From NCBI GenBank assembly GCA_024404505.1, contig JAKSPU010000007.1, forward strand, positions 1 through 43,026: 43,026 nt of DNA, given 5' to 3'. The translations under genes and the position numbers were made by a program. Under the pieces are notes generated by a model, which was not told where the DNA came from, ran no database searches, and worked only from the letters and a program-made list of their open reading frames with translations. This DNA is from Clostridia bacterium (GTDB taxonomy: Bacteria; Bacillota; Clostridia; Oscillospirales; CAG-272). Shown piece after piece: positions 1-43,026 of this stretch. Position 1 is the first letter of the stretch. Each line of letters begins with the position of its first letter.

Positions 1-1446
1 GACGCCCTTGGGGAAGCCGGTCGTGCCGGAGGTGTACTGCATATTGCAGACGTCGGTCGGGCGCACGGCGGCGGCACACCGCACCACCTCGCTCTGCGGG
101 ACCAGAGACGCGCGCGCCATGGCCTCGTCGAAGGTCAGGCAACCGGGCATCGAGAAGCCGACGGTGATGACGTTGCGGAGGAAGGGCAGGCGGCGGCAGT
201 GCAGCGGCTTGCCGGGCGTCGACGACGCGATCTCCGGACACAGCTCGTTGATGGACTGCCTGTAATCGGAATCGCGCGAGGACTCGATCATGATCAGCGT
301 GTGCGTGTCGGACTGCCGCAGGAGGTACTCGATCTCATGGATCTTGTACGCGGTGTTGACCGACACCAGCACCGCGCCGATCTTGGTCACGGACCAGAAC
401 GCGATGAACCATTCGGGGATGTTGGTGGCCCACACGGACACCTTGCTGCCGGGACAAACGCCGAGGGAAAGCAGCGCGCGGGCAAAATTGTCGACGTCGC
501 GGGCAAATTCCGCGTAAGTGCGGGTGTAGTCAAGCGTGGTGTAGCGGAAGGCGTATTGGTCGGGGAACTCCTCGCAGAGCCGGTCCAGCACGCGGGAGAA
601 GGTCATATCGATCAGCTCGTCCTTCTTCCAGATGTATTGTCCCGTGCCGTCGTGGTTGAGGTACAGGCGGTGCGCCGATTCCCGGTGCTCGAAGGATTGC
701 ATCAGGGACACGAAGTGCGGGAACAGCACCTCGTAGTCGTCAAAGCCGCCGAGCCAGCGGGTGTCCCAGACGAGCGACAGGAAGCCGTCGTAGTCGACGG
801 ACGACAGCGCGCCCATCACGCCGTCCAGCGGAACGACGCCCTCACCGACGACGGTGTACTGCCCGGACGGGTCGGAGTCTTTGATGTGGACGTGCTTGAT
901 ATAAGCGCCGAGATGCTCGACGGTATCGCCGGGATCCTCGCCGTAATTGACGAAGGTGTTGTGGACGTCCCACAGCGCGGCGACCTCGTCGCAGGCGAAG
1001 CCGTCCAGCAGCGTCCGCAGTTTTTTCGTGTCGGCATACGCGCCCGAGGTGTTGATGAGCAGCGTCACCCCGGCCTCCGCGGCACAGGGGATGAGTGACT
1101 CCAAACGGGATATGATGCGTTCGGGCTGCTCACTGCCGGCCCGCAGGACGATGTAGTCCGCCCGCAGACCGTCCGCGAGAGCGATCAGCTCCCGGACGTG
1201 ATCGGTTTTATCCTCATCGGCGGAGAGATCGACCGAGGTGTCGATGCAGGGGACGTTCAGACCGCGTCCGCGCAGCGCACGGACGGCGGCACTCATGCGT
1301 CCCGGATCGAAAGCACCCTCACGCGCCGCAAACGCCGGATAGCGTTCATGCAGCTCGATGCCGGAGAACTCCATGCGCGATGCGACGTCGGTCAGCTCCT
1401 GCCACGGGAGCGCACCCCAGCTCTTCACCGAAAACGAGAGCTTCAT
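1..1446 (-). CDS. TIM-barrel (sugar isomerase-like) / AMP-forming acyl-CoA synthetase fusion, 3' end outside window
   Basis: The reading frame is open from ATG at 1446 to the window edge (482 codons) and I checked it for stops. Residues 1 to about 255 look like a xylose-isomerase/epimerase-type TIM barrel, with WDVHNTFVNYGEDP and IKHVHIKDSDPSG as the typical metal-site strands. From about residue 275 the chain becomes an AMP-binding acid-CoA ligase (GTGQYIWKKDELIDMTF, then VWATNIPEWFIAFWS), and the ATP-binding loop QYTSGTTGFPKG lies at the window edge. The ligase C-terminal lid is not visible. The start has GAGGAGGAG six bases upstream and overlaps the stop of the preceding gene as ATGA, so the two are translationally coupled. 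The usual Glu ligands of the isomerase fold are not obvious (LLINTSG and SLVWDTRW occupy those strands), so the barrel may bind rather than isomerise. The fusion is seen directly; the substrate is unknown. Confidence 0.85.
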   Translation of the reverse strand, partial: MKLSFSVKSWGALPWQELTDVASRMEFSGIELHERYPAFAAREGAFDPGRMSAAVRALRGRGLNVPCIDTSVDLSADEDKTDHVRELIALADGLRADYIVLRAGSEQPERIISRLESLIPCAAEAGVTLLINTSGAYADTKKLRTLLDGFACDEVAALWDVHNTFVNYGEDPGDTVEHLGAYIKHVHIKDSDPSGQYTVVGEGVVPLDGVMGALSSVDYDGFLSLVWDTRWLGGFDDYEVLFPHFVSLMQSFEHRESAHRLYLNHDGTGQYIWKKDELIDMTFSRVLDRLCEEFPDQYAFRYTTLDYTRTYAEFARDVDNFARALLSLGVCPGSKVSVWATNIPEWFIAFWSVTKIGAVLVSVNTAYKIHEIEYLLRQSDTHTLIMIESSRDSDYRQSINELCPEIASSTPGKPLHCRRLPFLRNVITVGFSMPGCLTFDEAMARASLVPQSEVVRCAAAVRPTDVCNMQYTSGTTGFPKGV

Positions 1447-2861
1447 GCGTTCTCCTCCTCGTACACGATCTTGTTGAGCGCGTTGACGTAGGCGGCGATG
1501 CCGGAGCCGATGATGTCGGTGGAAATACCGCGGCCGGCATAGACCTTGCCGCCGGAGCGCAGCTTGACGACCGTCTGGCCCATGGCCTCGCGGCCCTCGG
1601 TGATGGCCTTGAGTTGGAAGTCGTCCAGCTCGTAGTGGTGGCCGGTGATCTTTTCAATGGCAAGGAACGCGGCGTCGATGGGGCCGTCGCCGAGCGACAA
1701 GCCGTCCTGCGTCTGCTCTCCGCGTCTCAACTTCACGTGCGCGACCACGTCGACCGTATTGCCGCTTGTCACGACGTAGCTTTCTACGGTGTAAGCGGCG
1801 GGTACCTGCATAGCCTCGGCGGCGATGATGGCGTCCAACTCCCCGAGACCGACAGCGTCTTTGCGGGCCGCGATCCGGCAGAAGGCCTTGTAGACGCGCG
1901 CACGGTCGGCGGGCTCCAGCTCGTACCCGAGGTAAGACGCACCCTTCATGACCTCCTCTTCGGTGTCGGAGGCGGTGAAGGTCACGTCGTCGGAGTAGGC
2001 ACGGACACCGTCCTCAAACGGCGAGCGGTCGGTCTTTTCGGTATTGCAGGCGCGGCTGATACCCGTAAGGATGCGGTTCAGCTCGGTCATACGGATGCCC
2101 GAGCAGGCGCCGAGAGCGTCTCCTCTGGCGGTCAGGATGTCGGCAACGGTGCCGAGGGAAGCGGTACCGCAGGGCAGGGCGCCGACCTTGATCTCGTCGG
2201 CACCGGCGGCGATCGCCGCGACGGCGGACGCGTCGGCAAGATGCAGCGTATCGGCGATGCGGACGCCGAGACGAACGCCGTTCAGCGCGGGGACGGCCTC
2301 TTTGAGACGTCCGAGGAAAGCACCGAACTCATCGGGCAGCATACAACCGGCGGTGTCGCAGATCGTGACGGTCGAGGCACCGGCTTCGACGGCAGCCGAG
2401 ACGATACCGCACAGGAACGGGAAGCCGGCGCGCGTGGCGTCCTCGGCGATGAATTCAACGTCCGCACATTTCGTGCGGCAGAAGGAAACGGCAGCGACGG
2501 CGTACTTCTGCACGTCGGCAGGCTTGCGGTGGCTGACGTACTCCATGCGGGCGATGCTGGTGGCCGCCGCGACTTGAAGCCGAGGCTTGGCGGTATTCTT
2601 CAGCGCCTCCCAGACGGCGGAGATGGTATCCGGATCGTCACCGGCACAGACGGCGACGGTGCTGCTTCGGACGGTCTCGGCCACGGATTTGATGAGCAGC
2701 GTATCGGTCAGCTGTCCCGTCATGCCGCCAAGCTCGATCACGGACACGCCTGCCTTGTCGAGCAGACGGACGGTATCCAGCTTTTCCTTGAAGGTCAGGC
2801 TCCGCCCGGCGGGTTCCGAGCAGGATCTGATCGTGATATCGCTGAGACAGACAGTTCTCAT
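1443..2861 (-). CDS. 2-isopropylmalate/homocitrate synthase-like protein with degenerate active site and intact LeuA regulatory domain
   Basis: 472 aa. The N-terminal ~300 residues follow the DRE-TIM metallolyase fold of LeuA/HMG-CoA lyase (VIELGGMTGQ, TVTICDTAGCMLPDEFG). The C-terminal ~150 residues match the LeuA dimerisation/allosteric domain, including GDGPIDAAFLAIEKITG and RGISTDIIGSGIAAYVNALN. The catalytic signatures are missing. The usual DTTLRDGEQ is replaced by SDITIRSCSEP, so the metal-binding Asp is lost. The usual HxHND is replaced by VRIADT, so both metal-binding His are lost. GERAGN is replaced by PCGTASLG. Known LeuA enzymes need these residues for Claisen condensation, so I infer a non-catalytic, possibly amino-acid-sensing protein or an unusual chemistry. 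It lies between the oxidoreductase gamma gene (11 bp gap) and the TIM-barrel/ligase fusion (ATGA overlap). Confidence 0.85.
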   Translation of the reverse strand: MRTVCLSDITIRSCSEPAGRSLTFKEKLDTVRLLDKAGVSVIELGGMTGQLTDTLLIKSVAETVRSSTVAVCAGDDPDTISAVWEALKNTAKPRLQVAAATSIARMEYVSHRKPADVQKYAVAAVSFCRTKCADVEFIAEDATRAGFPFLCGIVSAAVEAGASTVTICDTAGCMLPDEFGAFLGRLKEAVPALNGVRLGVRIADTLHLADASAVAAIAAGADEIKVGALPCGTASLGTVADILTARGDALGACSGIRMTELNRILTGISRACNTEKTDRSPFEDGVRAYSDDVTFTASDTEEEVMKGASYLGYELEPADRARVYKAFCRIAARKDAVGLGELDAIIAAEAMQVPAAYTVESYVVTSGNTVDVVAHVKLRRGEQTQDGLSLGDGPIDAAFLAIEKITGHHYELDDFQLKAITEGREAMGQTVVKLRSGGKVYAGRGISTDIIGSGIAAYVNALNKIVYEEENA

Positions 2862-2872
2862 AGACGTCCCCT

Positions 2873-3399
2873 TTACTGCTGACTCCCCAGCATCATAGCG
2901 TCATAATTGGACTTGAGCAGGTCGGCGTGGCGGGCGGAGATGCACTTCTTCAGGGCCTTCTCCAGCGATTCGCCGCCGAGCTGATCCTCATCGGACAACA
3001 GCTTGCCCATGATGATCATGTTGGCCAGACCGTCCAGCCCCTTTTCGGAGGCCAGCGCGGTGGCGGGGATATAGCAGACGTTCACGTCGGTGCGATTGAC
3101 CTTGCGGCCGATCAGGGAGGAATCGACGTAGATCGTGCCGCCCGGCACGACGTCGTTCTCGTAGCGGTCGAGGGAAGGATTGTTCATGACGATCAGCACG
3201 TCCGGCTCCAGCACGATGGGGGCGCCGATGTCGTCGTCACTGATGATGACGGAGCAGTTGGCGGTGCCGCCGCGCATCTCGGGACCGTAGGAGGGGAGCC
3301 AGCTGACGTTTTTGCCGTCGGTCAGGCCCTTATAGGCGAGCAGCTTGCCGGCGAACAGGATACCCTGACCGCCGAAGCCCGCAAACAGGTAGGAGGTAG

Positions 3400-3403
<4 letters not shown>
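2873..3403 (-). CDS. vorC: 2-oxoacid:ferredoxin oxidoreductase, gamma subunit
   Basis: 176 aa. It matches the gamma subunit/domain of pyruvate/2-oxoacid:ferredoxin oxidoreductases: [15 protein letters not shown] near the N terminus, then [19 protein letters not shown]. In the family this subunit completes the cytoplasmic complex that converts 2-oxoacid, CoA and oxidised ferredoxin to acyl-CoA, CO2 and reduced ferredoxin, or the reverse. Its ATG overlaps the stop of the beta subunit (ATGA), and AGGAGG-like sequence lies within the end of beta. The subunit order delta-alpha-beta-gamma is that of VOR/KOR-type enzymes. The symbol follows the branched-chain (VOR) naming; a 2-oxoglutarate (KOR) or aromatic preference cannot be excluded from sequence alone. 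Confidence 0.92.
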
Positions 3404-4155
<752 letters not shown>

Positions 4156-4157
4156 AA

Positions 4158-5219
4158 TCACTTACCTCCTTTGGCGGCGGCGCGGATAGCGTCGAGGATC
4201 TGGTTCGGGGTGGGGATCATGCCGCCGACGCGGTTGCACAGCGTGACCGGCACGCGGCACTCGCAGGCGAGCTTGACGTCCTCGATCATCTGGCCCATCG
4301 ACAGCTCGACGGAGATGATGGAGGAGCAGTGGTCGGCAGCCTTGGCAAAGGGTGCCTTCGGGAACGGCCAGACGGTGATCGGGCGGATAAGCCCTGCCTT
4401 GATGCCCTCCTTGCGGGCGGCCAGCACGGCGTTGCGGGAGACGCGCGCGGCAATGCCGAAGGCGGCCAGCACGATGTCGGCGTCGTCGGTCATGAATTCC
4501 TCGTACATCGTCTCCTTCTCGGCGATGATCTCATACCGCTTGAAGCGGTCGAAGTTGTTCTGCTCCAGCTCGGCGGGATTCAGATACAGCGAGTTGACGA
4601 CGTTGTGCGGGCGCTTCATGCCGGTACCGACGGTCGCCCACGGCTTTTCGGGGGCGGGCTTGATGTCGAAGTCGAAGGAAACGGGCTCCATCATCTGACC
4701 GATGGTGCCGTCAGCAAGGATCATGACGGGCATCCGGTACTCGTCGGCGAGGTCGAAGGCGTGGATGGTCAGCTCGGCCATCTCCTGAACGGAGGCGGGC
4801 GTCAGGACGATCATGTGGTAGTCGCCGTGACCGCCGCCGCGGGTGGCCTGGAAGTAGTCGGACTGGCTGGGCTGGATGCCGCCGAGACCGGGACCGCCGC
4901 GCTGGGCGTTGACGATGACGGCAGGCAGATCGGAGCCCGCGATGTAGGAGATGCCCTCGCTCTTGAGGGAGATTCCGGGGGAGGAGGAGGAGGTCATGGC
5001 GCGGACACCGGCCGCGGACGCGCCGTAGACCATGTTGATCGCCGCGATCTCACTCTCGGCCTGCAGGAAGGTGCCGCCGATCTTGGGCATCCGCTTGGCC
5101 ATGTAGGCCGCGATCTCGGTCTGGGGGGTGATGGGGTAACCGAAATAGTGACGGCATCCGGCCATGATCGCCGCTTCGGCGATGGCCTCGTTGCCCTTCA
5201 TAAGTACCTTGTCAGCCAT
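4158..5219 (-). CDS. vorB: 2-oxoacid:ferredoxin oxidoreductase, alpha subunit (VorB-like)
   Basis: 353 aa, full length for a VorB/KorA alpha subunit. It begins [18 protein letters not shown] and contains [17 protein letters not shown], the exposed [14 protein letters not shown] segment and [20 protein letters not shown]. These are the pyrimidine-binding and transketolase-C-like domains of 2-oxoacid:ferredoxin oxidoreductases. A strong AGGAGG lies nine bases before the ATG, inside the preceding ferredoxin gene, which it overlaps by eight bases. The overall look is closest to proteins named 3-methyl-2-oxobutanoate dehydrogenase subunit VorB, but substrate range in this family is hard to read from sequence. 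Confidence 0.93.
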
Positions 5220-5436
5220 TGTTCTTGTCCTCCTTCTCGATCGTGATCACGCAGTCGGGGCACATGGTGGCGCAGGACGCGCATCCGACGCAGGCGGCGG
5301 GATCGGTCAGCTCAGCGGGGTGATGTCCTTTGATGTTGATCACATCGGGAGAGATTCGCAGGATCTTCTTGGGGCAGGCATGGACGCACAGGCCGCAGCC
5401 CTTGCATCTGTCCACCCGGATCGTGAGTTTGATCAT
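5212..5436 (-). CDS. vorD: 2x[4Fe-4S] ferredoxin-type delta subunit of the 2-oxoacid oxidoreductase
   Basis: 74 aa from ATG at 5436. A longer frame extends to 5541 but has no ribosome binding site and lies inside the preceding gene, whereas AAAGGAAG sits about eight bases upstream of 5436. Two ferredoxin motifs are visible: CKGCGLCVHACPKK and CVGCASCATMCPDC. In four-subunit VOR/KOR enzymes this subunit passes electrons between the thiamine site and external ferredoxin. It is encoded first of the four subunits and overlaps vorB by eight bases. Confidence 0.93.
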   Translation of the reverse strand: MIKLTIRVDRCKGCGLCVHACPKKILRISPDVINIKGHHPAELTDPAACVGCASCATMCPDCVITIEKEDKNNG

Positions 5437-5462
5437 GGTGTATATCTTCCTTTCATCAAAAA

Positions 5463-6128
5463 TCAGAATGTGGATTGCAGATCGAGCGGCAGGAGGTTTT
5501 TGATCCTGCCCTCGAGCGAGGGGTACAGCGGCTGTGCGCACGCGGTCAGCTTCAGCGGCAGCCCGGAGAGCGCGGCGACCTCTTCACCGTAGGCGAGGGA
5601 GGACAGCACGGTCTCCGCCGTGGTCTCCCGACCGAGGTTGGAGTCGTTGACGAGCCCCGTGAAGCGCATCCCGGCAGCCTGTTCGATCTCGCGCATGATC
5701 TCAACGGTCGACTCCGCGTCCGGTGTGAGCGGGCGGAACCGGTTGATGACCATCAGCATATCGTAGTCGTTTTCCTCGAGGATCGCCGGGGCGATGCGCC
5801 CGAGCGCCAGCGCGCCGCGGTCGTCGCCGCCGATGTCCAGCACCGCGTGCAGGGACCTGTCGTCGGTCAGACGGTACAGCTCCTGCGGCAGGGCAGGGAG
5901 GTCGACGTTGCTGTTGGCGTACGCCGAGCAGATCAGGTCGATCCCGGCGGCTGCCAGCTCCTTCCGGCTGTCCTCTGCGCGGAAGTAGGGGTTGACGATG
6001 TCAAGGTCTGCCAGCGCGACCTTCTCATACTGCTGCCTGAGACGCATGGCAAGGTTGACGGCTACGTTGGTCTTGCCGCTGCCGTAGTGGCCGCAGAGCA
6101 GCGTGAGGCGTTTGAACGTATACTCCAT
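5463..6128 (-). CDS. P-loop ATPase of the MinD/CobB-like (SIMIBI) type
   Basis: 221 aa. An N-terminal Walker A (GHYGSGKTNVAVNLAMRL, residues about 13-30) is followed by ADLDIVNPYFRAED, a deviant switch region, and AVLDIGGDDRGALALG as the Walker B strand. This is the arrangement of ParA/MinD/CobB-type ATPases. It lies between the acyl-CoA synthetases and the ferredoxin gene with short gaps, so it is co-transcribed with the oxidoreductase. A maturation or allosteric role for this complex is inference. The GGAGG is only one base from the ATG, which is unusually tight; no better start is visible that keeps the P-loop. Confidence 0.82.
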   Translation of the reverse strand: MEYTFKRLTLLCGHYGSGKTNVAVNLAMRLRQQYEKVALADLDIVNPYFRAEDSRKELAAAGIDLICSAYANSNVDLPALPQELYRLTDDRSLHAVLDIGGDDRGALALGRIAPAILEENDYDMLMVINRFRPLTPDAESTVEIMREIEQAAGMRFTGLVNDSNLGRETTAETVLSSLAYGEEVAALSGLPLKLTACAQPLYPSLEGRIKNLLPLDLQSTF

Positions 6129-6137
6129 GCCGCCTCC

Positions 6138-8426
6138 TTACAGCTTGCTCCGCATGATCTTGCCGGTCGAGGTCTTGGGCAGGCTCGTGCGGAATTCCAC
6201 GATACGCGGGTACTTATAGGGAGCGGTGTGCTTCTTGACGTAATCCTGGATCTCTTTCTTCAGCTCGTCGCTCGGCTGCTTGCCGTCCACGAGGACGATG
6301 GACGCCTTGACGACCTGACCGCGGACCTCGTCCGGAGCGGCGGACACACCACACTCCAGCACGTAGGGCAGTTCCATGATGACGGACTCGATCTCGAACG
6401 GTCCGATGCGGTAGCCGGAGGACTTGATGACGTCGTCCACACGGCCGACGAACCAGTAGTACCCGTCCTCGTCGCGCCACGCGGTGTCACCGGTGTGATA
6501 CAGACCGTTGCACCACGTCTCGGCGGTCTTCTCGGGATCGCGGTAGTATTCGACCGCGAGGCCACAGGGCCGTCCCTTGTCGATGCGGACGACGATCTCG
6601 CCGACCTCGCCCGCCTTGACGGGCTGTCCGTCGGCGTCGACGATGTCCACGTCGTAGATCGGTGCGGGCTTGCCCATCGAGCCGATCTTATGCGGTGCGC
6701 CGATCAGGTTGCCGACGATCATCGTGGACTCGGACTGACCGAAGCCCTCGAGGATCTGGAGTCCCGTCGCCTTCTCGAACTGTCTGTACACCTCCGGGTT
6801 GAGCGCCTCTCCGGCGGTGGTCATGTGGCGGACGGACGACAGATCGTACTTGGAGATGTCCTGCTTGATCATCATGCGGAGCATAGTGGGCGGGGCGCAG
6901 AAGGTCGTGATGCGGTACTTGGCGAACATCGGCAGGATCTCCGCCGCGTCAAAGCGGTCGAAGTCGTAGACGAATGTGGGCGCCTCGCACAGCCACTGAC
7001 CGTACAGCTTGCCCCACATGGCCTTTGCCCAGCCGGTATCGGAGATCGTGAAGTGCAGGCCGTCCGGATCCACGCAGTGCCAATACCGCGCGGTATGGAA
7101 GTGACCGAGCGCGTACTTGTAGTTGTGCGCGGCGATCTTGGGGTAGCCGGACGTGCCGGAGGTGAAGAACATCAGCATGAGGTCGTCGCCGCCGGGCGCG
7201 TCCTCGGTGCGGTTGTAGTGCGAGCTGTACAGCGTGTACTCCTCGTCGAAGCAGCGCCAGCCCTCGCGTTTTCCGTTGACGATCAGCTTGTTCTTGAGGG
7301 ACGGGCAGCGGACGGCGGCCTTGTCGACCTCGGCGGCGGTATTGCCGTCGGCCGTGCAGATGATGGTATTGACCTCTGCCTTGTTAAAGCGGTACTCGAA
7401 GTCATGCTCCAACAGCTGGTTGACCGCCGGGATGGCGATCGCGCCGAGCTTGTTGAGGCCGAGCATGGCAAACCAGTACTGGTAATGCCGCTTCATGACG
7501 AGCATGACGCGGTCGCCCTTCTTCACGCCGAGCGACTTGAAGTAGTTGGCGCACTGGGCGGAGGCGCGCTTCATGTCGCGGAAAGTGAAGCGGCGCTCGG
7601 TCTTGTCCTGCGAGATGTGCAGCATGGCGAGCTTTTCGGGCTCGCGGGCGGCCAGCTCGTCGACGAGATCGAAGGCAAAGTTGAAGTGCTCGGTGTTCTT
7701 GAAGGTGATGGCGGTCGGCGTGCCGTACTCGTTCTCGGTGACGTCGATGAACTTGCGGTAGATGCGGTCCTTGTCGTCCTTCTTGGCGCGGCCCCACGTG
7801 GCGATCTCTTCGGAGGGGGACAGCTCGGGGATCGGTTCGCCGGTCGGATTCAGGACGATAGCGTAGAACAGGCAGTCCTGACCGTCCACGGCGATCATGC
7901 CGTGCGGTGTGCCGGAGTCGTAGTAGATGGAGTCGCCGGGGGCCAGCACCTCCTTGTGGTTGCCGACCTGCACCTTGAGGTGGCCGGAGATGACGATGTC
8001 ACACTCCTGACCGGCGTGTGTGGTCAGCTCGATGTCACGGTGCTGCGCTTCCTCGCTGAAGGCGGAGCGGACGTACAGCGGCTCGGCTATCCTGTTCTGG
8101 AAGGCGGCGGCAAGGTTGTAGTACTCCATGCCGTGCGCCTGATCGATGCGCTGTCCCTCGCCGCGTCTCGTCAGCGTGTAGGAGGACAGCGTCGGGGAGA
8201 CGCCCTCGATGATATCGGTCACGTCGACGCCGAACGCGAGGGCGCACCGGTAAATGAATGCGAAGTTGAGATCCCGCTCACCGCGCTCGCAGGCGAGGTA
8301 ATCACCGACCGGCACGTCGGTCTTCTGTGCCATTTCTTCGGGCGTGAAACGTGTGATCTCGCGCAGCTCACGGATACGCTGCGCCATGTCATGGATCTTG
8401 AAATCCAGACCTGTCATCTGACTCAT
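6138..8426 (-). CDS. XRE-HTH / cupin / acyl-CoA synthetase fusion (second tandem copy)
   Basis: 762 aa with three modules. Residues about 15-70 form an XRE-type helix-turn-helix (RIRELREITRFTPEEMAQKT). Residues about 100-190 form a cupin (HAGQECDIVISGHLKVQVG, then PGDSIYYDSGTPHGM). From about 230 to the end is an AMP-forming acyl-CoA synthetase with A3 FFTSGTSGYPKIAAHN, DTGWAKAMWGKLYGQWL, GYRIGPFEIES and the A10 lysine in PKTSTGKIMRSKL. The ligase motifs are intact and resemble medium-chain (ACSM-type) synthetases, which make acyl-CoA and AMP from acid, ATP and CoA. XRE-cupin modules are normally small-ligand regulators such as PuuR-type, so the fusion may sense substrate. AAGGAAGG lies nine bases before the ATG. 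Confidence 0.9.
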   Translation of the reverse strand: MSQMTGLDFKIHDMAQRIRELREITRFTPEEMAQKTDVPVGDYLACERGERDLNFAFIYRCALAFGVDVTDIIEGVSPTLSSYTLTRRGEGQRIDQAHGMEYYNLAAAFQNRIAEPLYVRSAFSEEAQHRDIELTTHAGQECDIVISGHLKVQVGNHKEVLAPGDSIYYDSGTPHGMIAVDGQDCLFYAIVLNPTGEPIPELSPSEEIATWGRAKKDDKDRIYRKFIDVTENEYGTPTAITFKNTEHFNFAFDLVDELAAREPEKLAMLHISQDKTERRFTFRDMKRASAQCANYFKSLGVKKGDRVMLVMKRHYQYWFAMLGLNKLGAIAIPAVNQLLEHDFEYRFNKAEVNTIICTADGNTAAEVDKAAVRCPSLKNKLIVNGKREGWRCFDEEYTLYSSHYNRTEDAPGGDDLMLMFFTSGTSGYPKIAAHNYKYALGHFHTARYWHCVDPDGLHFTISDTGWAKAMWGKLYGQWLCEAPTFVYDFDRFDAAEILPMFAKYRITTFCAPPTMLRMMIKQDISKYDLSSVRHMTTAGEALNPEVYRQFEKATGLQILEGFGQSESTMIVGNLIGAPHKIGSMGKPAPIYDVDIVDADGQPVKAGEVGEIVVRIDKGRPCGLAVEYYRDPEKTAETWCNGLYHTGDTAWRDEDGYYWFVGRVDDVIKSSGYRIGPFEIESVIMELPYVLECGVSAAPDEVRGQVVKASIVLVDGKQPSDELKKEIQDYVKKHTAPYKYPRIVEFRTSLPKTSTGKIMRSKL
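6186..6455 (-). repeat. Near-identical 3' segment shared with 8511-8780 (offset 2325)
   Basis: By eye the two acyl-CoA synthetase genes agree at nearly every base here, with a few scattered silent or conservative changes, while the rest of the genes diverges clearly. The segment encodes the C-terminal lid domain. This fits local gene conversion or strong constraint at DNA level. Confidence 0.75.
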
Positions 8427-8463
8427 CGTCTGATCCTTCCTTTCTGCGGGTCTGTTCGACGGC

Positions 8464-10731
8464 TCACAGCTTGTTCCGCTGGATCTTGCCGTTCACGGTC
8501 TTGGGCAGACTCGTGCGGAACTCCACGATACGCGGGTACTTGTAGGGAGCGGTGTGCTTCTTGACGTAATCCTGGATCTCTTTCTTCAGCTCGTCGCTCG
8601 GCTGTTTGCCGTCCACGAGGACGACGGACGCCTTGACGACCTGACCGCGGACCTCGTCCGGAGCGGCGGACACGCCGCACTCCAGCACGTAGGGCAGCTC
8701 CATGATGACGGACTCGATCTCGAACGGGCCGATGCGGTAGCCGGAGGACTTGATGACGTCGTCCACGCGGCCGACGTACCAGTAGAAGCCGTCCTCATCG
8801 CGCCATGCCGTATCGCCGGTGTGGTAGAGGCCGTCGTGCCATACCTCGCGGGTCTTCTCCTCGTCGAGGTAGTAACCGCTGAACAGGCCGCACGGGACGC
8901 GCTTGTCGGTGCGGACCACGATCTCGCCGGTGACACCGTCGGCCACGGGATTGCCGTCCGCGTCCACGATGTCGATGTTGTAGAGCGGGCTGGGCTTGCC
9001 CATCGAGCCGAGCTTATGCGGATTGCCGCGCATATTGGCGATGGCCAGCGTCAGCTCGGTCTGGCCGAAGCCCTCCATGATCTGGAGTCCGGTCGCCTTC
9101 TCGAACAGGCGGTAGACCTCGGGATTGAGTGCCTCTCCGGCGGTGGTCATGTGCTTGATCGAGGAGAGATCGTACTTGGAAATGTCGGCACGGACCATCA
9201 TACGGAGCATGGTGGGCGGCGCACAGAAGGTGGTGATATGATACTTGGCGAACATCGGCAGGATATCCGCCGCGTCGAATTTGTCGAAGTCGTATACGAA
9301 TACGGCGCCCTCGCACAGCCACTGACCGTACAGCTTGCCCCAGAGGGCCTTGCCCCAGCCGGTGTCGGAGATCGTGAAGTGCAGGCCGTTCTCGTCCACG
9401 CCGTGCCAGTATTTGGCGGTCAGGTAGTGGCCGAGCGGGTACTTGAAGTTGTGGGTGGCGATCTTGGGATAGCCGGTCGTGCCGGACGTGAAGAACATCA
9501 ACATGGGATCGCTGCCGCAGGGGGTGTCCGCGGTGCGGTAGAAGTGAGCGGAGTAGAGCGGGAATTCCTCGTCGAAGTCGTGCCAGCCCTCGCGCTGACC
9601 GCCGACGATGATCTTCTGCCGGAGCGTCGGGCACTCGTCGGCGCAGGCGTCTACCTGCGCGGCCACCTGACCGTCCGCCGTGCAAAGGATGGCGGATACG
9701 CCTGCCGCGTTGAAGCGGTATTGGAAGTCGTGTGCCTGCAGCTGATTGGTCGCGGGAATGGCGATCGCGCCGAGCTTATGCAGACCGAGGATCGCAAACC
9801 AGAATTGATAGTGCCGCTTCAGCACCAGCATGACGCGGTCACCCTTCTTCACGCCGAGCGACTTGAAGTAGTTGGCGCACTGGGCGGAGGCACGCTTCAT
9901 GTCGTTGAAGGTGAACCGGCGCTCGGTCTTGTCGCGGGCGACGTAGACCATCGCCAGCCGGTCCGGCTCGCGCTTGGCCAGCGCGTCCACGATGTCGAAG
10001 GCAAAATTGAAGGACTCCTCGCCGGTGAAATCAATGGAGACGGGTGCGCCGTTCCGGTCCTCCTTGACGGCGACGAAGTCGTCGGAAACCAGCCGCTTGC
10101 CGCTTGCCCGCGTCGGGAAGAAGGTATCCCGGAGGACCGGCTCGGCGGTGTTCTCACCGGGCAGCACGACCGCGAGGAAGTAGCAGTCCCGGCCCTCGAC
10201 GGCGATCATGCCGTGAGGTGTGGAGGAATTGTAGTAGATGCTGTCGCCTTCGGACAGGTACTCGACGTTGTCACCGATCTGAACCTTGAGGCGGCCGCTC
10301 ATGATGTAGTCGAATTCCTGACCGGAGTGCTTGGTCAGGTGGATGGGCTTGTCCTGCAGCTCGGGGCTGTACTCGTAATGCACCCAATACGGCTCGGAAA
10401 TCTTCTTGCGGAACATCGGCGCGAGGTTTTTGATCTCGATGCCGTCCTCCTTTGCCGTTTCGTGTCCCTGACCGCGGCGGGTGACCGTGTAGGAGGAAAG
10501 ATGTGCGCTCTGGCCTTCCAGAAGATCGGTGATGCCGATCCCGAACGCCAGCGAGCATTTATGGATGAAGGTGAAGGGGAAGTCCAGCTGCCCGGCCTCG
10601 TACTGTCTGTACTCCTGCAGCGTGACCTCCGTTTTCTGCGCCATCTGCGACTCGGTGAGTCCCGTGATCTCGCGCATTTCGCGGATACGGAGCGCGACCT
10701 CCATAAGCTTGCCGGATGCTCCTGTTGACAT
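8464..10731 (-). CDS. XRE-HTH / cupin / acyl-CoA synthetase fusion (first gene of the T-box operon)
   Basis: 755 aa, a paralogue of the next gene with the same order: helix-turn-helix (about 12-65, RIREMREITGLTESQMAQKT), cupin (about 95-185, HSGQEFDYIMSGRLKVQIG and EGDSIYYNSSTPHGM), and acyl-CoA synthetase (about 215-755, FFTSGTTGYPKIATHN, TGDTAWRDEDGFYW, lysine in PKTVNGKIQRNKL). Catalytic motifs look intact. GGAGG at 10743-10747 lies 11 bases before the ATG, directly after the T-box terminator, so expression should depend on readthrough. The last ~90 codons are almost identical in DNA to the tandem copy. The acid substrate is not readable; context suggests branched-chain or aryl acids that feed the oxidoreductase. 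Confidence 0.9.
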   Translation of the reverse strand: MSTGASGKLMEVALRIREMREITGLTESQMAQKTEVTLQEYRQYEAGQLDFPFTFIHKCSLAFGIGITDLLEGQSAHLSSYTVTRRGQGHETAKEDGIEIKNLAPMFRKKISEPYWVHYEYSPELQDKPIHLTKHSGQEFDYIMSGRLKVQIGDNVEYLSEGDSIYYNSSTPHGMIAVEGRDCYFLAVVLPGENTAEPVLRDTFFPTRASGKRLVSDDFVAVKEDRNGAPVSIDFTGEESFNFAFDIVDALAKREPDRLAMVYVARDKTERRFTFNDMKRASAQCANYFKSLGVKKGDRVMLVLKRHYQFWFAILGLHKLGAIAIPATNQLQAHDFQYRFNAAGVSAILCTADGQVAAQVDACADECPTLRQKIIVGGQREGWHDFDEEFPLYSAHFYRTADTPCGSDPMLMFFTSGTTGYPKIATHNFKYPLGHYLTAKYWHGVDENGLHFTISDTGWGKALWGKLYGQWLCEGAVFVYDFDKFDAADILPMFAKYHITTFCAPPTMLRMMVRADISKYDLSSIKHMTTAGEALNPEVYRLFEKATGLQIMEGFGQTELTLAIANMRGNPHKLGSMGKPSPLYNIDIVDADGNPVADGVTGEIVVRTDKRVPCGLFSGYYLDEEKTREVWHDGLYHTGDTAWRDEDGFYWYVGRVDDVIKSSGYRIGPFEIESVIMELPYVLECGVSAAPDEVRGQVVKASVVLVDGKQPSDELKKEIQDYVKKHTAPYKYPRIVEFRTSLPKTVNGKIQRNKL
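8511..8780 (-). repeat. Near-identical 3' segment shared with 6186-6455
   Basis: Partner of the segment at 6186-6455, in the same orientation. It encodes the same C-terminal lid residues (VDDVIKSSGYRIGPFEIES through KKHTAPYKYPRIVEFRTSLP). Confidence 0.75.
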
Positions 10732-10757
10732 GGCTGATAAAACCTCCGATCAGTTGA

Positions 10758-10800
10758 TAAAAAAACAGACCCGTCCCCAAAGAAGTCTTTGAGACGGGTG
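10758..10800 (-). terminator. Regulated intrinsic terminator of the T-box leader
   Basis: On the minus strand ACCCGTC pairs with GACGGGT, enclosing a second short CAAAG/TTTGG pairing, and a run of seven T follows. It ends about 27 bases before the first start codon. The T-box antiterminator would use the 5' side of this region together with TGGTACCGCG. Confidence 0.9.
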
Positions 10801-11069
10801 AATACACACTCGCGGTACCACTCAAATTGCAGTTTTTCCTGCCACTCACGGGGTCATGAGAACCCCTTGGCCTTGACGCGGCCAATACGGGAGGCGCCTA
10901 CGCCGCACACCGCGGATTCGGACCCCCGGCTCGGAAGGGATGGGTCACCTGCATCCGTTTTACCGACTCACACCGACCGTCGGCTCTCTGAAAAAACGCT
11001 TGCGGACCGTCTTCGTCACAGCCTTTGCTATCCTTATATTATGAATAAAACTGTCGCTCTTGAAATGAT
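10758..11069 (-). promoter_or_regulatory. T-box riboswitch leader of the 2-oxoacid oxidoreductase/acyl-CoA synthetase operon
   Basis: Read on the minus strand, the leader contains the T-box core GAGTGGTACCGCG (TGGTACCGCG at 10811-10820), followed by a terminator. Upstream is a Stem I-like region: a GGCT/AGCC base, GAAG/CTTC lower stem, CGTTTT/AAAACG upper stem and a CAGAGAG...GGTCGGTGTGAGTCGGT distal part. T-boxes bind uncharged tRNA and prevent termination. By analogy with glyQS, the specifier loop (about 10936-10946) can place ATC (Ile, 10939-10941) as specifier; CAT (His) or CCA (Pro) in other registers are alternatives. TGGT would pair with a tRNA end whose discriminator base is A, which fits Ile or Pro and argues against His. 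The T-box itself is secure; the amino acid is tentative. Confidence 0.9.
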
Positions 11070-11075
11070 AGCGAT

Positions 11076-11104
11076 ATTATAGCACGGCGGTCCGGTTTTG
11101 TCAA
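11076..11104 (-). promoter_or_regulatory. Sigma-70-type promoter of the T-box operon
   Basis: On the minus strand TTGACA (11099-11104) and TATAAT (11076-11081) are separated by exactly 17 bases, a consensus match on both hexamers. Transcription would start near 11069 and give a leader of about 340 nt. Confidence 0.9.
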
Positions 11105-11318
11105 TAGCTTTTTGCGATTTTTTTGCAGGATTTCTTGCCCTGTGTTTCAATTTTCCGCTCCCGGCGGGACTTCGGAGCGCAGGAAACGGGCTTTGTGCAA
11201 CAGATGGCGCCGGCGGTGTCAAAATGCGGGTATTTTCGGTCGGGATAGACCTAATGCACGAAAATGCTGGAAATAAAATGTATATTATGCCGAAATTCAA
11301 CGTTTTGCCCGATACCTG

Positions 11319-11347
11319 TTGAAAAAGCGGATACGATAATATATAAT
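11319..11347 (+). promoter_or_regulatory. Promoter of the first Gfo/Idh/MocA gene
   Basis: TTGAAA (11319-11324), a 17-base spacer and TATAAT (11342-11347), about 60 bases before the start codon. The roughly 215 bases between this promoter and the divergent T-box promoter show no gene and no clear operator to me. Confidence 0.82.
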
Positions 11348-11405
11348 ACGCATCGGAGACACCCCGCGCGGGGCATCAATTACGTTATTTCAGGAGGATG
11401 TATTC

Positions 11406-12353
11406 ATGAAAGTTGCAGTATTGGGCACATGGCACGTCCACGCTCCCGGTTACGCGAAAACAGCCGCCGCGCTCGGCACTCTGACCGGCGTCTGGGAGGA
11501 GAACACCGCTTGGTGCGCGGATTTCGCCAAGCAGTTCGGCATCAGACAGTACGCCAGCCGCGAGGAGCTGCTGGCTGACGACGTCGACGGCGTCATCATT
11601 TGCTCGGCTACCGACCGCCACAAGGAGGACGTCATCGCCGCAGCGCGTGCGGGCAAGGCGATCTTCATCGAGAAGGTGTTGGCGCTCACCGAGGCGGACT
11701 GCCTTGAGATCAGGCAGGTGCTTGCCGAGACGGGCGTCCCGTTCGTCATTTCTTTCCCGTGGAAATTCAACCCGGCCGTCATGACCGTCCGGAGTCTCGT
11801 CGAGTCCGGCGACGTCGGCCGCGTCAACTATATCCGCTTCCGCAACGCTCACACCGGCTCCTCCGGTGATTGGCTGCCGCCCCACTTCTACAACGCCGCT
11901 CAGTGCGGCGGCGGCGCGATGATAGACCTCGGCGCGCACGGTATGTACCTGATCGATATGCTCAAGGGGCTGCCGGTAAGCTACGCCTCCGCTTTCGGCC
12001 TGTTCTGCGAAAAGCCGTCCGTGCGGGAAAAGAACGCCGACGGCGTCGAGGATAACGCCGTGACCGCCATGACCTTCACCGACGGATGCGTCGCCGTCAA
12101 TGAGACGGGCTTCAATACCACGGACTGCCCCGTGATCCTTGAGGTCGGCGGAGAAGCCGGCTATATTACCATGACGGGCAATACCGTCGTTCACAGCAGC
12201 CACGTCACGGCGCACAAGCCCGAGACCGCCGAGCTGCTGCCCGGGCAGCCCGCTCCCATCGAGCAGTTCATGAACGGGCTTGTGCCTGCCGGCTGCGGCA
12301 TCGACGAGGCCATTCACCTGACGGTCATGATGGAGGGCGCGTACGGACGCTGA
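11406..12353 (+). CDS. Gfo/Idh/MocA family NAD(P)-dependent oxidoreductase
   Basis: 315 aa. The N-terminal Rossmann fold (MKVAVLGTWHVHAPGYAK) is followed by the family's signature strand VIICSATDRHKEDVIAAARA and IFIEKVLALT. The last corresponds to the usual EKP motif, but Pro is replaced by Val. DLGAHGMYLIDML holds the conserved catalytic His region. Members oxidise or epimerise sugars, inositols and related polyols in the cytoplasm; the substrate here is unknown. AGGAGG precedes the ATG by about eight bases. The next gene has its own promoter, so this gene may be monocistronic. A decayed copy of its 3' end lies at 19713-19799. Confidence 0.88.
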   Translation: MKVAVLGTWHVHAPGYAKTAAALGTLTGVWEENTAWCADFAKQFGIRQYASREELLADDVDGVIICSATDRHKEDVIAAARAGKAIFIEKVLALTEADCLEIRQVLAETGVPFVISFPWKFNPAVMTVRSLVESGDVGRVNYIRFRNAHTGSSGDWLPPHFYNAAQCGGGAMIDLGAHGMYLIDMLKGLPVSYASAFGLFCEKPSVREKNADGVEDNAVTAMTFTDGCVAVNETGFNTTDCPVILEVGGEAGYITMTGNTVVHSSHVTAHKPETAELLPGQPAPIEQFMNGLVPAGCGIDEAIHLTVMMEGAYGR

Positions 12354-12378
12354 CCGCCTGCGGAATCGCGCGGGACTA

Positions 12379-12407
12379 TTGACTTTTCGTCCCGTGTGTG
12401 GTACTAT
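12379..12407 (+). promoter_or_regulatory. Promoter of the second Gfo/Idh/MocA gene
   Basis: TTGACT (12379-12384), a 17-base spacer and TACTAT (12402-12407), located between the two oxidoreductase genes. Confidence 0.75.
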
Positions 12408-12467
12408 GATCTCATCCCGGGGCCTGTCCGGCCCATGATAATAGATAATAACGGTAAGGAGTCAACA

Positions 12468-13730
12468 ATGAAAAACAGAAAACTTCGGATCGGCGTGTTC
12501 GGCGGAGCCAGAGGCACCGCCATGATCGACGTGCTGCTGCATCATCCCGACGCGGAGCTGGTAGCCGTCTGCGATAAGGTCCCCGCGCTGCTGGAGGGCG
12601 CGGCCAAGAAAGCAAGGGAGTGCGGCGTGGAGATCGCTCTGTTCCCGACCTTCGACGAATTCATCGACTATGACATGGATGCCGTGGTGCTGGCCAACTA
12701 CGCCCACGAGCACGCGGTCTTTGCAATCAAGGCTTTGAAGAATGGCAAGCACGTCCTGTCCGAGGTCGAGCCCTGCGAGACCATGGCACAGGCTGTCGAG
12801 CTGATCGAGACGGTCGAGGAGACCGGACTCGTGTATGCCTACGGCGAGAACTACTGCTATATGCACGATACCTTCGAGATGTGGCGGCGGTACAAGAGCG
12901 GCGAGTTGGGCGAGGCCATGTACGGTGAGGGTGAGTACATCCACGATTGTGCCAACATCTGGCCGCAGATCACCTACGGTGAGCGCGATCACTGGCGCAA
13001 CCGCGAGTTCGCCAACTTCTACAACACTCATTCCTTCGGTCCGCTCATGATGATGACGGGCCTGCGGCCCAAGTCCGTCGTCGGTTTTGAGATCAAGCCC
13101 TTTGACGACAACCTCAACCTCGGTCTGTACCGCGGCGTGGGCATCGAGATGGTGACCATGGAGAACGGCGCCGTCATGAAGTCCATCCACGGCTGGCTGA
13201 AGCGCGAGCCCGGCTCCGTCAACTATGAGCTGTACTGCCGGAAGGGCAGCATGGAGACCGGACGCCTCGAGCCGTCCGCCAAGCTGAACGTCTATAAGGA
13301 GGGCGAGAAGCGCTGCAGCGGCTCGTGGGAGCATTACGATCCCGAGACCACCGTGGCTGCCGAAGCCGCGAAGCATTTCACGGGACACGGCGGCTCCGAT
13401 TTCTACTCCACTCACTTCTTTATTGAAAAGATCCTCGGCCGTCCCGACGGCGAGTGGTCGATCGACGTGTATCACGCCGTGGATATGGGCATCTGCGGTC
13501 TGCTCGGCTACCGGTCCGTGCTGGCCGGCAACGTGGCGATCGAGGTGCCGGACCTGCGCGATCCCGCGCAGCGTGACGCGTGGCGGCACGACAACGCCTG
13601 CACGAATCCCGACGTCGCGGGTGACCAGCTGCTGCCCCGTTCCTCCTTCGGAGAGCCGTATATCCCGGATGAGGTCTACGACCGTGTCCGCACGCTGTTT
13701 GAAGAGGGCAGGCTCGCGTCCGATTATTGA
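12468..13730 (+). CDS. Gfo/Idh/MocA family oxidoreductase
   Basis: 420 aa from ATG at 12468, chosen because AAGGAG lies seven bases upstream and the Rossmann fold begins at once (LRIGVFGGARGTAMIDVLL). The upstream extension of the frame would overlap the promoter. Family landmarks are VVLANYAHEHAVFAIKALKN, HVLSEVEPCETMAQAVELIE (the EKP region is EVEP here) and NFYNTHSFGPLMMMTGL. It is longer than the preceding paralogue and not closely related to it. Dehydrogenase activity on a sugar or sugar acid is likely from the family; substrate unknown. Confidence 0.87.
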   Translation: MKNRKLRIGVFGGARGTAMIDVLLHHPDAELVAVCDKVPALLEGAAKKARECGVEIALFPTFDEFIDYDMDAVVLANYAHEHAVFAIKALKNGKHVLSEVEPCETMAQAVELIETVEETGLVYAYGENYCYMHDTFEMWRRYKSGELGEAMYGEGEYIHDCANIWPQITYGERDHWRNREFANFYNTHSFGPLMMMTGLRPKSVVGFEIKPFDDNLNLGLYRGVGIEMVTMENGAVMKSIHGWLKREPGSVNYELYCRKGSMETGRLEPSAKLNVYKEGEKRCSGSWEHYDPETTVAAEAAKHFTGHGGSDFYSTHFFIEKILGRPDGEWSIDVYHAVDMGICGLLGYRSVLAGNVAIEVPDLRDPAQRDAWRHDNACTNPDVAGDQLLPRSSFGEPYIPDEVYDRVRTLFEEGRLASDY

Positions 13731-13737
13731 AATATCT

Positions 13738-13777
13738 GACAGAAAAAGCCGGCGCACCGCGCCGGTTTTTTCTGTCG
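13738..13777 (+). terminator. Strong palindromic terminator after the Gfo/Idh genes
   Basis: GACAGAAAAAGCCGGCGC, a short ACC loop, then GCGCCGG, six T and CTGTC. The A-run/T-run symmetry would let it work in either direction. Confidence 0.9.
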
Positions 13778-13823
13778 GATCGGGGAAAAGAAAAGAATAT
13801 TCGATGTATCCCGTTTCCGGTAG

Positions 13824-13852
13824 TTGACGAACAGCAGGATTTATGCTATAAT
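13824..13852 (+). promoter_or_regulatory. Promoter of the partner-switching operon
   Basis: TTGACG (13824-13829), a 17-base spacer and TATAAT (13847-13852), 48 bases before the start codon. Confidence 0.87.
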
Positions 13853-13899
13853 TACTATGACGCAGTATATCCACTTTTCAGATAAGTCAGGAGACCTCA

Positions 13900-16746
13900 A
13901 TGGATGATTATATCAATTACATAAAGCTGTGCGTGGCGGCGCTGCTGCCCGTCATCGCAGCCGTAGTGCTGTACCTGCTGGATAGGAAGACCCGGTTCGG
14001 CAGCCTCTCCGGCAAGGTCAGGCAGATCATTTACGGTGTGTGCTTCGGCATCCTCGCCATCATCGGGACCGAGTGGGGCATCGACATCAACGACGCTCAG
14101 GTGAACTGCCGCGACGCCGCGGTCCTGACCGCGGGACTCATGTTCGGCGGCCCCGCGGGCATCATCGCCGGCGTGATCGGCGCCGTGGAGCGGTGGATCG
14201 CCGTCGCATGGGGCGTCGGGACCTTCACGCGGCTCGCCTGCACCATATCCACATTTGCGGCAGGCATCTACGCGGCTGTCCTGCGCCGCTTCATGTTCGA
14301 GAACAAGAATCCCGGCTGGTTCATCTCCTTCGCCGTGGGCGTGGTCATGGAGGTCTTCCACATGACCATGGTATTCGTCACCAACATGAACGATCCCGAA
14401 AGAGCCATGAACGTCCTGAAGGCGGCAGCGCCCGTGATGATCCTGACCAACGCGCTGTCCCTCATGCTGGCCTCGGTCGTGCTGCTCCTGATCTCGCAGA
14501 GCCGTCGTGAGAAAAAAGACGGCACAGCGACCGGAGAGCAGTCGCGGATCACGCAGACCATCCAGCGGTGGCTGCTCATCACCGTCATCCTGGCGTTTCT
14601 GGCGACCTCGCTGTTTGTCTTCCGGCTTCAGGACCGCATCGCCGTCAATCAGCGGGACAGCCTGCTGATCATGGCGCTCGACGAGGTGGAGGCGGATATC
14701 CGCGATGCCTCCGACGAGAATCTGCTGAATCTGACCCGCCTCGTGGCGGACGAGGTCACGGTCGACGACCTGAGGGCCGTGGCGAACAGGCGGGAGATCG
14801 CCGAGATCAATCTCATCAACCGGGACGGCATCATCACCGCCAGCACAAACCCGGATTTCGTCGGGTACGATATGAGGTCCGGCGAGCAGTCCGCGGACTT
14901 CCTCCGGCTCCTGCAGGGAACGGAGGAGCTGGTGCAGGATTACGGCCCTATCTCATACGATGAAAACGTGTACCGCAAATACGCAGGCGTCAGCACCGAG
15001 TACGGCTTCATCCAGATCGGGTACGACGCCCTGCAGATCCAGCATGATATCGACAACGACGTCATCGACATCACCAAGAACCGCCACGTCGGCCAGACGG
15101 GCTTCATCCTGATCATCGACAAGAATTACGGCATCCTGAGCGCACCGGACGACCTGCCTCACGATACGCTGACCAGAGATCTGATCGACACCGGCATCCC
15201 TGCCGAGGACGTGATCTTTTCCGCGACGCTCGCCGGGGAGCCGTGCTTCCTGTCCAACCGCCACGCGGAGAGCTACATCATCCTGTCCGTGCTGCCGGAG
15301 GCCGAGGCCATGCGGACCCGCAGCGTCGCCGTGACGGCCAATACCTTCATGGAGATCCTTGTGTTCGCCGTCATGTTCGGGCTGATCTACCTGCTGATCA
15401 AGAAGGTCGTCGTCGACCAGATCATGAGCGTCAACCAGTCGCTCGGCCGGATCACCGCGGGGGACCTCGACGAGGTCGTCAACGTCCGCTCGAGCGCCGA
15501 ATTCTCCCTCCTGTCCGACGACATCAACACCACGGTCGACACGCTGAAGCAGTATATCGAGGAGGCGTCCGCGCGGATCGACACGGAGCTCGGATTCGCG
15601 GAGAGCATCCAGAAATCCGCGCTCCCCAACGTGTTCCCGGCTTTCCCCAAGCGCAAGGACTTCGATATCTTCGCGCTCATGAATCCCGCCAACGAGGTCG
15701 GCGGCGACTTCTACGATTTTTACCTGACCGGCACCGACACGCTGCATTTCCTCGTGGCCGACGTGTCCGGCAAGGGCATCCCCGCCGCCATGTTCATGAT
15801 GCGCGCCAAGACCGAGCTGAAGAGCCTGACCGAGGCCCAGCTGCCGCTGTGCGACGTGTTCACCGCCGGCAACAACGCCCTGTGCGAGGGCAATGACGCC
15901 GGTATGTTCGTGACGGCATGGCAGGGCAGCCTCGATCTGCAGACGGGTCTGCTGCAATACGCCAACGCGGGTCATAATCCGCCGCTGGTCAGACACGCCG
16001 GCGGGCGCTTTGAGTACCTGCGCGATAAATCCGGCATCGTGCTGGCCGGGCTTGAGGACGTGAAGTACAAGACGCAGGAGCTGACGCTTTCGCCCGGAGA
16101 CGTGATCTACCTCTATACGGACGGCGTCACGGAGGCGACCAACGCTCAAGAGGTCCTCTACGGCGAGCAGCGCCTGCTCGATGCGCTCAATTCCCGTGAA
16201 TTCGAGAGCATGGAGGACGTGTGCCGCTTTGTCCGTGAAGAAGTGGACGCCTTCGTCGGAGACGCGCCCCAGTTCGACGACATTACCATGGTCGCCATGA
16301 GATTCATCGGCACGCCGCCGCCCCCCGAGATCCGCTTCGACGAGGCAGCCATCGACGATATCACCGCGGTGACGGAATTTGTCGACGGAGAGCTGGAGAA
16401 GATGGACTGCCCGATGAAGACGGTGATCCAGATCAACGTCGCCATCGACGAGCTGTACAGCAACATCGTCCGTTACGGGTATAAAAACAGGAAGGGACCG
16501 ATCACGGTCAAGGTCATCCGTCACGAGGATGCCGACACGGTGTACATCCGCTTCGAGGACGAGGGCATCCCGTACAATCCGCTGAACAGGCAGGATCCCG
16601 ACATCACGCTGTCGGCCGAGGAGCGGGAGATCGGCGGTCTCGGTATCTTCATGGTCAAGAAGACCATGGACGATATCCGGTATAAATACGAGAACGGACA
16701 CAATATCCTGACTATCGCCAAAAAAATCGGAGGAACAAAGATATGA
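13900..16746 (+). CDS. Membrane SpoIIE-type PP2C phosphatase with LytS-like 5TM, sensor, HAMP and HATPase domains
   Basis: 948 aa. The N terminus has about six helices resembling the 5TM-5TMR_LYT sensor (RQIIYGVCFGILAIIGTEWG, LTAGLMFGGPAGIIAGVIGA). A further helix near 225-243 leads to an extracytoplasmic sensor (about 245-475, with NLINRDGIITASTNPDFVGY), a last helix near 485-505 and a HAMP-like linker. Residues about 575-800 form a PP2C/SpoIIE phosphatase with NEVGGDFYDFY, ADVSGKGIPAAMFM, LYTDGVTEATN and DDITMVAMRF, covering the metal-binding Asp residues. Residues about 815-945 form an RsbW-like HATPase (AIDELYSNIVRYGY, GGLGIFMVKKTMDDI). One protein could thus both phosphorylate and dephosphorylate STAS partners. 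AGGAG precedes the ATG; the stop overlaps the next gene as ATGA. Confidence 0.9.
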   Translation: MDDYINYIKLCVAALLPVIAAVVLYLLDRKTRFGSLSGKVRQIIYGVCFGILAIIGTEWGIDINDAQVNCRDAAVLTAGLMFGGPAGIIAGVIGAVERWIAVAWGVGTFTRLACTISTFAAGIYAAVLRRFMFENKNPGWFISFAVGVVMEVFHMTMVFVTNMNDPERAMNVLKAAAPVMILTNALSLMLASVVLLLISQSRREKKDGTATGEQSRITQTIQRWLLITVILAFLATSLFVFRLQDRIAVNQRDSLLIMALDEVEADIRDASDENLLNLTRLVADEVTVDDLRAVANRREIAEINLINRDGIITASTNPDFVGYDMRSGEQSADFLRLLQGTEELVQDYGPISYDENVYRKYAGVSTEYGFIQIGYDALQIQHDIDNDVIDITKNRHVGQTGFILIIDKNYGILSAPDDLPHDTLTRDLIDTGIPAEDVIFSATLAGEPCFLSNRHAESYIILSVLPEAEAMRTRSVAVTANTFMEILVFAVMFGLIYLLIKKVVVDQIMSVNQSLGRITAGDLDEVVNVRSSAEFSLLSDDINTTVDTLKQYIEEASARIDTELGFAESIQKSALPNVFPAFPKRKDFDIFALMNPANEVGGDFYDFYLTGTDTLHFLVADVSGKGIPAAMFMMRAKTELKSLTEAQLPLCDVFTAGNNALCEGNDAGMFVTAWQGSLDLQTGLLQYANAGHNPPLVRHAGGRFEYLRDKSGIVLAGLEDVKYKTQELTLSPGDVIYLYTDGVTEATNAQEVLYGEQRLLDALNSREFESMEDVCRFVREEVDAFVGDAPQFDDITMVAMRFIGTPPPPEIRFDEAAIDDITAVTEFVDGELEKMDCPMKTVIQINVAIDELYSNIVRYGYKNRKGPITVKVIRHEDADTVYIRFEDEGIPYNPLNRQDPDITLSAEEREIGGLGIFMVKKTMDDIRYKYENGHNILTIAKKIGGTKI

Positions 16747-17915
16747 ACATGAAAACAGAAAACGGCGTGCTGACCGTCTTCCTTGAGGGGCGGATCGACT
16801 CCACGAACGCCGAGGCAAAGGGAGCCGAGCTGACCGCGCTGATCGCGGGCACGCCCCACGAGAGTCTGACGCTGGACACGGAGGCGCTGAGCTACATCTC
16901 GAGTGCCGGCCTGCGCGTGCTCCTGCGGATCCGGAAATCCGAGCCGGAGCTGAAGATCGTCAACGCGGGCTCCGAGCTGTACGACATATTCGAGATGACG
17001 GGCTTCACGGAGATGATGACGATCGAAAAGGCGTACCGCAAAATGTCCGTGGACGGATGCCCCGTCATCGGTCAGGGCGCCAAGGGGACCGTGTACCGGT
17101 ACAACGAGGACACCATCGTGAAGGTGTACAAGTTCGCGGACTGCCTGCCCGACATCAAGCATGAGCGCGAAATGGCCCGGAGAGCCTTCGTGCTGGGCAT
17201 CCCGACGGCGATCTCCTACGATATCGTCAAGGTCGGGGACCAGTTCGGATCCGTGTTCGAGCTGCTCAACGCCAAGTCGTTCTCGCAGCTGATCATGGAG
17301 GAGCCGGACAAACGGACGTACTACATCGACGAGTACGCCCGGCTGCTGCGCCGGATACACGGCACCGAGGTCAAGGAAACGGATATGCCCTACCGGAAGC
17401 CGGAGATCCTGAAGCAGGTCGATTCCGCGGCGCCGTGGCTCGGAGAGGCCGACACGGAGAAGCTGCGCAGCCTGATCACGGCTCTCCCGGACGTGCACCG
17501 TATGCTGCATTGCGACTACCATACCAATAACGTCATGTCGCAGGGCGGTGAAACGCTGATGATAGACATGGATACGCTCTCGTGGGGCCATCCCATCTTT
17601 GACCTCAGCATCGTGTACTCCGTGTATCAAGCGTTCAACGAAACCAATCCGAATAACGCGCACGACTTCCTCGGCATGACCGTCGAAGCCTGCGACGCGG
17701 TATGGGAGCGGTTCCTGCCCGTCTACCTCGGCACCGATGCCCCGGACGTCCTCTGCAGCGTCGGGAAAAAGATCGAGCTGCTCGGTCATCTGCGCGTCGT
17801 CCGATTCATCGTCAAGCATTCCGATCCGTCGGAGGCGGAGGCCGGCAGGAGATTGGCTGTCCATATCGGTCATATCCGCGAGCTGCTCCGCTCCGTGACG
17901 ACACTTGACTTCTGA
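16743..17915 (+). CDS. STAS domain / aminoglycoside-phosphotransferase-like kinase fusion
   Basis: 390 aa. Residues 1 to about 98 are a STAS anti-sigma-antagonist domain, with the phosphorylatable Ser region in LSYISSAGLRVLLRI. Residues about 105-390 are an APH/choline-kinase-like phosphotransferase: glycine loop VIGQGAKGTVYRYNED, lysine strand TIVKVYKF, catalytic HCDYHTNNVM (HxDxxxxN) and metal motif LMIDMDTLSWGHP. The kinase part resembles the APH-like family I know as TIGR02172. The gene overlaps the phosphatase stop, so the STAS domain is the likely partner of the SpoIIE and HATPase domains. Kinase control by STAS phosphorylation is inference, and its substrate is unknown. Confidence 0.88.
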   Translation: MNMKTENGVLTVFLEGRIDSTNAEAKGAELTALIAGTPHESLTLDTEALSYISSAGLRVLLRIRKSEPELKIVNAGSELYDIFEMTGFTEMMTIEKAYRKMSVDGCPVIGQGAKGTVYRYNEDTIVKVYKFADCLPDIKHEREMARRAFVLGIPTAISYDIVKVGDQFGSVFELLNAKSFSQLIMEEPDKRTYYIDEYARLLRRIHGTEVKETDMPYRKPEILKQVDSAAPWLGEADTEKLRSLITALPDVHRMLHCDYHTNNVMSQGGETLMIDMDTLSWGHPIFDLSIVYSVYQAFNETNPNNAHDFLGMTVEACDAVWERFLPVYLGTDAPDVLCSVGKKIELLGHLRVVRFIVKHSDPSEAEAGRRLAVHIGHIRELLRSVTTLDF

Positions 17916-17926
17916 GGAGGGGCGGA

Positions 17927-18583
17927 ATGCATATTTTCCTGATCAGACACGGTGAATCCGTAGCCAATATCGGGGACAACTACGAGCGCCGCCTCCCGGA
18001 CCATCTTGTCTCCCTGACGGAGCGCGGTAAGATGCAGGCGTATCTGCAGGGGCAGTGGCTGCGTGCCTACTGCGACGAGCACGGCGTCGACCTGTCCGGC
18101 GCCCGCATCTGGCGCTCGCCCTACCTCCGCACGCGGCAGACCAGCGAGGAGTTCAACAAATCGCTCGGCATCACGGATATCCGGGAGGACATCACACTCA
18201 TCGAGCAGCAGTTCGGCTTGTTCGACTCGCTGCCCGAGACCGAGTGGGCCAGCCGGTTCGAGGTGGAGTACGACGAGTACCTGCGCCAGATCCAGAATCA
18301 GGGCAAGTTTTATGCCCGTATGCCGCTCGGCGAGTCACCGTTCGACGTGGCGATCCGCATCCACCAATTCATGGGGACGATCTACCGCGACTACCATGAG
18401 CACGGCGTCGATACGCTGTTCGTGTTCACCCATGGCACCACCCTTCGGACCTTCCTGATGCGGTGGTTCCACTACTCTCCGGAGTGGTATCAGGCCGAAA
18501 AGAATCCCCGGAACTGCTGGATCCGCGAGATCGACGGCCATGAGGACAAGGGCTACATCAATAAGGACGTGCCCTCTGCCTGA
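17927..18583 (+). CDS. Histidine phosphatase family (phosphoglycerate-mutase-like) protein
   Basis: 218 aa. The N-terminal catalytic motif LIRHGESVAN is followed by LTERGKMQAYLQGQWL, the arginine segment RIWRSPYLRTRQTSEEF, and the second catalytic His in FVFTHGTTLRTFLMRWF. This is a complete branch-1 histidine phosphatase core, probably cytoplasmic. GAGGAGG lies just upstream, 11 bases after the STAS-kinase stop. It could reverse the phosphorylation made by the neighbouring phosphotransferase, but that is inference from gene order only. Confidence 0.87.
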   Translation: MHIFLIRHGESVANIGDNYERRLPDHLVSLTERGKMQAYLQGQWLRAYCDEHGVDLSGARIWRSPYLRTRQTSEEFNKSLGITDIREDITLIEQQFGLFDSLPETEWASRFEVEYDEYLRQIQNQGKFYARMPLGESPFDVAIRIHQFMGTIYRDYHEHGVDTLFVFTHGTTLRTFLMRWFHYSPEWYQAEKNPRNCWIREIDGHEDKGYINKDVPSA

Positions 18584-18588
18584 CAGTA

Positions 18589-18606
18589 CGGCCCTTCACG
18601 GGGCCG
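18589..18606 (+). other. Short hairpin between histidine phosphatase and STAS genes
   Basis: CGGCCC and GGGCCG flank a six-base loop. There is no T-run after it, so it is probably an RNA stability or pausing element rather than a terminator. Confidence 0.4.
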
Positions 18607-18628
18607 ATAGACGAAAGGAATTGAAACG

Positions 18629-18925
18629 ATGGAAATCATCAAGAAGCAGAACGAAAACACCCTTGAGCTTGCCCTGATCGGACGTCTGGACACTACCACC
18701 GCACCTCAGCTGGAGGGCGTGATGGCGGAATCTCTGGACGGCGTCACGCTGTTCATCCTTGATTTTGAGAAGCTGGAGTACATCTCGTCGGCAGGACTGC
18801 GCCTCCTGCTCGTCGGCCAGAAGCGCATGAACAAGCAGGGCAGCATGGTCCTGCGCCATGTCAACAGTGATATCAACGACGTGCTGGAGATCACCGGCTT
18901 CTCCGACATTTTGACGATCGAGTAA
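18629..18925 (+). CDS. STAS-domain anti-sigma factor antagonist-like protein
   Basis: 98 aa, a single STAS domain. It carries the SpoIIAA/RsbV-type segment LEYISSAGLRLLLVGQKRM, whose serines include the expected phosphorylation site, and ends VLEITGFSDILTIE as such proteins do. In partner switching, the dephosphorylated form binds the anti-sigma/HATPase protein. Here the likely counterpart is the HATPase and PP2C domains of the SpoIIE-type protein at the head of the operon. AAAGGAA lies about nine bases before the ATG. No sigma-B-type factor is encoded nearby. Confidence 0.9.
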   Translation: MEIIKKQNENTLELALIGRLDTTTAPQLEGVMAESLDGVTLFILDFEKLEYISSAGLRLLLVGQKRMNKQGSMVLRHVNSDINDVLEITGFSDILTIE

Positions 18926-18946
18926 ACCGGGAAGCGACAGACCGAA

Positions 18947-19669
18947 ATGAAGCTGATCGCACCGGCTTTTTATCCGGACTTTCACTGCATCGCCGGGGCC
19001 TGCCGGCATACCTGCTGCGTCGGCTGGGAGATCGACGTCGACGAGGACAGCTGCGCCCGGTTTTCCGCGATGCCGGATATCGCCTGCCATATCGAGGACG
19101 GTGACCCGCCCCATATCGCGCTGCTGCCGGGCGAGCGCTGCCCGTTCCTGCGCGGTGACGGCCTGTGCCGGATGATCGTCGACCACGGCGAGGATTGCCT
19201 GTGTCAGATCTGCCGGGACCATCCCCGCTTCCGCAGCTTCTGGTCGGACCGGGTCGAGTTGGGGCTCGGCCTTGTCTGCGAAGAGGCTTGCCGGCTGATC
19301 CTCGGTCAGGAGACGCCCCTGCGTCTGATCACGCTGGAGGACGACGGAGGGGACGAGGAGCTGTCGGAGGACGAGGCATACCTGCTCGACCTGCGCGACC
19401 GCCTGATCGCGGGCGTGGCGTCGTCCGGCCCGGCGGCCCGGCTGGAGGAGTACCTGTACTACCGCCACGTCCCGGACGCGCTGTACGACGGCCGCCCGGA
19501 AGCGCGGATCGCGTTCGTGCGGGAGAGCGTGCGGACGATCATGGATCAATGGTCGATGACGGACGGGAGCCTCGAAGCCCTCGCGGAGCTTGTCCGCGCC
19601 TTTTCGTATGACGTCGAGTACGACGAGGAGGCGCTGGAGGCACGGCTGAATGCTTTGGATCAACGGTGA
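18947..19669 (+). CDS. FliB-like (flagellin lysine-N-methylase family) cysteine-rich protein
   Basis: 240 aa. The N-terminal half carries a cysteine pattern typical of the FliB/YkgJ-like family: FHCIAGACRHTCCVGWEIDV, then CPFLRGDGLCRMI, CLCQICRDHPRF and LVCEEACRLIL. These cysteines probably bind a metal centre. It is shorter than full FliB proteins (often near 400 aa), and no flagellar gene is in the window, so flagellin methylation is not supported by context. The ribosome binding site (GGGAAG) is weak. It is the last gene of the operon. Confidence 0.7.
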   Translation: MKLIAPAFYPDFHCIAGACRHTCCVGWEIDVDEDSCARFSAMPDIACHIEDGDPPHIALLPGERCPFLRGDGLCRMIVDHGEDCLCQICRDHPRFRSFWSDRVELGLGLVCEEACRLILGQETPLRLITLEDDGGDEELSEDEAYLLDLRDRLIAGVASSGPAARLEEYLYYRHVPDALYDGRPEARIAFVRESVRTIMDQWSMTDGSLEALAELVRAFSYDVEYDEEALEARLNALDQR

Positions 19670-19712
19670 CTAATGCCCCGGAGAGAGAGTCGGCGCGGCA
19701 AGCGGGCAGTAT

Positions 19713-19799
19713 ATGAACGGGCTTGTGCCCGTAGGCTGCGGCATCGGGAAAGCCGTCTGCCTGACGATCGTGACCTAAGGCACTTACGGAAGTGATTGA
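19713..19799 (+). pseudogene. Decayed C-terminal fragment of a Gfo/Idh/MocA oxidoreductase
   Basis: In frame this reads MNGLVPVGCGIGKAVCLTIVT, stop, GTYGSD, stop. It closely follows the end of the oxidoreductase at 11406-12353 (MNGLVPAGCGIDEAIHLTVM then MEGAYGR), and the DNA is similar too. An internal TAA (19776-19778) and the absence of the rest of the gene show it is a remnant, probably of a lost or moved paralogue. Confidence 0.8.
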
Positions 19800-19820
19800 T
19801 CTGCCTGAAAATGAAAAAAA

Positions 19821-19846
19821 GGCTGCCGTGCGTACGCACGGCAGCC
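19821..19846. terminator. Bidirectional terminator between convergent operons
   Basis: A perfect 12-bp stem (GGCTGCCGTGCG / CGCACGGCAGCC, loop TA) with an A-run on its left and a T-run on its right. Read on the minus strand it is followed by seven T and begins four bases after the stop of the large transglutaminase gene. On the plus strand it closes the partner-switching operon. Confidence 0.93.
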
Positions 19847-19850
19847 CTTT

Positions 19851-22800
19851 TTACTCGGAGGGAAGCACGGTAAGAATGCCTTCGATCAAAGTTATCTTAT
19901 AATTCTTTGTCACGTCTTCTCTGGCCCGGTTGATGATCATGACCAACGCGTCCGGGATCGAGTTGATGGTAAATCCCGGATCCGTGATATGGGAATCGGT
20001 CTTTGCGTACAGTGTGTCACCCGCCGCAAGATATCCCTTTGAGATCCAGACCTTGGAGGAGGACAGTGCTTCTCCGTCGTATAATTTGGTGACCGACTCG
20101 GAAGTAAGCTCGATCTCACATTGTCTGATCTCATAAGGACAGTATGTGATACGGTCGATCCCGTCAGGCACGTCAAAGACGAGCATGAATTTGTCGGACA
20201 CGTCCTGCCCATCCAACAGGATCTTCCATTCCAGAATGTCAAGGATGTGGGTATTCATATCCGACAGGGAGTACCGGCAGACGTTCACTTCCTCGATTAA
20301 GGGAGTGATCATAACCTGCAGGCCATCAGGGAGCTGCAGGAAATCGAAGTCTTCCGGGTCGAAGGTCAGCGGCGTTCCGTCGTAGTATTTGGAGATCTGA
20401 TACGGGAAAACGCGGATCTCGCCGCCGGAAACACGCAGCACGCCGTTTTCCTTCGTGATGGAGTATCGCGCGGACTCGGTCACGTCATTCCCCAGCGGAT
20501 CGTACAAGCGGAAATCGGTTACGCTGCTTATGCCGTCACCGATGACGGTCTGCTCACCCTTGATCGTAACGGAATAGGTATAGCCGTTTTGAATGAGGTC
20601 GTTAAGTACGGGATCATAATCCAACTCGGCTGGGGCATACAGGGGCGTACCGTCGTACACCTTGCTCCGGAAGACCGGTCGGATCGTAATTTCCTGTGCC
20701 TCGGAACCGCTGCCTCCGCCGGATCCTCCACCGGAGCCACCGCCCGATACACTGCCCGATTCTCCGCCGCAGGAACGGCAGTCGCCCGGCGTCGAATCCA
20801 CGATGATCCAGCCGAGTCCGTCGACGTAAGCCTCGCACCAGGCGTGTCCGGGTGTTTTGATCTCGGTAAGCTCGTCTTTCTGAGCTGCCACATAGAAGCC
20901 CTCAACGTATCGGGCGGGGATGCCCAGCGCGCGGAGGATCAGTGTCGTTGCAGATGCGTAGTGACGGCAGACACCTTCCTTATAGGTCGACAGGAAATCG
21001 ATGATGACGTTGGTGCTGGCGTCGAGGCCTACGTCGTACTCCAGATTGTACTCGGCGGCGCTGCGCACGAACGCGGCCACCTGATTGATAATGGTCGGAT
21101 CGGAGGCATCAAAGTGCTGAACGTCGATCACGTTCGCCCGCAGCCAGTCGGCGGTATCCTGATCGATCCGGGTATACTCGGGATACACGAAAGCCCGGTA
21201 CTCCGCCTCATAGGCTGCATACTCGCCGAGTTGATTTTTCAGCGAATTCCATTTCTGAAGGTCATCGGCGTCGTAGTAGACGGCGGTGTAATCGCTCAAC
21301 GTATCCGTGTAATACACGTCGTCGTCGGGGGTATAGCAGCTCGGCGCCTGCTCGATGTAGCAGGGCAGCATGAACAAACTCATGTTGGTGAAAACGGCCG
21401 TCTGAAGCTCGTACTGACCCGAATTGCGCAATGCGATCGAGGTCAGCAGGTTATAGCTGACACCGCCCGGCAGCGTTTTCCCGTAGGGAGTACCGCTTCG
21501 CCATCCTGTTCCGGTATAGTCGGAATAGGAGAACTGTCGCAGGTACAGAGGGCCGGACGAGGTAGCCGTCATCTCACCGATCACAGACTCGGAGTCAAGG
21601 CCATATCCAGCGAGAGATTGATCTTGGCTGATAGTCAGCTTGCCTTCCTTCGTCAGGATCGTATACTCATTCGTTACGTCCTTCCCGCTCACATTGACAA
21701 CCTTCACGGAAGCGGTGTTGGGGGCTGTGCCCGGCTCGACGATGCTGCCGGTCACGGTGACGAGCACCTTGTATCCGGAAGGGATCGCTCCGTCTGACTC
21801 GACCGAGTATTCATTGCAGACCAGCGGCGTTCCGTCGTAGGGCTTGGATGCGGAACCGGTGCTGACTGTGATCGTGATCGCAGGCAGCACGGTCAGCGTG
21901 CCGGTGCTGACACTGAGGATATCGTAGTTTTTGGTCACGTCGGCTTTCTTGACGTTGAGGACCTTGACCGAGGACGCCTTGATGGTATTGGGGGATGACC
22001 CGATCTTGGTCTGCGTACCGGTGATCGTGGCCGTCAGGGTATGACCGCTGACGAGCGGGTACGGCGAATCGGGCGCGGTCTGACAGGTCTTGTCGGTGAG
22101 TGCCTTGCCGTCGTATTTCTTCTGCCTGGTGACAGATTCGACGATGATCGGGCGCTTGTTGACGGTCAGCTTACCGCTTTCAAACGTGAACAGGTAGTTG
22201 CCCGTCGAATCACTGCCGTCTGCCTTCGTGACCTTGACGGCAGGGTTGACCGTTGCGGTTTTCATGCCTGCGTCCGTCTGCGAGCCGACGGCCTCGGCGG
22301 TCAGCACCTCACCCGCGACGATCTGACGGGGCGACAGCCCCGCCACCGCGACGGTGGTCGTCAGCGGCAGGTCGTCATATATTTTCTCCGCGTCGAGAGC
22401 CTTGAGCGTGACGGGCCGTCGGGTAACCGTCAGTTTCCCCCACTTGAACGTCAGGTCGTAGTTATTTGTCACGTCGATCGGCTGCGGCGAATCAGCGTCC
22501 CTGTACACGCGGAGGCTGTCGGGTTGATTGATGATGCTGCCCGCATCCGTGATGGAGGGGTAGGTGCCGTCGACAGGCCGGTCCCCTGCTGCCCATGTGA
22601 TTGGGGAGATTACGGTGAAGTCCGGGGCCTCAAGCGGAGTTCCGTCGTATTCCTTGGTTACGGAAGCGCTCGTGACAGTCACCTTCCGTTTGTTGACCGT
22701 GATCTTGCCCCACGTGAAGGTTATGTCGTAATCCCTCGTGACGTCCTCGTCCGTCAGCATACTCCGGATGTACCAACCGTCCTCCAGCGAATTTTCATAT

Positions 22801-25112
22801 ACACCGGCGTCGCGGAATGTTTTGAATCGTCCTTCCGGCGTATCGTTGACAGCGATCTGGAGGGTGGAAAGCAGGTTATACCCTGTGACCTGATAGCTTT
22901 CGCCGTCGTACGTCCACGTTTTGGATGACGTTGAGTAGCTGACAGGTCGCTTTGTGACCGTCAGGGTCCCGGGATTGAGCTTGATCTGATAGTTGGACGT
23001 GGCATCCGTCCCGTCGGACCTGATCACCCGGCAGACAGCGTCGTTGGAGACGCTGCCGGCGTGCAGGATGGCCGGCGTATCGGAAAGAAGGACCTTCTCG
23101 TCCGGTGCTGTAGTCGTGCCGTCGCCGAGCTTGAAGCCGGTTTCTTCATGCTCATAGCTGTCGTAGACCCACGAATTGCTGTTCGTGTTGACGACGAGCG
23201 GACGGGGCGTGATCTCAAGCGTGCCGAAATCGGTCGTTATCTCGTAGTTGGCGGTCACGTCCTGCCCGTCGGCATCAAGGACCGCTATGCTGTGCCCGTT
23301 CTCCGCCGTACCGACGTTCTGAAGGGAGCGCGCATCGTCGAGCCTTGCGGTATGACCGTCTGCCAGCCCCTCAATATTGACATCGGGCGCGGAATGGACG
23401 CATCCATCGTATTCCCACGTTTCGGACGGCGTGGTGACGGACAACGGCCGGGGTGTGACCTCAAGCCTGCCGAACGCCGTCGTGATATCATAGTTATGGG
23501 TGACGTCCCGTCCGTCCGCGTCCAGAATGACGGTGCCGCGCGAGTTTTCCGCCTGTCCGGCTTCCCGCAGCTGCGGGACTTCCCCGAGCTGCATAACGTG
23601 GCCCTCCGGAAGCTCGGAAACGGAGACGTCCGGTGCCTCGTGGATCACGCCGTCGTACACCCACGTCCCGTCAGGTGTCCTGACGGTGACGGGCAGAGGC
23701 GTGACTTCCAGCGTGCCGAACTCGGTCGTGACCGCGTAATTGGACGTGACGTCCTGTCCGGCGGCGTCGAGGACCACGATCTCCCGCGTATTCTGCATCC
23801 GTCCGACGTCGGTCAGCTCGGGAGCGGAACATTCTTTCCATATATGACCGTCTGCCAGACCGTCCACGAGGACCTCCGGCATGGCGTGTACGGTTGCGTC
23901 ATACGTCCATACGGCGCTGTCCGTCGTGATCCGGAGAGGTTTCGGCGTGACCGTCAGCGTGCCGGGTATGATGAACAACGCGTAATTATCGGTGCGGTCG
24001 ACCCCGTCCTCATCCAGAACGCGGATGACGGGCAGGTTCTCCGTTGTCCCGACGTCTGTCAGCGTGATGAAGTCCGCTTCGACGTGCTGGCCCTCGGCCG
24101 GCTGCGCATCCTCCGATACCGTGATGCCCCGGTAGGTGACGGGATTCCCGTCATACTCCCGCTCGGAGGTCTCGGTTTCGATCGTCAGCGGCCGCTTCGT
24201 CACGGTCAACGTTCCGGGAATCACCTGAATCGTGTAGTGCAGCGTGATGTCCTCACCGTTCCGGAGAACGTGGAACACGGGCTTGTTTTCGACCTCTCCG
24301 GCGTCGGTGAGCTGTGCGTCAAATACAGCCGACAGCCTGTCGCCGTCGATCATGCCGCCCGCCGTGATCTCGTAGTAATCGGGGCAGGAAAGGGGCGTCC
24401 CGTCAGGCGCGATCTCTTGGTCTTTGTCACAGGAATGGGGTTTCCCGTCGTAGGTAAAAGAGACTTCCTTGATCGTGACGGTCAGTTCGGCGGGAAGGAT
24501 GCGTACCTGCTTCACCGGCAGGTCGAGCTCATATGCGTATGTGACGTCCACACCGAGGTCGCTGATAATGACCACAGAGTCCGGCTCGATGCCGATACCG
24601 GTCGTTTCCGCAGCCATATTTCCCCATTTCAAGCTGTATGACTGCAGCGTATCCCCGTAAACGGTGTCGGCTTTGACAGTCGGCTCGCTGCCCCACACGA
24701 ACTCACCTTCCTCGGGTTCCAGAAGGAGCTTTCGCGGAACGATGGAGAAATCGTGGGTCTTGCGGTAGCGTGTACCCCCGAACAGGCCCTTCGTGACGGT
24801 GCGGACGGAGTAGCTTCCCGGCATAACGGGCTGCCGATCAGACCAGATCACGTTTCCTTGTCCGTCGGGAACGCCGTATTCAAGGCTGAGCGGGGAGAGG
24901 ACGCCTTCCGCGGAGTATAGGACAGGATCCCCGTATCTGACGATATCGGGGATATTCTGCTCATCTGTCACCGATCCCGTGATGAGCAGCATGGCGGCAA
25001 AGATTGCCGCGATGACACACGTCACGATGACGATCAGCCCGATATGAGCGAAAACAGCTTTCATAAAGTCGGCTGCTTTCTCTATTCTCCGTTTATACGT
25101 TCCGTATTTCAT
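19851..25112 (-). CDS. Giant anchored extracellular protein: about 14 MBG-like repeats with a transglutaminase domain
   Basis: 1753 aa. One membrane helix near residues 23-47 (GLIVIVTCVIAAIFAAMLLI) suggests a signal anchor with the rest outside. About eleven MBG-like beta repeats follow, each with a TYDG(T/K)P-like start and ending in a DVT.NY..T...GTL.VT.RP motif (for example QDVTANYEITTDFGTLEITP). Next comes a transglutaminase-like domain whose triad is visible: Cys near 1380 in EGVCRHYASATTLILRALGI, His near 1424 in GHAWCEAY, Asp near 1439 in IIVDSTPGD. A Gly-Ser linker (GGGSGGGSGGGSGSE) and about three more repeats complete it. GGGAG precedes the ATG. No LPXTG motif is seen. It may crosslink or cleave surface peptides; substrate unknown. 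Confidence 0.88.
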   Translation of the reverse strand: MKYGTYKRRIEKAADFMKAVFAHIGLIVIVTCVIAAIFAAMLLITGSVTDEQNIPDIVRYGDPVLYSAEGVLSPLSLEYGVPDGQGNVIWSDRQPVMPGSYSVRTVTKGLFGGTRYRKTHDFSIVPRKLLLEPEEGEFVWGSEPTVKADTVYGDTLQSYSLKWGNMAAETTGIGIEPDSVVIISDLGVDVTYAYELDLPVKQVRILPAELTVTIKEVSFTYDGKPHSCDKDQEIAPDGTPLSCPDYYEITAGGMIDGDRLSAVFDAQLTDAGEVENKPVFHVLRNGEDITLHYTIQVIPGTLTVTKRPLTIETETSEREYDGNPVTYRGITVSEDAQPAEGQHVEADFITLTDVGTTENLPVIRVLDEDGVDRTDNYALFIIPGTLTVTPKPLRITTDSAVWTYDATVHAMPEVLVDGLADGHIWKECSAPELTDVGRMQNTREIVVLDAAGQDVTSNYAVTTEFGTLEVTPLPVTVRTPDGTWVYDGVIHEAPDVSVSELPEGHVMQLGEVPQLREAGQAENSRGTVILDADGRDVTHNYDITTAFGRLEVTPRPLSVTTPSETWEYDGCVHSAPDVNIEGLADGHTARLDDARSLQNVGTAENGHSIAVLDADGQDVTANYEITTDFGTLEITPRPLVVNTNSNSWVYDSYEHEETGFKLGDGTTTAPDEKVLLSDTPAILHAGSVSNDAVCRVIRSDGTDATSNYQIKLNPGTLTVTKRPVSYSTSSKTWTYDGESYQVTGYNLLSTLQIAVNDTPEGRFKTFRDAGVYENSLEDGWYIRSMLTDEDVTRDYDITFTWGKITVNKRKVTVTSASVTKEYDGTPLEAPDFTVISPITWAAGDRPVDGTYPSITDAGSIINQPDSLRVYRDADSPQPIDVTNNYDLTFKWGKLTVTRRPVTLKALDAEKIYDDLPLTTTVAVAGLSPRQIVAGEVLTAEAVGSQTDAGMKTATVNPAVKVTKADGSDSTGNYLFTFESGKLTVNKRPIIVESVTRQKKYDGKALTDKTCQTAPDSPYPLVSGHTLTATITGTQTKIGSSPNTIKASSVKVLNVKKADVTKNYDILSVSTGTLTVLPAITITVSTGSASKPYDGTPLVCNEYSVESDGAIPSGYKVLVTVTGSIVEPGTAPNTASVKVVNVSGKDVTNEYTILTKEGKLTISQDQSLAGYGLDSESVIGEMTATSSGPLYLRQFSYSDYTGTGWRSGTPYGKTLPGGVSYNLLTSIALRNSGQYELQTAVFTNMSLFMLPCYIEQAPSCYTPDDDVYYTDTLSDYTAVYYDADDLQKWNSLKNQLGEYAAYEAEYRAFVYPEYTRIDQDTADWLRANVIDVQHFDASDPTIINQVAAFVRSAAEYNLEYDVGLDASTNVIIDFLSTYKEGVCRHYASATTLILRALGIPARYVEGFYVAAQKDELTEIKTPGHAWCEAYVDGLGWIIVDSTPGDCRSCGGESGSVSGGGSGGGSGGGSGSEAQEITIRPVFRSKVYDGTPLYAPAELDYDPVLNDLIQNGYTYSVTIKGEQTVIGDGISSVTDFRLYDPLGNDVTESARYSITKENGVLRVSGGEIRVFPYQISKYYDGTPLTFDPEDFDFLQLPDGLQVMITPLIEEVNVCRYSLSDMNTHILDILEWKILLDGQDVSDKFMLVFDVPDGIDRITYCPYEIRQCEIELTSESVTKLYDGEALSSSKVWISKGYLAAGDTLYAKTDSHITDPGFTINSIPDALVMIINRAREDVTKNYKITLIEGILTVLPSE

Positions 25113-25146
25113 ACTTGCTCCCGTTCAACTGCTGTTTCCGAGAAGG

Positions 25147-28100
25147 TCAGTAAGTGACTTTCAAGGTACCTTTTTCCGTAACGATGTGGTAATTGGCGGT
25201 GACGTCCGTCCCGTCCTGATTGACGATTCTCAACGTGCCGATGTTGATGATGTTGTCGCATCGTCCGATCTGCGTCTGGCTGCCGACGACCTCACAGACC
25301 TCGATAACGTCGCCGGGTACAAGGGCTCCCGAAATGATTTCATATCCCGGCGCCGTCAGCGGTGTGCCGTCGAACGGACGCTGCGCATCCGCTGCCTTGA
25401 GGGTAAGCTCAGCGGGCTCCATGGTCAGAGTGCCGAAACGGCGTACGGGCCAATAGCACGAGGTACGATCAACGCCGTTCTGATCGACGATATGAATATC
25501 AAAGCTCGCGGGACCGGTGCCGACCGAGTCTACTTTTCCCGTGGGGTCTAAGATCACCGAGTGACCGCTCATCAATTCACCGGATTCAACGCGGCAATCG
25601 TCCCGGGACGTGACGATGGGCTGACCGTTATAAACCCCGGAGGAGCCGTCGCTCACGCAAAGGATCTCATCGTAGTAGAGATGGATATACCCGCTTCTGA
25701 TGCCGATTGTCAGCGTATTCGTGACGTCCTTGCCCAACTCATCGTATATGCGCAGACTGTCGATGCGGACCTCGGTGTATCCCGGTTCTCTCGCGTAGCC
25801 GTTGATCACGACTTGATAAGTATAACCTTTATCCTCTAATTTCTCCAGCCCTTTTACCTTTTGCTCAGGATAGACCACACTGCCGTCGAAGCGGCATCTG
25901 GTCGTCACGGGTGTGACGATATACTGTTCATATTCATATGGGTTTGCAGGAGGAGGCTCATCGCTGCCTGCCGCGGAACCGGATCCGTTGAAGGCGGCTG
26001 TTACTTCCACACAGATCCAGCCGATCCCGTCAAGATATACCTCCACCCACGCGTGCGCAGATAACATTGATACAGGCGTCCATTTATCGGCTTTCACATC
26101 CGTTCTAAATCCGATCGTATACCGGGCGGGTATCCCGATCGCGCGGAAAAGCGCAGTGCCTGCTGTCGCAAAGTGGCTGCATATGCCGCTATGGTATGTA
26201 TCCAGGAATGCGACGGCAATATTGCTTTCCCTGTCAAGCGAAGGATCATACTCTACGTTATAGTCTCCCGCTGCCCGGACGTACCGGGCTACCTGTTCGA
26301 TCAATACGAGCTTCTCCGCCGTCGAAGCGTGTGGAGGCAGCAGGAAATTGTGATCGTTGATGATCTTTCGCATATACTCGTACGTTTCATTGTCCAGATT
26401 CAGGTATTGACTGTATACGAAGGATCGGTATGACTTTTCATAGGAGGACAGAGTGCCGATCCCTGCAATCAGCATGTCGGTATCCGGGTGACAGTACGTG
26501 ACCTCGTAAGTGGTATCTTCTCCGGGCATGACATTCAGATCATCGACCCGGCAGGGCTGCGCGACGTTCGTCGTATAGTAGGGGACGCCGAGGTCCTCCT
26601 GCAGCATCTGTATCGTCAACAGGTCCTCGTCCGCTCCGGCCAGTTTCATACTCTCGCCTGCAAGCATACGGGCGGACTTGCCGTCGCTTATGGTTTTCGT
26701 ATATTCGACCGCGTCCAGCCATTTCTGACCGGTGTAATCCCCGAAACTCTTGACCTGCAGATATACGAATTCAGTACGGAAACCGTGTAAAAGGAAAACC
26801 AGGTCCGGGGGCAAATCATCGTCGGTTTCCTGCTCATTGTCACTTGAATGACCGATCGTCCCTTCTTTATTGAGGATCGATGAAGAAAGGCTTCCCATGC
26901 CGCTTCTGCCGGAATAGCCGCCTTCTTCGTCTGAACTGCCGGCTTCGCTGTCTCCGTCCATGATCCCCGGCTCGTTTCCGAAGCGGCCTTCTTCGGGAAG
27001 CTCATCGGATTCGGCGGGCTCATCCGAACCCGTGACCTCAACGCATATCCAGCCGATGTCGTCGAGATACACCTCTACCCACGCATGGGCCGTTTCCGTA
27101 GTGACGGAGACCCATTCCCCGGCCTCTGTCTTGGCCACGTACCCGACCGTGTAGCGGGCCGGGATGCCCATCGTGCGGAACAGGAGGGTGGCTGCCGTGG
27201 CAAAGTGGCTGCAGATGCCGTGCTTGTACTGACCGAGGAACGCTACGGCAATATTTCCTTCACTGTCCAGACTGCGGTCGTAGAAAAGATCGTATTGGGC
27301 GGAATGGGCGATGAAGGCCGCAGCGCGGTTGACCAGATCGTACTTTCCCTCGATCGTCAGGCTGTCACCCGGCACCAGATCGTAACGAGCCATACAATCC
27401 ACCAGAAACAGGTGAGTCTCCAGGTCCACCGCCAGATAATGCTCGTATACGAAATCCCGATATTCCGCCTCGTATGCAGCGGCCTCCGGGCTGACCTCCC
27501 ACTCGGTTTCTTTCGTGACAGAGCCGTAAGTAAACGTGTATTCGGAGTCCGGTCCGGCGTTTACCCCCGTATCCGCGATGGTGCAGGGCTTGTTGGAAGT
27601 GAACGTGTAGTATGGGACCGCGAACTCTTTCCCGAGCATCCGGAGCGTGACGCGTTTGTCCGTTTCCTGATCATGCGGCAGGCTGCTTGCCGCCAGTCTG
27701 CGCGCAGACAAATCGTCCCCAAAGGTCTGCTCATACGGGACGGCATCAAGCCAGCCGGTCCCGGTATAGTCGCCGAAGCTCTTGACCTGCAGGTATACAT
27801 CGTCATTTGCGGTCGAAAACAGAGCGAAAACGGGGTAGTCGGGAGCTGATCCGCCGATCACGCCGCCCAACGGTGTATCCAGATCGGCAAACGGCTCCAG
27901 AATATCGCTGTCTTCACCGGGAGCCAGATATCCGGGACCTTCTCCCGTTTCTGCTCCCGTTCCTGCTTCACCCGCTTCTCCCTTCTTCAACCGCGGCTCG
28001 CGGGAGGACGACCATTTGGACAGCCATCCGCCGCCCTGACGTTCTCCGCCCTCTTCCCGATCAAAGAAGCCGGGCAGGACGATCCACGCCGACAGAACGA

Positions 28101-28176
28101 CGGCGGCCACGACCAGCAGGGTACAGACCGTGATGACGGCAGGGTGCATCCCGCCGCCGGTTTCTTGCTTTTTCAT
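25147..28176 (-). CDS. Anchored extracellular protein with two transglutaminase-like domains and C-terminal MBG-like repeats
   Basis: 1009 aa. AAGGAGGT six bases upstream sets the start. A helix near 12-34 (AVITVCTLLVVAAVVLSAWI) anchors it, and an acidic, glycine-rich linker follows. Two tandem modules share a VYLQVKSFGDYTG opening and each ends in a transglutaminase core: GICSHFATAATLLFRTMGIP (Cys about 322, His in TAHAWVEVYL) and GICSHFATAGTALFRAIGIP (Cys about 666, His in SAHAWVEVYL). The usual third residue Asp is Glu in both (GWICVEVT). About three MBG-like repeats follow (QNGVDRTSCY, NQDGTDVTANYHIVTEKGTL). It is adjacent to and clearly related to the 1753-aa protein. The Asp-to-Glu change may alter activity. 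Confidence 0.88.
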   Translation of the reverse strand: MKKQETGGGMHPAVITVCTLLVVAAVVLSAWIVLPGFFDREEGGERQGGGWLSKWSSSREPRLKKGEAGEAGTGAETGEGPGYLAPGEDSDILEPFADLDTPLGGVIGGSAPDYPVFALFSTANDDVYLQVKSFGDYTGTGWLDAVPYEQTFGDDLSARRLAASSLPHDQETDKRVTLRMLGKEFAVPYYTFTSNKPCTIADTGVNAGPDSEYTFTYGSVTKETEWEVSPEAAAYEAEYRDFVYEHYLAVDLETHLFLVDCMARYDLVPGDSLTIEGKYDLVNRAAAFIAHSAQYDLFYDRSLDSEGNIAVAFLGQYKHGICSHFATAATLLFRTMGIPARYTVGYVAKTEAGEWVSVTTETAHAWVEVYLDDIGWICVEVTGSDEPAESDELPEEGRFGNEPGIMDGDSEAGSSDEEGGYSGRSGMGSLSSSILNKEGTIGHSSDNEQETDDDLPPDLVFLLHGFRTEFVYLQVKSFGDYTGQKWLDAVEYTKTISDGKSARMLAGESMKLAGADEDLLTIQMLQEDLGVPYYTTNVAQPCRVDDLNVMPGEDTTYEVTYCHPDTDMLIAGIGTLSSYEKSYRSFVYSQYLNLDNETYEYMRKIINDHNFLLPPHASTAEKLVLIEQVARYVRAAGDYNVEYDPSLDRESNIAVAFLDTYHSGICSHFATAGTALFRAIGIPARYTIGFRTDVKADKWTPVSMLSAHAWVEVYLDGIGWICVEVTAAFNGSGSAAGSDEPPPANPYEYEQYIVTPVTTRCRFDGSVVYPEQKVKGLEKLEDKGYTYQVVINGYAREPGYTEVRIDSLRIYDELGKDVTNTLTIGIRSGYIHLYYDEILCVSDGSSGVYNGQPIVTSRDDCRVESGELMSGHSVILDPTGKVDSVGTGPASFDIHIVDQNGVDRTSCYWPVRRFGTLTMEPAELTLKAADAQRPFDGTPLTAPGYEIISGALVPGDVIEVCEVVGSQTQIGRCDNIINIGTLRIVNQDGTDVTANYHIVTEKGTLKVTY

Positions 28177-28232
28177 TTCCGTACCTCCTTCCGGGGTCCG
28201 GGCAGCACGGACGGCTGCCTGAAAAGATTTAC

Positions 28233-28404
28233 GGCATCACCGCACAATGCACGGCTGACGCCTTGACGGCACATATGCTTGCATAAATTCCGTCATATTT
28301 TACAAAATTCCTTCGTGCGGGAGTCACCGCACGCGCGGAATTTTGTTTCATCTGACGAAATTTCTGACGGCGCATCTGCGCCGTCATCATTGTGCGGTAA
28401 TGCC
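28233..28404. mobile_element. MITE-like 172-bp imperfect palindrome flanked by TTAC
   Basis: The ends are GGCATCACCGCACAATG and CATTGTGCGGTAATGCC, inverted with one mismatch. Inner parts also pair: AAATTCCGTCA with TGACGAAATTT, ACAAAATTCC with GGAATTTTGT, and CGTGCGG with CCGCACG. The sequence TTAC is present directly on both sides (28229-28232 and 28405-28408), as expected for a 4-bp target duplication. The right TTAC contains the stop codon of the AAA+ gene. There is no room for a transposase. In the RNA it would fold into one long hairpin inside the operon, between the AAA+ and transglutaminase genes. Confidence 0.75.
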
Positions 28405-29522
28405 TTACGCGTTCCGCTGCAGTTTGCGGATGAATTCGAGGCAGGAGGCCATGCGGTCCTCGCCGAAGAGACTGTCGAGGTAGTCGGCAAGCCCCTGAGC
28501 GGCCGTCCTGAGGTAGATGGGATTCTGCGTCTCGAGCTTGCGGAAGACCTTTTTGGCGAGGATGTCGTCAAGGGCGTCCAGCTCGTCACCGCCGCAGGCG
28601 ATGTAGACGGGGATATAGGTCGTGATCTGTTTCATGATGCGGTTGCCGAAGGTCACGTGGAAGTGATCGGTCATGTAGGTATCCAGCATTTTCAGACGCT
28701 GCAGGTTGCGGCTGCTGATGCGGTAATCCTTGAGCGCTGCGTCGGTGAGCGCCTTGAAACGCTCGGCGGACAGATGCACCGCGGCGGTCGGCGGGGCGCT
28801 GAAGCGCTCGCACTTGCGGTCGAGGTTCATGATCATGGCGCGGTCGTAGACCTTATCCGAAATGGCGAAGGTCGAGTCATCGTTGTTGGCCGTACCGATG
28901 AACCACATATTCTCCGGCACCTTGATCTTGCCGTCCTTCAGCTGCGGGGGATCGGTCTCCCACTTGTCGGTGACGACGCCGAGGTAGCGCGTCTCCGGAT
29001 CGGGCAGCTCGAGCATGGAAAGAAACTCCGCAAAGTAGTATTCCACGCGGGCGATGTTCATCTCGTCGAGGACGGTGACGTATATATCCTTGCTGTAATT
29101 CGCTTCGTACATGAGCTGCAGCAGCGGCTCCTCATGGAAGCGCTTGGTGAACTCGTTGTAGTAGCCGATGAGGTCGGTGCGCTCCTTCCACATGGGCTGC
29201 ACCGGGATGACAGACGACTGCCGGTCCGTGAAGCGCCCGAAGGCAACAGCCAGAGAGGTCTTGCCCGTACCGGACATACCCTGCAGGATGATGATATGCG
29301 AGACGGCCATGCCCGCGATGAAGCGGCGGATGTCGTCGATGCTGTAATACAGCCCGAGACTGTATGCCGAGTAATCCCGGAAGCGTGTGCAGAACTCCTC
29401 CAGCGTGATCTGATCGTCGTAGCTGTCCTTGCTGAAGCTGTCCTTCCGGCTCTCGATCTCCGTCAGCATACAGAACCGGTCCTTATGATCCCCCTCCTCA
29501 CCCTCAGCGGATGACTCGGGGT
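28405..29522 (-). repeat. Direct repeat A, about 1.1 kb, shared with 31790-32907
   Basis: The two segments are identical at nearly all bases I compared. I saw three differences, all near the promoter-proximal end (within 29456-29480). The match begins at the stop codon and ends where the membrane-anchor parts start, at GACTCGGGGTCC. The offset is 3385. Confidence 0.93.
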
Positions 29523-29775
29523 CCGGCTTTTCTTCGGACTGCCTGTCGGCTTTGGCCGCAGCCTGTCGTTTCCGACGCAGGGACAAAAACAGGATCAGCA
29601 GGGCGACGAGCAGCGTCAGGACTGTCAGAAGCAGCAGCATGATCATCACACCGCTGATTCGGTTGTCGGTACGGTCGAGCAGCATGCTGTTTACTGTCAG
29701 AAAGATGAGCAGACTCTCCAGAACAAACACCGCAACGGCAAGTGCGACGCGCAGTACGATTGATTTACGTTTCAT
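28405..29775 (-). CDS. Membrane-anchored AAA+ ATPase (McrB/MoxR-like), copy A
   Basis: 456 aa from ATG at 29775 (ATG at 29778 is equally possible); the start overlaps the stop of the upstream coiled-coil gene. Two N-terminal helices (about 5-30 and 42-66) precede an acidic linker and an AAA+ module: Walker A GMSGTGKT (about 166-173), RTDLIGYYNEF, Walker B VTVLDEMN (about 233-240) and sensor region FIGTANNDDSTFAISDKVYD. The pattern resembles the AAA_5/McrB-like group, which remodel or move macromolecules using nucleotide hydrolysis. The cytoplasmic ATPase is thus tied to the membrane next to surface transglutaminases. From codon ~86 on it is nearly identical in DNA to copy B. Confidence 0.9.
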   Translation of the reverse strand: MKRKSIVLRVALAVAVFVLESLLIFLTVNSMLLDRTDNRISGVMIMLLLLTVLTLLVALLILFLSLRRKRQAAAKADRQSEEKPDPESSAEGEEGDHKDRFCMLTEIESRKDSFSKDSYDDQITLEEFCTRFRDYSAYSLGLYYSIDDIRRFIAGMAVSHIIILQGMSGTGKTSLAVAFGRFTDRQSSVIPVQPMWKERTDLIGYYNEFTKRFHEEPLLQLMYEANYSKDIYVTVLDEMNIARVEYYFAEFLSMLELPDPETRYLGVVTDKWETDPPQLKDGKIKVPENMWFIGTANNDDSTFAISDKVYDRAMIMNLDRKCERFSAPPTAAVHLSAERFKALTDAALKDYRISSRNLQRLKMLDTYMTDHFHVTFGNRIMKQITTYIPVYIACGGDELDALDDILAKKVFRKLETQNPIYLRTAAQGLADYLDSLFGEDRMASCLEFIRKLQRNA

Positions 29776-31735
29776 CATGATTGTCCCCGTTATTCTGAAC
29801 TGTATCGGTATCCGTTTCCGCAGCTGCACCCGTATCGGCATCCGGTGCCGGCAGACCGCTTTCTCCGTTGTTCCCGGAAGGATCGCCGAGAACTGTCTGA
29901 TCCTTGGGCTTACGGAAATTATCAAGTGTCAAAAGTGATCTTCGGATATCCTTGCGGCAGGCCTTCCACTGCTCACGGTAGAATTGCCTGAACGCGAGAT
30001 ACTGTTTTTCAACCTCGTCGAACGATTCCTCGTTCGTAAACGTCTCGTTTTCTCCGATCAGACCCTGTTCACGGCGCAGGTTGAGCAGCTCAGCCTCCGT
30101 GACCAGCCTCTTCTGCTCTTCGGCTTGGATTTGCTCTCCAAGCTCACGGCTGTGGTCCTGCTCTTTTGCGATTCTTGCAGCCATCTCCGCAGCAGCTGCT
30201 GCGGCTTGTTTTCTCTGATCGTCCAACTGCTGCCTGTAAGCCTGTGCATCCGCCTCTGCCTGCTCGCGCATGACGCGGATCTCTTCCGCGTGACGCGCAC
30301 TCAACTCGGCGACCTTTCGCTCGTGCGCTTGTTCAGCCGATTTATACGCTTCTTCCTGCTCAGCCAGCCGGGCTTCATAGGCTTCCGACTGTTCCCCCAG
30401 TCTTCGTTCGCAATCTGCCCGCAGCGACTCCGTCTCGCGTGTGTGCGCCGCGGTCAGATCTGCCAGCCTGCGCTCGTTCTCCTCGTTGATGCCGGTGATC
30501 TTTTCTTCATACCGGCGGACGGTATCCTCGATCTCGGCTTCAAGAGCCGAAATGACCTTCTTATCCTGTGAGATCTCCTTGTTCAAGGTCCCGACCGTCT
30601 CCTCAAGCTCGTGTATACGGTCCCGGAGAGGGAGGAGCTTGGCCGATTCCCGCTCCAGCTGTTTGTTCTGCTTCTCCAGCTCAAGGATATACTCGGCCGG
30701 ATCGATCTCGGACTTTTCCAGCCGTCTTTTCAGCCGGACCAGCTGCTCCTGCTTTTTGGCCAGTTCTTCCTGAATCCGCCGTTTCTCTTCTTCATCGTAT
30801 GCCTGCTTGAAATCCCGGGAAAGTCCGAGGCCGTACTCGTACATCAGGAACGCGGACATAAGACCGGCCTCAGACATACCCGCGCCGAGCTCATCCCGGA
30901 AGGGGGAGATCGTGGACTCCAGACGCTCGACGGAATAGCCGTCGCCCTCATAAGCCACGATATACTCGTACAGCCGCACCGCGCCCTTGAAGTTGTTGTT
31001 CATCTTCAGGACGTTGGTCTTGGTGATGGGCGGGCGGATCATGGCGACCTTCGCGCAGCACTCCATGATCGGGTTGGCAAGGAACGCCAGCACCGCCTTG
31101 AGGATCAGATTGATCCGTTCCAGCACGTCCCGGCAGGGGTTGTGGTCCCGCAGGTAGGAGTCATCTTCGTTCAGCTCGTGGAGGTAGACCTTGTACTCCA
31201 GACTGCGCCCGTGAGCGGAGGAAACACGGTCAATTTCCAGCGTGCCCTCATAACGGTTGGTCAGCGTCAGGATGTTGGTGTACCGGAGCGTGATGAAATC
31301 CTGCAGGTAGCGCAGCAGCATATACAGGAATCTGTTCTCATAGACGGCGTACTCGTTCAGGCGCTCGACCGTAAAGAGCCCGTCCGGCACGATCTCGTCC
31401 TCTTTCTGCTCGCGCGTGATGAGATTGCTGTGCTGCGCGAGGTGGACGACGGACTCCGTGGACACGTGCTTGACCTTTTCGATAACGACGACCTCTCCGT
31501 TGGACTGGATGAACTGACGCTCCTCCTTGAGAGCCTTTTCGATATAGGTAAGCCCCTCCTCGATCGCCTCGATCCAGTCCTCCTCCACGTGGCAGACGGC
31601 TCTCTTGACCGTCATGCTGTCGCCGGCACCGGACGCGGCGGAAAAAGACCGGCACGCCGACTCGCAATCCCGGTTCGCGGACGTCTGTTTCCGATAGTCA
31701 CGCAGGGCTCTGTAATACGTATCCTGTTGGTTCAT
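29765..31735 (-). CDS. Coiled-coil protein with McrC/DUF2357-like N-terminal region, between two AAA+ genes
   Basis: 656 aa, no membrane helix seen. Residues 1 to about 330 form a folded region; YENRFLYMLLRYLQDFITLR recalls the NR-containing helix of McrC/DUF2357-type partners of McrB-like ATPases, but this is a weak resemblance. Residues about 335-600 are a long coiled coil rich in Glu, Gln, Ala and Arg (for example QEELAKKQEQLVRLKRRLEK). The tail is acidic and polar. It lies exactly between the two AAA+ copies and overlaps the start of copy A by 11-14 bases. I infer a cytoplasmic adaptor or scaffold for the ATPases. The ribosome binding site is weak (GGA). Confidence 0.75.
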   Translation of the reverse strand: MNQQDTYYRALRDYRKQTSANRDCESACRSFSAASGAGDSMTVKRAVCHVEEDWIEAIEEGLTYIEKALKEERQFIQSNGEVVVIEKVKHVSTESVVHLAQHSNLITREQKEDEIVPDGLFTVERLNEYAVYENRFLYMLLRYLQDFITLRYTNILTLTNRYEGTLEIDRVSSAHGRSLEYKVYLHELNEDDSYLRDHNPCRDVLERINLILKAVLAFLANPIMECCAKVAMIRPPITKTNVLKMNNNFKGAVRLYEYIVAYEGDGYSVERLESTISPFRDELGAGMSEAGLMSAFLMYEYGLGLSRDFKQAYDEEEKRRIQEELAKKQEQLVRLKRRLEKSEIDPAEYILELEKQNKQLERESAKLLPLRDRIHELEETVGTLNKEISQDKKVISALEAEIEDTVRRYEEKITGINEENERRLADLTAAHTRETESLRADCERRLGEQSEAYEARLAEQEEAYKSAEQAHERKVAELSARHAEEIRVMREQAEADAQAYRQQLDDQRKQAAAAAAEMAARIAKEQDHSRELGEQIQAEEQKRLVTEAELLNLRREQGLIGENETFTNEESFDEVEKQYLAFRQFYREQWKACRKDIRRSLLTLDNFRKPKDQTVLGDPSGNNGESGLPAPDADTGAAAETDTDTVQNNGDNHDET

Positions 31736-31789
31736 GCTGCATCCGTTCCGCTGCCGTCTGCCCGGCAGCTGCTCATTCGGTATTGGGTT

Positions 31790-32907
31790 TTACGCGTTCC
31801 GCTGCAGTTTGCGGATGAATTCGAGGCAGGAGGCCATGCGGTCCTCGCCGAAGAGACTGTCGAGGTAGTCGGCAAGCCCCTGAGCGGCCGTCCTGAGGTA
31901 GATGGGATTCTGCGTCTCGAGCTTGCGGAAGACCTTTTTGGCGAGGATGTCGTCAAGGGCGTCCAGCTCGTCACCGCCGCAGGCGATGTAGACGGGGATA
32001 TAGGTCGTGATCTGTTTCATGATGCGGTTGCCGAAGGTCACGTGGAAGTGATCGGTCATGTAGGTATCCAGCATTTTCAGACGCTGCAGGTTGCGGCTGC
32101 TGATGCGGTAATCCTTGAGCGCTGCGTCGGTGAGCGCCTTGAAACGCTCGGCGGACAGATGCACCGCGGCGGTCGGCGGGGCGCTGAAGCGCTCGCACTT
32201 GCGGTCGAGGTTCATGATCATGGCGCGGTCGTAGACCTTATCCGAAATGGCGAAGGTCGAGTCATCGTTGTTGGCCGTACCGATGAACCACATATTCTCC
32301 GGCACCTTGATCTTGCCGTCCTTCAGCTGCGGGGGATCGGTCTCCCACTTGTCGGTGACGACGCCGAGGTAGCGCGTCTCCGGATCGGGCAGCTCGAGCA
32401 TGGAAAGAAACTCCGCAAAGTAGTATTCCACGCGGGCGATGTTCATCTCGTCGAGGACGGTGACGTATATATCCTTGCTGTAATTCGCTTCGTACATGAG
32501 CTGCAGCAGCGGCTCCTCATGGAAGCGCTTGGTGAACTCGTTGTAGTAGCCGATGAGGTCGGTGCGCTCCTTCCACATGGGCTGCACCGGGATGACAGAC
32601 GACTGCCGGTCCGTGAAGCGCCCGAAGGCAACAGCCAGAGAGGTCTTGCCCGTACCGGACATACCCTGCAGGATGATGATATGCGAGACGGCCATGCCCG
32701 CGATGAAGCGGCGGATGTCGTCGATGCTGTAATACAGCCCGAGACTGTATGCCGAGTAATCCCGGAAGCGTGTGCAGAACTCCTCCAGCGTGATCTGATC
32801 GTCGTAGCTGTCCTTGCTGAAGCTGTCCTTCCGGCTCTCAATCTCCGTCAGCATGCAGAATCGGTCCTTATGATCCCCCTCCTCACCCTCAGCGGATGAC
32901 TCGGGGT
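31790..32907 (-). repeat. Direct repeat B, partner of 28405-29522
   Basis: Second copy of the ~1.1-kb AAA+ coding segment, in the same orientation. This copy lacks the palindromic element after its stop codon: TTACGCG is preceded by GGGTTT instead. Confidence 0.93.
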
Positions 32908-33118
32908 CCTCTTCGGCGCTCCTGTCTGCGGGAGCGGCGGCTGTCTCGCCGGTCCCGGTCCGTCGGTTGGCGAAAGCGTCCGCGATCAGAAAAACGGCCA
33001 AGATCATGATGACAGCTATGACTGCCAGCGCCCCGATGATGAGAGGCGTTTCATAGGCGGTCAGATCCAGGTAGAAAAGACCCGAACCCGGAGACAACCG
33101 ATACAATGCGTGTGTCAT
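31790..33118 (-). CDS. Membrane-anchored AAA+ ATPase (McrB/MoxR-like), copy B
   Basis: 442 aa from ATG at 33118, with GGGAGA seven bases upstream. The frame extends further but without a binding site and into the preceding gene. One N-terminal helix (about 26-47, LIIGALAVIAVIMILAVFLI) is unrelated to the anchor of copy A. From about residue 71 the protein is the same as copy A, including Walker A (about 152-159), Walker B VTVLDEMN and the FIGTANNDDSTFAISDKV sensor region. Two ATPases with identical motors but different anchors suggests a mixed ring or two addresses for the same motor. Confidence 0.9.
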   Translation of the reverse strand: MTHALYRLSPGSGLFYLDLTAYETPLIIGALAVIAVIMILAVFLIADAFANRRTGTGETAAAPADRSAEEDPESSAEGEEGDHKDRFCMLTEIESRKDSFSKDSYDDQITLEEFCTRFRDYSAYSLGLYYSIDDIRRFIAGMAVSHIIILQGMSGTGKTSLAVAFGRFTDRQSSVIPVQPMWKERTDLIGYYNEFTKRFHEEPLLQLMYEANYSKDIYVTVLDEMNIARVEYYFAEFLSMLELPDPETRYLGVVTDKWETDPPQLKDGKIKVPENMWFIGTANNDDSTFAISDKVYDRAMIMNLDRKCERFSAPPTAAVHLSAERFKALTDAALKDYRISSRNLQRLKMLDTYMTDHFHVTFGNRIMKQITTYIPVYIACGGDELDALDDILAKKVFRKLETQNPIYLRTAAQGLADYLDSLFGEDRMASCLEFIRKLQRNA

Positions 33119-33138
33119 GTGTTTTCTCCCTTCGCGCT

Positions 33139-36100
33139 TCACGCCTGTTCGGTGTCCGTTCCCGCGCGGCGCAGGCGTGCCGCCTTGACCGACGCGGGGA
33201 ACGCGTCCTCGCCGAAGATGCTTTCCACGGCTGCGTCGGGCGTCATGTCGCCGGCTTGCAGCTTCCCGGACACCGCGCGCAGGACGCAGGGCACGAGGCG
33301 GGCGGCGACGGCGTGATCCATGGAAGCGTCCGCGTCTCCGCCGCACGCTCGGTAGGTCGCCGCATACTGCTCAAGGCCGGTGGCAATGCGGTTGTTCATG
33401 GTAAAGCCGCCGTACTGCGCGGCATAGGCGGACAGCTCGTCGGTCCGCTTCCACATATCTTCGCTGATATCGAGCCCGTTCTGCGCGTTTTCCCACAAGT
33501 AACGGAACTGCCAGAAGGACAGTGTCCTGATCTCGCCGGACGCGGCCGGCTCACATTTCCGGAAGGCGCAGGTGAAGAACGCGGCGGATTCGGCGATGAG
33601 AGGCGAGACCTGACCGGGCAGCACGGGATACCGGCGTCCGGGGTCCAGCATCAGCCAGAAGTTGACGGGAATATTCAACGTATGCGCGGCACCGTCGATG
33701 CCGGTGAAGCGGACGGTGTCGGCGGTCCGGGGACCGGCGGCAAAACGGACGAAGGGCAGAAGGCAGGCTGCGCTGCCGTCCGTGGGTATATCGGTCAGGC
33801 GGTGCAGCGTGATCGCCTGCCGCTTGCTGCCCGCTGCTTCGACGGCGTTGTACAGCCCGGAGTATGCCTTGCCGTCGGGCGTCGCGGTGATGAAAAGTCC
33901 GGCCTCGTCCGTCAGCGACTCGGGCGCGGACGCGGTGGCGGCCGTCCCGAAGAAGCCGCAGAGCAGCTCCTGCAGCACGGCGGCGTCCGTTTCGCCCATC
34001 CCGCAGGGAACGAGCAGGCGAGAGGAGGACATGGCAGCCAGTACGGTGCGGGCCGCATCCTCCGTGAATTGATAACCCTGTGCCGCCGCGTAGCGGATGA
34101 GGTCGTCCGCCGCATCAGACAGTGTATACGCCCGGTCGATATATCGGTACTCGTCGTCGGTGCGCACGGTGTCGACCGCCTTGGTGACGGGGGCTTTCAC
34201 ACGGTCGAATTCCTTCACGAATACCTCGGAGACGTTGGTGACGGTCACGGTGTCCGCGTCGGCGAAGAAGCGGTCGTTCAGCTCGTTCACCTCGTTGACG
34301 ATCCGTTTCTCTTCCCGGCTGCGGTCGATGATCTCAAACACAAAGCACGCCGCGGCGCACAGGAACAGTACGAGCGCGATCACGCTGACGGCGATCGAAT
34401 TCACGCCGAGGTCCGCAAACAGGAAGCGGACACCCGCGGCCAGCGCGAGCAGGATAAAGCCCAGGATCAGATTTTTCGGGGTTCTCTTTTTCATGGTATA
34501 GTGTGCCTCCAATGTATAGCCTTCCTGCAGAATATTGGATTCGGAAACGCAGTACCGGGAGATCGGCTCCGCGTCGGACGAAACGACGGCCTCCCCGGAT
34601 GTATAAACCTTTGACAGCCGGATGTCAGCTGCGGATTCACCGATCATAATGACGTAATCGCCCTGCTCTGTCACCTGCTGCCCGGACGTGCCGTCGGAGA
34701 CCTCGGGCAGCTGCAGCGGCATGGTCAATATGCGGCTTTCTTTCGGCTGCAGCTCGACCGTCAGGAAGCCGCACAGCTGCCTGTCCGGCCGGATAGCACG
34801 GGACTGCTTCATCCCGATATACAGCTGGGGGACCGCCGTGCCGGGGCGATCGCCCGTGTTGGTGACGGTGAAGGAGACCTGACCGTCGGCTATGCTCATC
34901 CGGCTGTACCGGAACTTCGTATATGTCAGGCCGTGCCCGAAGCAGAAGCCCTCCGTGAAGAGGCTCGTGCCGGTGGTTCCTTGAAGATCGTCGACGGGGA
35001 TCCCCGTATCCGGATAGGCACGGTACCCCGTGAAGGGACCCGTCTTCAAGCCGTAGCGGCTTTGCGCGCGGTGTCGTTCGGAGACGATGCGGTCCGTGTC
35101 CGCGTACATCGTCACCGGCAGGCGGCCGGCGGGAGCCGCTGTGCCGCAAAGGATATCTGCCGCTGAGCACAGAACTGCGGGCGACGGGGCAGGCATTTTG
35201 ATAAGAGCAGAGAACGGCGCCGCGAACGCGGTATCGAAGGTCAGATCACTGAATACGACTGCTGCGATCTTGTCTCCGAGGGCGCGCAGCTCGTGCGCCA
35301 ATGCCAGTTGGTTGGCGGGGAGCTGACGGGTGCCGGCCCGCAGCATCCCGGATTTCTGAACGGGGGTCGGACCGAGGCACAGGATGACGCGGTCGGCGTT
35401 TTTCGCTGCCTCATACGCCTCCCGGATCAGATCATCCCCACCGTCACAGACGGAACAGTCATATCCCCGGCAGAACGTAACGTCCTTTGCGTGAAGGGCA
35501 GAGAGCTTTTCGATGAATACAGTCAGTGCCGTATCGGCCGGGCCGTCCGACAGGATCACGCTGCCGATGACAGCGACCGTGCCGGAAGCTTCCGGCGTAT
35601 CCGTACCGCCGCCGACAGGAAAGCGTTTCTTCCGGGGGGCGGGCAGGACCAGCGGAAGAAGATCGCGGTTGCGCAGCAGCACCGACGCCGACGGGATTAT
35701 ACGATCCGCCTGAAGCATGGGCTGGGCTGCCATTTGTGGATCCATCCCGGTCTCCGTAAGTGACCGGATCCTGAATGCGATCCCGATCACGCGTTCAAGG
35801 GAAGCACGCAGCACATCATCCGGCAAAGCTTCTCCGTCGGTGATCATCTGCGACAGACGGTCCGGCGCCCGGCGTCCCGCGTCGATCTCCCGCTTTTCCT
35901 CGTTGTATCGGGACAAGGCGGAAGCCAGCTCGGATACGTTCCCGCCGACCAGCACGCAGCCCTTCATGAGCAGCTTCACCGAATCACCCGGACGTACGTC
36001 GATACAGAACACACTACCGGGCAGATCAGCGGATGCCTCAAGTCCGACGCGGCGGAAGGCTTCGCACTCGTTGCCCATACTGACCGTCACGCCGAGGCAA

Positions 36101-36603
36101 AACGCATCTTCGGCGTTCTGATCGGTTGAAACGGCTGTCAGGGTTTCGTATACAGTACGTTCGTCCGGAGCATTTCCCATCCAGTCGGCGTCACGGGGGT
36201 CAAGCCCGTTGTTACCTATCACGAACGGGATCGAATATGCTGTCAAAGCCTCACGGTATGCTCCGACCGTGGCGCGGCTCAGCAGTCCGTCCTCGGACAA
36301 GCGGGCGGACAGGGGGCTGATCCCGACGGCGGGAGAAGGGATCACGGCGAGGTTGACGCCGCCGCGGCGCAGCTTTTGTACGGCTGCTGCCGCAGTCTGC
36401 TTCATGACCGTTGTATCCCACGAGGAGACGACCGCTGCCGGAGACGGCAGTCCATCCCCGAACGTATCGGAGACACGGCCGATCACGACCGCCGGGATTC
36501 CGGCGTCGCGGTATTCTTCTTCCGTGATCACCCGGAAATCGGCCAGCAGCCGCAGGATCTGAGTCTGCGTCAGGTTATTGATGATTTGTGTGTAATCGGA
36601 CAT
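33139..36603 (-). CDS. GH3-like domain / two membrane helices / degenerate AAA+ fusion
   Basis: 1154 aa from ATG at 36603 (AGGAAAGG upstream; the longer frame overlaps the preceding gene). No signal peptide. Residues about 35-700 follow GH3 beta-glucosidases: N-domain (IPAVVIGRVSDTFGDGLPSP), a C-domain beginning LLRNRDLLPLVLP, and the FnIII-like end GHGLTYTKFRYSRM with FTVTNTGDRPGTAVPQLYIG. The KHF-type substrate motif is missing, although an Asp in GSVFCIDV may align with the nucleophile. Two helices lie near 710-757. Residues about 800-1154 are homologous to the neighbouring AAA+ proteins (NNRIATGLEQYAATYRACGG against GNRIMKQITTYIPVYIACGG), but Walker A is lost (GMGETDAAV instead of GMSGTGKTS). 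Probably a non-catalytic membrane partner of the ATPases. Confidence 0.82.
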   Translation of the reverse strand: MSDYTQIINNLTQTQILRLLADFRVITEEEYRDAGIPAVVIGRVSDTFGDGLPSPAAVVSSWDTTVMKQTAAAAVQKLRRGGVNLAVIPSPAVGISPLSARLSEDGLLSRATVGAYREALTAYSIPFVIGNNGLDPRDADWMGNAPDERTVYETLTAVSTDQNAEDAFCLGVTVSMGNECEAFRRVGLEASADLPGSVFCIDVRPGDSVKLLMKGCVLVGGNVSELASALSRYNEEKREIDAGRRAPDRLSQMITDGEALPDDVLRASLERVIGIAFRIRSLTETGMDPQMAAQPMLQADRIIPSASVLLRNRDLLPLVLPAPRKKRFPVGGGTDTPEASGTVAVIGSVILSDGPADTALTVFIEKLSALHAKDVTFCRGYDCSVCDGGDDLIREAYEAAKNADRVILCLGPTPVQKSGMLRAGTRQLPANQLALAHELRALGDKIAAVVFSDLTFDTAFAAPFSALIKMPAPSPAVLCSAADILCGTAAPAGRLPVTMYADTDRIVSERHRAQSRYGLKTGPFTGYRAYPDTGIPVDDLQGTTGTSLFTEGFCFGHGLTYTKFRYSRMSIADGQVSFTVTNTGDRPGTAVPQLYIGMKQSRAIRPDRQLCGFLTVELQPKESRILTMPLQLPEVSDGTSGQQVTEQGDYVIMIGESAADIRLSKVYTSGEAVVSSDAEPISRYCVSESNILQEGYTLEAHYTMKKRTPKNLILGFILLALAAGVRFLFADLGVNSIAVSVIALVLFLCAAACFVFEIIDRSREEKRIVNEVNELNDRFFADADTVTVTNVSEVFVKEFDRVKAPVTKAVDTVRTDDEYRYIDRAYTLSDAADDLIRYAAAQGYQFTEDAARTVLAAMSSSRLLVPCGMGETDAAVLQELLCGFFGTAATASAPESLTDEAGLFITATPDGKAYSGLYNAVEAAGSKRQAITLHRLTDIPTDGSAACLLPFVRFAAGPRTADTVRFTGIDGAAHTLNIPVNFWLMLDPGRRYPVLPGQVSPLIAESAAFFTCAFRKCEPAASGEIRTLSFWQFRYLWENAQNGLDISEDMWKRTDELSAYAAQYGGFTMNNRIATGLEQYAATYRACGGDADASMDHAVAARLVPCVLRAVSGKLQAGDMTPDAAVESIFGEDAFPASVKAARLRRAGTDTEQA

Positions 36604-36659
36604 CTCGGATGACTGCCTTTCCTGTTTTCTGTACTGACCCGGCATAGACGCGGGCATCG

Positions 36660-37508
36660 TCAACGTGTCACGATCCACGCTGCCTCAGTCGTCTTGTGGA
36701 ACAGCGGGTACAGGGTATGCCTGAAAATATACCGGAACCCTTCGGGGATGATCCGACCGAAGAAATCATTGAGAATGCGCGGAAGCTCCTCGACGAAAAC
36801 AAATCTGAACCAGCCGGGCAGCGTTTTGCCGAAAAACTGCCCGATCGCGGAGGGAACGGTATCCTTCAGGAAGTTCTGCACGGGTTCGGCTGCGTAATCA
36901 TACAGCACCCAATACACGGACAGCGCGAGAAGCACCGTGACGGCGGCGAGCGCCATCCAGAAGAACGGGGTATTCTTTGCCGGGAGTTTGCCCACGACGG
37001 ACTGCTCTCCGACGGCTTTGGCGGCAGTCCGGGCAGGACGCGGCTGCCCGACGAAGCTGACCGTCACGCCGCTGTCCCGCAAGGCATATCGGTAGGCGCC
37101 GCTGGTATAGGACGTGACACGGACGTTTACGTCCACACAGGCGGGCTGCAGGAGCGGCGCCTCCTGCGGCGTATACGTGCTGCCCGGTGCGACGGCGAGA
37201 TACGGGAACGTAAAGTCGGAGGAGGTCAGGATGCAGCCGTTGGCATCCAACTGCTCCACGACGCAGGTAATCTCGTGGACTCTCCCGGAAGTATCGTTAC
37301 GGAAACGGATCAGCAGGTATTTATTCTGCACGGATCTCCGTTGCGCGGCGGTGCCGTTCTCTTCCTCACCGCTGAGGAGCACGTATTGCCCGACGCAGAC
37401 CTGCCCGGACATGGCGCTCTCGGTACAGTCCCGTGCCTTGAACACCCGGCTGCGTATCCCCGATATCCATCTGTATTTCGGTTTACCGACTGCAAACGCA
37501 CGGCTCAT
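36660..37508 (-). CDS. Single-pass membrane protein of unknown function
   Basis: 282 aa from ATG at 37508, chosen because it overlaps the stop of the upstream gene as ATGA; the longer frame has no such support. Residues 1 to about 165 look like a soluble beta-rich domain with an unusual surface-protein flavour (TCVVEQLDANGCILTSSDFT, NVRVTSYTSGAYRYAL). One helix lies near 186-208 (FFWMALAAVTVLLALSVYWV). The C-terminal ~70 residues are aromatic and amphipathic (IGQFFGKTLPGWFRFVFVEE), and may lie along the membrane. I recognise no family. Its place suggests a component of the same envelope assembly. Confidence 0.72.
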   Translation of the reverse strand: MSRAFAVGKPKYRWISGIRSRVFKARDCTESAMSGQVCVGQYVLLSGEEENGTAAQRRSVQNKYLLIRFRNDTSGRVHEITCVVEQLDANGCILTSSDFTFPYLAVAPGSTYTPQEAPLLQPACVDVNVRVTSYTSGAYRYALRDSGVTVSFVGQPRPARTAAKAVGEQSVVGKLPAKNTPFFWMALAAVTVLLALSVYWVLYDYAAEPVQNFLKDTVPSAIGQFFGKTLPGWFRFVFVEELPRILNDFFGRIIPEGFRYIFRHTLYPLFHKTTEAAWIVTR

Positions 37509-38224
37509 ATGTTGATCACCGTCCTTATCAGCTTTCTGTCGCGCAGCAGCATACAGCCGCCGAGAAGAGCGCCGATCAATGCCCCTGTGAGGCACGTCAC
37601 GCCCCATGATACGGGCATCACCTGACCCGCCAGGTGAACTGCTCCGAAAATCTCAGACAAGGATAGGCGCATCAGTGCCGCGAGCGCAGCCGTCAGCACG
37701 ACGGTCAGCGCAACGGCCGCGACGCGGCCTGCGGCTGCGGACGCAAAGATCGGTTCGTCCGAGATCCGCGCGCCGTCCCGTGTACGTTGTATGACGCTGA
37801 CGTAATTCGTCTCCGGCGGGAGGATGACGGCCTGCGTCCAGGACGCCCGGTTGAGGTACTCGTCGACCCGAAGGATGTCCGTCAGACGATCGTCGGTGTC
37901 AAAAACCGCCACATCGTACCCGATCTGATCGGTCTGGCCGTCCGTCAGACATTTCATCATCTTATGCCCCGTGCCCGACGATACGATGATCACGTACTGA
38001 CGGATCGACGGTGCGCGGCGGCAGCCCGGCTCGTATACGACGGCCCGTCCTTCGGGAAGCAGACACCGCCGCAGACCGCGGTCGCTCATCTTCGCCGAAT
38101 AAACGGGGCGCAGCACGCGGCGGGGGATCGTTCGTGTGACCGCGATCAGATACAGGATAACGCCGGCGGCGAGCAGAATACCCACACCGACTATTTTCAG
38201 AACGGTATCAAAGACTATAACCAT
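37505..38224 (-). CDS. Small membrane protein of unknown function (about three helices)
   Basis: 239 aa. One N-terminal helix (about 7-28, TVLKIVGVGILLAAGVILYL), a hydrophilic domain of about 130 residues (VYEPGCRRAPSIRQYVIIVS, ILPPETNYVSVIQRTRDG), and two C-terminal helices (about 165-190 and 208-228). No family recognised. A GGAAC sequence is the only candidate ribosome binding site. The 85 bases separating it from the upstream gene contain nothing I can name. It overlaps the next gene by four bases. Confidence 0.72.
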   Translation of the reverse strand: MVIVFDTVLKIVGVGILLAAGVILYLIAVTRTIPRRVLRPVYSAKMSDRGLRRCLLPEGRAVVYEPGCRRAPSIRQYVIIVSSGTGHKMMKCLTDGQTDQIGYDVAVFDTDDRLTDILRVDEYLNRASWTQAVILPPETNYVSVIQRTRDGARISDEPIFASAAAGRVAAVALTVVLTAALAALMRLSLSEIFGAVHLAGQVMPVSWGVTCLTGALIGALLGGCMLLRDRKLIRTVINI

Positions 38225-38309
38225 ATTTCTGTTCCGGTCCGCGCCTCTCTGCCGGCGGGACGATTCCTTTCTTCAGGCTTGGCGGGCTTTGCCCTCGGTG
38301 GAACGAAGG

Positions 38310-39812
38310 TTATTCTGTTCCGTCACCTGCGTGCCAAGACTCCGGCCGGATGCCGAACACCTGCGCGACCTCGTCTGCATTGACGTTATCACTCCGGTCG
38401 TCAAACTGCATGGCGATGGCCTGGGACATGACGGTCAGCATATCGTCGGAGGCATTGATGCCCATAATGCCGGTATAATCGTACAGGCAGTCGCTTATCG
38501 TCGTCAGGCGGCGGTCGCCGGAATAGGATGCGGTGCCGTTCACCGTATCGGTCAGGTCGGCAATAAACGTACTGTACTCATTCGGCATGCTTCCGCACTT
38601 GGCTCTCATGACGGCACCGAACGCAATGCGTACCGTATCGTTGAGCGACTCCGCACAGGGGGCAAGGTTTTCGCTGCGCTGCAGTTCGGCGTTGACGGCT
38701 TCAAGGAAGCTTTCCTCGGTCATCCTGTTCAGGATCTTTTCCTGCGGGATGCCCCGGAGCGTGCCGAACTCCTCGAATACGCTCATCACGACGTCAAGGT
38801 CGCTGCACACCGTTTCATTTCCGACCAGTGAAAGCCGTCCGAGCATCGCTTGGATGATCGGGGACTCAACGCTGTCCGATGCCTGTGCACTTTCCGTATA
38901 AGCAGCCAGCCATACCGGCGCCTCCGCCCGAACGTAATCAGGCAGGATGTGCATGGTGCAGGGAGACCGTTCCGCCTCGGAGATCAGGGCTTGCAGCGTG
39001 CCCGCCGTTCCGGCGGGATCGGGATTTGCGGGATTCGTGAGCAGCGGCAGATTCTCACGCAAACCGCGCAAAATGGGCTCTGCTGAAACGAGCTCGTCAA
39101 CCGGCAGACAGGTTTTGTTGTCGATCCGGGTGCGGGCGGACGTCCGGTAGATCAACCGCCCGCCGCACGCGTACAGGACCTCTGCCGAAGGATCCTGCGC
39201 ATACACGGCAAGCGACTGCCGGTTGCTTTCGTTCAGCTTGCCGAGGTGGATTCCCTCCGTACGGTTCAGGACCGTCATCATGGTATCGACCGTTTTGAGA
39301 CTGCCCGTCACGGGTGAGAATACGATCACGCATATCACGAAGGCTGCTGCGGCTCCGACGGCGGCGCCGACCGCCCGGTCGGGATTCTGTTCACTGCCGA
39401 TTATACGTTCTGCGGACTTTCCTTGGCTGCGCTGCCCGGGGGCGTGCTTTTCCTGCCTTTCCGAAGCGGATATGATCAGACCGCCGACGAGCCACAGGAG
39501 CAGGAACAGGACAAGCCCGACGGCAGGAGAAAGCAGCCCCGACAGGAAACTGCGGCAGAGGCCGGCGTAGCCGGGATATCCCGTAAAGGGACCGGTCAGG
39601 TCGAGATTGTCGAGAATGGTATCTGCAAGGCCGCCCAGCGTGAGTCGGGTCAGCACAGGCGCCGACAGCGCGGCGATCACGGCAGCCGCCAAAATGACCG
39701 CGAGGCGCAGCAACGATACGGGCGCGCCTTTTCGGTATCCCCGCAGCCCGCCGACCACCATTCCACCTGCCGTGACCAGCAGGATGACCATGGACAGGGT
39801 TGTGAATGTCAT
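38310..39812 (-). CDS. CvpA-like multi-pass membrane protein with large C-terminal domain, first gene of the envelope AAA+/transglutaminase operon
   Basis: 500 aa from ATG at 39812; GGAGG (39822-39826) sits nine bases upstream, better placed than for the in-frame ATG codons at 39845/39842. The first ~170 residues have four or five helices in a CvpA-like layout (LRGYRKGAPVSLLRLAVILA, SPAVGLVLFLLLWLVGGLII, AAVGAAAAFVICVIVFSPVT). The remaining ~320 residues are hydrophilic and alpha-rich with no family I recognise. CvpA family proteins are inner-membrane proteins linked to secretion and envelope stress. The CvpA link is by layout only. Confidence 0.65.
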   Translation of the reverse strand: MTFTTLSMVILLVTAGGMVVGGLRGYRKGAPVSLLRLAVILAAAVIAALSAPVLTRLTLGGLADTILDNLDLTGPFTGYPGYAGLCRSFLSGLLSPAVGLVLFLLLWLVGGLIISASERQEKHAPGQRSQGKSAERIIGSEQNPDRAVGAAVGAAAAFVICVIVFSPVTGSLKTVDTMMTVLNRTEGIHLGKLNESNRQSLAVYAQDPSAEVLYACGGRLIYRTSARTRIDNKTCLPVDELVSAEPILRGLRENLPLLTNPANPDPAGTAGTLQALISEAERSPCTMHILPDYVRAEAPVWLAAYTESAQASDSVESPIIQAMLGRLSLVGNETVCSDLDVVMSVFEEFGTLRGIPQEKILNRMTEESFLEAVNAELQRSENLAPCAESLNDTVRIAFGAVMRAKCGSMPNEYSTFIADLTDTVNGTASYSGDRRLTTISDCLYDYTGIMGINASDDMLTVMSQAIAMQFDDRSDNVNADEVAQVFGIRPESWHAGDGTE

Positions 39813-39893
39813 GTCCGTATATCCTCCGTCCGGATGATTCATCATTAAAGCATCCGTTCTCGTTTGAAAAATGAATTTTCTTGCATAATATAC

Positions 39894-39922
39894 ATAATAT
39901 CATATATTAATGAAATTGTCAA
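39894..39922 (-). promoter_or_regulatory. Promoter of the nine-gene envelope operon
   Basis: On the minus strand TTGACA (39917-39922), a 17-base spacer and TATTAT (39894-39899). It is the only clear promoter I see for genes 39812 down to 19851, whose gaps are otherwise short except at the palindrome near 28300. Confidence 0.87.
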
Positions 39923-40021
39923 TACATTTCCAGCGTTTTGCTGTTTTGGGAGACAGGAATCTTTGACCCCTTTAATAGGAAAGAAAAAGCGCTGCGGCGC
40001 CCCCTCCCCTCTGTTATAAAG

Positions 40022-40064
40022 GGCGTCTCTAAATATTCACCGTGCGATGAATTTTTAGAGCCGC
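40022..40064. repeat. Long inverted repeat between divergent promoters
   Basis: GGCGTCTCTAAATATTCA pairs with TGAATTTTTAGAGCCGCC around an eight-base loop, with only two mismatches over 18 positions. It lies 100 bases upstream of the minus-strand -35 box and 31 bases upstream of the plus-strand -35 box. It may be an operator, a terminator-like insulator or a small palindromic repeat element. The rest of 39923-40094 shows no gene. Confidence 0.6.
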
Positions 40065-40094
40065 CATAAAATGAAATCCGTTCGCCTCTCCCTA

Positions 40095-40123
40095 TTTACA
40101 AACATCTCTTTTTATGGTAAAAT
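40095..40123 (+). promoter_or_regulatory. Promoter of the ECF sigma factor fusion gene
   Basis: TTTACA (40095-40100), a 17-base spacer and TAAAAT (40118-40123). It is of housekeeping type rather than an ECF-type promoter. Confidence 0.75.
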
Positions 40124-40129
40124 AAAACC

Positions 40130-40246
40130 GTGGAACGCAGCATCCTTTCTAAACCTTTTCTCCCGATCCCGTATCGTATGGATGAACAACGTTGTTGGAT
40201 CGGGCGCCTTGCCATGCATGGAGGCGTCCGGAAACCGGAGGTGCAA
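40130..40246 (+). promoter_or_regulatory. Structured 5' leader of the sigma factor gene
   Basis: Three successive hairpins can be drawn: CCCGATCC (40162-40169) with GGATCGGG (40197-40204), CGCCT with AGGCG (about 40206-40226), and CCGGAAACCGG (40228-40238). The last one overlaps the ribosome binding site GGAGG (40237-40241). The leader could therefore limit translation. This is a reading of sequence pairing, not a known riboswitch class. Confidence 0.45.
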
Positions 40247-43026
40247 ATGAAATATGCGGAACTGAACGACGAGTCGCTGGTCATGCTGACTCTGTCGGGT
40301 GAGGCGGCGGCATACGAGGTGCTGGTCGTCCGGTATCAGAAGGCCGTGCTGGCGGCGGCGCAGACCGTGACGCACAGCGCGTACCTCGCTGAGGACGCGG
40401 CGCAGGACGCGTTCGTCACGGCGTGGATGAAGCTGGATATGCTGGCGGAGCCGTCCAGATACCGCGGCTGGGTCTGCCGCATCGCACAGAACTGCGCCCG
40501 CCGCATGATGGAGCAGTACCGTGCGTATGTCGATTTTGACGCGCTTGAGGACTGCCTGCCCGATACCGACCCCGACACCGATCCGGCACTCGCCTACGAA
40601 CGCAGGGAGGAACACACCGCCCTGCACGCGGGGATCGACCGGCTGCCCGAACGGGTCAGACTGATCATCCGTCTGCACTATTTCGAGGGAAAGACCGTCG
40701 GCGAGATCGCCGAGCGGTTGGGCGTGAGCATCGGGACCGTCAAGGCACAGCTCTATGACGGCCGGAAAAAATTGAGAAAGGATCTGGATGCAATGGATCA
40801 GACAAGAAACGACACGCTGACCGAACGTGTGATGAAAAAGGTCGAGGAACTCAAAAAGTGGAAGTACAAGCGGGAAAAGACCGGCTTCGAGACGGTCTAC
40901 CGCGACGTGCTGGCCGAGGTCGAGGCGCTGCCCGACAGCCGGGACAAGAGTCACGCACTGGCGGACGTGCTCGTCCGCGGCTGGTGGTGGATGGGGGAGC
41001 AGAGCGACGCCATGCTCACCCGCATCAGGGAGGCCGCGCTGGCGGGGAAGAACGAGGACGTGATGAGCTTCGTCGTGCTGCGCGAAAGCGAGAAGATCGG
41101 CGGCATGGACAGAAATCAGTGGCTCCGCGACACCGCCATCCCCGAGCTGCAAAGCAACGGCTTCAAGGCCGCCGTGGGCAGCACGTGGCTGCGGATCGCC
41201 CGGAATCTGATATACGACGGAAAGGGCTTCAACGCCAACCGGCAGGAGATACTCCAAGCCGCAAAAGAGGCGCGGGCGTGGCTGCCGGAGGCGTCTGTCG
41301 ATGCGAGCCTTTCGTCGCTCCTCGGGCAGGCGTTTGACCGCGCGGATACATACGGCGGCCTGCCGGCCAACCGGTACGGCGTGCAGCCGCACGTCGTGGA
41401 GCTGCGCACGGAGGACGGGGAGGTCATGTACTGGGACGAGCAGAGCATCCTGTTCGGGGACATCGAGGCGTACGAATGGAAGTCCTGCTACCTGTTCTAC
41501 AACGCCGCCGGGTACGACGGGCATTTCACGCTCCCCGGTCTCAGGGCGGGGGAAAACAGCCGCGAGCGGCTGTATCATCTGCGGGACGGCGAAACGGTGG
41601 ACACGCCCGCCGGACGGTTTGACGGCTGCGAGGTGTGGGCATACCGGGAGGCGTTCACGCACTGCGTGACCTTCTGGAAGGAGGGCGTCGGCATCGTGCG
41701 GCAGGACTACACCCGGGACGGGTACACCACCGTGACGGCGCTGTCCGGCTATACCGTCCGGGGCGCGGGCCTTCTGCCGCTGGCGGCGGACAACGAATGG
41801 CGCTACGTGATGCTGAATCCCGATTCCTCTGTCAAGGCGGAGATCACCTACGCCGTGACCTGCACCGTCAACGGGACGTACCTTTTGTCCGGCTTCACCG
41901 ACGTGTCCCGCGCGGACTATTGCCGGGACTGCTGGGAGGACATGATGCAGGCGGTCGCCAACGAGTACTACAACTATGAAAACGGCGAGGATCGCTACTC
42001 CGACGTGTCCGACTACCTCGGGCGGGCGGAGGAGTTGGCCGTCACGCCGGCGCAGAAGGCGCACACAAGGACGGCTTCCTCCGTCGCGCGGCGCATCATG
42101 GCGGGTGTCCCGTCCCTCACGCCCGGCACGGACACGGAGAACCGCTGGAATTTCTTCAACCGGAATCTGCTCTCGCGCCGGAATGGCAGGCTGTGCCTCT
42201 CGGACTACAATTCACGCTGGTCGTTCGAGATCAAGATCTGGGACGATTCCGTGCAGAGCCGCGTTCTGCTCGATAACTTCATTTACGATATCCTCCATGA
42301 GAACACGGGGACGCTCTGGAACGACGCGTGGACGGACGGATATACCGAGACCGTCCGGCGGACGCTGTGGGGGTACGTCCTCACGACCGGGATCGCCTGC
42401 GCCGCCTGCGGGACTGTCACGGTCCCGGCGGGTAGTTTCGACGGCTGCCTGAAGGTCACACTGCACACGGCGGGCCACGGCACCGGCGCGGAATACCGCG
42501 ACGGCGAGCAGACGTTTATCTTCGCGCCGGGCGTGGGTCTTGTCTCCTTTGAGGCGGAGATCCCCGACGTGAGCCGCAGAGCCGTCTACCTCCTGACGAA
42601 ATACGAGGGCACCGGAGACGGGTATTTCCCGCTCGGGGAGGGCTTCGTCCGCCGCTACGAGGCGCAGGGACTGACGGATGGTTACGTCGGTTGGACGGAG
42701 TACACGACCGTCAGGGCTGACCCGGACGACCTGTTCGGCGATGAGGAGACCTACCTCCTGTTCTCCGATCAGTGCGGCGTCCGCAAAATGCCCCACGGCA
42801 TCACGCTGTACGACTCCGTGGACGCCGAGCAGGAGGAGAGGCGGCTGTATGAGGAGAGCAGGTACCCCGAAGCGCAGGCACTGGGACGGCTCAACGACCT
42901 GAAAATTTTCCTTCACATGATATTCCGGTATCGTGACATGAGAGGCGACGGCAGGATCGCCGCCACCCACGTGGGGATGCTCGCGGACATGGCAAAGGCA
43001 TGGGGCGGCGGAGAGGTGCCGGACGC
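40247..43026 (+). CDS. ECF-type RNA polymerase sigma factor with very large C-terminal extension, 3' end outside window
   Basis: The frame is open from ATG at 40247 to the window edge (926 codons); I read it through without a stop. Residues about 20-92 match sigma region 2 (AEDAAQDAFVTAWMKLDMLA) and about 130-180 match region 4 (FEGKTVGEIAERLGVSIGTV, KAQLYDGRKKLRKDL). ECF factors normally end here, but the chain goes on for at least 740 residues. The extension has a helical part (about 185-390) and beta-rich parts. Two related segments occur about 270 residues apart: TVDTPAGRFDGCEVW (about 450) and TVTVPAGSFDGCLKV (about 723), each followed by a GVGIV/GVGLV strand. I see no membrane helix. 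GGAGG precedes the ATG by five bases. Confidence 0.88.
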   Translation, partial: MKYAELNDESLVMLTLSGEAAAYEVLVVRYQKAVLAAAQTVTHSAYLAEDAAQDAFVTAWMKLDMLAEPSRYRGWVCRIAQNCARRMMEQYRAYVDFDALEDCLPDTDPDTDPALAYERREEHTALHAGIDRLPERVRLIIRLHYFEGKTVGEIAERLGVSIGTVKAQLYDGRKKLRKDLDAMDQTRNDTLTERVMKKVEELKKWKYKREKTGFETVYRDVLAEVEALPDSRDKSHALADVLVRGWWWMGEQSDAMLTRIREAALAGKNEDVMSFVVLRESEKIGGMDRNQWLRDTAIPELQSNGFKAAVGSTWLRIARNLIYDGKGFNANRQEILQAAKEARAWLPEASVDASLSSLLGQAFDRADTYGGLPANRYGVQPHVVELRTEDGEVMYWDEQSILFGDIEAYEWKSCYLFYNAAGYDGHFTLPGLRAGENSRERLYHLRDGETVDTPAGRFDGCEVWAYREAFTHCVTFWKEGVGIVRQDYTRDGYTTVTALSGYTVRGAGLLPLAADNEWRYVMLNPDSSVKAEITYAVTCTVNGTYLLSGFTDVSRADYCRDCWEDMMQAVANEYYNYENGEDRYSDVSDYLGRAEELAVTPAQKAHTRTASSVARRIMAGVPSLTPGTDTENRWNFFNRNLLSRRNGRLCLSDYNSRWSFEIKIWDDSVQSRVLLDNFIYDILHENTGTLWNDAWTDGYTETVRRTLWGYVLTTGIACAACGTVTVPAGSFDGCLKVTLHTAGHGTGAEYRDGEQTFIFAPGVGLVSFEAEIPDVSRRAVYLLTKYEGTGDGYFPLGEGFVRRYEAQGLTDGYVGWTEYTTVRADPDDLFGDEETYLLFSDQCGVRKMPHGITLYDSVDAEQEERRLYEESRYPEAQALGRLNDLKIFLHMIFRYRDMRGDGRIAATHVGMLADMAKAWGGGEVPD

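Follow-up and report, generated by a model that had tools for sequence, protein, structure and literature searches.

MoxR–DUF58–transglutaminase operons are a known arrangement, in which AAA+ genes are linked to membrane-bound transglutaminase proteins. Relatives of McrB and McrC have been studied as DNA- or RNA-targeting defence. An NxD variant of the McrB-type AAA+ was described by Bell et al. 2024 (PMC11090510), who also name a group called CoCoPALM, defer its details to a later paper, and link it to pilus assembly, a link that is itself a prediction; the literature matches for CoCoPALM beyond Bell et al. look unrelated by title. In a window of 43,026 nt (the whole stretch of DNA analysed here), we find a nine-gene operon that we identify, on strong grounds, as a conserved McrBC-type system linked to the envelope, with moderate confidence in its mechanism.

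The operon consists of nine consecutive minus-strand ORFs, g1 to g9, running from 39845 to 19851. Genes and transmembrane (TM) segments were called with our own scripts, the latter by hydropathy only. The features, from the upstream end, are as follows.

39894..39922, minus strand: promoter-like site TTGACA-17-TATTAT with a TG before the second hexamer, a consensus match at 11 of 12 positions and nothing further
38310..39845, minus strand: g1, 511 aa, four hydropathy TM segments, weakly CvpA/Colicin_V-like (Pfam, 21.3 bits, under the cut-off of 29.3)
37505..38224, minus strand: g2, 239 aa, three hydropathy TM segments, no Pfam match
36660..37607, minus strand: g3, a soluble N-terminal part and then one TM segment, likely start at 37508, where an ATGA overlaps the g2 stop
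33139..36678, minus strand: g4, GH3 C-terminal and Fn3-like domains, TM hairpin and C-terminal AAA-like domain, likely start at 36603 (Pfam, BLAST, alignment)
31790..33118, minus strand: g5, 442 aa, one TM anchor and a McrB-like AAA+ core (AAA_5, 5.2e-6, scanned as a longer 518-aa ORF)
31790..32909, minus strand: AAA core of g5, to the stop codon, 99.73% identical to 28405-29524 over 1,120 bp
29765..31735, minus strand: g6, 656 aa, DUF2357/McrC-N-related, with a long C-terminal coiled coil and a conserved C-terminal tail (homology, alignment)
28405..29775, minus strand: g7, 456 aa, TM hairpin anchor and an AAA+ core near-identical to that of g5 (AAA_5, scanned as a longer 506-aa ORF)
28405..29524, minus strand: AAA core of g7, to the stop codon, 99.73% identical to 31790-32909
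28229..28404, no strand: MITE- or REP-like palindromic repeat in the gap that separates g7 from g8; that 228-nt gap has 57 matches in the genome, a number that includes its match to itself and those of the palindrome in reverse orientation
25147..28176, minus strand: g8, 1009 aa, single-pass, two transglutaminase cores (Transglut_core 6.7e-41, two stretches) and C-terminal repeats similar to those of g9
19851..25112, minus strand: g9, 1753 aa, single-pass, basic N-terminal tail, YDG/MBG-type repeats and one transglutaminase core (Pfam)
19815..19852, minus strand: intrinsic-terminator-like hairpin overlapping the g9 stop codon, 17 pairs, 9 of them G-C, followed by a T run

The sequence-only reading of this DNA had described nine same-strand genes with short gaps from a promoter to a terminator, and the ORFs, the promoter-like site and the terminator-like hairpin are all in place. 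The gaps measure 85 nt between g1 and g2, 56 nt between g3 and g4 (given the g4 start at 36603), 20 nt between g4 and g5, 54 nt between g5 and g6, and 34 nt between g8 and g9, while g2 and g3 share an ATGA overlap (given the g3 start at 37508) and g6 and g7 overlap by 11 nt. The widest gap, the 228 nt between g7 and g8, is for about 176 nt made up of the genome-wide palindromic repeat, of which 13 other places in the genome cover at least 160 nt. The hairpin at the end of g9 ranks first of 25 terminator-like sites in 19500-39499 (shuffles average 15.0). Co-transcription of g1 to g9 is likely. A divergent ECF sigma-factor fusion lies upstream of the operon in the window.

How widely is this arrangement conserved? 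Matches to g6 occur in 36 of 146 genomes sampled across the window's family. Most belong to two other operon types: a single AAA gene beside genes of cluster C1, which is signal-peptidase-like and present in all 16 loci of this type (Pfam reports Peptidase_S26 and EAL in two annotated C1 loci, with one Peptidase_S26 match above cut-off), and a polytopic AAA with a partner of about 520 aa, in which DUF2357 stays below cut-off in both members scanned. An operon of the g1–g9 type is carried by at least 12 of the 146 genomes, recognised either by g6 (G000, G032, G117, G115, G069, G123, G113 and G078) or by AAA pieces together with g4-like and/or surface genes (G104, G128, G068 and G089, whose contigs end inside the AAA gene). 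All nine genes lie in order on one contig in G032. G128 has g1–g4 and an AAA piece on one contig and an AAA piece with both surface genes on another, and no g6 was found in that genome. L037 and L039 (from G123 and G078) are without g4 and have one surface protein, which carries a transglutaminase. The distribution is patchy, with the operon in two of the four sampled genomes of the genus labelled g1. In a phylum sample, 21 of 398 genomes match, and outside the window's own genome the 20 best matches are all weak (E 2e-6 or worse), 18 of them in the coiled-coil part; since the match is strong in the window's own genome only, the system is far from universal.

Beyond the family, a wider scan of named genomes returned 161 relatives, 80 of which were used, and together with seven family loci, after removal of two duplicates, these give 85 loci. 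We left out L040 (another clade); the two duplicates are L099 and L103 (the same contigs as L033 and L034), and near relatives such as L120, L124 and L157 were kept. The loci of the wider scan were picked by the patterns VYENRF and PPI..TN, so the frequency of those motifs carries no weight, and loci with too little flank were omitted count by count, so the denominators differ. The carriers are mostly animal-gut Clostridia MAGs, Candidatus Gallimonas and Borkfalkia, and further include Acholeplasmatales, Anaeroplasma, a Haloplasma MAG and the named strain Anaerocaecibacter muris CLA-AA-M11. The coiled-coil gene has an AAA gene as its immediate upstream neighbour in 68 of 71 loci (exceptions L119, L121 and L139) and another as its immediate downstream neighbour in 74 of 76 (exceptions L139 and L145); a dead AAA stands further upstream in 59 of 62 loci, 53 of them with the GH3-like part (exceptions L037, L039 and L121); and the last AAA is followed by a large single-pass protein in 59 of 61 loci, 53 of which have two. 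Further upstream, a relative of g2 or g3 is present in 35 of 56 loci. The earlier suggestion that the nine genes form one system has thereby gained ground, as homologues in related genomes proved not to be scattered and the order recurs across the 85 loci. A single conserved, envelope-associated system is well supported.

First, the motor. The sequence-only reading had compared the operon with linked MoxR AAA+, DUF58 and transglutaminase genes; the AAA+ proteins here are AAA_5/McrB-like. All 13 AAA proteins aligned, which come from eight genomes, share Walker A (GMSGTGKTS in g5), Walker B (VLDEMN) and the NxD sensor (NNDD) without variation, the sensor residues N283, D285 and D286 included, and a profile of 13 relatives has E. 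coli McrB (6hz4) as its best PDB match, at E 3e-4. By these signatures the motor of the operon is a McrB-type NxD AAA+ rather than MoxR, and by kinship with McrB its fuel would be expected to be GTP rather than ATP.

Second, the two motor genes of an operon often share one catalytic core. Across 60 operons, the DNA identity of the two AAA cores is at least 92% in 33, with 28 at 98% or above and five between 92 and 98%; no pair falls between 88.6 and 92%, and the other 27, at 88.6% or below, are diverged. In the 33 similar pairs the identical stretch starts after the TM anchor and, in all but one, ends within one base of the stop codon, while the membrane anchors of the upstream and downstream copies differ. 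Both copies of one locus are sisters in the tree in 33 of the 60. When the tree is pruned to the other 27 loci, the upstream copies of 22 of these group in a clade distinct from that of the downstream copies. The pattern suggests that a single catalytic core evolves in concert on two anchors. Given that gene order is conserved, and so are the differing anchors, an ancestral AAA pair that underwent gene conversion repeatedly is a better explanation than many independent duplications. Part of the homogenisation could be an assembly effect; the named strain L098 shows it too, with copies 98.5% identical over 1,097 bp. In several draft genomes contigs end within the AAA gene, which is what identical repeats would lead to. 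Since the pair is near-identical in 33 operons out of 60 and diverged in 27, its two states amount to a natural experiment on the need for identical subunits.

Third, the motor genes come with two companions. The coiled coil of g6 was deduced from SMC-type and other coil matches. Of the three coiled-coil members scanned, which are all homologous, L036_1 passes DUF2357 (28.4 bits, cut-off 23.3), whereas neither g6 nor L033_8 matches it; the identity between g6 and L036_1 is 31% over 582 aa. Pfam gives no nuclease match in g6 (E up to 1) or in L033_8 and L036_1 (E up to 0.1), and by these comparisons g6 would be one of a DUF2357 (McrC-N)-related family in which no nuclease is detected. By hydropathy, g6 has a single flagged segment, at residue 210, and its seven aligned relatives have none. 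The DUF2357/McrC-N kinship of this partner and the near-identity of g5 and g7 are points that the earlier reading had missed. The second companion, g4, is BLAST-similar, as a family, to g5 and g7, and matches Glyco_hydro_3_C (1.1e-16) and Fn3-like (5.5e-12) in Pfam, which does not match the GH3 N-terminal catalytic domain in it. A TM hairpin is predicted by hydropathy at about residues 737-780. In an alignment of eight members, judged by eye, the AAA-like domain is without Walker motifs, no Walker A being found, and a Cys-rich, zinc-ribbon-like segment replaces GH3 in two of the eight, which argues for a cytoplasmic N-terminus.

Among the upstream membrane proteins, Colicin_V matches below the Pfam cut-off recur in three of four other g1 members, and relatives of g1 occur in G032, G128 and G104 and on a G117 contig. 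Relatives of g2 stand upstream of the core genes in many loci; we had considered g2 as a signal peptidase and rejected this, with no such Pfam match in g2 or in three relatives scanned. Neither g2 nor g3 has a Pfam family above cut-off, and some g3 relatives (L080, L102) carry a large C-terminal BspA-type LRR_5 region.

The surface proteins lie at the other end of the operon. Pfam matches g9 to Transglut_core (4.4e-18), AgI_II_C2 (2.6e-11) and YDG (1.1e-8), and no repeat family passes the cut-off in g8. In 12 downstream proteins from other loci, MBG/YDG is above cut-off in five, below in four and absent in three. Per 1000 aa, 114 surface proteins have 5.5 copies of the Y[DN]G motif, as against 0.25 in 147 same-strand upstream ORFs. 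A basic N-terminal tail with Y..Y is conserved in 51 of 54 second surface proteins (the g9 type), whose first 110 residues have 33.9% mean identity versus 28.3-29.0% in the next three segments; the effect at the anchor is small in the first surface protein (23.0% versus 19.2-21.2%). 'MBG domain' and transglutaminase were not found together in the literature, among the matches listed.

We propose, as the leading candidate though a little short of an even chance, one trans-envelope machine, in which an engine of the McrBC type, placed at the membrane, would assemble or actuate surface fibres made of MBG/YDG repeats. What, then, of the transglutaminases, in which the sequence-only reading saw surface crosslinking or proteolysis? 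Its transglutaminase surface proteins are borne out by Cys/His motifs at Cys322/His364 and Cys666/His708 of g8 and Cys1382/His1423 of g9, and in the 146-genome sample the ten genomes with the strongest g8-like matches, the window's own aside, all carry the system. These observations would suit a MoxR-like AAA+ chaperone pair that switches crosslinking or proteolysis by the surface transglutaminases on and off, with the repeats as spacers. We nonetheless regard this as unlikely, considering that the AAA proteins are of the McrB type, that the nine proteins have no DUF58 or VWA match in Pfam (a contrast with MoxR/DUF58/transglutaminase operons that the earlier reading had drawn correctly), and that the transglutaminase is not a constant part. 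With a model first built on six cores only and later iterated, a transglutaminase core was found in at least 31 of 61 loci, a lower bound, as 41 of these loci have a second surface gene that runs off the sequence retrieved or was not found; of the 20 loci with a complete pair of surface genes, 12 have a core and eight do not. Of 18 carriers whose locus has no core, 10 have Transglut_core nowhere in the assembly and eight have at least one somewhere in the genome. Pfam reports it in one of the 12 scanned downstream proteins (the first surface protein of L158). We thus rejected the transglutaminase as a defining part, and since it is optional, the core function that these loci share cannot be surface crosslinking or proteolysis.

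Alternatively, the operon could be a membrane-anchored, McrBC-derived anti-phage defence that senses infection and acts at the envelope. Its McrB/McrC kinship and its patchy distribution would fit, and PADLOC's candidate PDC-M26A gives a match of 4.8e-45 to the AAA core, a partial one whose best stretch is positions 312-430 of 724. That candidate is, however, not specific, matching polytopic McrB relatives better (8.3e-56 and 1.2e-49) and a signal-peptidase-linked one less well (4.9e-34). Moreover, no nuclease or other effector was matched in the nine proteins with Pfam, or in those other than g9 with PADLOC; Pfam finds no restriction or other obvious defence family in the nine flanking proteins of the window; and coverage of g5 stays below 80% in every plasmid and phage record, the matches in 266 plasmid and two phage records being partial. 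We consider defence improbable. Least probable of all is outside-in sensing, in which the AAA ring would relay inward the binding of a ligand or surface by the surface ectodomains, with fibre assembly playing no part: the very large BspA-type LRR regions of some g3 relatives and the divergent ECF sigma-factor fusion speak for it, but Pfam matches no signalling domain in the nine proteins, and homogenised catalytic cores would seem to fit a motor better.

Returning to the fibre-assembling machine, its steps may be pictured as follows. A McrB-type AAA+ ring, presumably hexameric and of mixed subunits, with g5 and g7 supplying one catalytic core on two anchors, would sit at the cytoplasmic face of the membrane, where the nucleotide-dead AAA-like domain of g4 probably joins it and the DUF2357-related coiled coil of g6 may stimulate it. 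The ring would then act on the cytoplasmic tails or membrane anchors of the single-pass surface pair g8/g9, such that a surface fibre layer is assembled, positioned or pulled; in this locus, transglutaminase domains on the same surface proteins could subsequently crosslink or trim it. In favour of this mechanism we count the recurrent order of dead AAA, AAA, coiled coil, AAA and surface proteins in Clostridia and Bacilli MAGs and one named strain, the invariant Walker and NxD motifs, McrB as best PDB match, the AAA clade distinct from the signal-peptidase-linked one, the homogenised cores on conserved but different anchors, the Y..Y tail of the second surface protein and the Y[DN]G motif frequency. 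Against it we count that the link from motor to surface is drawn from gene order and a modestly conserved anchor, that Pfam matches no secretion channel, sortase or signal peptidase in the nine proteins, that DUF2357 is passed by one in three scanned coiled-coil members, and that MBG/YDG exceeds the cut-off in five of 12 downstream proteins.

A bolder version would have a McrB/McrC engine repurposed to build or pull surface fibres, with a gene-converted single core on two anchors and a dead AAA-like subunit, and working independently of peptidoglycan; this we hold to be doubtful, if worth stating. Independence from peptidoglycan is suggested because the carriers include Acholeplasmatales MAGs without any of the tested wall-synthesis families: Transgly (PF00912), Transpeptidase (PF00905) and Mur_ligase (PF01225) are absent from L166, L129 and L144, the three Acholeplasmatales/Acholeplasmataceae MAG carriers, two of which (L166 and L144) also miss the control ribosomal protein S7 and are therefore incomplete. 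Peptidoglycan as a general target is accordingly disfavoured. The upstream AAA frame of L129 is in pieces. It would be wrong to call all Bacilli carriers wall-less, as Transgly is found in the Haloplasma MAG L158 and in four tested Anaeroplasma-type MAGs (L168, L128, L137 and L153).

A nuclease-free, surface-linked branch of the McrB/McrC relatives would show the same engine in envelope work, and CoCoPALM, a group little explored so far, would gain a relative whose candidate cargo is clear. How does the branch relate to that group? In a tree rooted with polytopic sequences, themselves not monophyletic, the 120 AAA sequences of this operon type form a clade (support 0.996), and the signal-peptidase-linked sequences form a separate clade of 16 members (support 0.967), which fits the description of CoCoPALM by Bell et al. 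(PMC11090510).

Finally, the locus can be set beside the systems with which we began. It resembles MoxR–DUF58–transglutaminase operons in its linked transglutaminase genes, but its AAA family is another one and the transglutaminase is optional. With the McrBC type IV restriction system of E. coli, in which McrC stimulates a GTP-specific hydrolysis, it shares the type of AAA+ core and a partner related to DUF2357, but its proteins are membrane anchored: in Pfam, the PD-(D/E)xK nuclease that McrBC has fused to DUF2357 finds no match in g6, L033_8 or L036_1, and in place of a McrB-type DNA-recognition domain, likewise unmatched, there is a membrane segment. CoCoNuT systems have the NxD motif and long coiled coils in common with it, and their HEPN or other nucleases have no Pfam match in the nine proteins. 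CoCoPALM likewise has an NxD McrB-type AAA+ with a membrane segment, in an envelope context, next to a coiled-coil, DUF2357-related protein, as g6 would be by its homologues. The CoCoPALM GTPase carries a fused FtsB-like domain of transmembrane and coiled-coil helices, to which the hydropathy-predicted membrane segments here may or may not correspond, and the group has signal-peptidase family proteins, with no Peptidase_S26 match by Pfam in our nine; the word 'transglutaminase' occurs 0 times in both versions of Bell et al. (PMC11090510), supplement aside. Set apart by its AAA clade from the clade that fits CoCoPALM, the present operon type has two AAA genes flanking the coiled-coil gene, together with a dead-AAA/GH3-like fusion and repeat/transglutaminase surface proteins.

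The elements considered here lie in the window or at loci (L) outside it:

Window 40130-43024, + strand: gene with ECF-type sigma-70 regions, divergent from g1, continuing past the window edge
Window 18947-19669, + strand: cysteine-containing gene, convergent, facing the operon terminator
Window 28229-28404: palindromic repeat of ~176 bp between g7 and g8
L053 9280-13547 (G000:C113), the window's own genome: second McrB relative and partner
L080 5183-10891 and L102 314-5293: g3 relatives with BspA-type LRR (LRR_5, E <1e-200)
L062 397-1860 and L063 15704-16507: EAL-domain neighbours of signal-peptidase-linked McrB/DUF2357 operons

Separated from g1 by 284 bp, the ECF-type gene, whose sigma-70 regions precede a long C-terminal part, is a possible regulator of the nine-gene operon. 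The convergent gene has no Pfam match at 0.001. The 228-nt g7-g8 gap has 57 matches across its own draft genome (2.95 Mb), including itself and reverse-orientation palindrome matches, and many lie at contig ends.

The L053 AAA protein, with ~11 TM segments by hydropathy, matches the PADLOC defence candidate PDC-M26A (8.3e-56) and adjoins a 526-aa protein whose DUF2357 match falls below cut-off. The LRR regions at L080 and L102 are very large, and both g3 relatives have a g4 homologue directly downstream.

Finally, the EAL-domain genes beside the L062 and L063 operons suggest that c-di-GMP may control systems resembling CoCoPALM, the group named by Bell et al. 2024 (PMC11090510).
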